From: Shinella lacus
Lineage (GTDB): Bacteria; Pseudomonadota; Alphaproteobacteria; Rhizobiales; Rhizobiaceae
Direction of reading: 5' to 3'
Assembly (NCBI RefSeq): GCF_010994755.1
Contig: NZ_WHSB02000013.1
Location: 62,001-126,000, forward strand
Length of the DNA: 64,000 bases
Shown here: positions 1 through 64,000 of the stretch, piece by piece
Layout: each line of letters begins with the position of its first letter
How positions within the stretch are numbered: position 1 is the stretch's first letter
Notes under the pieces: generated by a model
What the model was told of the DNA's origin: nothing
What the model saw: only the letters and a program-made list of their open reading frames with translations
Database searches by the model: none
Position numbers and translations under genes: made by a program

Positions 1-1
1 C

Positions 2-388
2 GATCTCAAGCTGACCGGCACGCATCTGGGCTGTGAGCATGGTGCCTGCGGTGCATGCACGGTTCGTGTCGAAGGTGAGGCGGTCCGCTCCTGCCTGATG
101 CTGGCTGTGCAGACCAACGGCAAGTCGGTCGCGACCGTCGAGGGCCTCGCCAAGGACGGTAAGCTGACGCCGATGCAGAACCAATTCTGGGAAAAACATG
201 GGCTGCAATGCGGCTTCTGTACCCCCGGCATCCTGATGACCATGACGGAGTTTCTCGAAGAGAACCCCGATCCGACGGAATCCGAGGTTCGCGATGCGCT
301 CTCGGGCAACATCTGCCGATGCACCGGCTATCAGGCGATCGTTGACGCGGTACTCGCGACGGCGGCTCAGGCGCGGGGAGAACAGTGA
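2..388 (+). CDS. Molybdenum hydroxylase 2Fe-2S subunit (CoxS-like), 5' partial
   Basis: Small iron-sulfur subunit of a xanthine dehydrogenase/CO dehydrogenase-family hydroxylase; it passes electrons from the molybdenum site to FAD. The frame is open from base 2, so the N-terminus lies outside the window. The plant-type cluster motif CEHGACGAC is at the very start. The second-cluster cysteines follow in LQCGFCTPG and NICRCTGY. The stop overlaps the start of the large subunit (TGATG), so the two are translationally coupled. Genes of this family often run medium-small-large, so an FAD (CoxM-like) subunit may lie just upstream; none is visible in the window. The substrate cannot be read from this subunit. 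Confidence 0.95.
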   Translation, partial: DLKLTGTHLGCEHGACGACTVRVEGEAVRSCLMLAVQTNGKSVATVEGLAKDGKLTPMQNQFWEKHGLQCGFCTPGILMTMTEFLEENPDPTESEVRDALSGNICRCTGYQAIVDAVLATAAQARGEQ

Positions 389-2730
389 TGCAGATGCGCT
401 CATTCGGACAGAGCATCAAGCGTAAGGAAGACCCGGCGTTTCTGACCGGCAAGGGGCGGTATGTCGATGACATCGAGTTGCCCAACATGGCGCATGCGGC
501 TTTCGTGCGAAGCCCCCTCGCGCACGCGAAAATCAAGTCGATCGACGCGAGTGCTGCACGTGCAATGGACGGCGTCATTGCTGTCATCACGTACCACGAA
601 CTGCCCGAAACATTGCGGCAGCGCCGCCTGCCGCTGGTCGTGCCGGTAGAATCACTCACCAATCCGCGGCTTCCGTACACTTTGGCACGTGATGAAGTCT
701 GTTATGTCGGCGAGGCCATTGCCATTGTCGTTGCGGAAAACCGCTACATCGCGGAGGACGCGGTTGCGCAGGTGATGGTCGACCTCGAACCTCTCGGCGT
801 GGTCGCCGACTGCCGGGCTGGGCTTCTGGAAGGAGCGCCCCGATCGCATCTTGGTGCAGACTCCAATATTGCGGCGACGATGCCGTCGGTGACGGGGGAC
901 ATAGACGCTGCCTTCTCCAACGCTCGCCATGTGTTCAAGGAGTCGATCTTCCAGCACCGCGGTGGCGCCTTCTTCATGGAATGCCGCGGTGCAATCGCCC
1001 ACTACGATCAGTTCAGCGAAAACCTGCTCGTCTATGTTTCATCGCAGGGCGTGCATCGCATCAAGCGGTCCTTCCACGAACTTTTCGATATTCAGGATTC
1101 CAAGCTGCGCATCGTAACGCCGGATGTCGGCGGCGGCTTCGGCCCGAAGGGTTCGTACTACGTGGAATATGGTGCCGTCGCTGCGGCCTCGATGGCAACC
1201 GGACGTCCGGTCAAATGGATCGAGGATCGCCGCGAGAATTTCGTCGCTACCCACCAGGAGCGTGACCAGTACTGGGACGTGGAGATCGCCGTCGACGAGA
1301 ACGCCAAGATTCTCGGTGTCCGTGGCACGCTCACCCATGACAACGGCGCCTACACGCCGTGGGGAATCGTGCTGCCGTGGATTTCGGTCGCAACCGTGCC
1401 CGGTCCCTACGTAATTCCCGCTTATGACATGACCCTCATTTCGGTGATCACCAACAAGGTGCCGACCACGCCGGTGCGGGGCGCGGGCCGGCCACAGGCT
1501 GTTTTCGTCATGGAGCGGCTTCTGGAGCGTGTCGCCAAGGAGCTTGGCCTCGATCCGGCCGAAGTGCGCCGACGCAACTTCATCAAACCGGAACAGATGC
1601 CCTACGATGTCGGGGTCATTTTTCGCGATGGTCGTCCAGTCGTCTATGATAGCGGGGACTATCCGAAATGCCAGGAGGTGGCGCTTGAGGCCATCAACTA
1701 CGAAGCCTTCGCGGAACGGCAGAAAGCGGCGCTCTCGGAAGGTCGGTATATCGGCATCGGTATCGGCAATGCCGTCGAGGCGACAGGCCTTGGACCCTAT
1801 GAGGGTGTAACAGTGCGCATTGGCACCAATGGCAATATCACTGCCTATACCGGTGCCACACCGCAAGGTCAGGCGCACAAGACGACGCTGGCACAGATTG
1901 TCGCCGACCATTTCGGCGTCTCGATCGATGCAGTGACGGTTGAGACGGGTGATACGTCGAACATCTCGTTTGGCATCGGCACTTTCGCGTCGCGCACGGC
2001 CGTCAATGCAGGTTCTTCAGCGCACCTCGCCGGTCAGGCGGTGGCAACCAAGGTGCGCGAGATCGCCGCGCAACTGCTTGAGGTCGAGCCCGACGATATC
2101 GAGCTGACCGACGGCGTGGCCCGGGTGAAGGGGCCGTCCAACCGGTTCAAGACGCTACGCGAACTTGCCGTCTATTCGCTGGGCAAACCCGGCTTCTCGC
2201 TCGCGCCCGGCATGACCCCGGGGCTGGAGAACACCGCCTATTTCACGCCCACGCAGTCCTCTTATGCCAACGGGACCAGCGTTGCGGAAGTCGAGGTGGA
2301 TGTCGAGACGGGCCGTGTTCACATCAACCGGCTCGTGATGTCCCACGACTGTGGCCGGGTGATCAATCCCATGGTGGTCGATGGGCAGGTCGTTGGTGGG
2401 GTTGCACACGGTGTTGGCAATGCGCTTTTCGAGCGCATGGTCCATGACGACCAAGCGCAGCCGCTGTCCACCAATTTCGGTGAGTACATGCTGCCGCTCG
2501 CGGCCGATGTTCCACGCGTCGAAATCCATCATCAGGAGACTGCGAGCCCCAACAATCCGCTTGGGGTCAAGGGGGCGGGCGAGGGGGGAACCATCCCTAC
2601 CATCGTAGCGATCGTCAACGCTGTAGCCAATGCACTGGCGCCCCTTGGCGTCCACATCGCCGAGGCGCCACTGTCGCCGCAACGCATCATCCAGTTGATC
2701 GACGAAGCAAAGGCAAGGAGCGTTGCATGA
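388..2730 (+). CDS. Molybdopterin-binding large subunit of xanthine dehydrogenase/CoxL family
   Basis: Catalytic molybdenum subunit of about 780 residues, a usual length for the family. An N-terminal a/b hammerhead region is followed by the Mo-cofactor domains. GGGFGPKG is near residue 248, the VRGAGR active-site segment near 363, and KGAGEGG with the family's catalytic Glu near 730. The segment reads VRGAGR rather than the AYRCSFR loop of true CO dehydrogenase, so this is a form II type hydroxylase of unknown substrate and not a proven CO oxidiser. ATG at 388 is preferred over GTG at 385; GGGGAG lies upstream. Its 3' end overlaps the IclR gene by 4 bases. The XdhC gene in the same cluster supports a functional, sulfurated Mo-enzyme. 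Confidence 0.95.
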   Translation: MQMRSFGQSIKRKEDPAFLTGKGRYVDDIELPNMAHAAFVRSPLAHAKIKSIDASAARAMDGVIAVITYHELPETLRQRRLPLVVPVESLTNPRLPYTLARDEVCYVGEAIAIVVAENRYIAEDAVAQVMVDLEPLGVVADCRAGLLEGAPRSHLGADSNIAATMPSVTGDIDAAFSNARHVFKESIFQHRGGAFFMECRGAIAHYDQFSENLLVYVSSQGVHRIKRSFHELFDIQDSKLRIVTPDVGGGFGPKGSYYVEYGAVAAASMATGRPVKWIEDRRENFVATHQERDQYWDVEIAVDENAKILGVRGTLTHDNGAYTPWGIVLPWISVATVPGPYVIPAYDMTLISVITNKVPTTPVRGAGRPQAVFVMERLLERVAKELGLDPAEVRRRNFIKPEQMPYDVGVIFRDGRPVVYDSGDYPKCQEVALEAINYEAFAERQKAALSEGRYIGIGIGNAVEATGLGPYEGVTVRIGTNGNITAYTGATPQGQAHKTTLAQIVADHFGVSIDAVTVETGDTSNISFGIGTFASRTAVNAGSSAHLAGQAVATKVREIAAQLLEVEPDDIELTDGVARVKGPSNRFKTLRELAVYSLGKPGFSLAPGMTPGLENTAYFTPTQSSYANGTSVAEVEVDVETGRVHINRLVMSHDCGRVINPMVVDGQVVGGVAHGVGNALFERMVHDDQAQPLSTNFGEYMLPLAADVPRVEIHHQETASPNNPLGVKGAGEGGTIPTIVAIVNAVANALAPLGVHIAEAPLSPQRIIQLIDEAKARSVA

Positions 2731-3533
2731 TGGCAGACGGAGGCGTTCCCATGAATTCGGCGAGCTATGCAGAGCGATTGGTCGCCGTCCTCAAGATCTT
2801 CGCCGAGGGGCCGGGCGTGCTCTCGATCAGCGAGATCAGCGAAGCCCTCAATCTCGCGCCGAGTTCGACGCACAGGCTCCTCGGGCCGCTGGTCGAACAG
2901 GGCTTGATCGATCGTGCCTCCAAGCGGCGCTATCGCGTGGGAACAGAACTCTTTCGTATCGCGGCCCTCGTTGAGACACGTTACAGCCTTCTGAATGTCG
3001 CCAAGCCGGTCGTGGCCAAAACGGCCGAGGAGAGCAAGGAGACCTGCCTTCTGGCGATCGTCACGCCGTCGCGCAGCCGTATCGTGCTGGCCCACAAAGT
3101 GGATTCCGCTTATCCGCTTCGCTTCAAGTTCGATCTGCTGATGAACATTTCGCCAATCTGGGGATCCCTCGGCCGCGCGGTGATGGCGTGGCTGGAGCCG
3201 GGCGAACTGCGTCGTGTTCTGTCCGAGGGAGGACCGTCCCCGCTGACCGGTGCGCCAATACCAAGTCACGACGCGCTTTCGGCTGAACTCGCCATGGTGC
3301 GGCGGCACGGCTATGCGCGCAGCGTCGGGCAGCGAGCCGCGCCCGACGCCATCGGAATTTCGACTCCGGTCTTCGATGCAACGGGAGTCGTCTGTGGCGC
3401 CCTCGGGATAGTCACCCCGGAGCATCGTATGACGCCCGAACTGGAGCGGCAGGTCATAAAACTTGTCCGCTCGAACGCTGCCAAACTCTCACACATGATG
3501 GGCCATTCCGGTCGCATGCTTGATGTGAGTTGA
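2727..3533 (+). CDS. IclR-family transcriptional regulator
   Basis: A 268-residue regulator with an N-terminal winged helix (residues about 10-70; ISEISEALNLAPSSTHRLL is the recognition region) and a C-terminal IclR effector-binding domain ending around the VIKLVRSNAAKLS helix. It starts inside the stop of the Mo-hydroxylase gene (ATGA), with AAGGAG upstream, so it is co-transcribed with the enzyme it probably controls. IclR proteins commonly regulate aromatic and organic acid catabolism. Repeats resembling the E. coli IclR half-site (GGAAAT/ATTTCC) near 11.7 and 13.0 kb are candidate targets; that link is inference. Confidence 0.93.
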   Translation: MMADGGVPMNSASYAERLVAVLKIFAEGPGVLSISEISEALNLAPSSTHRLLGPLVEQGLIDRASKRRYRVGTELFRIAALVETRYSLLNVAKPVVAKTAEESKETCLLAIVTPSRSRIVLAHKVDSAYPLRFKFDLLMNISPIWGSLGRAVMAWLEPGELRRVLSEGGPSPLTGAPIPSHDALSAELAMVRRHGYARSVGQRAAPDAIGISTPVFDATGVVCGALGIVTPEHRMTPELERQVIKLVRSNAAKLSHMMGHSGRMLDVS

Positions 3534-3557
3534 TCCATTTCATCTTTGGGAGGAAAC

Positions 3558-4595
3558 ATGATGAAGTATTCGAAGACAAGACGCATGCTTTTGGCGGGCG
3601 CGATCGCTTTCCTGGCGACGGCGCCGCGCCAGGCCCTCGCCCAGACCGTCGAGGAATTCTACAAAGGCAAGACAATCGATATGGTCATCGGCTACGCGCC
3701 GGGCGGCAGCAATGATGCCTATGCACGCGCCGTGGCCAATCACATTGGTAAGCACATTCCCGGCAATCCCCAGGTCATTCCGCTGAACATGCCCGGCGGC
3801 GGCAGTCTGCTTGCTGCAAATCACCTTGCCAACATTGCGCCCAAGGATGGCTCGGTTCTCGGTGTCGTCGCATCGACGATCCCGCTCGACGAGCAGCTGG
3901 GTTCAGAGAATATCCAGTTCAAGTCCGCCGATTTCAACTGGATCGGTCGTGTCGCCTCGAACACCAATGTGACGTTCGTCAACGCATCGACCAATGTGAA
4001 GACGGTCCAGGATGCCATGAACACGGAAACCATTCTGGCGGCGACGGGTGCAAGTTCGACCGTGGCGATCTATCCCTCGGTGATGAACACCATGGCCGGA
4101 ACGAAGTTCAAGCTCGTCATGGGCTATGAGGGGTCCGCCGAGGCCATGCTGGCCATGGAGCGTGGCGAGGTCGATGGACATTCGACGAGCCTTGCTGCCG
4201 TCATGACGTCCCACCCCGAATGGATGACAAGCGGCAAAGTCAACTTCCTCGTTCAGTACGGGCTGACCCGCCACGCGGAACTACCAAATGTGCCGACGGC
4301 GATCGAGTTGATCAAGGATCCGGCCGAACTCGCGGCAACCCGTTTGATCCTCGGCGGCGTAGAGGTTGGCAAGCCCGTGCTTACCACGCCCGGTGTGCCT
4401 GCAGATCGCGTGGAGGCGCTGCGCCGGGCTTTCGATGCCATGCTAAAGGACCCGGACTTCGTCAACGAACTCACGCAACAGCGGCTCGAGATTTCGCCGA
4501 TGTCGGGCGAGGAGCTCCAGAAAGTGGTTAGCGAAGCGGCCTCGGCCACGCCCGAACTGATCGCACGGGTCAAGGCCGTTTGGCCGAACCAGTAA
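3558..4595 (+). CDS. Tripartite tricarboxylate transporter-type (TctC/Bug) periplasmic binding protein
   Basis: Periplasmic solute receptor of about 345 residues. The signal peptide spans residues 1 to about 30 (MLLAGAIAFLATAPRQALAQ). The mature start is typical of the Bug family: GKTIDMVIGYAPGGSND, then NMPGGGS and PKDGSVLG. The ATG at 3558 follows GGGAGGA closely; a second ATG follows at 3561. No tctA or tctB membrane partner lies in this island, so the receptor is an orphan here. It is clearly paralogous to the receptor at 10566-11588: both share NHxGxHIPG, GTKFKLxMGYEGSA and MLAMERGE. Position next to the Mo-hydroxylase suggests it captures the pathway's carboxylate substrate. Confidence 0.92.
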   Translation: MMKYSKTRRMLLAGAIAFLATAPRQALAQTVEEFYKGKTIDMVIGYAPGGSNDAYARAVANHIGKHIPGNPQVIPLNMPGGGSLLAANHLANIAPKDGSVLGVVASTIPLDEQLGSENIQFKSADFNWIGRVASNTNVTFVNASTNVKTVQDAMNTETILAATGASSTVAIYPSVMNTMAGTKFKLVMGYEGSAEAMLAMERGEVDGHSTSLAAVMTSHPEWMTSGKVNFLVQYGLTRHAELPNVPTAIELIKDPAELAATRLILGGVEVGKPVLTTPGVPADRVEALRRAFDAMLKDPDFVNELTQQRLEISPMSGEELQKVVSEAASATPELIARVKAVWPNQ

Positions 4596-4603
4596 GCAGA
4601 GCT

Positions 4604-4629
4604 GACGTGCCGGCTTCTGCCGGCGCGTC
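4604..4629 (+). terminator. Intercistronic stem-loop after the binding-protein gene
   Basis: Arms GACG-t-GCCGGC and GCCGGC-g-CGTC flank a TTCT loop, giving 10 pairs around one mismatch. It lies 8 bases after the stop at 4595 and is not followed by a T-run. It is better read as a stabilising or partly terminating hairpin that lets the receptor be made in excess over the downstream enzymes. Confidence 0.6.
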
Positions 4630-4649
4630 TCTCCATAGGGGAAAGAACC

Positions 4650-5372
4650 ATGTTCGAGTTCGCTGTAGAATTTTCGCGAGAGGGCACCGTCGCGACGGTC
4701 GATCTCAACCGCCCGGACGAGGGTAATAAACTGACCCGTGACATGATGCGCCTGCTGACGCAGAAACTGCACGAGCTTGCGGGTCGGGAGCAGCTGAATA
4801 CCGTTATCCTGGCCGCGCACGGGCCGGCCTTTTGCCTCGGACGCGACGGCCGCGGTGAAACGCCGGGCGCACTCTCGGCCTACGATATGCGCGAACAGTC
4901 GATGGGGGCTGTACTCGATCTCTATGCTGCGATCCGGCGAGTTCCCGTCCCCGTCATTGCGAAGGTACATGGCGACGCGCTGGGGTTCGGTGCTGCGCTT
5001 GCTGGGGCCTGCGACATCACGCTTGCCGCAAGCGAAGCGAAATTCGCCTTCAGCGAGATTCACCACGGCATTCCCCCAACCATGGCCATGACCGCCGTCA
5101 TGCGGCATCTGTCGCCCAAAGCCCTGGCATGGCTCATCTATTCAGGCGAGACGATCTCCGCGACGCGTGCGGTCGATATCGGGCTTGCCAGCGCGATCCT
5201 GCCCCAGGACACCTTCGAAGAGAAAGCACAAACCTTCGTGGACGAACTGGCATCGCGCCCGCGTCGTAATCTCGCGACGATCAAGAAATATCAGAGTCTT
5301 TCCGCCAGCATGGCACCGGAGGCCGCTTCGGACTATGCCGGCGCGCTGCTGGCGCTTGTTAGGGCGAGCTGA
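4650..5372 (+). CDS. Enoyl-CoA hydratase/isomerase (crotonase) family protein
   Basis: Crotonase-fold protein of 240 residues, slightly shorter than the usual 255-265. Oxyanion-hole segments are recognisable: AAHGPAFCLGRDG near residues 52-64 and VHGDALGFGAALA near 107-119. FSEIHHGIPP near 133-142 sits where crotonases carry catalytic acids. The ATG is preceded by AGGGGAAAG. It may hydrate or cleave a CoA ester late in the pathway, but no CoA ligase is visible, so the substrate is open. It is followed after 5 bases by the alpha/beta hydrolase gene, indicating one transcript. Confidence 0.88.
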   Translation: MFEFAVEFSREGTVATVDLNRPDEGNKLTRDMMRLLTQKLHELAGREQLNTVILAAHGPAFCLGRDGRGETPGALSAYDMREQSMGAVLDLYAAIRRVPVPVIAKVHGDALGFGAALAGACDITLAASEAKFAFSEIHHGIPPTMAMTAVMRHLSPKALAWLIYSGETISATRAVDIGLASAILPQDTFEEKAQTFVDELASRPRRNLATIKKYQSLSASMAPEAASDYAGALLALVRAS

Positions 5373-5377
5373 GAACG

Positions 5378-6157
5378 ATGGTGCAGATCGTCACGCGCTC
5401 CGGATTGAGGCTGCATTACCAGACTCGCGGTGTTGGACCCGTCATCGTACTGCTGCACCCGGTCGGATTGCGCGCTGCCTTCTGGGATCCGGTAATCGAT
5501 GCGCTGTCGGACCGTTTTCGGCTGATCAGTCCCGACCTGCGCGGCCACGGCCAGAGCGATGTGCCAGCGACGGATTTCAGCCTTGAGGATATGGCGCGGG
5601 ACGTGATCGACCTCATCGAGACGGTCGGCACACCACCGGCAATTATTTGCGGATGTTCGCTTGGCGGCATGCTGGCCCAAGCGGTAACGATCGCGGCCCC
5701 GCAGATCGTACGAGGCATGGTGGTCATCAGCGCCGGACATAGCCGTGACGATGCCGGTCGGAAAGCGGTTCTCGCCCGGGCGAATGCAGCCATGGCTGGC
5801 ATGCCGGCTATCGTCGAGACGACGCTGGAACGCTGGTTCTCGGAAGATGCCAACCCGGCGACAGTGGCGACGGTTCGTGCTTGGCTTCTCGAAGATGACC
5901 CGGTTCTTCATTCGCGGTGCTGGCGGGCCATGGCCGGCCTCGATCATGCCGGCAGCCTCGGAACGATCCGGGTGCCCGCCCTGGCGATCGCGGCGACCGA
6001 TGACAAAAGTGTCTCGCCGTCCGTTATGCAGGATCTGGCAGCACGTATACCGGGCGCCGACTACAAGGAAATTGGCGGAGCGGGACACCTGTCCCCACTC
6101 GAACGGCCAAAAGACATTGCCGCGATCCTTGGCACTTTTGCCGAGGCGGTCGCATGA
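5378..6157 (+). CDS. Alpha/beta-fold hydrolase (enol-lactonase/deformylase-like)
   Basis: A 259-residue hydrolase. The HPVGLRAAFWDPV oxyanion region is near residue 27. The nucleophile elbow GCSLGG is near 90. A late acid and the catalytic His (GAGHLSPLERP) are near 235. The overall pattern resembles 3-oxoadipate enol-lactonases. NicD, the N-formylmaleamate deformylase of nicotinate breakdown, shares this fold, which matters because a NicX-like enzyme lies in the same island. It starts 5 bases after the crotonase gene and its stop overlaps a possible ATG of the UbiD gene. The substrate is not determined by sequence. Confidence 0.9.
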   Translation: MVQIVTRSGLRLHYQTRGVGPVIVLLHPVGLRAAFWDPVIDALSDRFRLISPDLRGHGQSDVPATDFSLEDMARDVIDLIETVGTPPAIICGCSLGGMLAQAVTIAAPQIVRGMVVISAGHSRDDAGRKAVLARANAAMAGMPAIVETTLERWFSEDANPATVATVRAWLLEDDPVLHSRCWRAMAGLDHAGSLGTIRVPALAIAATDDKSVSPSVMQDLAARIPGADYKEIGGAGHLSPLERPKDIAAILGTFAEAVA

Positions 6158-6186
6158 TTGAAACGAACACGTCCGCTGGAGGAACC

Positions 6187-7809
6187 ATGACCGTCCCTAG
6201 AACCCCGCCGCTCAATCTCAATGACCATCTTGACGCGCTCGATGCCGCGGGTCTGCTGGTGCGGGTCGACCGCCCCATCAACAAGGATACTGAACTTCAC
6301 CCGCTGGTGCGCTGGCAGTTCTTGGGTGGACTGGAGGAGAATGACCGCAAGGCATTCCTGTTCACCAACGTGGTGGATTCCAAAGGGCGCAAATACGACA
6401 TGCCGGTACTTCTTGGCGCATTGGCAGCCTCCCCGCGCATCTATGCCATGGGCATGGGCCGTCCGGTCGAGGAGATCGGTGACGCCTGGAACCACGCGAT
6501 TGCCAATCCGATTCCACCAAACCGGGTCACGGAGGCCCCGTGCCAGGCGGTCGTCATCCAAGGCGAGGCGTTGACGCGGCCAGATGGTGGCGTTGCGGCA
6601 TTGCCCGTGCCCGTTTCGACGCCGGGCTTCGATTCCGCACCCTATCTCACGGCGACCATGTGCATCACGCGCGATCCGGAAACCGGCGTCCAGAATGCTG
6701 GCATGTATCGCGCTGCTCTGAAAGCCCCGGACCGCATGGTCATTCGCATGGCGGCAAAGCCCGGCGGCGCCGGCGGATGGCTGCACTGGCTCAAGTATCG
6801 CGAGCGCGCAGAGAAGATGCCGATCGCCATCGCGCTCGGGGCAGCGCCCGTGGTCGTGTTCACCTCACCGCAAAAACTGCCCGTCGATGTCGATGAATTT
6901 TCCGTCGCCGGGGGTCTAGCAGGACAGGCGATCGACACTGTGAAATGCGTGTCCAACGACCTTGAAGTTCCGGCAGATGCCGAGATCGTCATCGAGGGAT
7001 ACATCGATACGTCCGTGCTTGAGCCGGAAGCCCCGTTCGGCGAAAGCAACGGCTATGTCGCCCTCGAGGGCTACAACATGCCCATGATCGTGACGGCCAT
7101 CACGCACAAGCGGAAGGCGATCTTCAACGCCATCATCAGCCAGGTGACCCCATCGGAATCGAGCGTCATAAAGAAGGTCGCCTACGAACCGCTGTTCCTG
7201 CACCATCTGTCCAAGCAACTGTCGATCAAGGGTATCAAGAAGGTCGTGTTGCACGAGCGGTTGACCAATCTTCGCCCGGTCATCTTCCTTCAATATGCCT
7301 ATGGAACACCGCGCAGCGAGGTCTGGCGTGGGCTCTACGCCGCGTCTTCCTTCATGGGTAGCGTCGGCAAGATCGTCATCGCGATCAGTGAGGACATCGA
7401 CCCCAATTCAGTCGACGCTATCTTGTGGTCGATGGCCTACCGATCGACCCCCTCCGAGGACGTGCTGATCACGCCTAACAGAGGCGGTGTGCAGGGTGCG
7501 CAATATGGCCCCTCGAACACCGATTCCGGCCTGTTGATCGACGCGACGCAGAAGCGCCCGCTGCCGCCTCTCGCCTTGCCCAAGAAGGAATTCATGGAAA
7601 ACGCCAAGGCGATCTGGGAGGAATTGGGGCTGCCGGCCATCAAGGCGGAATCGCCCTGGCACGGCTACACGCTGGGCGACTGGACCGAGCGCTGGGAAAC
7701 CTTGGCGCAGCGCGCCACCGCAAGCGATTGGCAGCTCAACGGCGACGACACCTTGCCGCGGCAGCATTCGGGCAAGGGTCCCGAAGATTCTGCGCGCAAT
7801 CTCGAGTAA
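6187..7809 (+). CDS. UbiD-family (prenyl-FMN-dependent) decarboxylase
   Basis: Family of non-oxidative decarboxylases/carboxylases for aromatic, heteroaromatic and alpha,beta-unsaturated carboxylates that use prenylated FMN. This copy is about 540 residues. The conserved EAPFGESNGYV segment near residue 280 supplies the acidic residues of the family's catalytic network; PLVRWQF and SSFMGSVGKIVIA regions are also present. ATG at 6187 is preferred because CTGGAGGA sits directly before it; an ATG at 6154 overlapping the previous stop would add 11 residues. No UbiX flavin prenyltransferase gene is seen in the window, so the cofactor must be made elsewhere. Context predicts a ring-carboxylate substrate. 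Confidence 0.93.
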   Translation: MTVPRTPPLNLNDHLDALDAAGLLVRVDRPINKDTELHPLVRWQFLGGLEENDRKAFLFTNVVDSKGRKYDMPVLLGALAASPRIYAMGMGRPVEEIGDAWNHAIANPIPPNRVTEAPCQAVVIQGEALTRPDGGVAALPVPVSTPGFDSAPYLTATMCITRDPETGVQNAGMYRAALKAPDRMVIRMAAKPGGAGGWLHWLKYRERAEKMPIAIALGAAPVVVFTSPQKLPVDVDEFSVAGGLAGQAIDTVKCVSNDLEVPADAEIVIEGYIDTSVLEPEAPFGESNGYVALEGYNMPMIVTAITHKRKAIFNAIISQVTPSESSVIKKVAYEPLFLHHLSKQLSIKGIKKVVLHERLTNLRPVIFLQYAYGTPRSEVWRGLYAASSFMGSVGKIVIAISEDIDPNSVDAILWSMAYRSTPSEDVLITPNRGGVQGAQYGPSNTDSGLLIDATQKRPLPPLALPKKEFMENAKAIWEELGLPAIKAESPWHGYTLGDWTERWETLAQRATASDWQLNGDDTLPRQHSGKGPEDSARNLE

Positions 7810-7832
7810 TCCGCGCCCGCAGGAGAGGACCA

Positions 7833-8864
7833 ATGCAAATCTTCCCAAGGCGCGTGCTGATGATGGCGGCCCGCGTCGATTTCCCGCTCGGCGCACCTGA
7901 TAGCCAGCCCGACGACGCGCTCACCGCCTTCCGGCTGATCGAGACCGGTCAACAGGAAGGCCTCGGCTGCGCGCTGATCACTGTCGTGGAGGTGATCGGA
8001 GGGTCGGCGCGTGGCAAGGGTGCCCATATGTCGGTGCTCTCGGACGGTCGCTATTGTGGTTATGTGTCGGGTGGATGCGTCGAGGCGGCCATTGCCGCCG
8101 AAGCCATCCAGGCCATCGAGAAGGCGCGCGACCAGGTGTTGCGCATCGGCTCGGGCTCGCCGCTCATCGACGTGCGTCTGCCCTGCGGTGGCGGTATCGA
8201 CGTGCATATCCATGTGGCCCCCGATCCCGTGATTGTGCGCGCCGCCATTGAGGCGATGGAATTTCGTGAGCCGTTCCGTATTGGTTACTTGCCTAAGGAG
8301 GGCAGGCTGCGCTTCGACCAGTCGCTCGATGAGGCCGATGGGACGGGCTGGAAGCTCGACATTTTCGAGCGCGTCTACCGACCAAGGACGCGCCTCGTTC
8401 TGATCGGTCGTGGGCTTGAGGTGGAAACGACGGCACGCATAGCGACCGCTGCCGGTCTTGAGGTGGTCGCCTATTGTGCCGACGGCGAAACGGCGGACAG
8501 CGTCTACCGCAATGGCGCCAAGGCGCATTGGCTTTCGATGCCTTCCGATCGCCCCGATTTCGCTGTCGATCCCTATACCGCCGTCGTGTTCCTGTTTCAC
8601 GACCATGAATGGGAACTTGGCCTGCTCTGCCATCTCCTTCGGGAACACAAGCCGTTTTTTATCGGCGCGCTTGGCAGCCGGAGAACCCATCTGATGCGCG
8701 TTGATGCCCTAAGGCAGGCCGGCATCGCAGAGACCTTGATCGATACGATCCATGGTCCGGTTGGGTTGTTTGGTCCCACCAGAGATGCCGCATCGCTGGC
8801 GATCTCCATTCTGGGGCAAGTGACGCAGGCCCGCGAACAGGCCGATAAGCTCGCCGGCTCCTGA
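7833..8864 (+). CDS. xdhC: XdhC/CoxI-family molybdenum cofactor insertion protein
   Basis: XdhC proteins bind molybdenum cofactor and help insert its sulfurated form into xanthine dehydrogenase-type enzymes. This protein has the N-terminal XdhC domain (GKGAHM, then SGGCVEAAI near residue 75) and the C-terminal Rossmann domain (FIGALGSRRTH near 277). It has 343 residues from the ATG at 7833, which follows AGGAGAG by a short spacer. The gene lies six genes downstream of the Mo-hydroxylase in the same orientation, so it probably serves that enzyme. Its TGA overlaps the next start by one base. Confidence 0.93.
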   Translation: MQIFPRRVLMMAARVDFPLGAPDSQPDDALTAFRLIETGQQEGLGCALITVVEVIGGSARGKGAHMSVLSDGRYCGYVSGGCVEAAIAAEAIQAIEKARDQVLRIGSGSPLIDVRLPCGGGIDVHIHVAPDPVIVRAAIEAMEFREPFRIGYLPKEGRLRFDQSLDEADGTGWKLDIFERVYRPRTRLVLIGRGLEVETTARIATAAGLEVVAYCADGETADSVYRNGAKAHWLSMPSDRPDFAVDPYTAVVFLFHDHEWELGLLCHLLREHKPFFIGALGSRRTHLMRVDALRQAGIAETLIDTIHGPVGLFGPTRDAASLAISILGQVTQAREQADKLAGS

Positions 8865-9955
8865 TGGTGGGATCGGCATCGAAAACGGCGATGTGGGCCG
8901 GCTTCGGCCTTGCGATCCTGATCGGTACGGCCGGAGGAGCAGTCTTCGCCTATATCCGCTTTCCTCTCCCCTGGATGCTCGGAGCGATGTGTGCCTGCAC
9001 GGCCGCAACGCTGCTCCGCCTGCCAGTGCGGCCCGTCGCGGCGGTTCGCCCGTTCATGACGGCGATCATTGGAGTTTTGCTTGGAGCGAGCTTCTCGCCC
9101 GAACAACTCGCCAGCCTCACGGGCTGGGTGCCTACGTTACTCGGTCTTGTTGGCTATGTGCTGGTGTGCGCTGTTCTGGTAACGCCCTACTTCCGTCTGG
9201 TCGCGGGCATGGACCTGCCGACCGCCTTCTTCTCCGCCATGCCCGGCGGCGTCATTGAAATGATGCTTGTCGGCGAAGAGAAAGGCGGTGACGGCAGAAC
9301 GATTGCGCTGGTGCATTCTGCGCGCATCCTCTTCGTCGTGGCCGCGGTGCCACTGATTATCGCGTTTCTCGCGGATGTGACAATTGTGACCGGAGCGAGT
9401 GCAACTCGCCTGTCGATTGCTGAGACATCCATAATGAGCGAGTTGTTGCTAGCAGGTTGTGTCGTGGTCGGCATGGTCGCCGGACGAATCCTGAAACTGC
9501 CGGCGCGATACCTTCTTGGACCGATGCTTATCTCCGCCGCGGTGCATATGACGGGCGCTACGGATTTCCAGCCGGCGGCCGAGGTGATTATTCTCGCGCA
9601 GGTGGTTCTCGGAACGCTCATCGGGTGCCGCTTCGCCGGCGTACCGCCGAAACGCATCGGTGTCATCCTGTTGGTCAGCGCCGGATCTGTGACGATCATG
9701 CTCGCCATTGCGCTGTTCTTCGCCATGGGGCTCGCTGTTGTCTCCCCTTACGGCTTGGAGGCGATCCTTCTGGCCTACTCTCCTGGCGGCCTCAACGAAA
9801 TGAGTCTTGTCGCACTCGCTATGGATCTCGAAGTGGCATTCGTCTCCGGCCACCATATCGTTCGCGTGATCCTGGTTGTCGCTCTGGCGCAGCTCCTGTT
9901 TCGCGGTGCCATCAGATTAGCTCCGCGCAAAACGAGTGATGATAGTGACGCGTGA
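8864..9955 (+). CDS. AbrB-family integral membrane protein
   Basis: A 363-residue hydrophobic protein with about ten membrane segments arranged as two similar halves. RFPLPWMLGAM near the start and ILKLPARYLLGPM in the middle mark the duplicated AbrB repeat; a PGGVIEMM/PGGLNEMS pair is the second repeated motif. Older records label such proteins 'ammonia monooxygenase', which is unsupported. They are thought to be regulatory or transport membrane proteins. It is translationally coupled to XdhC (TGATG). It could export or import a pathway compound, or work with the orphan binding proteins; both are speculation. Confidence 0.88.
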   Translation: MVGSASKTAMWAGFGLAILIGTAGGAVFAYIRFPLPWMLGAMCACTAATLLRLPVRPVAAVRPFMTAIIGVLLGASFSPEQLASLTGWVPTLLGLVGYVLVCAVLVTPYFRLVAGMDLPTAFFSAMPGGVIEMMLVGEEKGGDGRTIALVHSARILFVVAAVPLIIAFLADVTIVTGASATRLSIAETSIMSELLLAGCVVVGMVAGRILKLPARYLLGPMLISAAVHMTGATDFQPAAEVIILAQVVLGTLIGCRFAGVPPKRIGVILLVSAGSVTIMLAIALFFAMGLAVVSPYGLEAILLAYSPGGLNEMSLVALAMDLEVAFVSGHHIVRVILVVALAQLLFRGAIRLAPRKTSDDSDA

Positions 9956-9970
9956 TGCCGCAGCTTGTCG

Positions 9971-10456
9971 TTAGATTGCATCGACGAGAGTTTCTATGGC
10001 ATGCGCGAGCAGCTCGCTCTGGCCCGGCGAGAAATGCTCCAGAACGAGGAGGACGGCCGCCGCGGCGCGTTGGCGCGTATCGGATGTTTTTGATAGCGAT
10101 GCAGCCGCTGGTATGGCTTCAAGTGTGTCGAGTTCGATATGTTCCGCGTCGAGTTCAGCAGCTTTGACACGGTCGCGCAGCTTTTCGGTCGCCTTGTCCG
10201 GTGCCGGTGCCGGACCTGATTTCAATCGGCGGCGGATGGCTCGCAGCGGCAGAACGACCTCTTCGCGCCAGGCAGCCACGTGCGCATCAGCGGCCTCGAT
10301 GTCGCCTTGCTCGAGGGTCTCTTCCCGGATTACCGTCCGCCAGAGGGCATGAATCAGGACATTGACGTCGACATTGCCCCGATCCTGGAGCTCGAGGCAG
10401 GCCATTGCAACGCCTTCTCGGCGGTAGAAATCGAGGGCAAAGTCCCAAAGTCGCAC
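9971..10456 (-). CDS. TIGR02444/DUF2390 family protein
   Basis: A 161-residue soluble protein starting at a GTG preceded on the minus strand by GGAGGACG. The N-terminal LWDFALDFYRREGV and CLELQDRGNVDVNVLI segments match the TIGR02444 family, whose function is unknown. It faces the AbrB gene with only 15 bases between stops and lies downstream of the second binding-protein gene. It looks like a passenger or a chromosomal-type gene inside the island. Nothing in it suggests a catabolic role. Confidence 0.75.
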   Translation of the reverse strand: MRLWDFALDFYRREGVAMACLELQDRGNVDVNVLIHALWRTVIREETLEQGDIEAADAHVAAWREEVVLPLRAIRRRLKSGPAPAPDKATEKLRDRVKAAELDAEHIELDTLEAIPAAASLSKTSDTRQRAAAAVLLVLEHFSPGQSELLAHAIETLVDAI

Positions 10457-10523
10457 GTCTCGTCCTCCGTCATTCTATATGCTCAAAGGCTGCGAGCATG
10501 CCAGAGGCCGACGGATAACATGA

Positions 10524-10544
10524 GGGGCGCCTAGCAAGCGCCCC
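10524..10544. terminator. Stem-loop between the binding-protein gene and the TIGR02444 gene
   Basis: Arms GGGGCGC (10524-10530) and GCGCCCC (10538-10544) enclose CTAGCAA; a T-rich TTTAGATTTT follows on the plus strand. It sits 22 bases beyond the stop of the minus-strand binding-protein gene and probably ends that transcript, although the T-run favours the other direction. Confidence 0.7.
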
Positions 10545-10565
10545 TTTAGATTTTGAAATCGGTCT

Positions 10566-11588
10566 CTATTCGCCATAAACCGCCTTCGCCTTGGCGAGAA
10601 GTGCGGGATCGATCTTGTCGAAGCGCGCAATCATCTCCTGCAAGTCCTCGCCGGACATCGGATTGACCGTCGCACCGATCGCAGCCGCATCCTTCAGGAA
10701 AGCCGGGTCCTTGACCATGGCATCGAAGGCACGGCGCAGGATTTCAAGCCGGTCGTTCGGAATGCCGGGCGTCGTGAAATAGTACTTTCCGATGTCATTG
10801 GAACTCATGATCAGTTCCATGACAGGCCGGTTCTCTTCCGATGCGAGCTCGACGGAGGTCGGAACATCGGGCAGCACCGGATCGCGCTTCAGCGCGTGCT
10901 GCACAAGAATGCGGACCGTTCCCTCCTTGAACCAGGTGGGATTGGCAGCCATCAGGGCTTCGAATGTCGTGGAGTGCCCTTCGGCTTCTCCGCGTTCCAT
11001 GGCCAGCATACCGGCTGCGGAGCCCTCATAGCCCATGATGAGCTTGAATTTGGTGCCGAGGAACTGGTTCATCGCGCGCGGATACAGCGAAATCGACGAA
11101 CCCACATTGGTCGCCGAGAGGATCACTTCTTCCTTCATCGCCTGCTGTATGTCTTTGACGTCGCTCGTGTTCCACACCATGGTCACGCTGGTCGACGGCT
11201 GGACGCGGCCGATAAAGTTGAAGCCCGACATTTCGAACTCGACATTGTCGATCATCTTGGATTGCAGCGGCACGGCCTGCGAGACAATGCCGATCACCGT
11301 GCCATCTTGTGGCGACGTGTTGTAGAGCTGGTTGGCCGCCGCCAGGCCCCCGGCACCGGGCAGATTGATCGGCACGATCGTCGGTTTACCCGGAATGTGG
11401 TCGCCCAGATGGTTGGAGACGACGCGGGACAGGAGATCGTTTCCGCCACCGGGCGCGAAACCGATGACCAGTTCGATGGTCTTGCCTGCGTAGAAATCTT
11501 CCTGCGCGAGAACGGGTTGAGCGGCAACGAGGGCAGTGAGTACGACGGCGCCGCGCGCCAGCCAATGCATGGCGGTCTGTCTCAACAT
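10566..11588 (-). CDS. Second TctC/Bug-type periplasmic binding protein
   Basis: Receptor of 340 residues. The signal peptide (MHWLARGAVVLTALVAAQPVLAQ) ends near residue 29, followed by GKTIELVIGFAPGGGND and INLPGAGG. It is a paralogue of the receptor at 3558-4595, with long shared blocks (GTKFKLIMGYEGSA, MLAMERGE, LRRAFDAM, PMSGEDLQ). The start at 11588 is preceded by AGGAAAG. It has its own promoter region containing an AATTCCG-N5-CGGAAAT inverted repeat. No membrane partner genes lie in the island. The two receptors may bind related substrates, or substrate and intermediate. Confidence 0.92.
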   Translation of the reverse strand: MLRQTAMHWLARGAVVLTALVAAQPVLAQEDFYAGKTIELVIGFAPGGGNDLLSRVVSNHLGDHIPGKPTIVPINLPGAGGLAAANQLYNTSPQDGTVIGIVSQAVPLQSKMIDNVEFEMSGFNFIGRVQPSTSVTMVWNTSDVKDIQQAMKEEVILSATNVGSSISLYPRAMNQFLGTKFKLIMGYEGSAAGMLAMERGEAEGHSTTFEALMAANPTWFKEGTVRILVQHALKRDPVLPDVPTSVELASEENRPVMELIMSSNDIGKYYFTTPGIPNDRLEILRRAFDAMVKDPAFLKDAAAIGATVNPMSGEDLQEMIARFDKIDPALLAKAKAVYGE

Positions 11589-11682
11589 AATGCTTTCCTC
11601 CAGTGATCGACCTCGCTTTCCCCTGCGAGGCAATATAGAGACGGTAGGAAGCAAAGGAAAACTTGGCAATTGCTTGAACAAA

Positions 11683-11703
11683 GAATTCCGCCATCCGGAA
11701 ATA
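11683..11703. promoter_or_regulatory. Candidate operator upstream of the second binding protein
   Basis: Imperfect palindrome AATTCCG-CCATC-CGGAAAT about 95 bases upstream of the start at 11588, inside an AT-rich stretch. Read on the minus strand it contains TGGCGGAATT, the same ten bases seen at 13044-13053 before the thiamine-diphosphate enzyme gene. The half-sites resemble GGAAAT/ATTTCC known for IclR-type operators. Confidence 0.5.
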
Positions 11704-11819
11704 CGATAGGATTTTGCAATATTGTCTTGTTTTTATTGATATATATTTCACCAAATACGGGCGCGCTTCGACGGCGCGGGTCACGCGGAGCCGCGCGGAA
11801 GTTTCTTGGCTTATGGTCC

Positions 11820-12875
11820 TTAGCCCAAGGGGCCGTCGATCGGACGTAGGAAGCGTCCGTTTTCGATCCGTTTGTCTCCGTCGACATAAAGCGTTGGTTC
11901 GAGGATCACCCCGTCCATGTGAATGTTCGACAGCAGGGTTCCACCCACATCGACATTGGTGCCGAGCCCGAAATGCATGGTGCCCAGGATGTTCTTGTCT
12001 TCGCGCTGGACGCCGCGGATCTGGGCCTTCGAGTTGATCCCCACCGACGCCTCCGCTGGGCAGACATAGGCATTCTCGTCACCATACTGCTCAAGATAGT
12101 TGCGTAGGAAATGCGCGTCTGCGCCGCCGTCGATCTCGACGATACGCCCGTGCTCGACCGTAAGCTCGATCGGGCTGGATATCCGGCCGATCTGGTGCAT
12201 GCACAGATCGATGACCAGTTTGCCGCTGCCGCTGTATTCGACCGGCGGAATGTTGAATTCGCCATTGGGATAGAGGAACCGCAGCATGTTGGACTTGCGG
12301 TTCTGAACTTTGGAGACGTTCTGGATCTTGTAGGCAACGAAGTCGTCGCCCGGCATATTCGGGATAAAAATGCGGTTTTCGACCGAATAGGTGAAGTCGC
12401 AGCCATATTTGGAGGTAACCCTGCAATGCCTGGCGTCTTTACCGAAGATGTTGGTAGCGACCCAATATTGCCGGATCGCCATTTCCTTCTGGTCCTCCGT
12501 AACTGCGCCGGACTGAAACATTTCCAGCGTCATGCCGCCATCCATGCAGATGACCGGAACACCAGCATCCATCGCGACCGCGTTTGCATGAGCGTGCAGC
12601 ATGCCGGTCGATGCCAACAGGATGTTGAGGTCCGAATGCAGCATCGCTTCACAGACTGTCTTGGGCGGATCGTAGTAGTCGGCCGGTCGTGGATCAAACA
12701 GCGCCAATGTGCCGTCTGCGCCGAGTTCGCTGACAATGCTCATGACAGCCTGCCAGACCCTTGGATCATGCGCCGTATCGGTCACGATGAGCACGTTCAT
12801 GCCTGGCGTGATGTTGGCCACCAGGGGGCGACGTAGATAATCAAGCGTACCCGTCATGAGACCGTGCCGCGGCAT
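11820..12875 (-). CDS. NicX/M29 aminopeptidase-like metalloenzyme, possible ring-cleaving dioxygenase
   Basis: A 351-residue protein of the superfamily that holds M29 aminopeptidases and NicX, the iron-dependent 2,5-dihydroxypyridine 5,6-dioxygenase of about 350 residues. The C-terminal metal-site pattern is present: PAEASVG near 273, GTMHFGLG near 298, and NIHMDG with an H-x-D pair at about 319 and 321. The start at 12875 follows GAGGAGG. The open frame continues further upstream but would run through the divergent decarboxylase gene, so the short start is right. Length and HxD position favour a NicX-like ring opener over a peptidase, and the aromatic-catabolic neighbours agree. Peptidase activity cannot be excluded. 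Confidence 0.75.
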   Translation of the reverse strand: MPRHGLMTGTLDYLRRPLVANITPGMNVLIVTDTAHDPRVWQAVMSIVSELGADGTLALFDPRPADYYDPPKTVCEAMLHSDLNILLASTGMLHAHANAVAMDAGVPVICMDGGMTLEMFQSGAVTEDQKEMAIRQYWVATNIFGKDARHCRVTSKYGCDFTYSVENRIFIPNMPGDDFVAYKIQNVSKVQNRKSNMLRFLYPNGEFNIPPVEYSGSGKLVIDLCMHQIGRISSPIELTVEHGRIVEIDGGADAHFLRNYLEQYGDENAYVCPAEASVGINSKAQIRGVQREDKNILGTMHFGLGTNVDVGGTLLSNIHMDGVILEPTLYVDGDKRIENGRFLRPIDGPLG

Positions 12876-12993
12876 GCAATCCTCCTCAATGCTATTCCTT
12901 CCGTCTTTCGCGTTGCGTCTATATTTCCGACGCGCTTGACGGCGATTGAAGTATTTGTATAGCTTAGAAGAAATTTTATGGATTAAAAATAAG

Positions 12994-13057
12994 TAATTCC
13001 ACGTAACGGAATTTCCCACGAAATAATAATCAAAAATTCTATTTGGCGGAATTTCCA
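12994..13057. promoter_or_regulatory. Divergent promoter region with repeated GGAATTTCC sites
   Basis: The AT-rich 210-base gap between the NicX-like and thiamine-diphosphate enzyme genes holds GGAATTTCC at 13008-13016 and again at 13048-13056, exactly 40 bases apart. AATTCC at 12995-13000 forms an inverted repeat with GGAATT at 13008-13013. The sites resemble IclR-family half-sites and match the inverted repeat near 11.69 kb, so one regulator probably controls all three promoters. The IclR gene at 2727 is the obvious candidate. Confidence 0.55.
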
Positions 13058-13085
13058 AGTGCATTGACAACCGGAGGAGGAAGAG

Positions 13086-14864
13086 TTGGACAAATTTGAT
13101 CGCCCCATTGGGTTGGAGACACCCTCGACGCTTGATTGGAAGAGTGACATCGCCGCGGAGATGTTGCGAAGGCTCGATATCCCCTATGTCGCCCTCAATC
13201 CCGGCGCCAGCTATCGCGGTTTCCACGACAGCCTCGTCAACTACCTCGGTAACCGTTCGCCGCAAATGCTGCTGTGCCTGCACGAAGACCACGTCATTTC
13301 GATCGCGCATGGTTATGCGAAGGTCACCGACAAGCCGATGGGCGCTGTGCTCCATTCCAATGTCGGGCTGTTGCATGGCCTGATGGGCATCTTCAATGCT
13401 TGGGGCGGGCGAGCGCCGATGATCGTGGTCGGTGCGACCGGTCCTGTCGAGCCGGAAAAGCGGCGCCCCTATATCGACTGGATCCACACCTCCAAGGATC
13501 AGGGCGGATTGCTGCGCAACTATGTGAAGTGGGATGATGAACCACGTTCTGCGGACGGCATTGTCGAGGCATTCCTGCGCGGCCACCAGATCACCGCGTC
13601 TACGCCGCGTGGCCCAGTCTACATCTGCTTGGACGCTGGCTTGCAGGAGGACCCGGCCCCTGAACACTTCCATATTCCGACAGCCGAGCGCTATCAGCCG
13701 ATTTCGCCAGCTTGTGCCACGCAACGCGATATCGACGCTGTGGCCGACCTTGTCCGGGCGGCCCGAAATCCCCTGTTCCTGTTTGGCCGTGGCTCGGTCG
13801 ATCAGGGCGACTGGGATCGCAGGGTGGCGCTGGTCGAGGCCGCCGGTGCCTATGTGATGACGTCGACCCGCGGCAAGGCGGTCTTTCCGACCGACCATCC
13901 TCGCCATGCTGCCCCACCGCTCACCTGGCTTGATGCCGACGCCAAACCGATCGTCGAGGCAGCAGATCTCATCGTTTCGTTCGACTGGGTTGATCTCAAC
14001 GGCCTGCTGCGGCAGGTCAATCGCAAATCCGACCAGCTTGAAGCCAGGATCGTGCATGTGACGCAAGATCGCTCACTCCACAATGGCTGGGACATGGGGT
14101 ATTTCGGCCTGCCACCGGCCGATTTCCCCATCGATGCCAATCCTGATGCCTTCGTCGCACAACTCCTTGTTAGCCTGAACGGGCGGGATAAGGGTATTTC
14201 GACCTGGACCGGCATAGCGCGCATCGATCCGGGGCCGGTCGAGTTCAACGTCAATAGCGACCGGGAAATTATCCCATTCGACCTGGAAGTAGCGGTCAAA
14301 AAGATCGCCGAGAGCCGTAAGGTTACACTCGCCAACAACAATATCGGTTGGTCGACGCGCGCCTTCATGATCCGTGGACCGCTTGACTTCATGGGGCATA
14401 ACGGCGGCGGCGGCATCGGCGCCGGCCCGGGGCTGACGGTCGGCGTAGCGTTGGCACTGCTTGGCAGCGACCGCACAGTGGTTGGTGTCATGGGCGACGG
14501 CGATTTTCTCCAGGGCGTCACGGCGCTTTGGACCGCCGCGCATTACCAGATCCCAGCGCTATTCATCGTGGCCAACAATCGTTCGAACTACAACGACGAG
14601 ATCCATCAGGCTGCCATGGCCAAAGACCGCGGGCGCCCGCCAGAGAACCGCTGGATCGGACAACAGATCGACAATCCGGCTCTCGATCTGGCCGGCATGG
14701 CGCGCGCGCAAGGTGTCGAAGCAGAAGGCCCGGTCGAGAATGTCAACGACCTGATGGCGGCGATCGAACGTGGGCTGGCCGTGGTCGATGCCGGACGGCC
14801 ATATCTGATCGATGCGCATATCGCCCTCGGATACACCAAGAAGATCGTGACCCGTGGGCATTAG
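13086..14864 (+). CDS. Thiamine-diphosphate-dependent 2-oxo acid decarboxylase-like enzyme
   Basis: A 592-residue enzyme of the acetolactate synthase/benzoylformate decarboxylase group with three domains. The N-terminal pyrimidine-binding domain carries the cofactor-activating Glu in CLHEDH near residue 65. The C-terminal domain has the ThDP motif GDGDF near 468, with the matching NNRSNYN near 497. The start is a TTG directly after GGAGGAGGAAG; no better start is seen. The gene is followed 9 bases later by an aldehyde dehydrogenase. This suggests a 2-oxo acid to aldehyde to carboxylate sequence, like MdlC-MdlD of mandelate breakdown. Residues alone do not fix the substrate. Confidence 0.88.
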   Translation: MDKFDRPIGLETPSTLDWKSDIAAEMLRRLDIPYVALNPGASYRGFHDSLVNYLGNRSPQMLLCLHEDHVISIAHGYAKVTDKPMGAVLHSNVGLLHGLMGIFNAWGGRAPMIVVGATGPVEPEKRRPYIDWIHTSKDQGGLLRNYVKWDDEPRSADGIVEAFLRGHQITASTPRGPVYICLDAGLQEDPAPEHFHIPTAERYQPISPACATQRDIDAVADLVRAARNPLFLFGRGSVDQGDWDRRVALVEAAGAYVMTSTRGKAVFPTDHPRHAAPPLTWLDADAKPIVEAADLIVSFDWVDLNGLLRQVNRKSDQLEARIVHVTQDRSLHNGWDMGYFGLPPADFPIDANPDAFVAQLLVSLNGRDKGISTWTGIARIDPGPVEFNVNSDREIIPFDLEVAVKKIAESRKVTLANNNIGWSTRAFMIRGPLDFMGHNGGGGIGAGPGLTVGVALALLGSDRTVVGVMGDGDFLQGVTALWTAAHYQIPALFIVANNRSNYNDEIHQAAMAKDRGRPPENRWIGQQIDNPALDLAGMARAQGVEAEGPVENVNDLMAAIERGLAVVDAGRPYLIDAHIALGYTKKIVTRGH

Positions 14865-14873
14865 GAGGCAGTG

Positions 14874-16331
14874 ATGAGCAGAACAATACAGTCGGTCCTT
14901 CCCGCAAATCGCGATCTCTATTATGGCGGCCGCTGGCACGCTCCCAATGGCGGCTATACGGATGTGTTCAACCCGTCGACCGGTGAGAGCCTAGGCCCGG
15001 TTGCGCAGGCCGATATCAGCGATGTTGAAACGGCGATCGCTGCGGCTCGCTCGGGTTTCGAAGACTGGCAGGGAACGCTACCGAAGACGCGCTCGTCCTT
15101 ATTGCGTGAGATTGCGGCTGTCATTCGGAAGAATGCCGAGGAGCTCGCCCTTCTCGATGCGGCCAACTGTGGCAATCCTGTCACCGCACTGTTGCGCGAT
15201 GCCGAAAACGCCGCCACAAAGCTCGACTATTTTGCCGGCGTGGCGCTTGAAGCCAAAGGCAGCACGATCCCCGCTGGCCAGGACATGATGTGCATGACAG
15301 TGCGCGAACCCTGGGGTGTCTGCCTCCGGATCGGCGCTTTCAACCACCCGCTCTCCTTTGCCGGCGGCAAGCTCGGCGCGCCGTTGGCAGCTGGAAACAG
15401 CGTGATCATGAAGCCTTCGCCGCAGGCCCCGCTCTCCGCTCTGCGGTTGGCGGAATTGATCGACGGTATTGCGCCACCGGGTGTCATCAACTTCATGACC
15501 TGTGGGCTTGAATCCACCCAGGCGCTGGTCACGCACCGCGATGTCGCCATGGTGTCGATTGTCGGTAGCATCGCCACTGGAAAAGCGGTTGCGAAGGCCT
15601 GCGCCGACCGACTGAAACCGATGATCTGTGAGCTCTCGGGCAAGAACGCGTTGATCGTCTATGCCGATGCCGATATCGGCCGCACCGTCGAGGGTGCGGT
15701 ACGGGGCATGAACTTCACCTGGTGCGGCCAGTCCTGTGGTTCGACATCGCGGCTCTTCGTCCACGCAGATATCCACGATGCTGTCGTTGAGGGCATCATC
15801 GCCGCGACGCGACGCTTTAAGCCCGGCCTTGCCACAGACCCGGCAACGAATATGGGCGCCATCATCTCCAAGGCGCAGTACGAGAAGATCATGGGTTACA
15901 TTGAGCTCGGCAAGCAGCAGGGCGCGACGCTCCGGCTGGGTGGCGCGCGCCCGACGTTGCCCGACCTTGCCAATGGTTACTTCATCGAGCCTACGATCTT
16001 TACCGATGTCACGCCCGACATGGCGATCGCGCACGAAGAGATCTTCGGGCCAGTCCTCGCCGTGATCAAATGGACTGACGAGGCGGACATGATGCGCCAT
16101 GTCAACAGTGTCGACTACGGGCTCACCGCGGCGATTTACACAACGAATGTCACCACGGCCCATCGCGCGGCCCGGCAGGTCCAGTCCGGCTTCGTGTGGG
16201 TCAACGACACGTCATCCCATTACATCGGCGCACCGTTCGGCGGCTACAAGCTTTCCGGCGTGGGGCGTGAAGAATCGATCGAGGAACTGCTGGAATTCAC
16301 CCAGATGAAGACGATCAAAATTGCGCTTTGA
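14874..16331 (+). CDS. NAD(P)-dependent aldehyde dehydrogenase
   Basis: A 485-residue member of the ALDH superfamily. The catalytic Cys lies in GQSCGS near residue 290, the general-base Glu in ELSGKNALIVYADAD near 255, and EEIFGPVL near 390. The C-terminal FGGYKLSGVGREESIEEL is typical of betaine/aromatic aldehyde dehydrogenases. ATG at 14874 follows AGGAGG; a GTG just before it is in frame but less likely. It is coupled to the thiamine-diphosphate enzyme and probably oxidises its aldehyde product. The 168 bases after its stop contain no gene. Confidence 0.94.
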   Translation: MSRTIQSVLPANRDLYYGGRWHAPNGGYTDVFNPSTGESLGPVAQADISDVETAIAAARSGFEDWQGTLPKTRSSLLREIAAVIRKNAEELALLDAANCGNPVTALLRDAENAATKLDYFAGVALEAKGSTIPAGQDMMCMTVREPWGVCLRIGAFNHPLSFAGGKLGAPLAAGNSVIMKPSPQAPLSALRLAELIDGIAPPGVINFMTCGLESTQALVTHRDVAMVSIVGSIATGKAVAKACADRLKPMICELSGKNALIVYADADIGRTVEGAVRGMNFTWCGQSCGSTSRLFVHADIHDAVVEGIIAATRRFKPGLATDPATNMGAIISKAQYEKIMGYIELGKQQGATLRLGGARPTLPDLANGYFIEPTIFTDVTPDMAIAHEEIFGPVLAVIKWTDEADMMRHVNSVDYGLTAAIYTTNVTTAHRAARQVQSGFVWVNDTSSHYIGAPFGGYKLSGVGREESIEELLEFTQMKTIKIAL

Positions 16332-16499
16332 CGTCTTGTCGGATTCGCAAATTGCCGAAGTAGAAGAGTGATGGATACATTGTAGCCGCCGCATTTGAGA
16401 ACCGCTTCGCTGGAAACTGATTAAGTCCTAGTCTGCATGATCCTTGTCTACACGAGGGGCCAGCTGTTTGAATTCCGTCAAGGGACGGAGCGCTAGATT

Positions 16500-16992
16500 T
16501 CATCTCGCTGGCTCGAGCAAGGCCTGCAAGAAAGCAACGACCAAGGGGTTCGCCGCGTTTGCAGTCCGATACGCGATGCGATGTGTGGAGGAGAAGTCGA
16601 AGGTTCCCTTCTTCAAGGCTCTCAACTCGCCGGTTTTCACCCAGGGCTCGGCGAAATGGCAGGGCAGGAAGCCGATGAAATGGCCTGATAAAATCATCAT
16701 GGCTTGCGCTTCCATCTCTACGGCCGATGCGCTGGCGCGGGGATGGCCGACGATATAGAGGTCGTCGAAATGCCGGTAGCGCCGCACGCAGAACCGGCTG
16801 TTCTCGATGTCCTTCATGTCGAGATCTTTGTCGTTTCTGGCAAAAAGCGGATGTGCGGCGCCGCAATAGAGTGAATGCGGTTCCGTTGCGAAGTCGCGAT
16901 AGGTGACACTCGGCGCTTTTTGGGAGAGGGGGCCGATGACGATATCGAGGTCCCCGTCGGCCACCTTCTGGGAATTTGCGGGGCCCGAGACC
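16500..16992 (-). pseudogene. LysR-family regulator, C-terminal fragment only
   Basis: About 160 residues of a LysR effector-binding domain are intact (KVADGDLDIVIGPLSQK, SLYCGAAHPLFA, IGFLPCHFAEPW), with a normal stop at 16500. The N-terminal helix-turn-helix and the first part of the effector domain are missing. The coding similarity stops around 16975-16992, where a truncated creatininase gene begins on the other strand. It cannot bind DNA in the usual way and is almost certainly dead. The precise breakpoint is approximate. Confidence 0.85.
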
Positions 16993-17283
16993 ATCGCGCG
17001 CATCTTCCCCGATGGTTATCCCGGCATCGAACTCGAGCATGCGAGCGTGCTCGAGACCTCCCTGATGCTGGCGATCAGGCCCGACCTCGTCGATCTTACC
17101 CGCGCCCTGCATGGTGGGCCGGCACAATTCCGGCCCTACGATCGTTTTCCCAAGCCGCCCGTCGAAGTGCCGCCATCCGGGGTCCTGTCCATGACGGAAG
17201 GCTCGACGGCGGAAAAGGGCGAATGGCTCCTGGCCGACAGCGTCGGCCGGATGATCGACATCATCAACGAAGAATTCAAATAG
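16984..17283 (+). pseudogene. Creatininase-family amidohydrolase, C-terminal fragment
   Basis: About 95 residues match the end of creatininase-family proteins: ETIARIFPDGYPG, then EHASVLETSLMLAIRPDLV and a C-terminal AEKGEWLL segment. Full-length members are about 250-270 residues and need N-terminal metal ligands that are absent here. The frame extends left into the antisense of the LysR fragment, so a start at 16903 would give a chimeric N-terminus. The ureohydrolase gene follows 10 bases after its stop, which suggests the intact gene once led a guanidino- or creatinine-type operon. Confidence 0.83.
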
Positions 17284-17293
17284 GACTTTGATC

Positions 17294-18256
17294 ATGGGAG
17301 AGAAATTCCACCAGCCGGTCGATGCCGCCAAGGTGCCGCGCTTTGCAGGCCATGCGACATTCATGCGGCTGCCCGCCGTCGCCTCGGCCGAAGGGCTCGA
17401 TATCGCGCTTGCAGGCATCCCCTGGGACGGCGGAACGACCAACCGTGCCGGTGCGCGACACGGCCCGCGCGAAGTCCGCAACCAGTCCAGCCTCATGCGT
17501 AGCACCCATCACGTCTTCAAGACCGAGCCGTTCAAGATCGCCAATATTGCCGATGTCGGCGACCTTTCCGTCAATCCGATCGATCTCCTCGATGGCCTGA
17601 AGCTCATCGAGGGTGGTGTTGCGGATATCGTCAACGCTGGTGCACTGCCGCTTTGTGTCGGTGGCGATCATCTTACCACGCTTCCGGTTCTGCGGGCGGT
17701 CGCCAGGAAAGCGCCGGTCGGCCTCATCCACTTCGATGCGCATTCGGACACCAACGACACCTATTTCGGCGACAACCCGTACACGCATGGCACGCCGTTC
17801 CGTCGCGCAATCGAGGAAAACCTGCTCGATCCCCGCAGGGTGGTGCAGATCGGAATTCGCGGCTCTATCTATTCGCCGGACGAACATGATTGGGCCAAGG
17901 CGCAGGGTGTGCGCATCATCTATATGGAAGAGTTCAGCGCGCGCGGTCCCGAGGCCATAATGGCCGAGGTTCGCGACATCGTTGGCGACGCACCGACTTA
18001 TGTGACCTTCGATATTGACTCGATCGATCCATCCATGGCGCCAGGCACCGGCACGCCGGAAATCGGCGGCTTTACGACCAGGGAAGCTCAGGACCTGGTG
18101 CGGCGCCTCGATGGTCTGAACCTTGTCGGCGCCGATGTCGTGGAAGTTGCCCCGCCATTCGACCTCGCCGGCATGACCGCGATCGCCGGCGCCACCATCC
18201 TCTTCGAGCTGATGTGCGTCATGGCAAGACAGGTCGACCGCTGCCGCCTGCGTTGA
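17294..18256 (+). CDS. Agmatinase/guanidinobutyrase-like ureohydrolase (arginase family)
   Basis: Mn-dependent hydrolase of 320 residues that releases urea from a guanidino compound. Metal-site motifs are all present: GGDHL near residue 120, DAHSDTND near 142, DIDSIDPS near 238, and VEVAPPFD near 284. The length and the GIPWDGGTTNRAGARHGP N-terminus fit agmatinase, guanidinobutyrase and guanidinopropionase; these cannot be separated by eye. ATG at 17294 is chosen over the TTG two codons earlier. It sits behind the creatininase remnant and faces a GcvA-like LysR gene, which ends 16 bases away. Confidence 0.92.
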   Translation: MGEKFHQPVDAAKVPRFAGHATFMRLPAVASAEGLDIALAGIPWDGGTTNRAGARHGPREVRNQSSLMRSTHHVFKTEPFKIANIADVGDLSVNPIDLLDGLKLIEGGVADIVNAGALPLCVGGDHLTTLPVLRAVARKAPVGLIHFDAHSDTNDTYFGDNPYTHGTPFRRAIEENLLDPRRVVQIGIRGSIYSPDEHDWAKAQGVRIIYMEEFSARGPEAIMAEVRDIVGDAPTYVTFDIDSIDPSMAPGTGTPEIGGFTTREAQDLVRRLDGLNLVGADVVEVAPPFDLAGMTAIAGATILFELMCVMARQVDRCRLR

Positions 18257-18272
18257 CGATCAAAAGCAGACG

Positions 18273-19154
18273 TCACGCCGCCTGCGAGGTCTGGAGCCAT
18301 TGGTTGAACCCGACCGCCCTGCCGGTCGGGGTGGATCCGGCGATCTCGTAGGCTCCGACGATGGGATTGATCGTGGGGCGGAGGAGAATGAGCTGGCCTT
18401 CGCGCAACTCCCTCTCGATCAGGAAGGGGCTTGCCTGGCCGATGCCGAGTCCGGTCATGCAGGCATCGATGGAGGCTTCGTCGGTGTCGAAGGTGATGCT
18501 TCCGCTGCGCGGCCGGAAGGGTATGCCTGCTGCCTCGCACCAGCGGCGCCACGACCAGGCATCTGCGGTGTCGAGCAGGATCGGCAGATCCAGCAGCGCC
18601 TCCGGCGTCACCGTTTTGGCCACGCTGCCGATCAGGAGCGGGGAACAGACGGCGACCGTCCGGTCGAGCAGGAAGGCGGAGGGAAACCGGGTTTCGTCGG
18701 CGCCTCTGGTATAGCTGATCGTGACATCGGGCAGATCGCTGGCGCCGAGCGCGAGCGACTGTATGTTGAGATCGACGCTGGGGTTTTCCTGCAGGTAGGC
18801 GCCGATCCTCGGGATGAGCCAGCGCCGCGCCAGCGTGATCGGCGCCTGGATCACCAGGCGCACGCGATCCGGCAAAAGGGCGAGTGTGCCGTTTTCCAGC
18901 GTGGCCAGCGCCGCATTCACATGGATAAGGTACTGCCGCCCCGCATCTGTGAGCGAGATTGCGTTGTGCCTTCTGTGGAACAGCTGAACGCCGAGCGTAT
19001 CCTCAAGCGACTTGATCTGCCGGCTGATCGCGCCGGGCGTCAGGTGCAGTTCCCGCGCCGCCAGCGTTAGGCTGCCCGTGCGCGCGGCGATCGAGAAGGC
19101 GGGGAGCGTCGCCAGCGGCGGCAGTTTGATGCGGTTGGATTGAGGATTTCTCAT
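18273..19154 (-). CDS. LysR-family regulator (GcvA-like)
   Basis: About 290 residues: winged helix at 15-75 (FSIAARTGSLTLAARELHLTPGAISRQIKSLE) and a LysR effector domain after 90. The N-terminal LPPLATLPAFSIAA style and the DTADAWSWRRWCEAAG block place it with GcvA-type regulators. ATG at 19154 is preferred; a TTG nine codons upstream is in frame. It is divergent from the FecB-like gene (223 bases apart from this start) and convergent with the ureohydrolase, so its target may be either. Confidence 0.92.
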   Translation of the reverse strand: MRNPQSNRIKLPPLATLPAFSIAARTGSLTLAARELHLTPGAISRQIKSLEDTLGVQLFHRRHNAISLTDAGRQYLIHVNAALATLENGTLALLPDRVRLVIQAPITLARRWLIPRIGAYLQENPSVDLNIQSLALGASDLPDVTISYTRGADETRFPSAFLLDRTVAVCSPLLIGSVAKTVTPEALLDLPILLDTADAWSWRRWCEAAGIPFRPRSGSITFDTDEASIDACMTGLGIGQASPFLIERELREGQLILLRPTINPIVGAYEIAGSTPTGRAVGFNQWLQTSQAA

Positions 19155-19376
19155 GCCGGCGTGAGAATCTTTCGATTGCAAATAAGTTGACTATATCTAT
19201 CCACATTCTTCCGGAGCGACAAGAATTATCCGGGAAGCCCAGTCTTGAAGACCGATATCCGCAAGCGGCGCGATCAAGGCACGCCGGGCTTTCTGCCGGG
19301 CGGCAGCATGCATTCTGCGCAACGGCGTGCGCAGCCTGCGGTCCGCCACTGTCATCACTGATCGAGGGAGAGAACC

Positions 19377-20354
19377 ATGTTTTCCAGTTTTGCCTTGCCG
19401 AGCAGGCGCGCTGTTTTGTCCGGCGCATTCGCCGTCTGCCTTGCGGCCATGCCCGTCCTTGCCGAGGACGCGACGCAGAAGGTCACCGACGACCGTGGCG
19501 TCGAGGTCGAAATCCCCGCCCACCCGAAACGGATCGCCTCGATCTCGTTCTTCGCCGACGACGTGGCGCTGGCACTCGGCATCAAGCCGGTGGCGAGCAC
19601 CTACATGGTGGCGGATCGTCCGCCGGAATTCCTGCTCGGCCTCACCGGGGGCATGACGCAGATCGGCCAGCGCGCGAAGCCGAACCTTGAACTGCTTTCG
19701 GAAGCAAAGCCCGACCTCATCGTCGCCATCCGACGCTACACCGTCGGCAATGCGCCGCAGCTTGAGAAGATCGCGCCCTACGTCGCCTGGAACATGGAGC
19801 TGCTCGATGGCAGCGACAAGGAAATCGAAGCGCTGGCGAAGGTTCTCGGCAAGCCCGAGCGCGGTATCGAGTTGAACAGGGATTTCCGCGCGCACCTCGC
19901 CGAGATTGCGGCCAAGGCGCCGAAGGACACGCATCCCCGCTATGCCATCATGTGGGGCGGCGAGGTGCCGTTCGCCTTCCATGACGAGAACACGTCCGCC
20001 TCGATCGTGAACGCCATCGGCGGCGAGAACATTGCCGGCGCCATGACGCCGGGCGGCGAGTTCGGCATCGATCTCAGCCTCGAAACCATGCTCGAAAAGG
20101 ACCCGGAAGTCCTGTTCATCTATGACTATGGTCCGGATCGCCCGCATGAGAACAATCCGATCTGGAAGGAGCTCACGGCGGTCAAGAACAACCGGGTCTT
20201 CTATGTCGGCGACCAATGGGTCGAGACCAACGGTCCGATCGCGCGCGAGATCGTTCTGCGCGAGGCGGCCCATTATCTCTATCCGGATGTCTTCCCCAAG
20301 GTTGACGTGAAGGCGGAAGCGGCCAAGATCATCCCGGCCGAACTCCAGAAATAA
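19377..20354 (+). CDS. FecB/FhuD-type periplasmic binding protein for a metal chelate
   Basis: A 325-residue class III solute receptor. The signal peptide ends near residue 30 (AMPVLAEDA). The mature protein opens with KVTDDRGVEVEIPAHPKRIAS, the hallmark of siderophore/heme/cobalamin receptors, and has LLSEAKPDLIVAIRRY mid-chain. The start follows AGGGAGAGAACC. It heads a four-gene importer operon with two permeases and an ATPase. No TonB-dependent outer-membrane receptor is nearby, so the exact ligand (ferric siderophore is most likely) is open. Confidence 0.93.
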   Translation: MFSSFALPSRRAVLSGAFAVCLAAMPVLAEDATQKVTDDRGVEVEIPAHPKRIASISFFADDVALALGIKPVASTYMVADRPPEFLLGLTGGMTQIGQRAKPNLELLSEAKPDLIVAIRRYTVGNAPQLEKIAPYVAWNMELLDGSDKEIEALAKVLGKPERGIELNRDFRAHLAEIAAKAPKDTHPRYAIMWGGEVPFAFHDENTSASIVNAIGGENIAGAMTPGGEFGIDLSLETMLEKDPEVLFIYDYGPDRPHENNPIWKELTAVKNNRVFYVGDQWVETNGPIAREIVLREAAHYLYPDVFPKVDVKAEAAKIIPAELQK

Positions 20355-20373
20355 GCGATTGACCGCGACGACG

Positions 20374-21378
20374 ATGGATGCACGGAAATCCTCGATAGCC
20401 ATCGGCTTCATCGTCGTCGCGACCCTTCTTGTCATTGCGGCCGGGCTGATGCCGGGTGCGCGGACGCTCTCGTTCGATGCGGTCCTGCGGGCGCTCGTGA
20501 GCCCCGATGGCAAGATCGAGTCGATCCTGGTCTGGACCCTGCGGCTGCCGCGGAGCCTTGCCGCCGCGACGGCGGGCGCGGGGCTTGCCGTGTCGGGCTA
20601 TCTCCTCCAGTCGCTCACCCGAAACCCGCTCGCCGATCCCGGCATCACGGGGGTTACGGCCGGAGCGATCGCGCCGATCGTTACCTGTTTCGTTTTCCTG
20701 CCCTGGGTTTCCGGGCTCTATTATCCGCTCGTCGGGCTTGCCGGCGGGCTTGCGGCGGCGTCGGTGACGTTCTGGGTGGCGCGGGGCGGCAACAGCCATC
20801 CGCTTCATCTGGCACTCGGCGGCGTCAGCGTGTCGCTCTTCCTCGGCGCGATCACGATCTATGTGCTGCTGTTTGCGGGGCCGCAATCGACGGCGCTGCT
20901 GTTCTGGCTGGCCGGGGGCTTTGCCGGCCGGACCTGGATGCACCTGCTCCAGATGCTGCCATGGGTGCTGATCGGGGTGCTGGGTGCCTTGTTCCTCCAT
21001 CGGGTCCTCGCCATGTTCGCCCTCAGCGACCATTCCGCCGCGGCGATGGGGGTGCAGCTCACGTTGTGGAAACCGGTCCTGCTGCTGCTTGGCATATGCC
21101 CCGTTGCGGGTGTTGCGCCTGTCGCCGGCCCCGTGGCGTTCGTCGGCCTGGCCGCGCCGCATATCGCGAGGCTGCTGCGGCCGCGGGGTACGCTCTGGGA
21201 GATCGGCCTCACCGCCGCCATCGGCGCGCTGATCGTGACGGCGGCGGACCTGATCGCGCGAACCATCGCCATCCCCAAGGAACTGCCGGTCGGCATCGTC
21301 ACCGCTCTGCTCGGCGGTCCGCTCTTCGTCTACCTCATCCAGCGTGGCCGGCTCGATTTCAAGGGGGAGGGGGTATGA
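20374..21378 (+). CDS. FecCD-type ABC transporter permease
   Basis: A protein of 334 residues with about ten membrane helices, of the iron-chelate permease family. RNPLADPGITGVTAGA near residue 85 and GPVAFVGLAAPHIAR near 250 are the diagnostic conserved segments. ATG at 20374 and TTG at 20359 are both possible; neither has a strong ribosome site. It overlaps the next permease gene by 4 bases. It pairs with that paralogue to form the membrane channel. Confidence 0.93.
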   Translation: MDARKSSIAIGFIVVATLLVIAAGLMPGARTLSFDAVLRALVSPDGKIESILVWTLRLPRSLAAATAGAGLAVSGYLLQSLTRNPLADPGITGVTAGAIAPIVTCFVFLPWVSGLYYPLVGLAGGLAAASVTFWVARGGNSHPLHLALGGVSVSLFLGAITIYVLLFAGPQSTALLFWLAGGFAGRTWMHLLQMLPWVLIGVLGALFLHRVLAMFALSDHSAAAMGVQLTLWKPVLLLLGICPVAGVAPVAGPVAFVGLAAPHIARLLRPRGTLWEIGLTAAIGALIVTAADLIARTIAIPKELPVGIVTALLGGPLFVYLIQRGRLDFKGEGV

Positions 21379-22412
21379 GCCTGAACGACGCCCCGGCGAT
21401 CGGCCGGCCAAGCCGCTGGGTCCTGCCTGCCGCCCTTGTGCTCGTCCTCCTGTCGTTCGTGGCGGCCGTTTTCCTCGGAATCGTCGATATCCCCGCCCAC
21501 GACGTCCTGTCGGCGCTGACCGGAAGCGGGTCGCCGGAAGCGCGCTCGATCATCCTCGATATCCGGTTGCCCCGCATCGTTACGGGCATTCTCGCCGGCG
21601 TGCAGTTTGCCCTCGCGGGCCTGCTTCTCCAGACCATCACGCGCAACCCGCTCGCCGATCCCTCGCTCATGGGCGTCTCGCAGGGCGCGACGCTGACCGT
21701 CACGGTCTTCCTTCTCTTCACGGTCTATCGGGCCAATCCCGATTCCTATTCCGTCAACGAACTGCCCATCGCCTGGCTTCCGCCCGCCGGCATGATCGGC
21801 GGCATGATCGCGGGCGGCATCATCTATCTGCTTGCCTTCCGCCTCGATCTCAGCCCGCTGCGCATCACGCTCTGCGGCATCGCCATCGGCGCGGTGCTGC
21901 ACGCCATCGCGATAGGGCTGATTGCGGGATGGGGTTCGGCGCGCATCGAGATCATCCTCGAATGGCTCTCCGGCAGCCTCTATGCGAGGACCTGGGATCA
22001 CGCCTTGTTCCTGCTGCCGTTCACAATCGTCGGCCTCGCGATGCTTCCGCTGATCTACCGGCCGCTCATCCTGCTTCGGTTCGACGCGGCCGTCGCCCGC
22101 TCCTTCGGGCTTTCCTATAAAAAGCAGTTCTCCTTTGTCCTGCTCGTCTCCTGCGCGCTCGCGGCCAGTGCCGTCGGCGCGGTCGGGCCGGTCGTTTTCG
22201 TCGGCCTGATCGTTCCGCATCTGGCACGCTTCCTTGCGGGGCGGCATTTCCCGCTGGTCCTTCCGCTCACCATCGTTCTGGGCGCCGTCATCGTCACGCT
22301 GGGCGACCTGATCGGCCGGCTCGCCGGCGGGCCGGAGGAAGTGCCGATCGGCGTCGTCACCGCCCTCATGGGCGTGCCCGTCCTGCTCGTGCTTCTGCGC
22401 AAGGTTCCATGA
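21375..22412 (+). CDS. FecCD-type ABC transporter permease, second subunit
   Basis: A 345-residue partner permease with the same signatures: RNPLADPSLMGVSQGA near residue 92 and GPVVFVGLIVPHLAR near 275. It starts within the stop of the first permease (ATGA) behind a G-rich ribosome site (GGGGGAGGGGG) and overlaps the ATPase gene by 4 bases. Two distinct permeases imply a heterodimeric channel, as in FecCD. Confidence 0.94.
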   Translation: MSLNDAPAIGRPSRWVLPAALVLVLLSFVAAVFLGIVDIPAHDVLSALTGSGSPEARSIILDIRLPRIVTGILAGVQFALAGLLLQTITRNPLADPSLMGVSQGATLTVTVFLLFTVYRANPDSYSVNELPIAWLPPAGMIGGMIAGGIIYLLAFRLDLSPLRITLCGIAIGAVLHAIAIGLIAGWGSARIEIILEWLSGSLYARTWDHALFLLPFTIVGLAMLPLIYRPLILLRFDAAVARSFGLSYKKQFSFVLLVSCALAASAVGAVGPVVFVGLIVPHLARFLAGRHFPLVLPLTIVLGAVIVTLGDLIGRLAGGPEEVPIGVVTALMGVPVLLVLLRKVP

Positions 22413-23218
22413 GGTCGCCCATGCCGCTCGCCTGCTCGCAACTGTCGGTTCACTATGGTCGCCGCAGCGCCTTGGCCAATTTCTCCCTGTCGATGGAGAA
22501 GGGGGAAATCCGCGCGCTGATCGGCCCGAACGGATCGGGAAAGAGCACGGCGCTCCAGGCCTTGGCCGGGCTGATCACCCCCTCGAAGGGAAGGGCAGAC
22601 ATTGAGGGCGTCGCGGTCGCCTCCATGTCGCGGCGTAACATCGCCAAGAGGCTCGCCTTCCTGCCGCAGCAGCCGACTGCCCCGGATGAGATGACGATCG
22701 CCCAGCTTGTGCGCCAGGGCCGTTTTCCCCATGTCGGCCTGTTCCGCTCCTATGACCGCAAGGACGAGGAGGCGATCGAATGGGCACTTGAAAGCACGGG
22801 CCTGACCGCCTTTGCCGATCGGACATTGCAAGAGCTTTCCGGCGGCGAGCGTCAGCGCGCATGGATTTCGGCAGCGCTTGCGCAGGAGGCCGGCATCCTG
22901 CTTCTGGACGAGCCGACGTCCTTCCTCGATATCGGCTACCAGGTGGAGGTGCTGGACCTCGTGCATCGCCTCAGCCGCGAGCGCGGCGTGACGATCCTCA
23001 TGGCGATCCACGACATCAACCAGGCGATTGCCGTCAGCGACCGTATCTCCCTTCTGGAGAAGGGCGAACTACGCTTCGACGGCGAGCCCAAGGCGCTCGC
23101 CGCAAGCGGCCTGATCGAAAAGACCTTTCGGGTGAGGGGCCGCTTCGTCGAGGTCGCGCCCGACAAGCCGCCCCATTTCGACGTCGAGCTTACGAAGCTG
23201 CACCGGTCTGGTTCTTGA
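22409..23218 (+). CDS. FecE-type ABC transporter ATP-binding protein
   Basis: A 269-residue ATPase with Walker A GPNGSGKST near residue 38, Q-loop LPQQPTAPDE near 85, signature LSGGERQRAWI near 142, Walker B ILLLDEPTSFLD near 163 and the switch His in AIHDINQA near 197. It energises the importer formed with the two upstream permeases. A start four codons later (ATG 22421) is possible. Its 3' end overlaps the convergent methyltransferase gene by 29 bases. Confidence 0.95.
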   Translation: MRSPMPLACSQLSVHYGRRSALANFSLSMEKGEIRALIGPNGSGKSTALQALAGLITPSKGRADIEGVAVASMSRRNIAKRLAFLPQQPTAPDEMTIAQLVRQGRFPHVGLFRSYDRKDEEAIEWALESTGLTAFADRTLQELSGGERQRAWISAALAQEAGILLLDEPTSFLDIGYQVEVLDLVHRLSRERGVTILMAIHDINQAIAVSDRISLLEKGELRFDGEPKALAASGLIEKTFRVRGRFVEVAPDKPPHFDVELTKLHRSGS

Positions 23219-23888
23219 TGAGCCGGAAGACGATCTTCGTCTGTGTGTAGTAGTCGAGGGCATCGGCAAAATCCGGCGTCCAGCCATCGGCGAAGTAGGG
23301 AATGAAGCCATCATATTCCAGCTTACGGGCGGAGACCTGGAAACCGGCCTTGGCGAAGGCCTTCGCGTAGTCGGTGATCGAGCGATCCTGAACGATCGTG
23401 TTCGTGCGCTGGGCGACCAGCTCGCGCCATTTCGGCCAGAGCGGATTGTCGGTGTGGCAGCCCGTGACGGCGTAGTAGACCCCGCCCGGCTTCAAAGCCT
23501 TGAAGATATCGGCGGCATGGGCGTCGATATCCTCGATAAGATAGATCACCTCGTGGCTGATCGCGAGATCGAACTCTTCGATCCATCCCTCAAGCGTTCC
23601 GCCGACGGCATGCTGGACGGGAATATTGCCCTTGAAAGCCTCGGCCTTGGCGACCGACTGTTCGGCGATGTCGATGCCGAGGGCCTTGCGGAAGGGCCGG
23701 AGCGCATAGAGATGCCGCAGCAGGCCACCCTGGTTGCAGCCGAAATCGAGCACGCTTTTCTGGCTGAGGTCGCGCTCGACGATCAACTCGATGAGGTGCC
23801 GCCAGATCGGCGCATGGCCATCCGACATCCGGTCTTCCGCGTCCGGGTCGACATACCAGGTCGTGATGGTTTTCTGGTCCTGGCTCAC
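23190..23888 (-). CDS. Class I SAM-dependent methyltransferase
   Basis: A 232-residue protein with the SAM-binding motif VLDFGCNQGG near residue 45, LGIDIAEQSV near 67 and a post-motif SHEVIYLIEDI near 113. The start is a GTG preceded on the minus strand by AGGAGA. It overlaps the FecE-like gene tail to tail and is transcribed towards it, so co-function with the importer is not implied. The methyl acceptor is unknown. Confidence 0.88.
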   Translation of the reverse strand: MSQDQKTITTWYVDPDAEDRMSDGHAPIWRHLIELIVERDLSQKSVLDFGCNQGGLLRHLYALRPFRKALGIDIAEQSVAKAEAFKGNIPVQHAVGGTLEGWIEEFDLAISHEVIYLIEDIDAHAADIFKALKPGGVYYAVTGCHTDNPLWPKWRELVAQRTNTIVQDRSITDYAKAFAKAGFQVSARKLEYDGFIPYFADGWTPDFADALDYYTQTKIVFRLIKNQTGAAS

Positions 23889-24614
23889 CGCAGTCTCCTA
23901 TGCAATTTTCCCGTGCCAACCTTTTAAGATACTGACACTCCTGCGAAAAGTGCAAAATACGACAACGCGCGTGTTTGCAGCCGCTTCCTATGTCGGTTTC
24001 GCCGAAGCTGTTTTGCTTTTTTCGAAAAGATAGTGCTGGCGGTGGGCCGCATAGAGCGCGGCCACGCCCGGTTTTGGCTGAATTCGAGGCACGGAACGCA
24101 CAGGCCTACGGCGTGATGCGTGTGGTCGAACGAATGAATTATCGGCACCTCGCCTTGACAGGCTCCACCATGAGAATGCAAGCTTTATGACAGTGCAGGT
24201 CTAGGCCCGCACAGAAATGCCCCGCTCAACGTATGTTGATGACGATCCGGAGCTCGCACCTCCTGGAACAGGGTCCTGGCGAAACCGGCCATAAGCCGGT
24301 TCAACTATGGAAGCTGGTGGGCATGACGGCTGATACTCTCTTTCCTGACGATTTTTCTTCTGCTCGCACTTTGGGCAGCCCATCGGCATGTCGTTCGCTT
24401 GCTGCCAACCATCACGTTGGCTGGCAGCGCGATGCCGATTTGACCTTCCCGGCAGGTTGTCCTGCCGCACCATGTCGGCTGGCGCCCGGATCTCAGCTTC
24501 GGGCGTGAGAAACGCTCCGGCATGCGTCCGTGCCCCGTGGCCATGCCGAAGCGCCTGAGTGCAACGGGGCTCACCTCACAGTTCAACGCAGGCAAAGGTA
24601 TGGAGGAGTTTACC
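23889..24614. other. Long gene-free region before the purine permease
   Basis: About 725 bases lie between the divergent methyltransferase and permease genes. Short open frames here lack family features, ribosome sites and codon bias. The right half carries several perfect hairpins, described separately. This is far longer than other gaps in the window, so the permease may have a regulated leader transcript, or the left part may be decayed coding DNA. Confidence 0.6.
24283..24505 (+). promoter_or_regulatory. Hairpin-rich putative 5' leader of the NCS2 permease gene
   Basis: Three perfect inverted repeats precede the permease start by 110-330 bases. They are AACCGGC-CATAA-GCCGGTT (24283-24301), CGGCAGG-TTGT-CCTGCCG (24450-24467) and CGCCCG-N11-CGGGCG (24483-24505). 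The spacing and target (a purine-type permease and a deaminase) would fit a riboswitch or attenuator. I could not match it to a known class by eye. Confidence 0.4.
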
Positions 24615-26087
24615 TTGGCAAAAGCAGATGAAGACAGTGCGGCCATCGCACGGCCGGAAGATGAAAAGCTCGGCATTGGCGCCAACATCGCCTATGGGCT
24701 TCAACACGTTCTGACGATGTATGGAGGCATCGTCGCGGTCCCCCTGATCGTCGGCCAGGCAGCGGGGCTGAGCCCCAGCGATGTCGGCCTTCTGGTGACG
24801 GCATCGCTTTTTGCGGGCGGTCTTGCGACCATCCTGCAGACCCTGGGATTGCCCTTCTTCGGCAGCCGCCTGCCGCTCGTGCAGGGCGTCTCGTTTTCCG
24901 GGGTCGCGACGATGGTCGCCATTTCCGGCAATGGCGGCATTCCGTCCATCCTGGGCGCCGTCATTGTCGCCTCGTTGATCGGCCTCCTGATTACGCCGGT
25001 CTTCTCGCGGATCACGCGTTTCTTCCCGCCGCTCGTCACGGGCATCGTCATTACCACGATCGGCCTGACGCTGATGCCGGTCGCAGCCTTCTGGGCCATG
25101 GGCGGCAACAGCAAGGCGCCGGATTTCGGAAGCCCGTCGAACATCCAGCTTGCGGCCGTAACGCTTGCCATCGTTCTCCTGCTCAGCAAGGTGGGCAGCG
25201 CTTCGATCTCGCGGCTGTCCATCCTGCTTGCCCTGGTGATCGGAACCGGCATTGCCTACGCCGCCGGCATGACCGATTTTTCGCAAGTGACAAACGGTCC
25301 CGTCTTCGCGCTGCCGACGATCTTCCACTTTGGCTATCCGACCTTCGAGATCGCGGCCATCATCTCCATGCTGATCGTCATCGTCGTCACTCTGGTGGAG
25401 ACCTCGGCCGATATTCTGGCGGTCGGCGAGATCGTCGAGACGAAGGTAGATTCCCGCCGCCTCGGCGATGGGCTGCGCGCCGACATGCTTTCCAGCATAC
25501 TCGCTCCGATCTTCGGCTCGTTCACCCAGAGTGCCTTTGCACAGAATGTCGGCCTCGTCGCCGTCACCGGCGTCAAGAGCCGCTATGTGGTGGCGACGGG
25601 CGGCCTGTTCCTCGTGATCCTCGGCTTGCTGCCCGTCATGGGGCGCGTCGTGGCCGCGGTGCCGAGTTCGGTGCTCGGCGGCGCCGGCATCGTGCTTTTC
25701 GGCACGGTCGCGGCCAGCGGCATCCGCACGCTCTCCAAGGTCGACTACCAGAACAACATGAACCTGGTCATTGTCGCGACGTCGATCGGCTTCGGCATGA
25801 TCCCGATCGCCTCGCCGGGTTTCTACGAGCATTTCCCGGCCTGGGTCGCGACGATCTTCCATTCCGGCATCAGCTCAGCCGCCCTGATGGCCATCGTCCT
25901 CAACCTGCTTTTCAACCATGTCAAGGCCGGCAACTCCGATCAGCAATCCGTCTTCGTGGCGGGTACGGAGCGAACGATCCGCTACACGGACATCGCCCGC
26001 CTGCACGACGGCGACTACTTCCTCAATGGCAGGCTCTACGACGCCAAGGGTGTCGAGATCCCGATGATCCCGGAAGCCGCCCACTAG
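24615..26087 (+). CDS. NCS2-family purine (xanthine/urate) permease
   Basis: A 490-residue nucleobase:cation symporter with about 14 membrane segments. NIAYGLQHVLTMYGG at the N-terminus and the FSQNVG-like QSAFAQNVGLVAVTGVKSR segment near residue 305 are family signatures. ETSADILAVGEIV near 270 belongs to the substrate region. TTG at 24615 is preferred because GGAGGAG ends six bases before it; an ATG at 24600 is in frame but lies across that ribosome site. A deaminase gene follows after 79 bases, suggesting uptake and deamination of a purine. Xanthine, urate or guanine cannot be told apart here. Confidence 0.92.
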   Translation: MAKADEDSAAIARPEDEKLGIGANIAYGLQHVLTMYGGIVAVPLIVGQAAGLSPSDVGLLVTASLFAGGLATILQTLGLPFFGSRLPLVQGVSFSGVATMVAISGNGGIPSILGAVIVASLIGLLITPVFSRITRFFPPLVTGIVITTIGLTLMPVAAFWAMGGNSKAPDFGSPSNIQLAAVTLAIVLLLSKVGSASISRLSILLALVIGTGIAYAAGMTDFSQVTNGPVFALPTIFHFGYPTFEIAAIISMLIVIVVTLVETSADILAVGEIVETKVDSRRLGDGLRADMLSSILAPIFGSFTQSAFAQNVGLVAVTGVKSRYVVATGGLFLVILGLLPVMGRVVAAVPSSVLGGAGIVLFGTVAASGIRTLSKVDYQNNMNLVIVATSIGFGMIPIASPGFYEHFPAWVATIFHSGISSAALMAIVLNLLFNHVKAGNSDQQSVFVAGTERTIRYTDIARLHDGDYFLNGRLYDAKGVEIPMIPEAAH

Positions 26088-26166
26088 GCGCCTTGCACCA
26101 CGCGATCCGGATCGGGATTGGCCCCTGATCCGGACCCACTTTTCCACCGACCTCAAAGGAGACAAA

Positions 26167-26772
26167 ATGTCGGAAGAAACCGAAACCCGCCGCCTGCTCG
26201 ACGCCCTGTTCGGCACGATGGAGGACGGCGTTATCCCCGCCACGGAAACCGGCGTTGCGGCCGGAAACAAGGTCTTCGGCGCAGCGCTGCTGCGCAAGTC
26301 GGACCTCTCGACGGTCCTCGTCGAGACCAACAACGAGATGGAAAACCCTCTGTGGCACGGGGAGGTTCATACCCTGAAGCGGTTTTACGAGATGCCGCAA
26401 TGCGACCGGCCGGACTCGAAGGATCTCATCTTCCTATCGACGCACGAGCCCTGCTCGATGTGCCTTTCGGCGATCACCTGGGCCGGCTTCGACAACTTCT
26501 TCTACTTCTTCAGCCACGAGGATTCCCGCGACGCGTTTTCCATCCCGCACGATCTGAAGATCCTGAAGGAAGTCTTCACACTGGACGCCGGCGGCTACAA
26601 CAAGACGAACGCCTTCTGGAAGGGCCGATCGATCCAAGCCCTGATCGACCGGCTTCCCGAGCCGCAGCGCGAGGAATTTAGGGAGCGAGCCGAAGCCATC
26701 CGCCTGAAATACGACGACCTCTCCGTCGTCTACCAGGCAAGCAAGGACGGCAACGCCATCCCCCTCAACTAA
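26167..26772 (+). CDS. Cytidine/guanine deaminase-superfamily nucleoside deaminase
   Basis: A 201-residue zinc deaminase. The catalytic HGE (WHGEVHTL near residue 64) and PCSMC (EPCSMCLSAITWAG near 96) supply the His, Glu and two Cys of the CDA-fold active site. The ATG follows AAAGGAGA. The protein is longer than tRNA adenosine deaminases of about 150 residues, with a C-terminal extension after residue 150. Pairing with the purine permease points to a free base or nucleoside such as guanine, but that is inference. Confidence 0.88.
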   Translation: MSEETETRRLLDALFGTMEDGVIPATETGVAAGNKVFGAALLRKSDLSTVLVETNNEMENPLWHGEVHTLKRFYEMPQCDRPDSKDLIFLSTHEPCSMCLSAITWAGFDNFFYFFSHEDSRDAFSIPHDLKILKEVFTLDAGGYNKTNAFWKGRSIQALIDRLPEPQREEFRERAEAIRLKYDDLSVVYQASKDGNAIPLN

Positions 26773-26998
26773 CCTCTTCCTTACCCAGCTCCTCCCCCGA
26801 ACACGCTGCCGGCGGTTTCTCCCCTGGTGGCGTGTTTGGTGGATTCAAATCCGGTCAAGCCATCTGCCTGCTCCGAGTAGCAGCAGGCTCCCATCGGTGC
26901 TTGGAGCATCGGCTCGCCGCCCCACATGCTTCGCCAACGACCGTTGCTCTGCCACGCTCGAAGTTCTAGGGATTGAGCGACAGCAACAGGTGCCGGAT

Positions 26999-27856
26999 AT
27001 GGATGAGGATGCGGACCACAAATCCCTTGTCGAGCGTGTGCAGGACGTTGCGCATACGCTGACGGACACGGAGCAGCGGTTGATCTCGGAGCTTTTGAAG
27101 GCGCCGCGGGAGATTGCGCTTGGCACGTCCAGCGAATTTGCGGCACGGCTCAACGTGCATGAGGCGACGACGTCGCGGCTGTCGCGCAAGCTCGGCTTTG
27201 CGACCTATGCGCAGTTCCGCGCGCATCTGCGGGATGAGTTCCTGCGCAGTTCGGCCCCGGCCAGCCGGATTTCCGCGACGCTCAGCGAAAGCAGGCGGCA
27301 AGGTTTTCTGCCGCTGTTGATCGACCAGGAGATGGCTGCGCTGGGAGCGGTCTCCGACCATGTCACAGATGAGCAGATCGTCGAGGCTGCTTCCATGCTC
27401 GACCGCGCCCGGGTTTTCATCTACGGGCACGGCAATGCCGAAACGCTGGTTCTCCTGATGGAGCGTCGACTGCGGCGGCTTGGCATCGTCACCCTGCGGC
27501 TGACGGGAAACCGCCGGGATCTCGCCGAGCAGATGCTGACGCTCGGCCGGGACGATGCCGTCCTCATGTTTGCCTTCCGCCGCCAGCCTCCGGACTACAG
27601 CCGCATCATGGACGTTGCACGCGACGTGATGGCCTCGACGGTAACGGTGTCCGGCACCATCGGTCCCTCGCTGCAGCCAAAACCCGATCTCCTACTCTCC
27701 GCACCTCGCGCCGGCAGCCGGGAGAGCTACCAGACGCTGACCGTGCCGATGGCGCTCTGCAATGCCGTTGTTCTCGCCCTTGCGGACAGGCGGGGACCGG
27801 ACGCGCTTGCGAAACTCGACCGCCTGGGCGCCCTGATCACGCAATTCGGAGACTGA
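26999..27856 (+). CDS. RpiR/MurR-family regulator with SIS domain
   Basis: A 285-residue regulator: N-terminal RpiR helix-turn-helix (residues 5-80; SSEFAARLNVHEATTSRLSRKLG) and a C-terminal sugar-isomerase (SIS) domain from about 130 (ARVFIYGHGNAETL, RLTGNRRDLAEQ). SIS domains in this family usually sense phosphorylated sugars. ATG at 26999 is chosen; an in-frame GTG three codons earlier is possible. An 18-base palindrome directly after its stop precedes the ABC importer operon, which it probably controls. Confidence 0.92.
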   Translation: MDEDADHKSLVERVQDVAHTLTDTEQRLISELLKAPREIALGTSSEFAARLNVHEATTSRLSRKLGFATYAQFRAHLRDEFLRSSAPASRISATLSESRRQGFLPLLIDQEMAALGAVSDHVTDEQIVEAASMLDRARVFIYGHGNAETLVLLMERRLRRLGIVTLRLTGNRRDLAEQMLTLGRDDAVLMFAFRRQPPDYSRIMDVARDVMASTVTVSGTIGPSLQPKPDLLLSAPRAGSRESYQTLTVPMALCNAVVLALADRRGPDALAKLDRLGALITQFGD

Positions 27857-27858
27857 TT

Positions 27859-27876
27859 ATGCAAGTAAACTTGCAT
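27859..27876. promoter_or_regulatory. Palindromic operator candidate ATGCAAG-TAAA-CTTGCAT
   Basis: A perfect 7-4-7 inverted repeat starts two bases after the RpiR gene stop and 64 bases before the binding-protein start. A third half-site, TGCAAG, is at 27890-27895. It lacks a following T-run and is not GC-rich, so it is an operator and not a terminator. The likely ligand is the adjacent RpiR protein. Confidence 0.65.
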
Positions 27877-27939
27877 GTCATATAATTGTTGCAAGAAAAC
27901 ACTACATGGGGTACACCATCCACAAGAGGAGTTCCCCAC

Positions 27940-29052
27940 ATGTTGAAAATGCTCGCCCCATTCTGTGCGCTGGCGCTGGCCACGTCCGCCTATGCCCAGG
28001 ACCTCGACAGCAAGTCCGTCGCGGACCTGCTGCCGCTTGCGAAAAAAGAAGCCAAGGTCACCGTCTACGCCTTCACCAGCCGCATTGGCCGGGTGGAGGA
28101 GGCCTTCGAGGCGGCCTATCCCGGCATAGACATGGTGGCCTTCGACATGTCGTCGACCGAGCAGATCGCCCGCATCAAGAGCGAGGCCGCCGCCGGGGTT
28201 GCGGGTGCCGACGTCATCTACATCTCCGATGCGCCCGTCGTGTTGACGGAGCTTGCAAGCCAGAACCTTGTGACCCGCTACGTGCCGCCGCGCATGGAAA
28301 GCCTGGTGCCGGAGCAGTTCAAGTCGCCGCTTCTCGCACAGCGTCTTTCGACGAAGGTGCTGATGTACAACGAGGAAGCCTATCCCGACGGCTCCCCCGT
28401 CAAGAACCTCTGGGATCTCACCAAACCGGAGTGGAAGGGCCGCGTGATCATGGTCGATCCGCTGCAACGCGGCGACTACCTCGACCTCATGACGGAGATC
28501 GTCCTGAAGTCGGACGACATGGCCAAGGCCTATGAGGCTGCCTTCGGCAAGCCGATCGCGCTTGGCGAGGGGATCGATAATGCCGGCGAGCAGTTCATCA
28601 CCGATCTCTTCGCCAACGATCTCGTCCTGGTCGGCTCGACGGACGACGTCAACAAGGCGATCGGCGCGAAGGGCCAGAAGAACCCGCCCATCGGCTTCAC
28701 CAGCTATTCGGATCGCCGCGACAATGAAGATGAAGGCTGGGCCTTGCAGGTCGCCAACGATATCGAGCCGTCGAACGGCATCGTCTTTCCGGCCTTCCTT
28801 GCGCTCAACGCCACGGCCGCCAATCCGGCCGCAGCACGCCTCGCCATCGATTTCATGATGGGCGACGACAGCAACACCGGTGGCGATGGCTTCAAGCCGT
28901 TCTACGTCGCCGGCGACTGGCCGACCCGCACCGACCTTGCCCAGCATCCCGACGCCATCCCGCTTTCCGACTTCAAGAGCTGGCAGATCGATGCCGCCGA
29001 AACGGCCAAGATCCGGGCGAATGTCGCTGATTTCGTCCTCGCGCTGCAATAA
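27940..29052 (+). CDS. Fbp/Afu-type periplasmic binding protein
   Basis: A 370-residue receptor with a signal peptide (MLAPFCALALATSAYAQ) and a KVTVYAFTSRIGRVEEAFEAAYPGI opening, typical of the ferric-ion/AfuA/2-aminoethylphosphonate receptor group. The paired tyrosines that bind iron in true FbpA proteins are not evident near the C-terminus. AfuA proteins of this fold bind sugar phosphates. With an RpiR regulator and a histidine phosphatase in the same unit, an organophosphate ligand is plausible. ATG at 27940 follows AAGAGGA. Confidence 0.88.
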   Translation: MLKMLAPFCALALATSAYAQDLDSKSVADLLPLAKKEAKVTVYAFTSRIGRVEEAFEAAYPGIDMVAFDMSSTEQIARIKSEAAAGVAGADVIYISDAPVVLTELASQNLVTRYVPPRMESLVPEQFKSPLLAQRLSTKVLMYNEEAYPDGSPVKNLWDLTKPEWKGRVIMVDPLQRGDYLDLMTEIVLKSDDMAKAYEAAFGKPIALGEGIDNAGEQFITDLFANDLVLVGSTDDVNKAIGAKGQKNPPIGFTSYSDRRDNEDEGWALQVANDIEPSNGIVFPAFLALNATAANPAAARLAIDFMMGDDSNTGGDGFKPFYVAGDWPTRTDLAQHPDAIPLSDFKSWQIDAAETAKIRANVADFVLALQ

Positions 29053-29065
29053 CCTGACGGGACAA

Positions 29066-29087
29066 GACGGGCGCCACGGCACCCGTC
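29066..29087 (+). terminator. Intercistronic stem-loop after the binding protein
   Basis: GACGGGCGCC (29066-29075) pairs with GGCACCCGTC (29078-29087) with one mismatch and a tight loop. It lies 14 bases past the binding-protein stop and before the permease gene. No T-run follows, so partial termination or 3'-end protection is more likely than full stop. Confidence 0.55.
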
Positions 29088-29103
29088 CACTCCGGAGTTC
29101 CGC

Positions 29104-30831
29104 ATGACAGTCCCGCTTCGCCGCCTCAGGCCGTCGCTCGCCCGCTATGGCCTGACCGCTGCCATGGCCCTGATCCTCGTTGTCCTGGTCGCCGCTCCCC
29201 TTGCGACGATCCTTATCCAGACCCTCCAGTCCGGCGGCGGCGCCTGGGCCGATGTTCTCGCCAGCCGCTTGTCGCAGAACCTGTTCTGGCGCCCCGCGAC
29301 CAACACCATGATCATCGGGCTGGCTGTAGCCGGCGGCTGCGTGCTGCTCGGCGGCTTCCTCGCCTGGCTCGTGGTGATGACCGATGTTCCGGGCCGTCCG
29401 CTCATCGCCTTCATGGCAACGCTTCCCTTCATGATTCCGAGCTTCGCGACCGCGCTCGCCTGGGGCAGCGTTTTCCGCAATGGCCGCGTCGGCGGCGCGG
29501 GAGGCCTCCTCGAAGGCCTCGGCTTCAGCGTGCCGGATTGGTTGTCCTGGGGCATGGTGCCGACGATCGTCGTGCTGATCGCGCACTACTATGCGCTGGC
29601 CTTCACGGTGATTGCCGCCGCCCTTTCGACCGTCAACGGCGATCTGGTCGAGGCCGCACAGATGACGGGTGCATCGCGCAAGCGCATCCTGTTCGGCATC
29701 GTGCTGCCCGTCGTCACCCCGGCCGTTATCGCCGGCGGGTCGCTCGCCTTCGCGGGCGCCGTGTCGAATTTCGCCGCTCCCGCCCTGCTCGGGCTGCCGG
29801 TCCGCATGCAGACGCTGTCGACCCGGTTGTTCGGCATGATCGAGATCGGCCAGACGGAGCGCGGTTATGTTCTCGCTATTCTGCTGATCGCGATTTCCGC
29901 AATCTTCCTCGGCATCGGCAACCGCATTCTCAACAGCCGGCGCAGCTTCGCCACCATCAGCGGCAAGGGCGCGCGGCCTCGTCGCTTCACCCTTGGCACG
30001 ATGCGGCTGCCGCTTGCGCTCCTGGCCTGGACCGTCTGCATCCTCACCACACTCCTGCCGATCCTGCTTCTTCTTGCAGCCAGCCTCGCACCCTCGTCCC
30101 TCTCGCTGTTTTCCGACTGGACGCTGCACTACTGGATCGGCGCGGCGGACCCCGCCTTCGCCCGCGGCCAGCCCGGTATCTTCCACCATCCGCAATTGAT
30201 CTCGGCACTGACGACGACGCTGATGCTTGGGGCGGGCGTGGTCTTCGCCGCCAATGCCCTCGGCCTATTGATCGCCGTCGCGCTGACGCGCCAGAAGGTT
30301 CCGGTGCTGAGCAATGCGGTCTCGCAATTGAGCTTCCTGCCTATGCTCCTGCCCGGCATCGCGTTTGCGGCCGCCTATATCGCCCTTTACGGCGCGCCGA
30401 TCGGTCCGCTGCCCGCCCTCTACGGCACCAAGCTGCTGCTTGGCCTGGCGCTGACGGCCGCGATGCTGCCGTTTGCCGTGCAGACGGGGAGGGCGACCGT
30501 GGCGCAGATTTCCGGCGATATCGACGAAGCGGCGCGTATGACCGGGGCCGGTTTCTTCCACCGGCTCTGGGCCATCACCCTGCCGCTGGCAGCGCGCGGA
30601 CTTGCCGCCGGCCTGCTGATCTCCTTCGTCAATGTCATCGGCGATCTTGCGATCACCGTGCTGCTCTACACGCCGACATCGCCGCTGCTCGCCGTCCTGT
30701 CCTACAGCTATGCCTCCGACGGGTTCCATCAGTTCGCCAATGCCGTCACCCTCGTCATTCTCGTCATCTCCATGCTGGCCACCTGCGCCGCCACGCTTCT
30801 GCGCGGCCGCCGGCGCCAGACCTTTGCGTGA
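29104..30831 (+). CDS. Fused two-domain ABC permease (FbpB/AfuB-type)
   Basis: A 575-residue permease with two binding-protein-dependent transport domains in one chain, about 12 membrane helices. Each half has its coupling loop: VEAAQMTGASRKRILFGIVLP near residue 185 and DEAARMTGAGFFHRLWAITLP near 475. Such fused permeases are normal for the FbpB/ThiP/AfuB group, so one gene makes the whole channel. It is flanked by its receptor upstream and ATPase downstream. Confidence 0.94.
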   Translation: MTVPLRRLRPSLARYGLTAAMALILVVLVAAPLATILIQTLQSGGGAWADVLASRLSQNLFWRPATNTMIIGLAVAGGCVLLGGFLAWLVVMTDVPGRPLIAFMATLPFMIPSFATALAWGSVFRNGRVGGAGGLLEGLGFSVPDWLSWGMVPTIVVLIAHYYALAFTVIAAALSTVNGDLVEAAQMTGASRKRILFGIVLPVVTPAVIAGGSLAFAGAVSNFAAPALLGLPVRMQTLSTRLFGMIEIGQTERGYVLAILLIAISAIFLGIGNRILNSRRSFATISGKGARPRRFTLGTMRLPLALLAWTVCILTTLLPILLLLAASLAPSSLSLFSDWTLHYWIGAADPAFARGQPGIFHHPQLISALTTTLMLGAGVVFAANALGLLIAVALTRQKVPVLSNAVSQLSFLPMLLPGIAFAAAYIALYGAPIGPLPALYGTKLLLGLALTAAMLPFAVQTGRATVAQISGDIDEAARMTGAGFFHRLWAITLPLAARGLAAGLLISFVNVIGDLAITVLLYTPTSPLLAVLSYSYASDGFHQFANAVTLVILVISMLATCAATLLRGRRRQTFA

Positions 30832-30842
30832 GAGCCCGCCCC

Positions 30843-31883
30843 GTGATTTCGCTCAACCAGGTCTCCAAATCCTTTGCCGGCACCCGCGTCGTCGACGATG
30901 TCAGCTTTTCGGTGCCGGAAGGTGCCTTCCTCGTGCTGCTCGGCCCGTCCGGCTGCGGCAAAAGCACCATGCTTCGCATGCTGGCGGGCCTCGAACAGCC
31001 GACCGGCGGCCAGATCCGGTTCGGCGACATGTTGGTCGCCGATGGTGGTTCCGGCTTCGCCCTGCCGCCGGCGCGACGCGACGCCGGCCTCGTCTTCCAG
31101 TCCTATGCGCTCTGGCCGCACATGACCGTGGCCGGCAACATAGACTGGCCGCTGAAGGTCGCACGGCTGCCTGCCGAAGAGCGCCGGGCGCGCATCGCCG
31201 AAGCCATGGAGATGCTCGGGATCACGCAACTCGCCCAGCGCTACCCGGGCGAGATCTCCGGCGGACAGCAGCAGCGCGTCGCGCTTGCCCGCATGATCGC
31301 GCCGCGCCCGAAGGTGATGCTGTTCGACGAGCCGCTCTCCAATCTCGATGCCACCCTGCGCGTCGAGATGCGGTTCGAACTGCTCAAGGTCCACGCCGCC
31401 ACGGGCGCCACCTCGGTCTATGTCACGCATGACCAGGTCGAGGCGATGACCATGGCAAGCCATGTTGCGGTCATGAACCACGGCCGGATCGAACAGTTCG
31501 ATGCGCCGGAGCGCCTGCTCGCCGAACCGTCCTCGGCCTTCGTGGCCGGTTTTGTCGGCACCCCGGCGGCCAATCTCATCCCGATCGCCGACGGCAAATG
31601 GCTGGGCACCATCGCGGACGCAGCCCTGCCGGACATTGCGGGGCACGCCATGGTCCGGGCCGAGACCATCGAACTTGCCGACGAGGCAGGGCCGCGCACG
31701 GTGAGCGTGACGCTTGCCGAAGTCGTGCCCATGGCCGGCCGCCGGCTCGTGACGGGGGTGGCCAATGGTGTCCGTATCACCGCCATAACGGACAGTACGG
31801 ACCGGTTACCATCCAATCTCCGCTTCCGGCTGCCTCCCGCAGCCGCAGCGATTTTCGACAGTGAAGGAAAACGTATTTCATGA
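30843..31883 (+). CDS. ABC transporter ATP-binding protein (FbpC/AfuC/PotA type)
   Basis: A 346-residue ATPase with Walker A GPSGCGKST near residue 37, Q-loop VFQSYALWPHM near 82, signature [14 protein letters not shown] near 139 and Walker B VMLFDEPLSNLD near 159. A C-terminal regulatory (TOBE-like) region follows from about 240. The start is GTG at 30843, or GTG at 30828 overlapping the permease stop. It shares 4 bases with the histidine phosphatase gene, binding that enzyme into the transport operon. Confidence 0.93.
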   Translation: MISLNQVSKSFAGTRVVDDVSFSVPEGAFLVLLGPSGCGKSTMLRMLAGLEQPTGGQIRFGDMLVADGGSGFALPPARRDAGLVFQSYALWPHMTVAGNIDWPLKVARLPAEERRARIAEAMEMLGITQLAQRYPGEISGGQQQRVALARMIAPRPKVMLFDEPLSNLDATLRVEMRFELLKVHAATGATSVYVTHDQVEAMTMASHVAVMNHGRIEQFDAPERLLAEPSSAFVAGFVGTPAANLIPIADGKWLGTIADAALPDIAGHAMVRAETIELADEAGPRTVSVTLAEVVPMAGRRLVTGVANGVRITAITDSTDRLPSNLRFRLPPAAAAIFDSEGKRIS

Positions 31884-32479
31884 AACGCATTCTCCTGGTG
31901 CGACACGGCGAAAGCGAGTGGAACGCCATCCGGCGCCTGCAGGGACAGGCCGATATCGGACTATCGGCGCTTGGCGAACAACAGGCGCGCACGCTCGCTT
32001 CTATGGTTGCGACCTATGCGCCGGACGTGGTGTTGACCTCCGACCTGAAACGGGCGGTCGCGACCGCGGCACTGCTTGGCTATGCGGATGCCGTGCGCGA
32101 ACCGCTGCTGCGCGAGCAGAGCGTCGGGAACTGGACCGGCGCAGAGATCGCAACGCTCATGGCCGAGACACCAGCGGCCTATGCAGGCTGGCGGGCCGGC
32201 ACCTTCGCGCCGGAGAACGGAGAGATCTGGGCCGATTTCCGCGCCCGGATCAGGCAGGCAATCCAGGCCGCCATCGACATGCCGGACGAAACGATCCTGA
32301 TGGTCTGCCACGGCGGCGTGATCCGGGCGGCGCTCGACAGCACGCTCGGACTTGCACCGGCGCGGATCATCCCGGCTGGCCCGGCCAGCCTGACCATCCT
32401 CGCCTTCCCGAAGGGGGAAGCAAGGCTCGAAGTGTTCAACGCGACAACATTTTCATCCGTTCTCGACGCGCCGGATTAA
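31880..32479 (+). CDS. Histidine phosphatase-family (phosphoglycerate mutase-like) enzyme
   Basis: A 199-residue cytoplasmic phosphatase with the RHGESEWN signature near residue 8 and the second catalytic His in VCHGGVIRAAL near 145. The ATG overlaps the end of the ATPase gene (ATGA). No signal peptide is present, so it would act on imported substrate inside the cell. Its placement as the last gene of the RpiR/ABC unit suggests it dephosphorylates the transported compound. Other members are unrelated sugar-phosphate phosphatases or mutases. Confidence 0.92.
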   Translation: MKRILLVRHGESEWNAIRRLQGQADIGLSALGEQQARTLASMVATYAPDVVLTSDLKRAVATAALLGYADAVREPLLREQSVGNWTGAEIATLMAETPAAYAGWRAGTFAPENGEIWADFRARIRQAIQAAIDMPDETILMVCHGGVIRAALDSTLGLAPARIIPAGPASLTILAFPKGEARLEVFNATTFSSVLDAPD

Positions 32480-32498
32480 GTGGAGCGACGGTTCGGGA

Positions 32499-33473
32499 TT
32501 ACTCCGCGGTTGTTTCGCGAGAGCCCGCACCGCGCATATCGCCGGGCAGCACGCCGAATTCGGCCCGGAATTGTCGCCGGAAGTGGTGCGGATTTTCGAA
32601 CCCGATCGATGCGGCTATGTCCGTAATCGGCAGGCGGGTGTTGAGAATCCGGTTCTTGGCCAGGTCCATCCGCCTTGCCAGAACGTAGCGATGGGGAGCC
32701 AAGCCGGTGGTTCTGCGGAAAGCACGCGCAAAATGGAAAGGGCTGAGACCCGCTTCCGATGCAAGATCGTCAAGGGTCAGGACCTGCGCGACGTCGCTTT
32801 CGATCTTCTCGACCACCCTGGCGAGGACGGAGGCGCGAAGCTGGCCTTTGGGGTGGGGTGCCTTCCCCGGACCCAGCAAATGCCGGACCAGGGCATGTTC
32901 GAGGCCGCTGGCCTCGATGGGCGACAGTGTGCGCTGCCCCAGACACGCCTGTCGCAAGACGTGGGCGATGCCCAGCATGAGGGGTTCGACGGCGAATTGC
33001 TGACGTCCCTTGTGCCGTCCCAGCGTCGGTTCGAGAGGCACCTTGCGACCGATTTCCTCGGCTACCGCATCCAGCAGCGACGTATGCGGATACATTTCCA
33101 GCGTGTCGCTGTGTTCGGGCACGCTCAGGAGCGTCGTGGGCTCCTCGCCGATCACATAAAAGCCCCCGGCGGCAACCTCGACATCGTAGGTCCGTCCCGA
33201 TTGTTCCAGTGCGACACGGTCGTGGCAGGAGAAGACGACTTCGAGCCGATTGGCGCGCGTGCGGGAGGCACCCTCGAATGGCGGCATCCAGGCATAGGTG
33301 GCCTGGAGGCGCGGCAAGGAGAGCCCATGACGTTTCTCACCCGAATAAAGCTGCCGCGCCCGCGATGGTGTCATTCCGTCCCCCGAGAAGAGCAAGAACC
33401 GAGCCTGTGAAATGGGCCGCAGCATGCCATCCTCGCGGCATGCGACCTCAATCTGGACAGCGTGCAGCGCCAT
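32499..33473 (-). CDS. AraC-family transcriptional regulator
   Basis: A regulator of up to 324 residues. The C-terminal hundred residues form the double helix-turn-helix (LTLDDLASEAGLSPFHFARAFRR, then ITDIAASIGFENPHHFRRQFR). The N-terminal part resembles a cupin-like sensing domain. Starts at 33473 and 33425 are both possible; neither has a clear ribosome site. It is divergent from a truncated dihydrofolate-reductase-family gene, which was probably its target. Confidence 0.92.
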   Translation of the reverse strand: MALHAVQIEVACREDGMLRPISQARFLLFSGDGMTPSRARQLYSGEKRHGLSLPRLQATYAWMPPFEGASRTRANRLEVVFSCHDRVALEQSGRTYDVEVAAGGFYVIGEEPTTLLSVPEHSDTLEMYPHTSLLDAVAEEIGRKVPLEPTLGRHKGRQQFAVEPLMLGIAHVLRQACLGQRTLSPIEASGLEHALVRHLLGPGKAPHPKGQLRASVLARVVEKIESDVAQVLTLDDLASEAGLSPFHFARAFRRTTGLAPHRYVLARRMDLAKNRILNTRLPITDIAASIGFENPHHFRRQFRAEFGVLPGDMRGAGSRETTAE

Positions 33474-33509
33474 TCTGTCCGTGATCCCAATAACCGAAGG
33501 AGCACCGAT

Positions 33510-33629
33510 ATGTCACGCGTTCGCGTCCACAACGTCTGCATCCCGCTCGATGGCCTCGGCACCGGTGAGGGGCAGGGCGTCGCCGCAATCGTCCAGCAGC
33601 GCCGTAACCGCAAAACCGCTGAGGCATAA
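33510..33629 (+). pseudogene. Dihydrofolate-reductase-family gene, N-terminal remnant
   Basis: A 39-codon frame with a good ribosome site (AAGGAG) and ATG at 33510. The first 24 residues (MSRVRVHNVCIPLDGLGTGE) match the start of RibD/dihydrofolate-reductase-family proteins, normally 180-220 residues. The match then breaks into unrelated sequence and a TAA. An internal deletion has removed the rest, and the next gene begins three bases later. It may still be translated and couple the protease gene. Confidence 0.7.
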
Positions 33630-33632
33630 GAT

Positions 33633-35168
33633 ATGGTCCGCTTCAAAAACATCCTTGGCTTCATTTTCCTGCTGATCTCGGCCGCAGCAGGCGGCATTGC
33701 GATGGCACAAGGCGCGGGCGAGCGCTTCGCCGGCGAGGCGAGCCTCGGCGCGCAACCTGCGATTCCGATCCATATCGAGTTGCACAGATCGGGCGAGGCC
33801 GTGACCGGAACGGTGTCGATCCCGGGCGCCACGTTCGAACTGGTCGACGCAGCGGGCGGAAACGCGATTGCCGGGCGCTTCCAGGGCCAGGGCGGAAGCG
33901 GCGCCCTGACCTTGAACATCGCCGGAGACGACCTCACCGGTGCCTTCGATCTTGCAGGCCAGCCCGGAACAATCACGGCGCATCGCACCGCCGCGGACGC
34001 TGAAAGCTTCTTCAGGCCTCCCGAACAGCGGCTCGACCTGACGACCGCCCAATGGACGGAAGATCTCGACCGGCTGGTGACAATCCTCACCACCGAGCAT
34101 GCATCTCCCTTCCATCGGGTGTCGCGCGCGCAGTTCGAGCAACAGGCATCGGAATTGCGCGCCGCGCTTCCCAAGCTGGACGGTCCTGCGGTCGCCGTGG
34201 AATTTCGCAGGCTTGCGGCGCTGATCGGCGATGGACATACGTCGGTGGCTCTCTCAAATGGGCGGCCGCGCCTGCCTATTGAATTCTATTGGTTCGAGGA
34301 TGGGCTGCGTGTCACGGGCATTTCCGGATCACAAAGCAGCGCGCTCGGCGCCAAGTTGATCGCTGTCAACAATGTGGCTGTCAGCGACGTCACCGAGCGG
34401 CTTCGCGCTCACATCCCGCAGGCGGAGACTCAATGGCACTTTCGCGCAGGCGTGCCGGCTCTGCTGGCCAATCCGGACGTTCTTCGGGCGATCGGGCTGG
34501 GGGCGGGGCCGGCCTATACGTTCAACTTAGAGACTGAGGACGGCACGCAAAAGTCTCTCGACATGACCGCGGCAACCGAAACGGGGGCAGACGCCACGCT
34601 GAGCGGGGATGTGCCGCTCTGGCAACGGAACGAGGAGCAAGCCTTCTGGAGTGAGCGGCTTGCTGACGGCAGCGTCTATGTGAACTGGCGATCCTATGAT
34701 GGTCTTGCCGACAATATGGCGGCGCTGCTGCGAAGGCTGGACGCGGAGCACCCGCACAGGCTGATCATCGACCTGCGCGACAATGACGGCGGCGATTTCA
34801 ATATCGGGCGTATTTTCGTCGAAGAGATAAAGCGCCGCCCCTGGCTCAACCGGCGCGGCGTTCTCTACGTGATGATCGGCCGCAAGACATTCTCTGCGGC
34901 GATGACGAATGCCGTGGATTTCCAGCGCTCGACGGAGGTCATTCTGGTCGGCGAACCCGCCGGCGCGGCGCCCAACAACTGGCAGGAGGTGCGACGGTTC
35001 ACTTTGCCGAACTCGGGTCTCAGTGTCGGCGTCTCCACACGCTATTACGAGTTCCTTCCCGGCAAGGCGGATCTCGTTCCCGATCTCAGCATCCCGCCCG
35101 AGCCGAGCGACTGGGGCAGCCCGGAGGACGCCGGTTTGCGGCTTGTCCTGGCCCAGCCGGTTCCGTAG
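33633..35168 (+). CDS. S41-like (tail-specific protease-related) secreted protein
   Basis: A 511-residue protein with a signal peptide or N-terminal anchor (FIFLLISAAAGGIAMAQ). The C-terminal half has S41 peptidase features: LIIDLRDNDGGD near residue 373 and GRKTFSAAMTNAVDF near 414, where the Ser would be the nucleophile. The N-terminal 120 residues form a beta-rich region unlike a PDZ domain. The gene may be coupled to the remnant before it. Substrate and physiological role are unknown. Confidence 0.8.
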   Translation: MVRFKNILGFIFLLISAAAGGIAMAQGAGERFAGEASLGAQPAIPIHIELHRSGEAVTGTVSIPGATFELVDAAGGNAIAGRFQGQGGSGALTLNIAGDDLTGAFDLAGQPGTITAHRTAADAESFFRPPEQRLDLTTAQWTEDLDRLVTILTTEHASPFHRVSRAQFEQQASELRAALPKLDGPAVAVEFRRLAALIGDGHTSVALSNGRPRLPIEFYWFEDGLRVTGISGSQSSALGAKLIAVNNVAVSDVTERLRAHIPQAETQWHFRAGVPALLANPDVLRAIGLGAGPAYTFNLETEDGTQKSLDMTAATETGADATLSGDVPLWQRNEEQAFWSERLADGSVYVNWRSYDGLADNMAALLRRLDAEHPHRLIIDLRDNDGGDFNIGRIFVEEIKRRPWLNRRGVLYVMIGRKTFSAAMTNAVDFQRSTEVILVGEPAGAAPNNWQEVRRFTLPNSGLSVGVSTRYYEFLPGKADLVPDLSIPPEPSDWGSPEDAGLRLVLAQPVP

Positions 35169-35177
35169 GTGTTCGAC

Positions 35178-36650
35178 ATGTATTCATCCGAACATGACGT
35201 CGTCATCGCCGGAGGTGGCCCGACGGGGCTGATGTTGGCGGGTGAACTGGCATTGGCGGGCGTGGATGTCGCCATTGTTGAGCGGCGCATAAACCAGGAC
35301 GTCGAGGGCTCGCGCGCGAGCGGGTTGCATCCGCGATCGATCGAACTGCTCGACCAGCGTGGCATCGCCGACCGCTTCCTGTCGCAGGGAGAAAAACACG
35401 GCGTCGTGCTGTTTGCCGGCGCCGTTCTCGACGCCAGCGACCGGCCGACCCGTCACAACTACACGCTCGCGCTGTGGCAGGCCAAGATCGAGCGCGGCCT
35501 CGCCGACTGGGCGTCCGAGCTGGCGGTTGAGGCCTATCGCGGCTGTGACGTAACGGGCTTCGTGCAGAATGATACGTGCGTCGATGTCGCGTTAAACGAT
35601 GGACGGACATTGCGATCGAAATATCTCGTCGGCTGCGACGGTGGCCGCAGCCTGGTCCGCAAGACGGCCGGCATCGACTTCCCGGGATGGGATCCGGCCA
35701 TCAGCTACCTGATCTTCGAAGCCGATATGGCGGACGACCCGGCGCTTGGCATGCGGTATGGCGAAAGAGGTGTTTACGCCCTTGGAAGGCTGGAGGACGG
35801 CAAACGCGTGCGCGGCGTCGTGACCGAGCAACGGCTCGAACGGGGCGACAAGCCCACGATCGATGCGCTTCGCGGGGCGCTCATCGCCGCTTACGGATCG
35901 GATTTCGGCGTCCACGACATCACCTGGCTGTCGCGATTCACCGATGCGGCGCGCCAGGCCGCCGCCTACCGGGAGGGGCGCGTGTTGCTGGCCGGTGACG
36001 CCGCGCATGTGCATTCTCCCGTCGGCGGGCAGGGCCTGAACATTGGCCTCCAGGACGCCGTCAATCTGGGTTGGAAGCTGGCACAGGTGGTCAAGGACAT
36101 TTCTTCGGAAAGCCTGCTCGACACCTACCATGCCGAGCGGCATCCGGTCGGAGCAGCCCTGCTCAAACAGACCCTGGCGCTCACGGCGCTCAATCGCGGC
36201 GACGAGCGAACGAATGCCTTGCGCGAAATGATGGCGCAAGTCATGCAGATGGACGCGCCGCGCCTCTGGTATTCCGCAATGATGTCCGACCTCGACATTC
36301 GCTACGACCTCGGCAAAGGCCACCCGCTGCTCGGCCGCCGCATGCCCGATCTTGATATTCTCACGGCCGACGGGCCGACTCGGGTTTTCACCCTTCTGCA
36401 CGATGCGCGGCCGGTGCTGCTCAATCTCGGAGAGCCCAACACTCTCGGCATCGCCGGCTGGACAGATCGCGTCAAGCTGATCGACGCGAAATTCGAAGGG
36501 GTGTGCGATCTTCCCGTGATCGGCGTGGTACAGACTCCCACCGCCGTGCTGATCCGGCCCGACGGGCACGTCGCCTGGGTGGGAGACGGAAGCATTACAG
36601 GTCTCGATGATGCACTGAGAACCTGGTTCGGCGAACCCGCGATCGAATAG
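35178..36650 (+). CDS. FAD-dependent aromatic monooxygenase
   Basis: A 490-residue class A flavin hydroxylase, in length and layout like rifampicin and polyketide hydroxylases. It has GGGPTGLMLAGELA near residue 12, LVGCDGGRS near 154 and GDAAHVHSPVGGQGLNIGLQD near 273, the two FAD/NADPH motifs and the FAD ribityl motif. A thioredoxin-like C-terminal domain follows from about 385. ATG at 35178 is preferred over GTG at 35169. It follows the protease gene by 9 bases. Possible roles are hydroxylation of an aromatic compound or antibiotic inactivation. Confidence 0.92.
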   Translation: MYSSEHDVVIAGGGPTGLMLAGELALAGVDVAIVERRINQDVEGSRASGLHPRSIELLDQRGIADRFLSQGEKHGVVLFAGAVLDASDRPTRHNYTLALWQAKIERGLADWASELAVEAYRGCDVTGFVQNDTCVDVALNDGRTLRSKYLVGCDGGRSLVRKTAGIDFPGWDPAISYLIFEADMADDPALGMRYGERGVYALGRLEDGKRVRGVVTEQRLERGDKPTIDALRGALIAAYGSDFGVHDITWLSRFTDAARQAAAYREGRVLLAGDAAHVHSPVGGQGLNIGLQDAVNLGWKLAQVVKDISSESLLDTYHAERHPVGAALLKQTLALTALNRGDERTNALREMMAQVMQMDAPRLWYSAMMSDLDIRYDLGKGHPLLGRRMPDLDILTADGPTRVFTLLHDARPVLLNLGEPNTLGIAGWTDRVKLIDAKFEGVCDLPVIGVVQTPTAVLIRPDGHVAWVGDGSITGLDDALRTWFGEPAIE

Positions 36651-36846
36651 TATGAGGCTGCGAGAATGTTGGCCGGCCTGGCCGATTTATCCAGATCCCC
36701 AGCCCCGATCGTGCTTTCGGCAATGCGATGACTCGTTCGCAAGTTCATATTTTATTAAATTTGTTTGCAAACACTCATTTTCGGGGATGGGTAAAAACTC
36801 GGGGGATGCGCGTTGTTGCGCGAAAGAACTCGGACTGGAGACAGCC

Positions 36847-37245
36847 ATGCCCACCGACCAGCATACCATCCTCGTCGTGGAGGACGAGCCGCTGATCCGG
36901 CTTGTTCTGATTGAGGCATTGCAAGATGAAGGTTATCTTGTGCTCGCTGCTTCCAGCGTCTTGGAGGCGATTGGCCTTATGGGAAAATTTCCGCATATAG
37001 ATGGCCTTGTGACGGATGTGGATTTGCCGGGCGGTTTGAGCGGCCTTGATTTGCTCGAGCTGTTCAGCCAGTGCCGGCCGACCGCCGCCCAAATCGTTGT
37101 CTCAGGCGGGAATGATCTGAAGGAAGGGCATATGTCGGCTCGTGCTCGGTTCTTCTCGAAGCCCTACAGCCTTGATGATATCATTGCCGAACTCGACTGC
37201 CAGATCGCAGTGACCAGCGCGATCCTGCACCGGCAGGCGCGGTAG
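36847..37245 (+). CDS. Single-domain response regulator
   Basis: A 132-residue stand-alone receiver domain. The acidic pocket is in VVEDEP (near residue 12), the phospho-accepting Asp in LVTDVDLPG near 58, and the conserved Lys in FFSKPYSLDD near 105. There is no output domain, as in CpdR/DivK-like proteins common in alphaproteobacteria. ATG at 36847 has GGAG upstream; the open frame upstream lacks domain features. No histidine kinase is adjacent. The 196 bases before it hold an AT-rich promoter-like stretch. Confidence 0.9.
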   Translation: MPTDQHTILVVEDEPLIRLVLIEALQDEGYLVLAASSVLEAIGLMGKFPHIDGLVTDVDLPGGLSGLDLLELFSQCRPTAAQIVVSGGNDLKEGHMSARARFFSKPYSLDDIIAELDCQIAVTSAILHRQAR

Positions 37246-37270
37246 CAGCAGCTAAACGTGACCGGGCAGG

Positions 37271-37711
37271 TCAGCGGCGGTCGAAATGGGTGCGTAGCGA
37301 TACGTGCGTCTGTACGGTCGCGATGCCGGGCGTTGTTGCGATCTGGCGGCGTATGGTGTCAAGTTCGGCGTTCGAGGCGCATTCGATGAGCAGCATCAAG
37401 TCCGTGGGGCCGGCGAGCGACCAGCATGTCACGACGTTCGGGATTCCGCTGAGATGCGGCACGATATGATCGCAGTTGCGGCCCGGCTGGAAGCCGATCG
37501 CGACGAGCGCCTCGACACCCGGTCGTTCCCTCTCCGTACCGAGTTTCACGGTGTAGCCGGCGATCACGCCGTTTGCCTCCAGCCGGCGGATGCGTTCGTG
37601 CACCGCGCTGCGGGAAAGGCCGACATGGCGCGTAAGCTCGATAAGGCTCATGCGGGCGTCGGCGCGTAGCGCCCCCAGGAGCAGCCTGTCCTTCTCGTCC
37701 AAATCGTTCAT
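37271..37711 (-). CDS. Lrp/AsnC-family transcriptional regulator
   Basis: A 146-residue protein with an N-terminal winged helix (LDEKDRLLLGALRADARMSLIELTRHVGLSRSAV...) and a C-terminal RAM effector domain with GPTDLMLLIE. The ATG follows GGAAGAG. It is divergent from the isochorismatase-like gene with 111 bases between, the classic layout of a regulator and its target. Confidence 0.93.
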   Translation of the reverse strand: MNDLDEKDRLLLGALRADARMSLIELTRHVGLSRSAVHERIRRLEANGVIAGYTVKLGTERERPGVEALVAIGFQPGRNCDHIVPHLSGIPNVVTCWSLAGPTDLMLLIECASNAELDTIRRQIATTPGIATVQTHVSLRTHFDRR

Positions 37712-37822
37712 CCGGATAACTCTTCCTCCGGCCGGACGAGTGTCCGGTCATCCGTCACCTTGCTGCGCGAAAGCGGACGAAAAAGCAACTAGCGTCGGTC
37801 ATCGTTTGAAGGAGAGATATCG

Positions 37823-38389
37823 ATGCCGACCATACCGCAATCCGCCGTGCTGATCCCGATCGACATGCAGCGGGCGTTCGATGAGACCGCGTGGCCGCAA
37901 CGTTGGAACGGCAAGGCGGATGAGAACGGCCTTGCCTTGCTCGGCGCGTGGCGTGCCACGGGGAGGGCCATTATCCATGTTCGCCATGACAGCGTCGAAC
38001 CGAATTCCACGCTGCGGCCGGAACGGCCGGGCAATGCCTTTCGCCCGGGCTTCGAGCCGCAGGCCGGCGAACCCCTGGTGACGAAAAGCGTCAATGCCGC
38101 CTTCATCGGCACCGATCTCGACCTTCGCCTGCGCCGCATGGGCGCGGACACGGTCGTGCTTTTCGGGATTTCGACCGATATGTGCGTGTCGACCAGCGTC
38201 CGCGTGGGCGCGAACCTGGGTTATAGGATCGTTCTCATTGAAGATGCCTGCGACTGTTTCGACCTGCCGGACGGGGAGGGCGGGACGATTGCCGCGCGGG
38301 ACGTGCATCGCGCCCATGTCGCGACGCTGCGGCAGGAGTTTGCTACGGTTTTGAGAACGGGCGATGCACTGTCGTTGGTTTTGCCGTAG
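37823..38389 (+). CDS. Isochorismatase-family cysteine hydrolase
   Basis: A 188-residue hydrolase of the nicotinamidase/isochorismatase fold. The catalytic triad is readable: Asp in IPIDMQ near residue 14, Lys in VTKSVNAAF near 90, and Cys in STDMCVSTSVR near 120. The ATG follows AAGGAGAG. Likely reactions are amide hydrolysis of a small substrate such as a maleamate-type amide. Divergent control by the Lrp regulator is probable. Confidence 0.92.
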   Translation: MPTIPQSAVLIPIDMQRAFDETAWPQRWNGKADENGLALLGAWRATGRAIIHVRHDSVEPNSTLRPERPGNAFRPGFEPQAGEPLVTKSVNAAFIGTDLDLRLRRMGADTVVLFGISTDMCVSTSVRVGANLGYRIVLIEDACDCFDLPDGEGGTIAARDVHRAHVATLRQEFATVLRTGDALSLVLP

Positions 38390-38433
38390 GCGCGCCGCGA
38401 CGGGCGGAACCCAGTCGAAATGGCAGGCCGGAC

Positions 38434-38493
38434 CGCTCCCGGGAGCTGTTTCTCATGCAAGGGGATGATCCCCTTGGACGAGAACCGGGAGCG
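38434..38493. repeat. Nested 60-base palindromic element
   Basis: Three nested inverted repeats share one centre: CGCTCCCGG (38434) with CCGGGAGCG (38485), TTCTC (38450) with GAGAA (38480), and AAGGGGAT-G-ATCCCCTT (38459-38475). It lies between the convergent isochorismatase and DUF3606 genes. It may be a bidirectional terminator or a copy of a dispersed palindromic repeat. Confidence 0.65.
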
Positions 38494-38508
38494 AACTGGA
38501 CGTAAACG

Positions 38509-38670
38509 TCAGACGGCGATGCGGCGCGCAGCCTTGTCGCAGGCTTTGCGGTCCGAGCCGAACTGAGCCACGATCTTGGTGGCGTCCTCGACGCTGATGC
38601 GATGCTTTTTCGCGAGTGTCTTCACGTCATAGCCCTTCGCTGACGCAGACGCGTCATTCATATTGCTCAT
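38509..38670 (-). CDS. DUF3606 microprotein
   Basis: A 53-residue protein, found by reading the minus strand, with AAGGAGAAAATCC directly before the ATG. The core LAKKHRISVEDATKIVAQFG followed by CDKAARRIAV matches the DUF3606 family, which is common in rhizobia and has no known function. It is basic and predicted helical. The 274 bases to its right, before the binding-protein gene, contain no further gene. Confidence 0.85.
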   Translation of the reverse strand: MSNMNDASASAKGYDVKTLAKKHRISVEDATKIVAQFGSDRKACDKAARRIAV

Positions 38671-38944
38671 GGATTTTCTCCTTGGGGGTTAGGAAGGCGG
38701 TAACGCCGTGCGCGACGCGCTCTGTTCCTCTTCGCATATATGGTGCCTGTGCGCCATTCCCACAAGTCCAACCGGGGCTGTCGTCGAGCTATAATGCCGC
38801 GCCGGACTTGCCGATTGGTTTTCGACCGCGGCCTCGACTGTCCGTTTAGCCCTTGTCTTTGCCGTCAATAGTATGATTGACTTACGATAATGACGTCCGT
38901 CCAGGCGGATGGCGAAGGTCTATTGTCAGAAACGGGGAACGCCA

Positions 38945-40594
38945 ATGAACAGGGAAAAGACAATGAACCGCATGCGTCCGCTGCTTGCCGGCGCGGCCTT
39001 CTCGCTGCTGCTCGTCTGCGGCGGCACGGCACCGGCCTTCGCGGAAACGCCGGCGGATACGCTGGTCCAGGCCTGGGCGATCGACGATACGATCACGCTC
39101 GACCCGGCCGAATCCTTCGAACTGTCGCCGGCGGAATTCATCGGCAACGCCTATGACATGCTGGTGCGCCTCGACATCGCCGACACGACGAAGGTCAAAG
39201 GCGGCATTGCCGACAGTTGGACCGTCTCCGACGACGGCCTCACCTATACGTTCAAGCTGAAGCCGGGCATCAAGTTCGCCTCCGGCAACCCGATCACCGC
39301 CGAGGATGTCGCCTGGTCCTTCGAGCGCGTCGTCAAGCTCGACAAGAGCCCCGCCTTCATCCTCACCCAGTTCGGCCTGACGGGCGACAACGTGACGGAA
39401 AAGGCCAAGGCGGTCGACGAAAACACCTTCGTCTTCACCGTCGACAAGTCCTATGCGCCGAGCTTCGTGTTGAACTGCCTGACCGCCACCGTCGGCGCCG
39501 TGCTCGACAAGAAGCTGGTGATGGAACACGCCGAGGCCAAGACGCCGAGCGATGAATACAAATACGACACCGATTTCGGCTATGGCTGGCTCAAGACCAA
39601 CTATGCCGGCTCCGGACCGTTCAAGATCCGCGACTGGCGCGCCAACGAAATCGTCGTGCTGGAGCGCAACGACAATTATTATGGCGAAAAGCCCGCGCTG
39701 ACCCGCGTCATCTACCGCCACGTCAAGGAAAGCGCCACGCAGCGCCTGATGCTGGAGGCCGGCGACGTCGATGTGGCCCGCAACCTGGAGCCGGGCGACC
39801 TGGAGGCCGTGTCGAAGAACGCGGACCTCACGACCGCCAGCGCGCCGAAGGGCACGGTCTATTACATCAGCCTCAACCAGAAGAACGAGAATCTCGCCAA
39901 GCCCGAGGTTCGCGAGGCCTTCAAGTATCTTGTCGATTATGACGCGATCGGAGCGACGCTCATCAAGGGCATCGGCGAAATCCGCCAGACCTACCAGGCG
40001 AAGGGCGTGCTCGGTGCGCTCGATGCGAGCCCCTACAAATTCGACGTCGCGAAGGCCAAGGAACTTCTGGAGAAGGTGGGCCTGAAGGACGGCTTCTCCG
40101 TTACCTTCGACGTGCGCAACACGCAGCCTGTGACGGGCATTGCCGAATCCTTCCAGCAGACGGCCGGGCAGGCAGGCGTGAAGATCGAGATCATCCCGGG
40201 CGATGGTAAGCAGACGTTGACCAAGTATCGCGCCCGCAATCACGATCTCTATATCGGCCAGTGGGGCATGGACTACTGGGATCCGAACTCGAATGGCGAA
40301 GCCTTCACCTCCAACCCGGACAATGGCGACGATGCATCGGTCAAGACGCTCGCCTGGCGCAACGCCTGGGATATTCCGGAGCTGACCGCCGAATCCAAGG
40401 CGGCCCTTCTGGAGCGTGACAACGCCAAGCGTGCGGCAATGTATGAAAAGCTCCAGCAGCAGGCGCTGGAGACCAGCCCCTTCGTGATGATCTTCCAGCA
40501 GATCGAGGTGGCGGGCGTGCGCGGCAAGGTCAAGGGCTATAAGCTGGGGCCGAGTTTCGATTCCAACCCGCTCGCGCCTGTCTCCAAGGAATAA
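38945..40594 (+). CDS. Dipeptide/oligopeptide-type ABC substrate-binding protein
   Basis: A family-5 receptor of about 550 residues. The signal peptide is MRPLLAGAAFSLLLVCGGTAPAFAE. The mature protein opens with the DTLVQAWAIDDTITLDPAE type of strand, then IADSWTVSDDGLTYTFKLKPGIKFASG near residue 80, standard for DppA/OppA-type proteins. ATG at 38945 is chosen; those at 38909 and 38963 are alternatives. It heads a complete five-gene operon. Family members carry peptides, nickel, opines or glycosides, so the ligand is unassigned. Confidence 0.93.
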   Translation: MNREKTMNRMRPLLAGAAFSLLLVCGGTAPAFAETPADTLVQAWAIDDTITLDPAESFELSPAEFIGNAYDMLVRLDIADTTKVKGGIADSWTVSDDGLTYTFKLKPGIKFASGNPITAEDVAWSFERVVKLDKSPAFILTQFGLTGDNVTEKAKAVDENTFVFTVDKSYAPSFVLNCLTATVGAVLDKKLVMEHAEAKTPSDEYKYDTDFGYGWLKTNYAGSGPFKIRDWRANEIVVLERNDNYYGEKPALTRVIYRHVKESATQRLMLEAGDVDVARNLEPGDLEAVSKNADLTTASAPKGTVYYISLNQKNENLAKPEVREAFKYLVDYDAIGATLIKGIGEIRQTYQAKGVLGALDASPYKFDVAKAKELLEKVGLKDGFSVTFDVRNTQPVTGIAESFQQTAGQAGVKIEIIPGDGKQTLTKYRARNHDLYIGQWGMDYWDPNSNGEAFTSNPDNGDDASVKTLAWRNAWDIPELTAESKAALLERDNAKRAAMYEKLQQQALETSPFVMIFQQIEVAGVRGKVKGYKLGPSFDSNPLAPVSKE

Positions 40595-40606
40595 CCTTCC
40601 TTGAGC

Positions 40607-41668
40607 ATGGCTGAAATGCGAAAGCCGGCAGGGCGCGCCAAACGGCGCGCTTCTGCACGGCTGAAATCGGTGGCGGGCTTCCTCGTGGTGGTCGCCACCA
40701 CCTATCTCGGCCTGCTCGCGGTCACCTTCTTCATCGGCCGCGTCGTGCCGATCGATCCGGTGCTGGCGATCGTCGGCGACCGGGCGCCGGCCCATGTGAT
40801 CGAGCGCGTTCGGCAGGAAATGGGGCTCGACCTGCCATACTACCAGCAGTTCTGGCTCTATATGACCGGCGTGCTTCGGGGTGATTTCGGCACCTCGGTG
40901 CTCACCACGAATCCCGTCATGGCCGACATCCGTCGCGTTTTCCCGGCAACCATGGAGCTTGCCACGGTCGGCACGCTCATCGGCGCGTTTTTCGGCATCC
41001 CGCTCGGCGTGCTTGCCGCCGTCAAGCGCGGCAGCCTCATCGACCAGGTGGTGCGCATCGTCGGCCTCATCGGCTATTCCGTGCCGATCTTCTGGCTGGG
41101 CCTGCTGGCGCTGCTCGTCTTCTACGCCCGCCTCGGTTGGACCTCCGGCCCCGGACGCATGGATGTGGTGTTCGAATATACGTTCACGCCCGTCACCGGC
41201 TTCTTCCTGCTCGACGCGATCATTACCGGCGACTGGGCCGCGTTGCGTGACATCGTCTCGCACATCATCCTGCCGGCCTCGCTGCTCGGCTATTTCTCCA
41301 TGGCCTATATCAGCCGCATGACGCGCTCCTTCATGCTGAACGAGCTTGGTCAGGAATATATCGTCGCCGCGCGCGCCAAGGGCCTGTCGGAAACCCGGAT
41401 CATCTGGGGCCATGCGCTGCGCAATGCGGCAGTGCCGCTCGTCACCGTCATCGCGCTCTCCTATGCCGGCCTGCTGGAGGGTTCTGTCTTGACGGAAACC
41501 GTCTTCGCCTGGCCGGGGCTCGGCCTCTACATCACCAATTCGCTGCAAAATGCCGACATGAACGCGGTGCTGGGCGGCACCATCGTGATCGGCTCCGTCT
41601 TCATCGCCATCAACCTTTTGTCCGACGTGCTCTACCGCATGCTCGACCCGAGAACGAGGACACGATGA
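40607..41668 (+). CDS. DppB-type ABC transporter permease
   Basis: A 353-residue permease with six membrane helices. GLDLPYYQQFWLYMTGVLRGDFGTS is the conserved periplasmic loop, and the coupling loop EYIVAARAKGLSETRIIWGHALRNA lies near residue 250. A TTG two codons upstream is an alternative start. The last 4 bases overlap the DppC-type gene. Confidence 0.94.
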   Translation: MAEMRKPAGRAKRRASARLKSVAGFLVVVATTYLGLLAVTFFIGRVVPIDPVLAIVGDRAPAHVIERVRQEMGLDLPYYQQFWLYMTGVLRGDFGTSVLTTNPVMADIRRVFPATMELATVGTLIGAFFGIPLGVLAAVKRGSLIDQVVRIVGLIGYSVPIFWLGLLALLVFYARLGWTSGPGRMDVVFEYTFTPVTGFFLLDAIITGDWAALRDIVSHIILPASLLGYFSMAYISRMTRSFMLNELGQEYIVAARAKGLSETRIIWGHALRNAAVPLVTVIALSYAGLLEGSVLTETVFAWPGLGLYITNSLQNADMNAVLGGTIVIGSVFIAINLLSDVLYRMLDPRTRTR

Positions 41669-42582
41669 GCGAGACCGCAATGACCCGCCGAGAATGGCTC
41701 CTGACCGACCGGCCGCAATCGCGCCTGCAAGCCCGGCTCGGCCGTGCCTATGTCGCCTGGCGGCGTTTCACCGCCAATCGGCTCGCCGTCGTCGGCCTGC
41801 TGATCATCCTCGGCATGGTCTTTCTCGCCATCTTTGCGCCGCTGCTTGCCCCCCATTCGCCCTATGTCGGCGATCTCGCCAAGTCCCGCCTGATGACGCC
41901 GGGGCCGGCGCATTGGCTCGGCACGGACGACCAGGGCCGCGACATCCTCTCGCGCCTCATTTACGGTTCGCGCCTCACCTTGCAGGTCGTGCTGCTGGTG
42001 GCGGTCATCGCGGCGCCCATCGGCCTTCTGGTCGGCACGGTCGCCGGCTATGCCGGCGGCTGGGTGGATGCGGTGCTGATGCGCATCACCGATATCTTCC
42101 TCGCCTTTCCCAAGCTCGTGCTGGCGCTCGCCTTCGTCGCCGCACTCGGGCCGGGCATCGGCAATGCGATCATCGCCATCGCCATCACCTCCTGGCCCCC
42201 CTATGCGCGCATCGCGCGGGCGGAGACCCTGACGGTGCGCAACTCGGACTATATTCTGGCGGTGCAGCTGATGGGCGCCTCGCCCTGGCGCATCGTGCTG
42301 CGCCATATCATGCCGCTCTGCATTTCCTCGCTCATCGTGCGCGTGACGCTCGACATGGCGGGCATCATCCTCACCGCCGCCGGCCTTGGCTTCCTCGGTC
42401 TCGGCGCGCAGCCGCCGCTGCCCGAATGGGGCGCGATGATCGCCTCCGGCCGCCGCTTCATCCTCGATCAATGGTGGGTCGCCGCTGCACCGGGCTTTGC
42501 CATCCTCGTCGTCAGCCTCGGCTTCAATCTGCTCGGCGACGGCCTTCGCGATGCGCTCGATCCGCGCGGGAGCGGCCAATGA
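41665..42582 (+). CDS. DppC-type ABC transporter permease
   Basis: A 305-residue permease with the N-terminal RFTANRLAVVGLLIIL helix, LGTDDQGRDILSRLIYGSR near residue 90, and the coupling loop YILAVQLMGASPWRIVLRHIMP near 195. It is translationally coupled to both neighbours by ATGA overlaps, forming the heterodimeric channel with the preceding permease. Confidence 0.95.
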   Translation: MSETAMTRREWLLTDRPQSRLQARLGRAYVAWRRFTANRLAVVGLLIILGMVFLAIFAPLLAPHSPYVGDLAKSRLMTPGPAHWLGTDDQGRDILSRLIYGSRLTLQVVLLVAVIAAPIGLLVGTVAGYAGGWVDAVLMRITDIFLAFPKLVLALAFVAALGPGIGNAIIAIAITSWPPYARIARAETLTVRNSDYILAVQLMGASPWRIVLRHIMPLCISSLIVRVTLDMAGIILTAAGLGFLGLGAQPPLPEWGAMIASGRRFILDQWWVAAAPGFAILVVSLGFNLLGDGLRDALDPRGSGQ

Positions 42583-43412
42583 GTGCGTTGCTCGAGGTTG
42601 AGGATCTGCGCGTTTCCTTTCCGACCCGCACCGGCGTCATCGAGGCCGTGCGCGGCGTCTCCTTCACGCTCGGACGCGAGCGGCTCGGCATCGTCGGCGA
42701 ATCCGGCTCCGGCAAGTCGCAAACCGGACGCGCCATCATGGGGCTCACCGCCGAGCACGGCGTGATCGATGCGAAACGCTTGGAATTCAGCGGCATCGAC
42801 CTTCTCAAGGCCTCGAAAGCCGAGCGACGGGCGCTGCGCGGCAAGCGCATCGCGATGATTTTGCAGGATCCGAAATACTCGCTAAACCCGGTCATGACCA
42901 TCGGCCGCCAGATCGTCGAGACGCTCCGCACGCATGAGCGGGTTGGGCGGGCGGAGGCGCGCAAACGCGCACTCGACATGCTCGCGGCCGTGCAGATCCG
43001 CGATCCCGAGCGCGTCTTCGATCTTTATCCGCATGAGGTTTCCGGTGGCATGGGCCAGCGCGCGATGATCGCCATGATGCTGATTGCCGGCCCCGAACTC
43101 CTGATCGCTGACGAGCCGACCTCGGCGCTCGACGTGACGGTGCAGCTCGACGTCCTCGCGATACTCAACCGGCTGGTCGCCGATCGCGGCATGGGCCTGA
43201 TCTTCATCTCGCATGACCTGCGGCTCGTCTCCTCCTTTTGCGACCGCGTTATCGTCATGTATGCCGGCCGCATCGTGGAGGAATTGCCGGCGGCAAGGCT
43301 TTCCGAAGCCCAGCACCCCTATACCCGCGGCCTGCTCAACTGCATGCCCGAGATCGGCGCCGACCGGCACCCGCTGCCGGTGCTCGACCGCAGGCCGGAG
43401 TGGAGAACATGA
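42579..43412 (+). CDS. DppD-type ABC transporter ATP-binding protein
   Basis: A 277-residue ATPase: Walker A GESGSGKSQT near residue 38, Q-loop ILQDPKYSLNPVMT near 94, signature VSGGMGQRAMIAMM near 153, Walker [15 protein letters not shown] near 172. It ends with the C-terminal HPYTRGLLNCMPE motif of the oligopeptide ATPase family. It overlaps its neighbours by 4 bases each side. Confidence 0.95.
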   Translation: MSALLEVEDLRVSFPTRTGVIEAVRGVSFTLGRERLGIVGESGSGKSQTGRAIMGLTAEHGVIDAKRLEFSGIDLLKASKAERRALRGKRIAMILQDPKYSLNPVMTIGRQIVETLRTHERVGRAEARKRALDMLAAVQIRDPERVFDLYPHEVSGGMGQRAMIAMMLIAGPELLIADEPTSALDVTVQLDVLAILNRLVADRGMGLIFISHDLRLVSSFCDRVIVMYAGRIVEELPAARLSEAQHPYTRGLLNCMPEIGADRHPLPVLDRRPEWRT

Positions 43413-44158
43413 CGCCGGCTCTCGCCATCGACGGGCTTGGCGTGGCCTTCGACGATTTCGTGGCGCTGGAGGATGTGAGCCTGTCGGTTGCGCCCGGTGG
43501 TTCCTTCGGGCTGGTGGGTGAATCCGGCTCCGGCAAGTCGACGCTGCTGCGCGCGGTCGCCGGCCTTGCGCCCGCTTCCGCCGGCACCATCGCGGTCGAC
43601 GGCAAGGTCCTCGGCAGCAAACGCGACAAGGCCTTCTATCGCAAGGTCCAGATGGTCTTTCAGGACCCCTATGGCTCGCTGCACCCGCGCCAGACGGTGG
43701 ACCGGCTCCTGCTCGAACCCCTCGCAATCCACGGCTTCGACGATGCCGAAGACCGCATCGTGCGGGCGCTGGACGAGGTGGGGCTCGGCTCCGGTTTCCG
43801 CTTCCGCTATTCGCACCAGCTTTCCGGCGGCCAGCGCCAGCGCGTGGCGATCGCCCGCGCGCTGATCCTCGAACCCTCCATCCTGCTGCTGGACGAACCG
43901 ACGTCGGCGCTCGATGCCTCGGTGCAGGCCGAGGTGCTGAACCTGCTCGAACAGCTACGCGCCGCGCGCAATCTCACCTTCGTCATGGTCAGCCACGACC
44001 TCGCCGTCATTACCCACATGTGCGACCGCCTGATGGTCATGCAGAACGGCCGCACGGTGGAACAGCTCACGGCCGCGGATCTCGCGGCGCGCGAGGTGAC
44101 GCAGGATTACACCCGCGGCCTGCTCGCCGCCAGCGAAGGTTTTCGGCGCGACGTTTGA
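43409..44158 (+). CDS. DppF-type ABC transporter ATP-binding protein
   Basis: A 249-residue second ATPase of the importer: Walker A GESGSGKST near residue 36, Q-loop VFQDPYGSLHPRQTV near 84, signature [14 protein letters not shown] near 138, Walker [15 protein letters not shown] near 157. It is shorter than many DppF proteins because the C-terminal 4Fe-4S/peptide tail is absent. It closes the operon; a strong hairpin follows two bases after its stop. Confidence 0.94.
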   Translation: MTPALAIDGLGVAFDDFVALEDVSLSVAPGGSFGLVGESGSGKSTLLRAVAGLAPASAGTIAVDGKVLGSKRDKAFYRKVQMVFQDPYGSLHPRQTVDRLLLEPLAIHGFDDAEDRIVRALDEVGLGSGFRFRYSHQLSGGQRQRVAIARALILEPSILLLDEPTSALDASVQAEVLNLLEQLRAARNLTFVMVSHDLAVITHMCDRLMVMQNGRTVEQLTAADLAAREVTQDYTRGLLAASEGFRRDV

Positions 44159-44160
44159 GG

Positions 44161-44185
44161 GGCCTGCCGGGCGTACCGGCAGGCC
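44161..44185. terminator. Bidirectional terminator between convergent operons
   Basis: A perfect 10-base stem GGCCTGCCGG / CCGGCAGGCC with a GCGTA loop lies between the end of the dipeptide importer and the end of the minus-strand ureohydrolase. It can serve both transcripts. Confidence 0.8.
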
Positions 44186-44190
44186 GTTGG

Positions 44191-45153
44191 TTATGCCGCC
44201 TGGCGGACGAGAACGCCGAGCGCCGTCGTGATCAGGCGGGCGAAGGTCAGCGCGCCGATGCCGTCGACGTCCCGTTCCGGCATGAACTCGACGAAATCCA
44301 TGGCCGCAATCCGGCCGCGCCCGGCGGCACCCTTGATGAGATCGACGGCCTGGTAATAGCTGAGGCCTCCCGGCGCGCGGCCGATGACGCCCGGAACGAT
44401 CGACGGGTCGAGCGCATCTGCGTCGATGCAGATGATGATGTTGCTGCCTTCCGGGATGAGATCGAGCACGGCGCCGACGCCCTGCCGGTGCAGCTCGTAT
44501 GCGGTCACGAATGTGACGCCCCAGGCGAGCGCGTCTTCGTAGTCGCTGGTTGCCGCCGAGCCGATGCCGCGCGCGCCGACCTGGATGATCCGCTCGACAT
44601 GCGGCATTTCCGATGCGCGCCGCATGGTGGAGGAGAGGCCTAGGCGCTCGCCCATGTGGATTTCGCGCCAGTCGATATGGGCGTCGATCTGCAGGATCGT
44701 GAATTTCTGGTCGCCGGCCGAAGCGCCGATCGCCTCGATCATCGGGATCGGGATGGAATCGTCACCGCCGACGAGCACCGGCACGGCGCCCCGCGCCCGC
44801 ACCTTGCTGACAGCCTCAGCAATCCGCGCACGGTTACCGGCAGTGTCGGCCTCGTCGAAGGGCAGGTTGCCGCAATCGACCGGCCGCAGGTGCGGAGCGG
44901 GGAAGACGGGGCCGCCGTGATCGAAGTCGTGGCGGTCGACATTGGCGGTAAGCGCTCCCGTCGCCTTGCGCAAGGCATCCGGCGCATTGCGGCAATAGGC
45001 GCCGACGGAGGCATAGGGCGTGGCGCAGGGCGCGCCGATCAGCGCCACCGGCGCGGACAGCGCATCGAGGTTGTCGCAGGCCGCAAGGCCGAGGAAGGTC
45101 GCGGTTTCGGCAGCCGCGCCGAAGAGCGCGCCGAGATCGGGCTTTTCATTCAT
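44191..45153 (-). CDS. Ureohydrolase (agmatinase-like) with variant metal motif
   Basis: A 320-residue arginase-family protein. The first metal motif reads GGDDS (near residue 129) in place of the usual GGDHS, so a His ligand is replaced by Asp. The other motifs are kept: QIDAHIDWR near 153, CIDADALDPS near 244 and FVEFMPERD near 288. The start follows AGGAGG. It is the last gene of a minus-strand unit with a basic-amino-acid-type importer, which suggests uptake and hydrolysis of a guanidino compound. The variant may change metal preference or substrate. It is only distantly like the ureohydrolase at 17.3 kb. Confidence 0.9.
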   Translation of the reverse strand: MNEKPDLGALFGAAAETATFLGLAACDNLDALSAPVALIGAPCATPYASVGAYCRNAPDALRKATGALTANVDRHDFDHGGPVFPAPHLRPVDCGNLPFDEADTAGNRARIAEAVSKVRARGAVPVLVGGDDSIPIPMIEAIGASAGDQKFTILQIDAHIDWREIHMGERLGLSSTMRRASEMPHVERIIQVGARGIGSAATSDYEDALAWGVTFVTAYELHRQGVGAVLDLIPEGSNIIICIDADALDPSIVPGVIGRAPGGLSYYQAVDLIKGAAGRGRIAAMDFVEFMPERDVDGIGALTFARLITTALGVLVRQAA

Positions 45154-45218
45154 GGATGGTCCTCCTGTGTTGCGGCGTTCAGCCGGAAAATGCTCTGGAT
45201 GGATGGGGGTGGCGGCGA

Positions 45219-45911
45219 TCAGCCGATCCGGCTTTCGAGATAGCCGGCCCAGCGCCGCTGGATGAGCTGGAAGCCGGAAACCAGCACGAATGTCAGTGTG
45301 AGGTAGATCGCGGCGGCCGTCACATAGGGCTCGAACTGGATGTAATAGTTGAGGGTGATCCGGCGCGCGACGCCGGTCGTCTCAAGCAGCGTCACGGTGC
45401 TGGCGAGCGCTGTTGCGTGCAGCATCATGATCATCTCGTTGCCGTAGAGCGGCAGCGACCGGGTCAGCATGCCGGGAATGAGGATGCGAAAAGCCTGCGC
45501 CCGGCGCGACATGCCATAGGCCCGCGCCGCCTCGATCTCGCCCACCGGAATGTGACGCAGCCCGCCCGCGAAGATTTCCGTGCTGTAGGCGGTCGTGTTG
45601 AGCACGAAGGTGAGAAGCACGCAGACCATCGGGCTCGAAAGCCACGGCCAGAACACGCTGGCCCGGATGAGCTCGAACTGGGCAAGACCGAAATAGACGA
45701 GGAACAGCTGCACGAGCAGCGGCGTGCCGCGGAAGACCAGCGTATAGCCGAGGACGGCATAGCGCACCGCCGGAACCCGGCCGTTGCGCAGGAAGGCCAG
45801 CGGCACGGCGAGCACGAAGGACAGGGCCAGCGAAACGACCGCGAGAAGCAGCGTCAGCTTTGCCCCTTCGGCGTAAAGCGGGAGGTTTTCGGCGATGACG
45901 TCCCAGTTCAT
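45219..45911 (-). CDS. HisM-type polar amino acid ABC permease
   Basis: A 230-residue permease with five or so membrane helices. YTLVFRGTPLLVQLFLVYFG near residue 55 and the coupling loop VGEIEAARAYGMSRRAQAFRILIPGML near 130 are diagnostic for polar amino acid importers. It overlaps the companion permease gene by 4 bases. Confidence 0.94.
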   Translation of the reverse strand: MNWDVIAENLPLYAEGAKLTLLLAVVSLALSFVLAVPLAFLRNGRVPAVRYAVLGYTLVFRGTPLLVQLFLVYFGLAQFELIRASVFWPWLSSPMVCVLLTFVLNTTAYSTEIFAGGLRHIPVGEIEAARAYGMSRRAQAFRILIPGMLTRSLPLYGNEMIMMLHATALASTVTLLETTGVARRITLNYYIQFEPYVTAAAIYLTLTFVLVSGFQLIQRRWAGYLESRIG

Positions 45912-46606
45912 GGCGCAAGCTCCCGAAGGCCGATCTCGAAGCGGCGCGCCAGCAGCGCCAGAAGGATGAGGGAGAAGACCGTCACGAACAGATAGAACCC
46001 GGCAGCGATGAGATAGAAGGTGAAGGGCATGCCGGTCGCCTCCGCGGCGCCCTTCGCGCGAAACATCACGTCCTGCAGCCCGATCAGCGAGACCAGCGCC
46101 GTCGCCTTGGCGAGGACCAGCCAGTTGTTGGTGAAGCCGGGCAGGGCGAGACGGATGAGCTGCGGCAGGATGATACAGACGAACATGCGCCGCCGCGTCA
46201 GGCCGTAGGCGATGGCGGCCTCGATCTGTCCCTTGGGAATGTTCTGCAACGCCGTCTTGAACGTCTCCGTCATATAGGCGCCGAAGATCAGCCCGAGCGT
46301 GGCGATGCCGGCGACGATCGGAGGAAACTCGACGCGCGCGTCGATGCCCATCGCGTCGATCCACTGGTTGAGCAGGGCCGGCAGGCTGTAATAGATCAGC
46401 AGCATGACGACGAGGTCGGGAATGCCGCGCACCACGAAGGTGTAGGCCGAGGCGATCGTCCTGAGCAGCCGGTTGCCGGAGAGCTTGGCGAAGGCGGCCC
46501 CCATGCCGAGGATTGTCGCCACAACGAGCGAGGCCACGGCCAGCAGCAGGGTCGTCGACCCCGCTGCCAGGATCGTCGCGGTGAATGCGGCGACCATTCC
46601 GGTCAT
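45908..46606 (-). CDS. HisQ-type polar amino acid ABC permease
   Basis: A 232-residue permease with AYTFVVRGIPDLVVMLLIYYSLP near residue 55 and the coupling loop KGQIEAAIAYGLTRRRMFVCIILPQLIRLALPG near 138. The start at 46606 overlaps the end of the binding-protein gene by 4 bases, so synthesis is coupled. It forms a heterodimer with the HisM-type partner. Confidence 0.94.
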   Translation of the reverse strand: MTGMVAAFTATILAAGSTTLLLAVASLVVATILGMGAAFAKLSGNRLLRTIASAYTFVVRGIPDLVVMLLIYYSLPALLNQWIDAMGIDARVEFPPIVAGIATLGLIFGAYMTETFKTALQNIPKGQIEAAIAYGLTRRRMFVCIILPQLIRLALPGFTNNWLVLAKATALVSLIGLQDVMFRAKGAAEATGMPFTFYLIAAGFYLFVTVFSLILLALLARRFEIGLRELAP

Positions 46607-47367
46607 TGACCGAAATATTTGGCGTTGATGGCGTCGAGCTTGCCGTTTTCGCGGATGATGGCGAGCCCCTTGTTGACGCTCTCGACGAGGGCCTCGTTCT
46701 TCTTGTTGATGGCAATTGCCACCCCTTCGCCGAACTCCTTGGCGTCCGCGCCGGTCAATTGCGGCCCGACGAGCTCGAAATCCTTGCCCGCATCGCTGTT
46801 CAGGAAGCCATGGATGACCTGAGCCTGGTAGCTGATATGCAGGTCGGCGCGGCCGGCCGTAAGCTCCAGATAGGGCGCGCTGCCGGTGTCGTAGCGCGTG
46901 ATGGTCGCCGTCGGGTAGTGGCTGGTGACATAGGCGTCCATCGGCGTGCCGGTCTGCACGGCGATCGTCTTGCCGGCGAGCCCTTCGGGCGTGATGTCGA
47001 GCGCAGCACCCTTCTTGGCGACGAAACGGAAGATCGGGCGGTCGTAGATATCGCTGAACGCAATGACCTGCCGGCGCTTCTCGGTGACGGTGAGCTGCGA
47101 GATCAGCGCGTCGTACTTGCCGTCGATCAGCCCCGGGATCATGCCGTCCCAGGCGGCGTTGAAGATGTTGCAGTCGAGTTGCGCGGCCTCGCAGACGGCC
47201 TGCATCAGCTCGATGTCGTAGCCGACGAGCTTGCCTTCGGAATCGATATATTCGAACGGCGGGAACGTGGCGTCGGTAGCGATATCCAGCGTCTCGGCGG
47301 CCTGTGCCGTCGTCAGGGTCGCGGCCACGATCATGGTGGCGCACAGGGATTTGAGAATAGCCTTCAT
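46603..47367 (-). CDS. Lysine/arginine/ornithine-type (HisJ/ArgT) binding protein
   Basis: A 254-residue family-3 receptor with a signal peptide ending near residue 23 (ATLTTAQAAE). IATDATFPPFEYIDSEGKLVGYDIEL is the classic opening, and LTVTEKRRQVIAFSDIY and ALDITPEGLAGKTIAVQTGT follow. The family binds cationic amino acids, histidine or opines. The neighbouring ureohydrolase suggests arginine, agmatine or another guanidino compound. Confidence 0.94.
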   Translation of the reverse strand: MKAILKSLCATMIVAATLTTAQAAETLDIATDATFPPFEYIDSEGKLVGYDIELMQAVCEAAQLDCNIFNAAWDGMIPGLIDGKYDALISQLTVTEKRRQVIAFSDIYDRPIFRFVAKKGAALDITPEGLAGKTIAVQTGTPMDAYVTSHYPTATITRYDTGSAPYLELTAGRADLHISYQAQVIHGFLNSDAGKDFELVGPQLTGADAKEFGEGVAIAINKKNEALVESVNKGLAIIRENGKLDAINAKYFGQ

Positions 47368-47420
47368 TGTTCCGTCCTCTCGGGTTTGGTTATCGTCTGG
47401 ATTTTGGGGATCGCCGGCGT

Positions 47421-48191
47421 TTAGTGCTGGAGCCGGCCGGCCAGGAACTGCTGCAACCGCGGGCTCTTCGCCTCGGTGAAGATGGCGTCCGGCGTGCCTT
47501 CCTCCTCCACCCGTCCCTGGTGGAGGTAGACGACGCGGCTGGAGGCATGGCGCGCAAAGCCCATCTCGTGGGTGACGACGATCATCGTGCGCCCTTCCTC
47601 CGCAAGCGCCTGCATGACGCGCAGGACCTCGCTGACGAGCTCCGGATCGAGCGCCGAGGTCGGCTCGTCGAAGAGCATCACGTCCGGGTTCATGCTGAGG
47701 GCACGCGCGATCGCCACGCGCTGCTGCTGGCCGCCGGAAAGGTGGGAAGGGTATTTCTCCAGGACCTCGTGGTTGAGGCCGACCTTCGCCAGGTTGGCCT
47801 TTGCCCGCTCGATTGCGTCCTTGCGCGAAAGGCCGAGCACGCTCACCGGCGCCTCGGCGACATTCGACAGCACCGACATGTGCGACCACAGGCAGAAATT
47901 CTGGAAGACCATGGCAAGCCGGCTGCGCATGCGGCGCAACTGGTGCCGGTCATTCGCCCGCAGCATGCCGTCGCGATCCTTGACCGTCGCCAGCACCTCG
48001 CCGTTGATGGCGACGGTGCCGGTACTCGGGCGCTCCAGGAAGTTGATGCAGCGCAGGAACGTGCTCTTGCCGGAGCCGCTGGCACCGATGACGCTGATGA
48101 CGTCGCCGGCTTTCGCCTGGAGCGAAACGCCCTTCAGCACCTCATGCGTCCCATAGGACTTGTGAATGTCTGTCGCGCTGAGTTTCAGCAT
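47421..48191 (-). CDS. HisP-type amino acid ABC transporter ATP-binding protein
   Basis: A 256-residue ATPase: Walker [16 protein letters not shown] near residue 36, Q-loop [14 protein letters not shown] near 95, signature [15 protein letters not shown] near 153, Walker [15 protein letters not shown] near 173, and switch His in THEMGFARH. It is the first gene of the importer unit. ATG at 48191 has AGGG upstream; a longer in-frame start would run into the promoter region. A 206-base gap separates it from the LysR gene, which is in the same orientation. Confidence 0.94.
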
Positions 48192-48397
48192 CGGATCCCT
48201 CTTGGCGAGGCGGCTCGAACCGCTCTTCTGCTCAATTCTTTTGCCATCTAGGGACATGGCTGCATTTTGCGCAAATGACGATTCTTCACCCGATACATGA
48301 TGTGAAATCATGTATCCCTCAGCCGCGTCAGGCGCAGCCGTGAAGTCGATGGAATAATTTATGATTTGCCGTCAGCTTTCGCGGGGGGCGAGACCCG

Positions 48398-49327
48398 TCA
48401 GGGAAGAGTTTCCCAGGAGGCATCGCGACCGAAGCGTGCAAGCAGCCAGCGCAGGAAAAGCCGTGTCACGGATCGGCCGAGGCTCGCATTGTTGCAGACC
48501 ACATGCCAGCCGCCGAAGGCGTCGATGGAAAAGGAGAAGGGTTTGATCAGCACGCCGCGCTTGAGGTCTGACGCCGACAGCGTGTCGCTCACCAGCGCGA
48601 CGCCGGTGCCGTGGATCGCAAGGTCGATCGCCATGCCGAGGTCGCTGCAATAGAGATGACGGGCCTGCTGGGCGAGATCGGGCTCGCCTGCTTCGGAAAA
48701 CCAGCGCCGCCATTCGGACCCGTCGTCCCAGTGCAGCAGCAGGCAGTGGCGGAGATCGGCTGGTTGGGTGATCGAGCCGCCGATGCGCTCGAACAGCAGC
48801 GGGCTGCAAACCGGTGTGACATTCACATGCGCAAGAAGCGCGGACCAGCGATCCGCCCAGCCACCCGGGCCAAAGGAGATGCCGACATCGATGTCGCCGA
48901 GCTCGTGCACGCGCTGGTTCTCGACCAGGCGGATGTGGCATTCGATCGAGGGATGGTCCTGGCAGAAATCGCTGATGTGCCGGGCAAGCCAGGTATTGGC
49001 GAACATGGGCGGACACGCGACGTCGAGCCGCCCGCCGACCTGGCTCGCGTCGGAGAGGCGCATCGTGGCGGCGAGGATTTCCTGAAGTGCGGCGGACACC
49101 GTCTTTGCGAGGATGCGGCCAGCATCCGTCAGCGCCACGCCACGTCCGGCCTTGGCGAAGAGATCGCAGCCGAGCGCCTCTTCCAGGCGGCGGATCTGAT
49201 GGCTGACCGCGCTGTCGGTCAGGTGAAGCTCGGCCGCCGCCTTGGCAAGGCTCTGATGGCGCGCGGCCGCCTCGAATGTTCGCAGCGTCGGCAGGGGAAG
49301 GTTGCGCAAGTCGGCCAACGGAATCAA
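48398..49327 (-). CDS. LysR-family regulator (GcvA-like)
   Basis: A 309-residue regulator: helix-turn-helix at residues 15-75 (FEAAARHQSLAKAAAELHLTDSAVSHQIRRLEEAL) and an effector domain after 90. The start is a TTG without a clear ribosome site; no ATG is available nearby in frame. It lies directly upstream of the amino acid importer unit in the same direction and is its probable regulator. Confidence 0.9.
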   Translation of the reverse strand: MIPLADLRNLPLPTLRTFEAAARHQSLAKAAAELHLTDSAVSHQIRRLEEALGCDLFAKAGRGVALTDAGRILAKTVSAALQEILAATMRLSDASQVGGRLDVACPPMFANTWLARHISDFCQDHPSIECHIRLVENQRVHELGDIDVGISFGPGGWADRWSALLAHVNVTPVCSPLLFERIGGSITQPADLRHCLLLHWDDGSEWRRWFSEAGEPDLAQQARHLYCSDLGMAIDLAIHGTGVALVSDTLSASDLKRGVLIKPFSFSIDAFGGWHVVCNNASLGRSVTRLFLRWLLARFGRDASWETLP

Positions 49328-49442
49328 CGAACATGTGAAGGAGGATATTGCGCGCGACGATACGCGCAGTTCTGAGACCGCGCAACGCGCTTCACGGCAA
49401 CACCAACATGCAGTTGGGCGCGACGAGGGGAACCCCGCGGCC

Positions 49443-49630
49443 TCATTTCACCATGAAGCGTGAGCTGAACGGCAGGCTTGCCGCGCCGACTGCCTTGGGG
49501 GCAGCATAGGTCTTGCCGACGATTTCGTCGATGGTGGGATTTCTTCTCGGACGAGATCGTACAGCGCCGTACAGATGCTGGCCGGGATGAAGGAGGAGAA
49601 GCAGCAGACGGCATAGGCAAACTCGTGGTC
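49443..49630 (-). pseudogene. Frameshifted C-terminal remnant of an unidentified gene
   Basis: Two minus-strand frames look coding but need a shift near 49540. FAYAVCCFSSFIPASICTAL is in one frame and PTIDEIVGKTYAAPKAVG, ending in a stop at 49443, is in the next. I do not recognise the family. The segment abuts a plus-strand remnant at about 49630, so both genes have lost their 5' ends there. Confidence 0.35.
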
Positions 49631-49634
49631 GGCG

Positions 49635-49871
49635 TCGGCGCGCCCTATCCGGCACCCCATCGCCGCTTGCCCCATGCCGGACCTCTGGTTCGAGGGCATG
49701 TTCGGCGACGGCTATGAAAAGTCTAAGGCGCTCGCCGATTTCATGAAGGTCGAGTACCTGTCGGCCGGAGACCACGTCTCGACCGACGGCGTGGATGGCA
49801 TCCACTTCTCCGCCGAGACCAACATCACGCTCGGACACGCGATCGCCGACAAGGTCGCGGCGTTGTTCTGA
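49635..49871 (+). pseudogene. SGNH/GDSL hydrolase, C-terminal remnant
   Basis: About 75 residues match the end of SGNH-type arylesterases: MPDLWFEGMFGDGYEKSKAL, then TDGVDGIHFSAETN with the Asp and His of the catalytic dyad (DGxHF). The N-terminal GDS nucleophile block is absent, and upstream sequence belongs to an opposite-strand remnant. The piece from 49674 could be expressed but not as an active enzyme. Confidence 0.75.
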
Positions 49872-49874
49872 GCA

Positions 49875-49909
49875 AAGCCACTCCGGCACCTCCCCTGCCG
49901 GAGTGGCTT
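49875..49909. terminator. Strong 14-base-pair terminator hairpin
   Basis: AAGCCACTCCGGCA (49875-49888) pairs perfectly with TGCCGGAGTGGCTT (49896-49909) around a 7-base C-rich loop. It overlaps the stop codon of the minus-strand esterase gene and stands just after the SGNH remnant, so it can end both transcripts. Confidence 0.85.
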
Positions 49910-50660
49910 ACATTTCCAGCCACTTGCCGAAGAAATACGCGATCTGCTTATGCCACCACGGCCAGTCGTGGCTCGCGTCCGGCCCCCAGAAATCGACCCA
50001 GGCGGGAATGCCCTTCTCGCGCAACACGGCCTCCAGGTGACGGGTGTCCTCGATCATCTGCTCCTCCCAGGCGCCCTGGCCGCAGCAGAAGAAGAGGCGG
50101 CGCGAGCGGATCCGGTCGAGGAGATCGCCTTCGGGCATTCCTGCGAGATAGTTCACCGGCGAGTTGAAGTAGATCTGGCCGTCCAGTGCATCGCCGAAGA
50201 AATGCCGAGTGGAGTAGACGCCACTCAGCGCGATGACGCCGGCGGCGCGGTCGGGGAAGCGGAACAGGAAGTTGCTGGCGTGGAAGGCGCCCATCGAACA
50301 GCCCGACAGGATCGGCAAGCCGCCGCCGGCGGCAAGGATCTCCGGCAGCAATTCGTCGTTGATGTAGCGGAAATAGGATTCGTGGCGGGCGATGCGGGCC
50401 GGAAGGTCGTGGCCGTTGGAAAAGAAGCTCTCGCCGTCGATGCCGTCGGCGGTCCAGAGCCGGATTTCGCCGGCGTTAATGCGATCGGCGAGCGCGTTGA
50501 CGCCGCCTGAATCCTCGTACTGGTAGAAGCGTCCGTTGGATGTGGGGAAGACGAGCACCGGCCGGCCGGCATGGCCGTAGGTCTTGAACTCCATCTCCCG
50601 CCCGAGGTGATGGCTGAAGCGCTTCTGATAGTCGACCTGCACCGTATTAACGCTCCACAT
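49908..50660 (-). CDS. Esterase-like alpha/beta hydrolase
   Basis: A 250-residue protein with an esterase fold: FPTSNGRFYQYEDSG near residue 38, nucleophile elbow GCSMGAFHAS near 120 and the C-terminal His region GPDASHDWPWWHKQIAYFF near 228. No signal peptide is seen. Its start overlaps the 3' end of the ATP-grasp gene by 14 bases, so the two are made together. The substrate is unknown; possible jobs are thioester or ester hydrolysis, or acyl transfer on the ATP-grasp product. Confidence 0.85.
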   Translation of the reverse strand: MWSVNTVQVDYQKRFSHHLGREMEFKTYGHAGRPVLVFPTSNGRFYQYEDSGGVNALADRINAGEIRLWTADGIDGESFFSNGHDLPARIARHESYFRYINDELLPEILAAGGGLPILSGCSMGAFHASNFLFRFPDRAAGVIALSGVYSTRHFFGDALDGQIYFNSPVNYLAGMPEGDLLDRIRSRRLFFCCGQGAWEEQMIEDTRHLEAVLREKGIPAWVDFWGPDASHDWPWWHKQIAYFFGKWLEM

Positions 50661-51816
50661 CCTGGATGAAGCGCACGATGGCTTTCACCTCTTCAAAATC
50701 TTCCGAACGGAACTGATAGGCGAAATTGCCCATAGCCCGGCTGAACACATCCTCGATCGGCGCGCAATGCACGATCTTCTTGCCATGGGCCGCCAGAATC
50801 GCCCCGTGGTCGTTGACGTAGCGAATGTGATTCTTGCGGCTGGCATAGCCGGTATAGTAGCGCCCCGTGAAGGGGCCGGCGACCTTGTTGTTGACGACCA
50901 TGCCGGCCCATTCGCGATAGACGTCCATATCGTAGGAGTAGTTGATGGCGTCGGTCATCCAGGCGCCGGGCGGGCGCATGTTGACCTCCAGCGCCACGAT
51001 GCGCCCGTCCGAGCGGGTCTGGAAGAACTCGATATGGAAGAACTTTTCGCGGATGCCGAAGGCCTTGACGGCGGCGCGGCCGGCCTTTTGTACCGCGGGA
51101 TCGACGAAGGGCAGGCAATAGTAGTTGAGGTGCGAATCGGCGTTGACCACGCCCATGATGCTCTGCTCGAAACGGTGGCTGGCGGCGAAGACGATCTCGC
51201 CGTCGCGGTTCACCAGCCCGTCATAGGTCAGGATGATGCCGTCGATGAACTGTTCGGCGACATAACGCACGCCGGGCTTTTTCGCCGCCTCGAAGGCGTC
51301 GAGATCCGCCTTGTCGCTGATCTTCAGCGTGTTGCTGGCGCCCGAGCCCTGGTCCGGCTTGATTACGATGGGATAGCCGACCTCGGCGATGAAGGCCTCC
51401 ACGCCGGCCCGGTCGACATAGCCGTGCTGGCGGATCGTCTCGACGCCGGCCTTCTTGAAGAAGGCGCTCATCTTCGACTTCTGCTTAAGGTTCTCGATGA
51501 AATCGCTGCGGATGCCGGGAATGTTGAAATCAGTGCGAATCGCCGCGTCCTGCTCCAGCCAGTGCTCGTTGAGTGATTCGAACCGTTCGATGCGGCCCCA
51601 GCGATGGATGAAATGGCCCATGGCGCGCAGCACCTGCTCGGCATTCTCCATGTCCGCGATGCGGTAATATTCGCTGAGGGCGTTCTTGAGCTTCGGGGCG
51701 AGGCGGTCGAAGGGCGCGTCGCCGATCCCCAGGATCGTGGCGCCGGCCTGCCGGAGGCGATCGCAGAAGTCGGCATTGTTGGCGGGAAAGTGCGGAGAGA
51801 AGAACACGAATTTCAC
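50647..51816 (-). CDS. ATP-grasp family ligase
   Basis: A 389-residue enzyme of the carbamoyl-phosphate synthase L-chain/carboxylate ligase type. It opens with KFVFFSPHFPANN, followed by a central ATP-binding region (GYPIVIKPDQGSGASNT near residue 150) and metal-ligand residues in ALEVNMRPPGAWM near 275. The start is a GTG at 51816. ATP-grasp enzymes join a carboxylate to an amine or thiol through an acyl phosphate. The partners here are unknown, and the only linked gene is the esterase. Confidence 0.85.
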   Translation of the reverse strand: MKFVFFSPHFPANNADFCDRLRQAGATILGIGDAPFDRLAPKLKNALSEYYRIADMENAEQVLRAMGHFIHRWGRIERFESLNEHWLEQDAAIRTDFNIPGIRSDFIENLKQKSKMSAFFKKAGVETIRQHGYVDRAGVEAFIAEVGYPIVIKPDQGSGASNTLKISDKADLDAFEAAKKPGVRYVAEQFIDGIILTYDGLVNRDGEIVFAASHRFEQSIMGVVNADSHLNYYCLPFVDPAVQKAGRAAVKAFGIREKFFHIEFFQTRSDGRIVALEVNMRPPGAWMTDAINYSYDMDVYREWAGMVVNNKVAGPFTGRYYTGYASRKNHIRYVNDHGAILAAHGKKIVHCAPIEDVFSRAMGNFAYQFRSEDFEEVKAIVRFIQDVER

Positions 51817-52132
51817 GAGGAACTGCTCCGGGAGGTGAAAGGGAATATTAGTCGAGGTCGAAATGAGAGAAAAGTGGGGTTTGGCGCCACAATCGCAGCG
51901 CAAAACCGTTTTGTCCGGCCCGCCTAAAGGCTACCGATCGCCGCGTTGACGGCCTCGATCCGGCGCAGACGCGCGCGTCCTTCGGCGCCGGCGCGAAGGC
52001 TCGCATGCACCATGATGCGGTGGCAGACGGCCGGCACGGCGGCGTGGTTGTACTTCGGGCTGCGGGCGTGGGCTGGGCGGGCGTCGCGCTCGTCATGACG
52101 GCGATCGCCTCTTTCTGCCGCACGCTGGTCGG
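51817..52132. other. Gene-poor stretch before the tctA remnant
   Basis: This 316-base gap holds the promoter side of the ATP-grasp gene and sequence that may be further decayed tctA coding DNA on the plus strand. I see no intact gene or clear repeat in it. Confidence 0.5.
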
Positions 52133-52492
52133 CATCCCGGCCCGCGCATCGTCGAGGAGCATCTGCGCCTCTTCTGGGGCCTCCTGGTGGTCAGCTTCCT
52201 CATCGGCAATGTCTTCCTGCTGGAGCTGAACATTCCGCTGATCGGCCTCTGGGTGCGGCTCGACCGTTTCGAGCCCGCGCCGCAGCTCATCGGTTTCGTA
52301 CTCGGGCCAATGATGGAGGAGTATTTTCGCCGCACCATGCTTTTGTCGCGCGGTGATGCGCTGGTGCTGTTGGAGCGGCCGGGTTCGGCGCTGCTGCTCG
52401 CTGCGGCGCTCCTGTTGTTTGTCGCAGCTTTGGTGCCGGTTGCACGCTGGAGGGCGATTATCCACCGCCAAACGCATGGGAAGACGGCCTGA
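52133..52492 (+). pseudogene. tctA (tripartite tricarboxylate transporter large permease) remnant
   Basis: About 120 codons match the C-terminal part of TctA. The pieces are GPRIVEEHLRLFWGLLVVSF, IGNVFLLELNIPLIGLWV, then IGFVLGPMMEEYFRRTMLLSRGD. Between LWVRL and DRFEPAP roughly fifty residues present in full TctA proteins are missing. The first three-quarters of the 500-residue protein is also absent. It cannot form a transporter. It shows that a TctABC-type system once stood here. Confidence 0.8.
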
Positions 52493-52536
52493 ACTGATTT
52501 TTTCCAGGCTGCGTCCTGCCCCTCGGCGGGTTGCGC

Positions 52537-53316
52537 CTATACTGTCGGCACGGTTCCGCCATCGATGATGTATTCCGTCCCCGTTATCGCCGAAGCTCGG
52601 TCGGAGGCAAGGAAGGCGATGAGGTTGGCGACTTCGTGCGGCTTTGCCGGCCGGCCCATCGGAATGCCGCCGAGCGCATCCATGATGATCTTCTTGCCGC
52701 CCTCATAGTCGGTGCCGGCCTGCTCTGCCAGGCGTTCGGCCAGACGCACCGCCGCCTCGGTCTCGATCCAGCCCGGCGACACCCGCGCCACGCGCACGCC
52801 CTTGGGAGACACCTCTTTCGACAGGGCCTTGCTGTAGGTCGAAAGCGCGGCCTTCGCCGCCGCATAGGCAGTCGTCGACTCCGGCAGGGGGAGGACCCTC
52901 TGGATGGAAGAGACATGGATCACGACGCCACATCCCTGAGCGACCATTTCCGGAACAAGCTGCCGATCAAGCCGGATGGCAGGGAAGAGATTGAGATATA
53001 GCTCCTTGTGCCACTCGGCATCGGTCAGCGCCGAAAAGCCGCCGCCCGGCGCCGAGGAGCCGCCGAGCATATGCACGATGATGTCGACGCCGCCAAGCCG
53101 CTCACGCACGGCGTGGGCCACGGCGGCACAACCTTCCTCGGTGGTGAGATCGGCCGCAATGAAGAGCTCTTCAGGCAGGGCCTCGGGCCGGGCGCGGGCG
53201 GTCGTGAGCACCTGCGCACCGAGCTCCCGGAACAGTTCCACGGTGGCGGCGCCAGCGCCCTTCGTTCCCGCGGTGATGAGGGCGCGTTTGCCTTTCAACG
53301 TGAGAAATCCGGTCAT
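52537..53316 (-). CDS. Short-chain dehydrogenase/reductase
   Basis: A 259-residue SDR. The cofactor loop TAGTKGAG is near residue 16, an acidic D of AADLT near 54, catalytic Ser in VSSIQR near 142, and the YAAAK pair near 155. The end [10 protein letters not shown] is standard for classical SDRs. It overlaps the NTF2-like gene by one base, suggesting a two-gene operon. The substrate is unknown. Confidence 0.92.
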
Positions 53317-53636
53317 CAGCCAATCTCCAGTCCGACGATCCTGTCGTCCTTGACGGTGAAGGAAAAATCGAGCGTCACGGGGCTGTTGGGAAATTGTCCC
53401 GTCACCGTCGCACGGACGGAAACGTTGTCACCCGCACCTTTCGTCTCGATGGGCTCGGCGACGTGACGGTACTTTTCCTTTGCTGCCACCCACCAGCTAC
53501 GGATTGCGCCCACACCTTCATGGCGGGAGCCCTCGTCGTTAACCACGGCGCTCGCGGAGAACACCGCAGCCAGGGCATCCGGGTCGTTGCGCCTGTCGGC
53601 GTCGAAATAGGCTTTCACAACGTCAGGCATATCCAT
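53316..53636 (-). CDS. SnoaL/NTF2-like fold protein
   Basis: A 106-residue protein with the alpha+beta cone pattern of SnoaL-like polyketide cyclases and ketosteroid isomerases: [31 protein letters not shown] at the start, then a WWVAAKEKY helix and C-terminal strands. The start follows GAGGAAGAAG. It is the first gene of the SDR operon and is divergent from a LysR gene. Confidence 0.88.
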
Positions 53637-53733
53637 CGCTTCTTCCTCATCTGTATGTTCCTCCTAGATAAGGCTCGACGATTGTATGAATAAGTGGGAT
53701 AAAACGGGATGACTAATTGAACGAATCGGGACA

Positions 53734-54663
53734 ATGGAGCGCGCTGGCCTGAACGACCTGAATGCCGTCATCGCAATTGCGCGCAGGAGAACGTTTCGAG
53801 CGGCCGCCATCGATCTCGGGATGTCCACGACCGCGCTGAGCCATGCCATCGGAAAGCTCGAGGCAAATCTTGGCGTGCGCCTGTTCAATCGCACGACGCG
53901 CAGCGTCTCGCTGACCGATGCCGGCAGGCTGTTCGTGGAACGGGTGGGGCCTGCACTTCAGGATATCCATGGCGCATTGGATATGGTGCGATCCCAACGG
54001 GAGACGCCCTCGGGGACGATACGGATCAATGCCGCTCCGTTTGCCGCGCGCGAAATCATCTCGCCGCTCGTCATCGAATTTCTTCGTCGCTATCCGGACA
54101 TGAACGTCGACCTGGTGACCGAAGGGCGGTTGATCGATATCGTTGCCGATGGTTTTGATCTAGGCGTGCGGGTTGCCGGCCTGGTTCCCAGCGACATGAT
54201 CGCCGTCCCACTCGGCCGCCCGCAGCGATATGCTATCGTCGGGTCTCCCGACTATTTCAGGCACAACGGAAAACCGCGTGTCCCACCGGACCTTCTCGGC
54301 CACAAATGCATCCGTGTGCGCTTGCCGGACGGCGCGCTTTTCCGATGGCGTTTCGAGAAGGACGGGGAGACGGTTCAGATCGACGTGCGGGGGCCTATCA
54401 TGCTCGACGAAGTAAGCCTCGCGCGAACCGCCGTCATGGAGAATATCGGCATTGGTTGCTTCATGGAGCAAGGCGTCCTCGCCGATATAGAGGCAGGCCG
54501 TCTGGTCCGCGTGCTGGAGGATTGGACGCCGCCCTTTCCGGGGCTCTGCCTGTATTATCCCGGCCGCCGAAATCTATCCGCCGGCGTTAAGGCTTTTCTC
54601 GCCTTAGCGCGTGAGGTGGCGGGGAAAAGTGTCGCAAAGCGCCGGAACAGGCGTATGCAATAA
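53734..54663 (+). CDS. LysR-family regulator
   Basis: A 309-residue protein: winged helix at residues 5-65 ([38 protein letters not shown]), effector domain after 90 with [24 protein letters not shown] pattern ([20 protein letters not shown]). The type fits the CrgA/AaeR-like subgroup that often controls a divergent oxidoreductase. It is divergent from the NTF2-like/SDR operon with 97 bases between. Confidence 0.93.
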
Positions 54664-54964
54664 CCTTAAGACTGCAAAGCATGGTGATCAGTTGCCGTTG
54701 CCGGCAGATGCGAAGATGCAGAGCGGACCTGCCCGTTTTAAAGCCGGGCCTTGCAAAAGAATGGCCCGGTAAAAGGGATTATCCGCCATTATAATAGAGC
54801 GATGTGGCGTGCTTTATTTCGTATTTTTTGTTCATAATCCGCACGGTGCGATATAGCGTTCCGGCATGGCTTCGCACCCATTTTGCCGCAGAGGCTTCCC
54901 CGGTTCGACACGGCCATGGCAAGGGCGACCCGATCTCTGGCAAGCGGGTCGACGAACCCATCGG
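54664..54964. other. Intergenic stretch after the LysR gene
   Basis: About 300 bases between the LysR stop and the end of the minus-strand isomerase gene. It contains the terminator hairpin listed separately and an AT-rich segment near 54780-54860. A 60-codon minus-strand frame here has no family features, so I see no gene. Confidence 0.6.
54744..54769. terminator. Terminator hairpin after the LysR gene
   Basis: CCGGGCC (54744-54750) pairs with GGCCCGG (54763-54769) around a 12-base loop. TTTT precedes it and AAAA follows it, giving a U-run on the minus-strand reading and an A/U extension of the stem. Confidence 0.65.
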
Positions 54965-55849
54965 TCATGCCGGAATCAGGCGCTCCATGAGGGCTTTCAG
55001 ATCGCGCGCCACGGCAAAGCTGTTGTCCTGGTGCTGTTGGGTGCAGAACAGTTCGCAGCTCCACCAGCCGGTATAGCCTGTCGATTTCACGGCATCTACC
55101 CAGCTTTGAAGATCGAGGACGCCCTGTCCGGTGGGGATGTCGCGCAGCACCGGTTCGTTCGGTATGCCGCCGGTATAGGGCAGGGAATCGCAGAGGTGCA
55201 CACCGTATATCAGGTCCTTGTCCAGTCGTGCGATCCGCTCCGGCGTATCACCCGAGGTATAGGAGTGCCAAAAGTCGATGACGATCCGCACATTGTCCCG
55301 CTTGCACAAGTCGAGGATCCGCTGTTGCGCATCCAGGGTGTTGAGCGGCGTCCACGACAGAGACTCTAGATAGACGAGTAATCCGTGGGAGGCGGCGATG
55401 TCGGCCACGGCCTGAAGGTTGGCGGCCGTTTGTTCGGTCTGGATACCCGTTGGTAGGTCGATCAGGCCGCGGTAGAGATGTGGATAGCGCTCCGCGGCGC
55501 CCGGCTCGAAAACGCGGATATCCAAAGGGCCGGTGATGGCTTCAATCCCTTTCGCGCCCGCCGCGGAGGCCAACACGCAAAGTTGTTCGGCTTCGCGCAG
55601 CATCTGCCGACGGGCGTCGCCCTGTCGTTCCAGATCGATCAGAAAGCCGATGCCGGGGAGGAAAAGGCCGTCGAGGCGCGCCTTCAACTCCGGCACGGTG
55701 AAGCCGGCATCGAGAAATGCGCCGATCTTGTTGCCGGAGGTTTCAAGGCCATCGAACCCGATAGTACGGGCGATTTCGATGTCGATGGCCAGGGTGTTCG
55801 ATTTGGATGCCATCGAATGAAAGATGAGTTGGTTCTGGGTTCTGGTCAT
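54965..55849 (-). CDS. Sugar phosphate isomerase/epimerase-like TIM barrel protein
   Basis: A protein of 294 residues of the xylose isomerase-like (AP endonuclease family 2) barrel. Metal-type residues are visible in YLESLSWTPL near 160, VIDFWHSYTSGDT near 192, VHLCDSLPY near 221 and SCELFC near 268. ATG at 55849 is preferred, with GAGGAGG upstream. It follows the oxidoreductase gene by 26 bases, a pairing common in polyol or inositol-like sugar catabolism. Confidence 0.9.
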   Translation of the reverse strand: MTRTQNQLIFHSMASKSNTLAIDIEIARTIGFDGLETSGNKIGAFLDAGFTVPELKARLDGLFLPGIGFLIDLERQGDARRQMLREAEQLCVLASAAGAKGIEAITGPLDIRVFEPGAAERYPHLYRGLIDLPTGIQTEQTAANLQAVADIAASHGLLVYLESLSWTPLNTLDAQQRILDLCKRDNVRIVIDFWHSYTSGDTPERIARLDKDLIYGVHLCDSLPYTGGIPNEPVLRDIPTGQGVLDLQSWVDAVKSTGYTGWWSCELFCTQQHQDNSFAVARDLKALMERLIPA

Positions 55850-55875
55850 GGCCACCGGCCTCCTCTATTCGTTCA

Positions 55876-56874
55876 TTACGGGCTGCTGACAGAAATGTGG
55901 CGCCTGCGTGCCGCTGCCTGGACGGCTTCGGCAGTGCGCAGAGCGATGACATTGTCTTCCGCAAGCGACATCCATGTGCCTGAGCTCTGGGGCAGGGCGA
56001 GGAAGGCCTCGATCGTGGTCATGTGCTGGTCGCGTTCGCGCACCGGAATAAGCTCGTTCCGGCCGTTCAGGCGGCGCACCAGGGCACCGGACCCTCTGCC
56101 GCTGAGGGTTCCATGCGCAGTGAGCGTGCCGCGATCGCCGGCGAGCATGACGATACTTTCGAACTCCGCAGTCGTGAAACTCTCGTAGGATTGAAAGAGC
56201 GCTCCACTGGACAGACGGATCGCGTAGGATATCTGGTCGCCGTCGGGGCTGGCCGGCACGGAAGAAAGGGCAGTCACCGCCGCTGGTTCCTGACCGGTGA
56301 GAAATCGTGCCAGATCGATGCTATCGACGGACATTTCAAGAAGGGCGCCGCCGCGATCCACTGCCTCGTCGATGTGACGGTTGGGCGGGAGCTGAAACGG
56401 TGCGCCCCGCGCGATGAGAAGCGACTGCAACGTGCCGATCTCGCCATCCTGCAGAAGCCGACGCATGGTCTGGTGGGGCGAGAGGGTGCGGAATGGCTGG
56501 TTGAGGGCCAGGAGGATGCCGGCCTTCCTGCATTCTTCGGCCAAGTTTGCCGCGATACGGCTGTTGCCGGCAATCGGGCCGTCGCACAGGACGTGTTTTC
56601 GCGCCGCTGCTGCGGCGAGGATATAGTGCTTGCGACGGTCCCGCGCGGCGCTCACATAAGCATATTGGACGCGCGGATCGCGAAGGGTCGGCCGCGCATC
56701 AACGGCGATGCCGGCTATCTGCATGTCCTGCGAGAAGTGTGTCGCATACTGCCGGTTCCGACTGACGACCCACAGGGGCTGATGCCCAACCGAACGGATC
56801 GCCGCCACCATGTGCTCGGTTGCAATGGTGCCGGTGCCCATGACCGACCATCCAAGTTCTTCCCCGGAATGCAC
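55876..56874 (-). CDS. Gfo/Idh/MocA-family oxidoreductase with altered EKP motif
   Basis: A 332-residue protein with an N-terminal Rossmann domain (VMGTGTIATEHM near residue 12) and a C-terminal alpha/beta domain. The family's conserved E-K-P substrate/nicotinamide motif is replaced by DGP in HVLCDGPIAGN near 95, so the usual catalytic-site Lys is missing. The start is a GTG with AGGAGG upstream. With the isomerase-like partner it looks like a sugar-oxidising pair, but the missing Lys argues for a changed or lost dehydrogenase activity. Confidence 0.9.
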   Translation of the reverse strand: MHSGEELGWSVMGTGTIATEHMVAAIRSVGHQPLWVVSRNRQYATHFSQDMQIAGIAVDARPTLRDPRVQYAYVSAARDRRKHYILAAAAARKHVLCDGPIAGNSRIAANLAEECRKAGILLALNQPFRTLSPHQTMRRLLQDGEIGTLQSLLIARGAPFQLPPNRHIDEAVDRGGALLEMSVDSIDLARFLTGQEPAAVTALSSVPASPDGDQISYAIRLSSGALFQSYESFTTAEFESIVMLAGDRGTLTAHGTLSGRGSGALVRRLNGRNELIPVRERDQHMTTIEAFLALPQSSGTWMSLAEDNVIALRTAEAVQAAARRRHISVSSP

Positions 56875-56972
56875 CGCACGTCCTCCTCTTCATCATCCGG
56901 AGATTGACCGGTCGCCCGGCGCGCTACAACTTCGCAGACAATTGATGTCTTTAGCGATATGAAGTACAATTA

Positions 56973-56988
56973 GCGTCACAGTGCGTCA
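56973..56988. promoter_or_regulatory. Tandem GCGTCA-N4-GCGTCA upstream of the XRE gene
   Basis: Direct repeats at 56973-56978 and 56983-56988, spaced exactly 10 bases (one helical turn), end 14 bases before the XRE start. The identical arrangement occurs at 58773-58788 before the thiamine-diphosphate enzyme operon. Position suggests autoregulation. Confidence 0.6.
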
Positions 56989-57002
56989 TACCGGGGGCTT
57001 TA

Positions 57003-57827
57003 ATGGAACAGCTGGGAAGAGATGGGGCCGCCCTGGCGGCGAACCTGAGAACGCTGTGCGAGCAGCACGGCTCCGTGGCCGCCGTCTGCCGCAAGATCAA
57101 TGTCAACCGGCAGCAGTTCAACAAGTACCTGTCGGGCGCGCATGTGCCGTCGGCGGCCAATCTGAGGATCATCGCGAACTATTTCGGCCTCAGCGTCGCC
57201 ATGCTCTTTGCCGACCCGGAGGAGTTCCGCACGCTGGTGGAAGGCAACTTCTTCCATGCGATGGCGACCGCCCGCCAGCTGCCGGAGTTCTCGCGCTTCG
57301 TGTCGGAGATGATCGTGGAGAACAATGCCGATCACAACGACATCGTCGGGATCTACGACCGCTATCAGTTCTCCTCGATCTACAAGGGCTTCGTGCTGCG
57401 CTCGGCTTTCTGCATCTATCGCAACAAGGAATTCCTCCAGCACTATTATGTCGAGCGTTTCCCGAGCTTCGACGACCCGAAGAAGACGGAATATGTCTTC
57501 AAATATTATGGTTTCTGCTTCCCCGTCGCTGACCGCCTCTTCACAGCGGATTTCGAGGGCATCCAGTCGAACGAATTGACCTTTGGCGTCTATGCGCAGG
57601 TCAAGCGGAACGCCAAACGCTTCATGTTCGGAATTTCCAGCGGCATTGCCGCGACCGTCTTCCGCCAGCCCTATTCCACGAAGGTCGCGCTGCACTACCG
57701 GGGGCCGGGCCTGCTGCGCCGCGAGCATCTCAAGGAGCTGACGGTCATGGACCGCAACGATCCCAGCATTCCGCGCGAGGCGCTGCAATATCTCGGCGAC
57801 GGCTCCGACATGATCCAGATGAGTTGA
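57003..57827 (+). CDS. XRE-family transcriptional regulator
   Basis: A 274-residue protein with a helix-turn-helix at residues 8-65 (SVAAVCRKINVNRQQFNKYLSG, then LRIIANYFGLSVAMLF) and a long C-terminal domain of about 200 residues without a recognised fold. That domain probably senses a ligand or mediates assembly. It is divergent from the Gfo/Idh gene and convergent with the gene at 57838. The tandem repeats before it and before the operon at 58904 make it the likely local regulator. Confidence 0.9.
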   Translation: MEQLGRDGAALAANLRTLCEQHGSVAAVCRKINVNRQQFNKYLSGAHVPSAANLRIIANYFGLSVAMLFADPEEFRTLVEGNFFHAMATARQLPEFSRFVSEMIVENNADHNDIVGIYDRYQFSSIYKGFVLRSAFCIYRNKEFLQHYYVERFPSFDDPKKTEYVFKYYGFCFPVADRLFTADFEGIQSNELTFGVYAQVKRNAKRFMFGISSGIAATVFRQPYSTKVALHYRGPGLLRREHLKELTVMDRNDPSIPREALQYLGDGSDMIQMS

Positions 57828-57837
57828 AGGCCATCCG

Positions 57838-58527
57838 TCAGGGGTGCAGTTCGACGGCGAGCCAGACGCTGTCGGTATCCGCATAGTAGCGGTGCCAGGG
57901 ATAGGTCCACTGGTTCTCGCCGGTGACCCGGCAGAAGGGATCGTGCGAATAGCCGATCGGCATCACCACGTCCTCATAGAGCGTCGCTGCGTCGCGCGCC
58001 TTGAATTTCTGCATGCGACCCGACCCATGGATCTGCGTGTGCGTTTCCAGGAACGGGTGCTCGTTATGGATGAAGCAATCCGTGTCGCCGGGCGACCACC
58101 AAAGATTGAGCTTCAGCGTGAAGGTCTGCGGCGCTTCGGCTGCCGCGCGTTCATTGGTGAAGACGCGGGGGTCCAGGGTAACGGTGCCGATCTCGTCCTG
58201 CGCCGATATGTAGAGCGGCGTGTCGCGGGGAAAGCTGCGGATGCGGTTGCCCAGCCAGTCCCAGCCACGAAACATGCAGCCACCGAGATTGGTCGGCCTG
58301 ACGACCTTGATGATCGCGGCGCGATCCGCCGAGCGGATGCGGCCGCCCTTCAGCCAGGTCGACTTCCACGCCGGTACGATGGCCGGATGCTCGTCGCCGG
58401 TGACCATCGGGGAGGGGCTGATATTGACCACGACGGCGTCCGTCACGTCATAGTCCGCGACGTTCTCGACAAGCGTGGCGGAAATGAAGTCGTCTGCGAA
58501 AGCCAGGTCTCTGCTCAGGTTCTGCAC
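57838..58527 (-). CDS. Uncharacterised protein, possibly cupin-like
   Basis: A 229-residue protein starting at a GTG with AGAGG upstream. A cluster of His and acidic residues (GDTDCFIHNEHPFLETHTQIHG near 155, then PIGYSHDPFC near 197) resembles a metal-binding double-stranded beta-helix, and several strands are predicted. No signal peptide or membrane segment is seen. It is divergent from the thiamine-diphosphate enzyme operon and shares its regulated promoter region, so it probably acts in the same pathway. Confidence 0.75.
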   Translation of the reverse strand: MQNLSRDLAFADDFISATLVENVADYDVTDAVVVNISPSPMVTGDEHPAIVPAWKSTWLKGGRIRSADRAAIIKVVRPTNLGGCMFRGWDWLGNRIRSFPRDTPLYISAQDEIGTVTLDPRVFTNERAAAEAPQTFTLKLNLWWSPGDTDCFIHNEHPFLETHTQIHGSGRMQKFKARDAATLYEDVVMPIGYSHDPFCRVTGENQWTYPWHRYYADTDSVWLAVELHP

Positions 58528-58749
58528 GGCGGTGCCTCTTTTGTCTGTCCGTGTTCTGAGAAAGCCATAGCGCGCGCCGCGAAAAAAGTGCGCGCCGGAA
58601 TTAATTTATTCGCATGATGGCGCGGCTCCAGCTTCACTTTGCGAAGGATGGCACTGTTCGGGATCGCCTGCCGCTCCCCACCGGGATGCCTGCGGACCGC
58701 TGCAAATTGACCGCGCCGGCGGCGGCGCGGCCGTCGCGATCATGAACCC

Positions 58750-58788
58750 TGACGCAAAACTGCTTTTGAAGTGCGTCATCTCGCGTCA
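58750..58788. promoter_or_regulatory. GCGTCA repeat cluster in the divergent promoter region
   Basis: The 376-base gap between the cupin-like and thiamine-diphosphate enzyme genes holds GCGTCA at 58773-58778 and 58783-58788 and an inverted copy TGACGC at 58750-58755. The direct pair repeats the exact 10-base spacing seen before the XRE gene. No other gene is seen in the gap. Confidence 0.6.
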
Positions 58789-58903
58789 GTGTTTCGATGG
58801 CTGCGAACTTGCGAGTTTGCCTCGCTCGGCGGAAGAATAAGCCTATCGCTGGAGGGCGTCCCCGTCCTGCTCACAAGATAACGAGATTTCAGAGGGTCGA
58901 TCA

Positions 58904-60706
58904 ATGAAGCTGACAGGTGGTCAAGTCGTCGCGAAAGCGTTGAAGGAATATGGCGTCGAATATGTGGCGGGCGTGCCCGGCCACGGCATCTGGTCGCTGT
59001 TCGACGCGTTCCTGCAGGAGGGATCGGAAATCCCCTTCATCCAGGTGATGCACGAGCAGAGCGCGGTTCACATGGCCGACGGCTACTACCGCGCCTGCGG
59101 CAAGCCGATGGCTTGCTCCACCTCGGTCGGTCCGGGCGCGGCCAACACGATCATTGGCCTTGCAACCGCCTATTGCGATTCCACTTCGCTCTTCTACGTT
59201 TCCGGCTCGCCCCAGACCTATATGCATGGCCACGGCACTATGCAGGAGCTGGAGCGCCAGCAGGACAATGCCTTCCCGCGCATCACCGAGCAGGTGACCA
59301 AGCGCGCCTGGCAGGCCAATTCGGTGCAGGTCCTCCCAAGCATTATGCACCGTGCCTTCAGCGAGTTGCTGACGGGCCGCCCGGGTCCGGTTCATGTCGA
59401 AGTCCCGATGGACGTTCAGGTCGACGCGGCGGATGTCACCATCCATCCGCTCGGCAAGCGCCTGCCGGTCGGCGTCGCCTATCCGGATCCGAAGGCCATT
59501 GAAGCCGCGCTGAAGGTTCTTCTCTCCGCCGAGCGCCCGGTCATCGTCGCCGGCGGCGGCGCGATCACGGCCAATGCATCGGCAGAACTGACGCGCCTTG
59601 CCGAAAAGCTCGGTGCCGCCGTCTCGATCACATGGAACGGCAAGGGCGCCATTTCCGAGGATCACCAGTTGTTCATCGGCGCCGTCGGCCAGACGGGCAC
59701 GACCTGCGGCAACAAGATCACCGCATCGGCCGACGTCGTCGTTTCGGTCGGCTGCCGCTTCACCGACTGGTCGGCCTCCTCCTATGCCAAGGGCGTCTCC
59801 TTCTCGATCCCCTCGGCCAAACTCATCCATATCGACCTCGACCCGCGCGAGATCGGCAAGAACTACGAGACGGAAGTCGGCATCGTCGCCGATGCCAAGG
59901 TGACGCTGGAGGCGATCCTGTCGCTGATTTCCGATGCGGATTCGCAGAAGATGCTATCGCGCCGCGAGACCTTCGTCGCCGATGTGCAGAAGGCCAAGGC
60001 CGAATGGCGCGCCCAGGTCGAGCCGCGCGAAAACAGCCGCGAGACGCCCTTCACCTCGCAGCGCCCGTTGATGGCGCTCCGCAAGGTCCTCGACCGCAAC
60101 GGCATCGTCGTCGTCGGCTCGGGCAATACGCAGGGCTCGGTCAAGCAGAGCTTCCCGATCTACGAACCCCGTACGCATCTCACCTCCGGTTCCTATTCGC
60201 CGATGGGCTGGGCGGTGCCGGCAGCGCTTGGCGCCAAGCTCGCCTGCCCGGACCGGCAGGTCGTCGCCATCGTCGGCGACGGCGACTTCATGATGTCGCT
60301 GCCGGAAATGGGCACGGCCGTCATGAACGGCATCAATGTCGTGTTCCTGGTGCTGAACAACCAGGGCTACATGTCGATCCGCGGCGGGCAGCGCAAGTTC
60401 ATGGGCCGCCATATCGCATCCGAGTTCAACCACCATGCCGGTAACGGCGCGCCCTATTCGGCCGACATCACGGCCTCCGCCAAGGCCTTCGGCCTTCAGG
60501 CGTGGAAGGTGGAGAAGGACGAGGACCTCGAAAGCAGCCTGAAGGCGGCGCTCGAATGCGGCGGTCCGGCCCTCGTCGAAGTGATCGTCTCGCGCGATGC
60601 CGCCGGTCCCTTCGCAACCGGCTGGTGGGACTTCCCGTCGCCGGCCTATTACGAAAAGGAGCAGGCCGCACACGCAGAGATGCGCGCCCGCGAACAGCAC
60701 CTCTAG
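58904..60706 (+). CDS. Thiamine-diphosphate-dependent enzyme (acetolactate synthase-like)
   Basis: A 600-residue enzyme. The N-terminal domain has the activating Glu in VMHEQSAVHMADGYYR near residue 49. The middle domain has VIVAGGGAITANA near 203. The C-terminal ThDP motif is GDGDFMMSLPEM near 462, with NNQGYMS near 488. It does not show the start typical of sulfoacetaldehyde acetyltransferase (Xsc), and no regulatory subunit gene is nearby, so valine/isoleucine synthesis is unlikely. As first gene of a HisD-like/ABC operon it is probably catabolic, cleaving or condensing a 2-oxo acid. Confidence 0.88.
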   Translation: MKLTGGQVVAKALKEYGVEYVAGVPGHGIWSLFDAFLQEGSEIPFIQVMHEQSAVHMADGYYRACGKPMACSTSVGPGAANTIIGLATAYCDSTSLFYVSGSPQTYMHGHGTMQELERQQDNAFPRITEQVTKRAWQANSVQVLPSIMHRAFSELLTGRPGPVHVEVPMDVQVDAADVTIHPLGKRLPVGVAYPDPKAIEAALKVLLSAERPVIVAGGGAITANASAELTRLAEKLGAAVSITWNGKGAISEDHQLFIGAVGQTGTTCGNKITASADVVVSVGCRFTDWSASSYAKGVSFSIPSAKLIHIDLDPREIGKNYETEVGIVADAKVTLEAILSLISDADSQKMLSRRETFVADVQKAKAEWRAQVEPRENSRETPFTSQRPLMALRKVLDRNGIVVVGSGNTQGSVKQSFPIYEPRTHLTSGSYSPMGWAVPAALGAKLACPDRQVVAIVGDGDFMMSLPEMGTAVMNGINVVFLVLNNQGYMSIRGGQRKFMGRHIASEFNHHAGNGAPYSADITASAKAFGLQAWKVEKDEDLESSLKAALECGGPALVEVIVSRDAAGPFATGWWDFPSPAYYEKEQAAHAEMRAREQHL

Positions 60707-60718
60707 ACATCTCGAGCA

Positions 60719-60738
60719 GGGGAGGCCTGAGCCTCCCT
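60719..60738 (+). terminator. Intercistronic hairpin before the HisD-like gene
   Basis: GGGGAGGC pairs with GCCTCCCT (one G-T pair) around a CTGA loop, 13 bases after the thiamine-diphosphate enzyme stop. It has no long T-run and probably adjusts relative expression within the operon. Confidence 0.5.
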
Positions 60739-60799
60739 TGCCCTCCCAAGCCCTTGATAACGCGGCGCCCATGGCGGCCGTGAACGAAGAGACTTTGTC

Positions 60800-62113
60800 A
60801 TGATCCGGCACATCAAAACAGCCAAGGCTCCCATCGAAGACGGCGGAACCGACAGCGCGGTCACCAAGGCAGTCGAGGCACTTCTCGCAAAAGTCAGGGA
60901 TGGCGGCGACAAGGCGGTTCGCGAACTGTCCGTGCAGTTCGACAAGTTCGATCGCGAATCCTACCGGCTGACGAAGGATGAGATCGCGGGCTGCATCAAC
61001 GCGCTCACGGCCCGGGAACGCGAAGACCTCGATTTTGCGCAGGATCAGATTCGCCGGTTCGCAGAGGTCCAGAAGGCGGCGCTGAAGGACGTTGAGGTCG
61101 AGACCCTGCCGGGCGTCGTGCTCGGCCACAAGAACGTGCCGATCCAGAATGTCGGCTGCTATGTGCCGGGCGGCAAATATCCGCTGCTGGCATCCGCCCA
61201 CATGACCGTGCTGACGGCGCGTGTCGCCGGCTGCCAGCGGGTGATCACCTGCGCACCGCCCTTCCAGGGCCGGATTGCCGAAAAGATCGTTGCGGCGCAG
61301 GCGCTTGCCGGCGCCGACGAGATCTATTGCATCGGCGGCGTCCAGGCGATCGCCGCGATGGCGTACGGCACGGAAACGATCGATCCGGTCGACATGCTGG
61401 CTGGCCCCGGCAATGCCTATGTCGCGGAAGCCAAGCGGCTGCTCTTCGGCCGCGTCGGTATCGATCTTTTCGCTGGCCCGACGGAAACGCTGATCATCGC
61501 CGACGACAGCGTCGACGGCGAACTGGTGGCGACGGACCTCCTCGGCCAGGCCGAGCATGGCGTCAATTCGCCGGCGATTCTCATCACCAATTCGGAGAAG
61601 CTGGCGCGTGACACGCTTTCCGAGATCGAGCGCCTGCTTGCGATCCTCCCGACGGCGGCGGTCGCGGGCAAGGCCTGGGAGGATTTCGGCGAGATCATTT
61701 TCTGCGACACGATCGAGGAGATGCTGGCGGAAGGCGACCGCGTGGCGTCCGAACATGTGCAGGTCATGACCCGCGATCCGGACTACTTCCTCGCCAACAT
61801 GACGAACTATGGCGCGCTGTTCCTGGGTGCGCGCACGAATGTCGCTTTCGGCGACAAGGTGATCGGCACCAACCATACGCTGCCGACCAACAAGGCGGCC
61901 CGCTACACCGGCGGCCTCTGGGTCGGAAAATTCCTGAAGACCTGCACCTACCAGAAGGTCCTGACCGACGAGGCGTCCGCGATGATCGGCGCCTACGGCT
62001 CGCGGCTCTGCCTGATGGAAGGCTTCGCCGGGCATGCCGAGCAGGCAAACATTCGTGTCCGCCGCTACGGCGGCCGCAACGTCGGCTACGCGATGCCCGC
62101 AGACCCCGTTTAA
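60800..62113 (+). CDS. HisD-family dehydrogenase (histidinol or sulfopropanediol dehydrogenase-like)
   Basis: A 437-residue NAD- and Zn-dependent dehydrogenase. Family motifs are complete: [15 protein letters not shown] near residue 128, [16 protein letters not shown] near 200, [10 protein letters not shown] near 252, SEHVQVMT near 318 and GTNHTLPT near 357. It is not in a histidine-synthesis context. HisD homologues in catabolic operons include HpsN, which oxidises dihydroxypropanesulfonate to sulfolactate. The sugar-type importer and thiamine-diphosphate enzyme beside it fit oxidation of an imported polyol or sulfonate to an acid. The substrate is not proven. Confidence 0.88.
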
Positions 62114-62176
62114 CGACCACGCACAAGAGCCCGACAGGGGCCGCGCTAAAAAACTCAACCAGAGAGGACCAACGTC

Positions 62177-63424
62177 ATGTCGAAGTTTATTGCCACTGTT
62201 CTTGCCGCCACCATGCTCGTGCCCGTTGCGGCGCGTGCGGAAGGCGAGATCGAAGTTCTGCACCATTGGGTCTCGCAAAGCGAGGTGGACGCGCTCAACG
62301 TCATTCGCAAGGAGCTCGAGGCCAAGGGGTTTACGTGGAAGGATTCCGCCGTGGGCGGCATGAGCGGCGCGAATGCGCAGCAGGCGCTGCGCTCGCGCCT
62401 CACGGCGGGCAACCCGCCGGGCGCCATGCAGTTTCTTGGCTGGGAAGGCGTTCAGTGGGCGGAGCAGGGCGTCGTTCGCGACCTGAACGACCTCGCCAAG
62501 ACCGGCGGCTGGCGTGAAGCGCTTGCCCCTCAGCTCCTGCCCTTCGTGACATCGGGTGATGCCTTCATTGCAGCCCCCATCAACATGCACCGCCAGAACT
62601 GGGTCTGGGCCAACAAGAAGATCTTCGACGATGCCGGCATTGCCGTTCCGAAGTCCTGGGCGGAGCTGATCGCGGCCGGCAAGACGCTTCAGGAGAAGGG
62701 TATCGTTCCCGTCGCGATGGGTGACGAGCCGTGGCAGATCGGGATCATTTTCGACGCCCTCCTGTCGGACGTCAACGGACCGGAATTCTACCAGAAGACG
62801 GCGATCGATCTCGATCCGGCAGCGCTCGGCAGTGCCGAGATGGTGAAGGTGTTCGACACGCTGCGCGAGGTGCGCGGCCTCGTCGACAACAACTTCGTCG
62901 GCCGCGACTGGGCGGTTGCCACGGGCATGGTCATCAACGGGGAAGCCGCGATGCAGTTCATGGGCGACTGGGCGAAGGGCGAGTTCCTGGCGAAGGGCCT
63001 GAAGCCCAACCAGGACTTCTACTGCTTCGCCACGCCCGGCCAGGTGACCTCCTTCCAGTACCTGATCGATAGCTTCGGCATGTTCACCGTACAGGACGAG
63101 AACGTGCAGAACGCGCAGACGGCACTTGCCGAGACCATCATGGATCCGAAGGTCCAGAAAGGCTTCAACCTGATCAAGGGCTCGATCCCGGCCCGCAGCG
63201 ACGTCTCGGTCGACGACTTCGACGATTGCGCCAAGCTCGGCTACCAGGAGCGCGCCGCGGCGATCGAGAAGGGCAGCATGCAGGGCGCTATGACGCACGG
63301 CTTCGCCGCCAAGCCGGAATTCGCCTCCGTCTTCAGCGACGTCGCCGCGCAGTTCTTCGTCGGCAACATGAGCTCGGAAGACGCCGTCAAGATGCTGGTC
63401 TCCGGCATCGACAACGCGCGTTAA
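62177..63424 (+). CDS. Sugar-type (CUT1) ABC substrate-binding protein
   Basis: A 415-residue family-1 receptor with a signal peptide ending near residue 22 (PVAARAEGE). The mature start IEVLHHWVSQSEVDALNVIRK is typical of carbohydrate receptors, and WAELIAAGKTLQEKGIVPVAMG lies mid-chain. The ATG follows AGAGAGGA. It belongs to the operon led by the thiamine-diphosphate enzyme and is followed by its permease. CUT1 receptors bind di- and oligosaccharides, glycerol derivatives and polyols. Confidence 0.93.
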   Translation: MSKFIATVLAATMLVPVAARAEGEIEVLHHWVSQSEVDALNVIRKELEAKGFTWKDSAVGGMSGANAQQALRSRLTAGNPPGAMQFLGWEGVQWAEQGVVRDLNDLAKTGGWREALAPQLLPFVTSGDAFIAAPINMHRQNWVWANKKIFDDAGIAVPKSWAELIAAGKTLQEKGIVPVAMGDEPWQIGIIFDALLSDVNGPEFYQKTAIDLDPAALGSAEMVKVFDTLREVRGLVDNNFVGRDWAVATGMVINGEAAMQFMGDWAKGEFLAKGLKPNQDFYCFATPGQVTSFQYLIDSFGMFTVQDENVQNAQTALAETIMDPKVQKGFNLIKGSIPARSDVSVDDFDDCAKLGYQERAAAIEKGSMQGAMTHGFAAKPEFASVFSDVAAQFFVGNMSSEDAVKMLVSGIDNAR

Positions 63425-63440
63425 AGCCCAACTGCCAACC

Positions 63441-63467
63441 GGAGGAGCCGCGCCTGTCGGCTCCTCC
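63441..63467 (+). terminator. Intercistronic hairpin after the sugar-binding protein gene
   Basis: GGAGGAGCCG pairs perfectly with CGGCTCCTCC around CGCCTGT, 17 bases after the receptor stop and 26 before the permease start. It likely protects the receptor part of the message or causes partial termination. Confidence 0.7.
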
Positions 63468-63493
63468 ACCGTACCCGCAATCGGAGCTGACCC

Positions 63494-64000
63494 ATGAGCG
63501 CTTCTACGCGCATGTCATCGCGATTGGCAGCCTGGCTTCCGCGCATCGTCGTCGCTCCCAGCCTGCTCGTCGTCATCGTCACCGTCTACCTGTTTATCCT
63601 GTGGACGGGGCTGATTTCCGTCACCTCGTCGAAATTCGTGCCGACCTACGATTTCGTCGGGCTTGAACAATATGTGCGCCTCTGGGCGACCCCTCGCTGG
63701 CACACCGCCGTCGCGAACCTGTTCATCTTCTCCGCGCTCTTCCTGGCGCTGTCCACGGGCCTGGGCCTGCTGATGGCGATCCTCCTGGACCAGAACATCC
63801 GGGCCGAAGGGGCTCTTCGGGCGATCTATCTCTATCCGATGGCGCTGTCGTTCATCGTCACGGGAACGGCCTGGAAGTGGATCATGAATCCCGGTCTCGG
63901 CATCCAGCGCGTGGTGAACGACCTCGGCTGGACGGACTTCCGCTTCGACTGGATCACCGATCCCCAGATGGCGATCTACACCGTCGTGGTGGCCGGCGTC
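63494..64000 (+). CDS. Sugar-type (CUT1) ABC permease, 3' partial
   Basis: The first 169 residues of a MalF/UgpA-like permease. There is a membrane helix at about 15-40 (IVVAPSLLVVIVTVYLFILW), then GLEQYVRLWATPRWHTAVANLFIF, which is the typical start of the transport domain, and further helices to the window edge. The C-terminal coupling loop is not in view. A second permease and an ATPase should follow. Confidence 0.92.
   Translation, partial: MSASTRMSSRLAAWLPRIVVAPSLLVVIVTVYLFILWTGLISVTSSKFVPTYDFVGLEQYVRLWATPRWHTAVANLFIFSALFLALSTGLGLLMAILLDQNIRAEGALRAIYLYPMALSFIVTGTAWKWIMNPGLGIQRVVNDLGWTDFRFDWITDPQMAIYTVVVAGV

Follow-up and report, generated by a model that had tools for sequence, protein, structure and literature searches.

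A putative island for heteroaromatic carboxylate breakdown that combines UbiD, a molybdenum hydroxylase, and a NicX-superfamily metalloenzyme

The hmf cluster for 2,5-furandicarboxylate and 2-furoate comprises, as listed in Table 2 of PMC12064950, UbiD, UbiX, a three-subunit Mo oxidase, an XdhC-type Mo accessory factor, HmfE, an aldehyde dehydrogenase (ALDH), and a putative ring hydrolase. His297 is described as the specificity residue of its UbiD protein, HmfF (PMC7976604). In nic clusters, NicX binds iron through His265, Ser302, His318, and Asp320, with His265 and Ser302 each being essential in the account of PMC7910607. An initial annotation of the locus analyzed here stated that no cluster with its combination of enzymes had been described. 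Since the hmf cluster, as tabulated in PMC12064950, shares most of this combination, the statement is too strong; a published cluster of this exact kind was not found among the open-access literature matches listed.

The window, that is, the whole 64-kb stretch of DNA that was analyzed, cuts the island in half. The remainder continues upstream on the contig, where genes for UbiX, a CMD-family protein, a fused TctAB, CoxG, an IclR regulator, and a CoxM-type FAD subunit of the Mo enzyme precede base 1. All genes named in the initial annotation (Mo hydroxylase, XdhC, UbiD, NicX-like enzyme, alpha/beta hydrolase [ABH], crotonase, ThDP enzyme, and ALDH) are present (Table 1), together with two IclR, two TctC, an AbrB, and a DUF2390 gene beyond its list. 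The CoxS-type reading frame starts 94 bases before the window and is complete in locus L005; its product shares 60% identity with the C. oxalaticus hmfB-type protein.

Table 1. Positions of the island genes within the window
Feature	Position	Strand	Basis
2Fe-2S small subunit of Mo hydroxylase, CoxS-type	1..388	+	NCBIfam small-subunit families, below curated cut-offs
Mo large subunit, CoxL-type	385..2730	+	Pfam MoCoBD_1/2 and Ald_Xan_dh_C over cut-off
IclR-family regulator, second of two (first just upstream of window)	2727..3533	+	NCBIfam BhcR/KdgR/PcaR families, below cut-off
TctC-type binding protein of tripartite tricarboxylate transporter	3558..4595	+	PF03401, 67.5 bits (cut-off 27)
Crotonase-family protein	4650..5372	+	PF00378, 124 bits; NCBIfam families shown all below cut-off
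Alpha/beta hydrolase, PcaD (3-oxoadipate enol-lactonase)-like	5378..6157	+	TIGR02427, 186 bits (cut-off 255.85)
UbiD-family prFMN decarboxylase	6154..7809	+	R186, E292, E297 kept
XdhC-type maturation factor for Mo enzyme, start uncertain	about 7860..8864	+	Pfam XdhC_CoxI and XdhC_C over cut-off
AbrB-family membrane protein	8864..9955	+	PF05145, 253 bits; TIGR03082 over cut-off
DUF2390/TIGR02444 protein, candidate UbiX/UbiD partner	9971..10456	-	Family match
Second TctC-type binding protein	10566..11588	-	PF03401
NicX-superfamily metalloenzyme (NicX-like)	11820..12875	-	351 aa; HxD = H319-x-D321
ThDP-dependent decarboxylase, benzoylformate-decarboxylase-like	13086..14864	+	Family and PDB relatives
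Aldehyde dehydrogenase, partner of ThDP enzyme	14871..16331	+	PF00171, 487 bits; ThDP-adjacent in P. lacus too

The complete gene set was found again in Pelagibacterium lacus (G242, a record identical to L048 over 20735/20735 bases), where all modules lie inside 33 kb at 69 to 90% identity (DUF2390 apart, at 49%). Gene order there differs from that of the window, the ThDP, ALDH, and second TctC genes sitting on the opposite flank. A further stretch, G211, retains the core CoxMSL-crotonase-ABH-UbiD-NicX-like. The grouping goes beyond chance, given its full recurrence in P. lacus and its largely complete one in G211. The gap between the UbiD and NicX-like genes is 4.0 kb in the window and 2.3 kb in P. 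lacus, and in G211 the NicX-like gene directly follows UbiD; thus, the pair lies within 4 kb in three lineages, in agreement with the co-occurrence proposed initially. Five of eight NicX-like orthologues (G063, G106, G070, G172, and G960) have no UbiD gene in the flanks read, and a NicX-like gene is present at two of the eight closest other UbiD loci and absent from the stretch read in six. The two genes are coupled but separable.

We also surveyed 40 further UbiD loci (at least 50% identity), no two regions of which share more than 1 kb at 97% identity or above. The stretches read contain matches to the CoxL family in 26 loci, to a crotonase or ABH in 23, to UbiX in 16, to the ThDP enzyme in 13, and to an AMP ligase in 2. 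These counts rest on tblastn, the first gene calls in high-GC loci having taken wrong strands in places. The island is patchily inherited among bacteria, and its most likely role is the uptake and breakdown of an aromatic or ring-N/O acid; the first half is similar to known genes for furan degradation. That its Mo/UbiD operon, its NicX-like unit, and its ThDP/ALDH unit are instead unrelated neighbors seems decidedly unlikely: the genes occupy different strands, their order changes in P. lacus, five NicX-like orthologues show no UbiD in the flanks read, and ThDP/ALDH pairs accompany Rieske proteins elsewhere, but the compactness and identity of the P. lacus set, the ThDP matches at UbiD loci, and the adjacent pair in G211 all argue against it.

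The window UbiD is 29% identical to E. coli UbiD, compared with 52% for a separate copy in the same genome (C15); we therefore rejected a role in ubiquinone synthesis, a possibility that the initial annotation had raised against its own proposal. It keeps R186, E292, and E297, which we take to form the Glu-Arg-Glu network of UbiD enzymes. By profile, its nearest solved relative is HmfF (223 bits, against 186 for E. coli UbiD and 113 for HudA); a single-sequence search ranks E. coli UbiD (154 bits) above HmfF (141 bits), and a fold comparison using a model of the window protein (pLDDT 76) places the two level (E values of 2.3e-38 for HmfF and 2.4e-38 for E. coli UbiD). Identity to the hmfF-type protein is 29%, and the position of HmfF His297 corresponds to Ser336 in 16/16 aligned family members. 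The HmfF alignment places HudA N318 at this same position, and window N299 was dropped as its equivalent.

The Mo large subunit scores best against the NCBIfam model CODH_aero_grp5 (796 bits, under the cut-off of 950), and its best solved relatives are 6-hydroxypseudooxynicotine dehydrogenase (463 bits), CoxL (457 bits), and quinoline 2-oxidoreductase (448 bits). It carries RGAGR at position 365 and lacks CSFR, the motif of CO dehydrogenase large subunits; a CO dehydrogenase was rejected on this ground.

By family, the island matches hmf in UbiD (HmfF), UbiX (HmfG), the three-subunit Mo oxidase (HmfABC), XdhC, crotonase, and ALDH, with the UbiX and CoxM counterparts sitting just upstream of the window. 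These counterparts would suit a genuine furoate (hmf) pathway that depends on CoA and has its ligase gene at another place in the genome. However, tblastn with the C. oxalaticus ligase detected no furoyl-CoA synthetase (HmfD) in the 38-kb region or in the P. lacus and G211 stretches, ligase matches are rare in the wider set of 40 loci, and the UbiD protein is without His297, all of which make a CoA-dependent route highly improbable.

The NicX-like enzyme is homologous to NicX along its length (306 columns in hhalign), and in a tree with NicX it forms a separate sister clade outside the NicX clade (support of 100/100). It keeps the equivalents of two of the four Fe ligands, His318 and Asp320, as well as that of L104-H105, but has Glu275 in place of His265 and Gly303 in place of Ser302, with Glu and Gly found in 8/8 orthologues. 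E206, E275, H301, H319, D321, and L93-H94 are invariant across seven aligned orthologues. Because two of the four ligands are replaced, its part in ring opening is conjectural; of the initial assignment, homology over the whole length and the HxD site stand, and NicX-type chemistry is no more than a possibility. The protein lies outside the NicX clade and is not placed among peptidases either. The M29 peptidase model reaches 13.5 bits (cut-off, 27), and hhalign gave no significant match to an M29 alignment, itself of low diversity. MAFFT puts E206, E275, H301, H319, and D321 on what we assume to be the five M29 metal-ligand positions, whereas hhalign does not. Since hhalign matches NicX and not M29, we favor less strongly a reading of the protein as a plain M29-type hydrolase. 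An AlphaFold model built from two sequences was set aside (pLDDT of 37.7).

In a more specific version of the pyridine route proposed initially, the Mo enzyme would hydroxylate a pyridine (di)carboxylate, UbiD would decarboxylate it, a NicC-type monooxygenase encoded outside the window cluster may act next, and the NicX-like enzyme would open the hydroxylated ring with O2 ahead of the ABH. Homology to NicX and the kept residues agree with this route, as does H301, which could complete a 2-His-1-carboxylate site; the replacement of both essential ligands in all eight orthologues does not. At a distance of 4.4 kb past its NicX-like gene, P. lacus carries a homologue of NicC (61%) and the first part of one of NicE (77% over 35 aa, truncated by the contig end); elsewhere in that assembly, nothing comes close to NicX (best, 28%). 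In G960, a NicC-like gene (40%) directly precedes the NicX-like gene, and true nic clusters unite an FMO, an ABH, and NicX. The NicC and NicE genes beside the island in P. lacus led us to weigh the pyridine route higher and the hmf-like reading lower. Yet a NicX belonging to these nic genes may follow past the contig end, and the NicX-like gene is missing from the stretch read at six of the eight UbiD loci mentioned above. The host genome has no NicX closer than the NicX-like protein; its NicC-like gene (36% only) is interrupted by an internal stop in frame, and its NicE-like genes reach 29 to 32%, all on other contigs. On balance, the pyridine route is possible but somewhat doubtful. A plain nic operon in the window was rejected: the 64 kb contain no match to two NicE proteins and one NicF match, an isochorismatase-like stretch (30% over 132 aa) at 37979-38374, 21 kb away. 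These results bear on the initial statement that recognizable maleamate and maleate genes are lacking.

The nearest PDB matches of the ThDP enzyme are benzoylformate decarboxylases, although the curated model for these enzymes (NF005485) gives 153 bits, under its cut-off of 493. In Thioclava, genes for an alpha-hydroxy acid oxidase and for a Rieske protein accompany relatives of the ThDP/ALDH pair, and UbiD locus L070 has an FMN-dependent dehydrogenase beside the ThDP gene. The pair is similar to an arylglyoxylate module.

We propose, with a probability of roughly 40%, that the locus is an island, spread by lateral transfer, for the catabolism of a heteroaromatic (di)carboxylate along hmf-like lines without a CoA ligase. 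This retains the initial view of a ring-carboxylate catabolic cluster in which UbiD and NicX-like genes lie close together. We infer the substrate class, the order of steps, the ring-opening enzyme, and every single reaction as follows. The tripartite tricarboxylate transporter would take up the substrate; a glyoxylyl side chain, if present, would be converted to a ring carboxylate by the ThDP enzyme and ALDH; UbiD, with prFMN from UbiX, would remove a ring carboxylate; the Mo hydroxylase, for which XdhC and CoxG would serve as maturation factors, would hydroxylate the ring with water to a lactone- or lactam-like tautomer; and the PcaD-like hydrolase would open the ring together with the crotonase, the NicX-superfamily metalloenzyme, or both. 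From a furan or pyrrole acid, 2-oxoglutarate would result. Consistent with this proposal are the recurrence of the set in P. lacus and of the core in G211, the gene content of the 40 further UbiD loci, the profile match to HmfF, the part-by-part likeness to hmf, the closest PDB relative of the ABH (the enol-lactonase 2xua), the solved relatives of the Mo large subunit, and the Thioclava and L070 contexts. Against it stand the level fold comparison, the lead of E. coli UbiD in the single-sequence search, the low identity to hmf proteins, Ser336, the CO dehydrogenase model as nearest (below cut-off), and the P. lacus NicC/NicE-like genes, which indicate pyridines; it is also odd, and a further point against the proposal, that a crotonase is present while no CoA ligase was detected in the region.

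By tblastn, the DUF2390 gene lies near UbiX/UbiD in 15/18 alphaproteobacterial copies tested, compared with 0/18 other copies. No link to UbiD appeared by title or abstract among the DUF2390/TIGR02444 literature matches listed. The LpdD paper raises the question of the means by which the various UbiD enzymes acquire prenylated flavin in active form (PMC10865409), and the DUF2390-UbiX association offers a concrete candidate for it. A fuller version of our proposal, which we consider unlikely, is an undescribed CoA-free heteroaromatic (di)carboxylate pathway that reaches ring opening through UbiD, the Mo hydroxylase, and a NicX-superfamily metalloenzyme with changed ligands; the last of these may be a hydrolase and not a dioxygenase, and DUF2390 would be a new prenylated-flavin accessory (chaperone or maturase) of UbiX/UbiD in Alphaproteobacteria. 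If our reading of the island is right, it would be a CoA-ligase-free counterpart of the furan pathway or a UbiD-using entry to pyridine breakdown; it would establish a sister family of NicX whose metal site differs, and it would add UbiD enzymes for heteroaromatic (de)carboxylation.

Compared with known systems, the island shares with the mandelate/benzoylformate module a ThDP gene adjoining an ALDH gene, but no hydroxy-acid oxidase was recognized in the window cluster, and the ring part differs. The nic clusters of Caballeronia (L105) and Azospirillum (L106), with genes named from their annotated products, are of the NicC, NicE, NicD, NicX, and NicF type; common to them and the island are a NicX-superfamily enzyme, an ABH (24% identical to the Azospirillum NicD-type protein), and a Mo enzyme. 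In contrast to nic, the window island has UbiD and UbiX, no NicE-like match or nearby NicF-like gene, and two of the four NicX ligands replaced; only in P. lacus do NicC and NicE homologues adjoin it. Rhizobiaceae loci (N. petrolearium, S. meliloti LMB1, and the S. fredii strains NGR234 and SMH12) have almost the same parts list, namely, CoxL, UbiD, a second CoxL, UbiX, DUF2390, TctC, ThDP, and TctAB, yet their UbiD is 57% and CoxL about 34% identical, and no NicX-like match was found in them. The C. oxalaticus hmf copy (L125, its hmf identity being inferred from gene order) has a TctC gene and a crotonase, as does the island. Relative to hmf, the island has an added NicX-superfamily enzyme, ThDP enzyme, and DUF2390 protein, identities to hmf-type proteins are 29% for UbiD, 34% for CoxL, and 25% for the crotonase (hmfE-type), and the HmfF specificity residue His297 is replaced by Ser.

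The genes named in the initial annotation were all borne out by the ORF listing and family scans, but its list omitted the DUF2390, AbrB, IclR and TctC genes. The NicX-like gene begins at a start codon at 12875 that is preceded by AGGAGG. The island is truncated by the edge of the window (bases 62001-126000 of contig C6, in a parent genome of 7.04 Mb), and its remainder lies upstream on the same contig. GC content does not change abruptly along the window; it falls to 0.57-0.58 at 10-14 kb. Beyond UbiX lie genes for a QuiC-like protein (xylose isomerase-like and HPPD-type domains), a shikimate dehydrogenase and a TRAP transporter, a unit separate from the island; the first two have no matches in the 33-kb Pelagibacterium lacus stretch.

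Positions of the features discussed, in the numbering of the window or of the locus (L) or contig (C) named; G000 is the window's own genome
Feature	Position	Strand
NicX-like gene	window 11820-12875	-
DUF2390/TIGR02444 gene	window 9971-10456	-
DUF2390/TIGR02444 gene	G000:C16:13101	
DUF2390/TIGR02444 gene	G000:C16:35272	
CoxS (first 94 bases), FAD subunit, IclR regulator, CoxG, fused TctA-TctB permease, CMD-family protein, UbiX	upstream of window, in this order going outward	
QuiC-like, shikimate dehydrogenase, TRAP transporter group	L005 5119-11002	
NicC homologue and NicE start, P. lacus	L089 (G242:C85) 12974-14303	
Xanthine/uracil-type permease	L050 7696-9075	
Xanthine/uracil-type permease	L060 3-494	
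Dihydroorotase-family gene, Zn-dependent hydrolase, UbiD-UbiX, Ensifer canadensis	L127 9295-13939	
"Leucyl aminopeptidase", Peribacillus	L107 1117-2157	
"Leucyl aminopeptidase", Paracoccus yeei	L108 1096-2127	

A UbiD scan of named genomes gave 29 loci. In the P. lacus locus L048, the genes from TctAB through NicX-like follow the order of the window region; this locus and genome G242 are one record (20735/20735 bases identical), and the other flank in G242 also resembles the window island (ALDH, 87% identity; ThDP, 90%; TctC2, 84%; DUF2390, 49%; UbiX, 88%; CMD, 75%). Another genome, G211, carries CoxG, IclR, CoxMSL, IclR, crotonase, TctAB, TctC, ABH, UbiD and NicX-like genes within 19.9 kb, the last three contiguous. 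UbiD and NicX-like genes are 4.0 kb apart in the window and 2.3 kb apart in P. lacus. Apart from the window's own genome, the UbiD occurs at E ≤ 1e-120 in at least 6 of 396 order-level genomes and, among the candidates scored, in none of 198 family genomes, both counts being lower bounds. The island is patchy in distribution.

We assembled a wider set of 46 regions (the window region and 45 others, with L048 left out because it duplicates G242); no pair of them shares more than 1 kb at ≥97% identity. UbiD is present at ≥50% identity in 40 of the 45. These 40 regions, among which related plasmids, and contigs from a single bin, do not count as independent and gene absence is weak evidence wherever contigs are short, hold CoxL-family genes in 26 cases (matches near 30% identity may be other Mo enzymes), crotonase or ABH in 23, UbiX in 16, ThDP in 13, and AMP ligase and NicX-like genes in 2 each. 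In the eight regions with the closest UbiD (≥66%), the corresponding counts are CoxL 6/8, crotonase or ABH 7/8, NicX-like 2/8 and AMP ligase 0/8. In each of five loci (L051, L055, L056, L069 and L070), at least two UbiD genes from this family accompany a single Mo enzyme; the Limnohabitans one (L055) continues with a Rieske oxygenase and a class II aldolase. Two other UbiD/Mo loci include a xanthine/uracil-type permease, which may point to an N-heterocyclic substrate for that branch, and the Ensifer canadensis locus, where UbiD-UbiX comes after a dihydroorotase-family gene and a Zn-dependent hydrolase, possibly encodes a pyrimidine- or hydantoin-type carboxylate route.

The NicX-like protein reached no family cut-off in Pfam or NCBIfam, yet hhalign aligned it with four NicX-group proteins over 306 columns (probability 99.4, E = 7e-22). 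The Fe ligands of NicX are reported as His265, Ser302, His318 and Asp320, each alanine change abolishing activity (PMC7910607). In 8/8 NicX-like orthologues, a set that includes the near-identical G106 and G070, His265 and Ser302 are replaced by Glu275 and Gly303 and His301 is newly present, whereas H319 and D321 are kept, as is L93-H94, the counterpart of NicX L104-H105. All four ligands are kept in the four NicX-group proteins, two of them annotated "leucyl aminopeptidase". A tree of 25 proteins places the NicX-like clade (100/100) apart from NicX (100/98), with several long, uncertain branches outside both. In a MAFFT alignment, without support from hhalign, E206/E275/H301/H319/D321 coincide with what we take to be the M29 peptidase ligand set. 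The protein may be either a hydrolase or an oxygenase. Excluding the window, close orthologues (≥65%) number 4/198 in the order sample, 1/384 in the class sample and 0/348 in the phylum sample, which overlap; P. lacus and G211 add others. The Peribacillus and P. yeei "leucyl aminopeptidases" are probably misannotated, since both retain NicX's Fe ligands and fall with NicX in the tree, and the P. yeei copy has isochorismatase and Asp/Glu racemase genes nearby. Distant NicX-like "aminopeptidases" on haloarchaeal plasmids (L086, L103, L109 and L110) lie near PrpF, MmgE/PrpD, DUF1177/AroM or enolase-type genes.

The strongest rival reading is the pyridine route of the initial annotation, with ring opening by the NicX-like protein. 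In P. lacus, an ABC-transporter-like stretch beyond NicX-like is followed, 4.4 kb past that gene, by a NicC homologue (61%) and, where the contig ends, by the beginning of a NicE homologue (77% identity over 35 residues); in G960, a NicC-like monooxygenase gene (40%) immediately precedes NicX-like, with SDR and PrpD-like genes also present. The closest NicX-type genes in the rest of the P. lacus assembly are 28-29% identical to Caballeronia NicX, and a true NicX may be located past the end of the contig. Against this route, the window's genome yielded no NicX closer than the NicX-like protein, its best NicC-like gene (36%) has one in-frame internal stop, and its NicE-like genes reach 29-32%, all on other contigs. 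The evidence favours a pyridine link in P. lacus and G960 and not in the window itself. Elsewhere, NicX-like neighbours are ABH and an arylformamidase-like protein in G172, whose UbiD locus is on a different contig, and CMD and ABH genes in G063.

DUF2390 occurs as 13 copies in 10 of 150 genomes of the order, and 10 of the 13 are within ~7 kb of UbiX or UbiD (exceptions, G097, G050 and G017). In the window's genome, all three copies are near a non-ubiquinone UbiD, and the surroundings of the C15 (presumed ubiquinone) UbiD gave no DUF2390 match. A second, phylum-wide sample held 27 copies, 4 of them previously tested; among the 23 new ones, all 5 from Alphaproteobacteria are near UbiX, and none of the 18 from outside that class is near UbiX or UbiD, although for these 18 the query missed DUF2390 itself in 5 and two stretches are only ~11 kb long. 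Pooled over the copies tested (in the window, on C16 and at L141-L152 and L154-L176), the association holds for 15/18 alphaproteobacterial copies versus 0/18 in other Proteobacteria. The link is class-specific, which argues against a universal role; DUF2390 is a candidate partner of the prFMN system in one class.

The window's genome has four UbiD genes. The one on C15 shares 52% identity with E. coli UbiD and is presumably the ubiquinone enzyme; the window copy shares 29%. R186, E292 and E297 of the latter align with the Glu-Arg-Glu network, and we assume the residue roles assigned in Fdc1. With a 16-sequence profile, the solved structures scoring highest are 6h6x (223 bits) and 6h6v (217 bits), followed by E. 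coli UbiD at 186; a single-sequence search reverses the order (E. coli UbiD, 154 bits, versus 141), and a fold search with a model of pLDDT 76.3 puts 6h6v (HmfF of Pelotomaculum thermopropionicum) level with E. coli UbiD (E = 2.3e-38 and 2.4e-38). His297 of HmfF, which PMC7976604 presents as a key residue in furan specificity, corresponds to Ser336 here and to Ser in 16/16 aligned family members. The window UbiD thus lies near HmfF without being its orthologue.

The ThDP enzyme stays below curated-family cut-offs, and its best solved relatives are benzoylformate decarboxylases (115 bits). Related ThDP/ALDH pairs are found in Thioclava, accompanied by pca genes, a Rieske protein and an alpha-hydroxy acid oxidase, and in Sulfitobacter, where a Rieske protein again lies nearby; L070 has an FMN-dependent dehydrogenase between TctAB and ThDP. 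We infer that the pair would act as an arylglyoxylate-to-carboxylate feeder.

Table 2 of PMC12064950 lists the hmf genes as hmfABC, hmfD, hmfE, hmfF, two dehydrogenase genes (psfG and psfA), psfC (for making the cofactor of HmfF), psfD (an accessory gene for the Mo enzyme) and a putative ring hydrolase. A plasmid of C. oxalaticus carries a locus, tentatively assigned to hmf from its gene content, with the order UbiD-UbiX-TctC-MoL-FAD-FeS-AMP-binding-crotonase. Identities to the window proteins are 60% for CoxS, 52% for UbiX, 34% for CoxL and CoxM, 29% for UbiD and 25% for crotonase, and the C. oxalaticus ligase has no match among the window proteins compared. The best reading of the island is an hmf-like logic without the CoA ligase: a ring carboxylate would be decarboxylated first, the ring would then undergo water-derived hydroxylation, and a lactone- or lactam-like ring would lastly be opened. 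The island is a coherent, conserved and testable variant, near in kind to described pathways.
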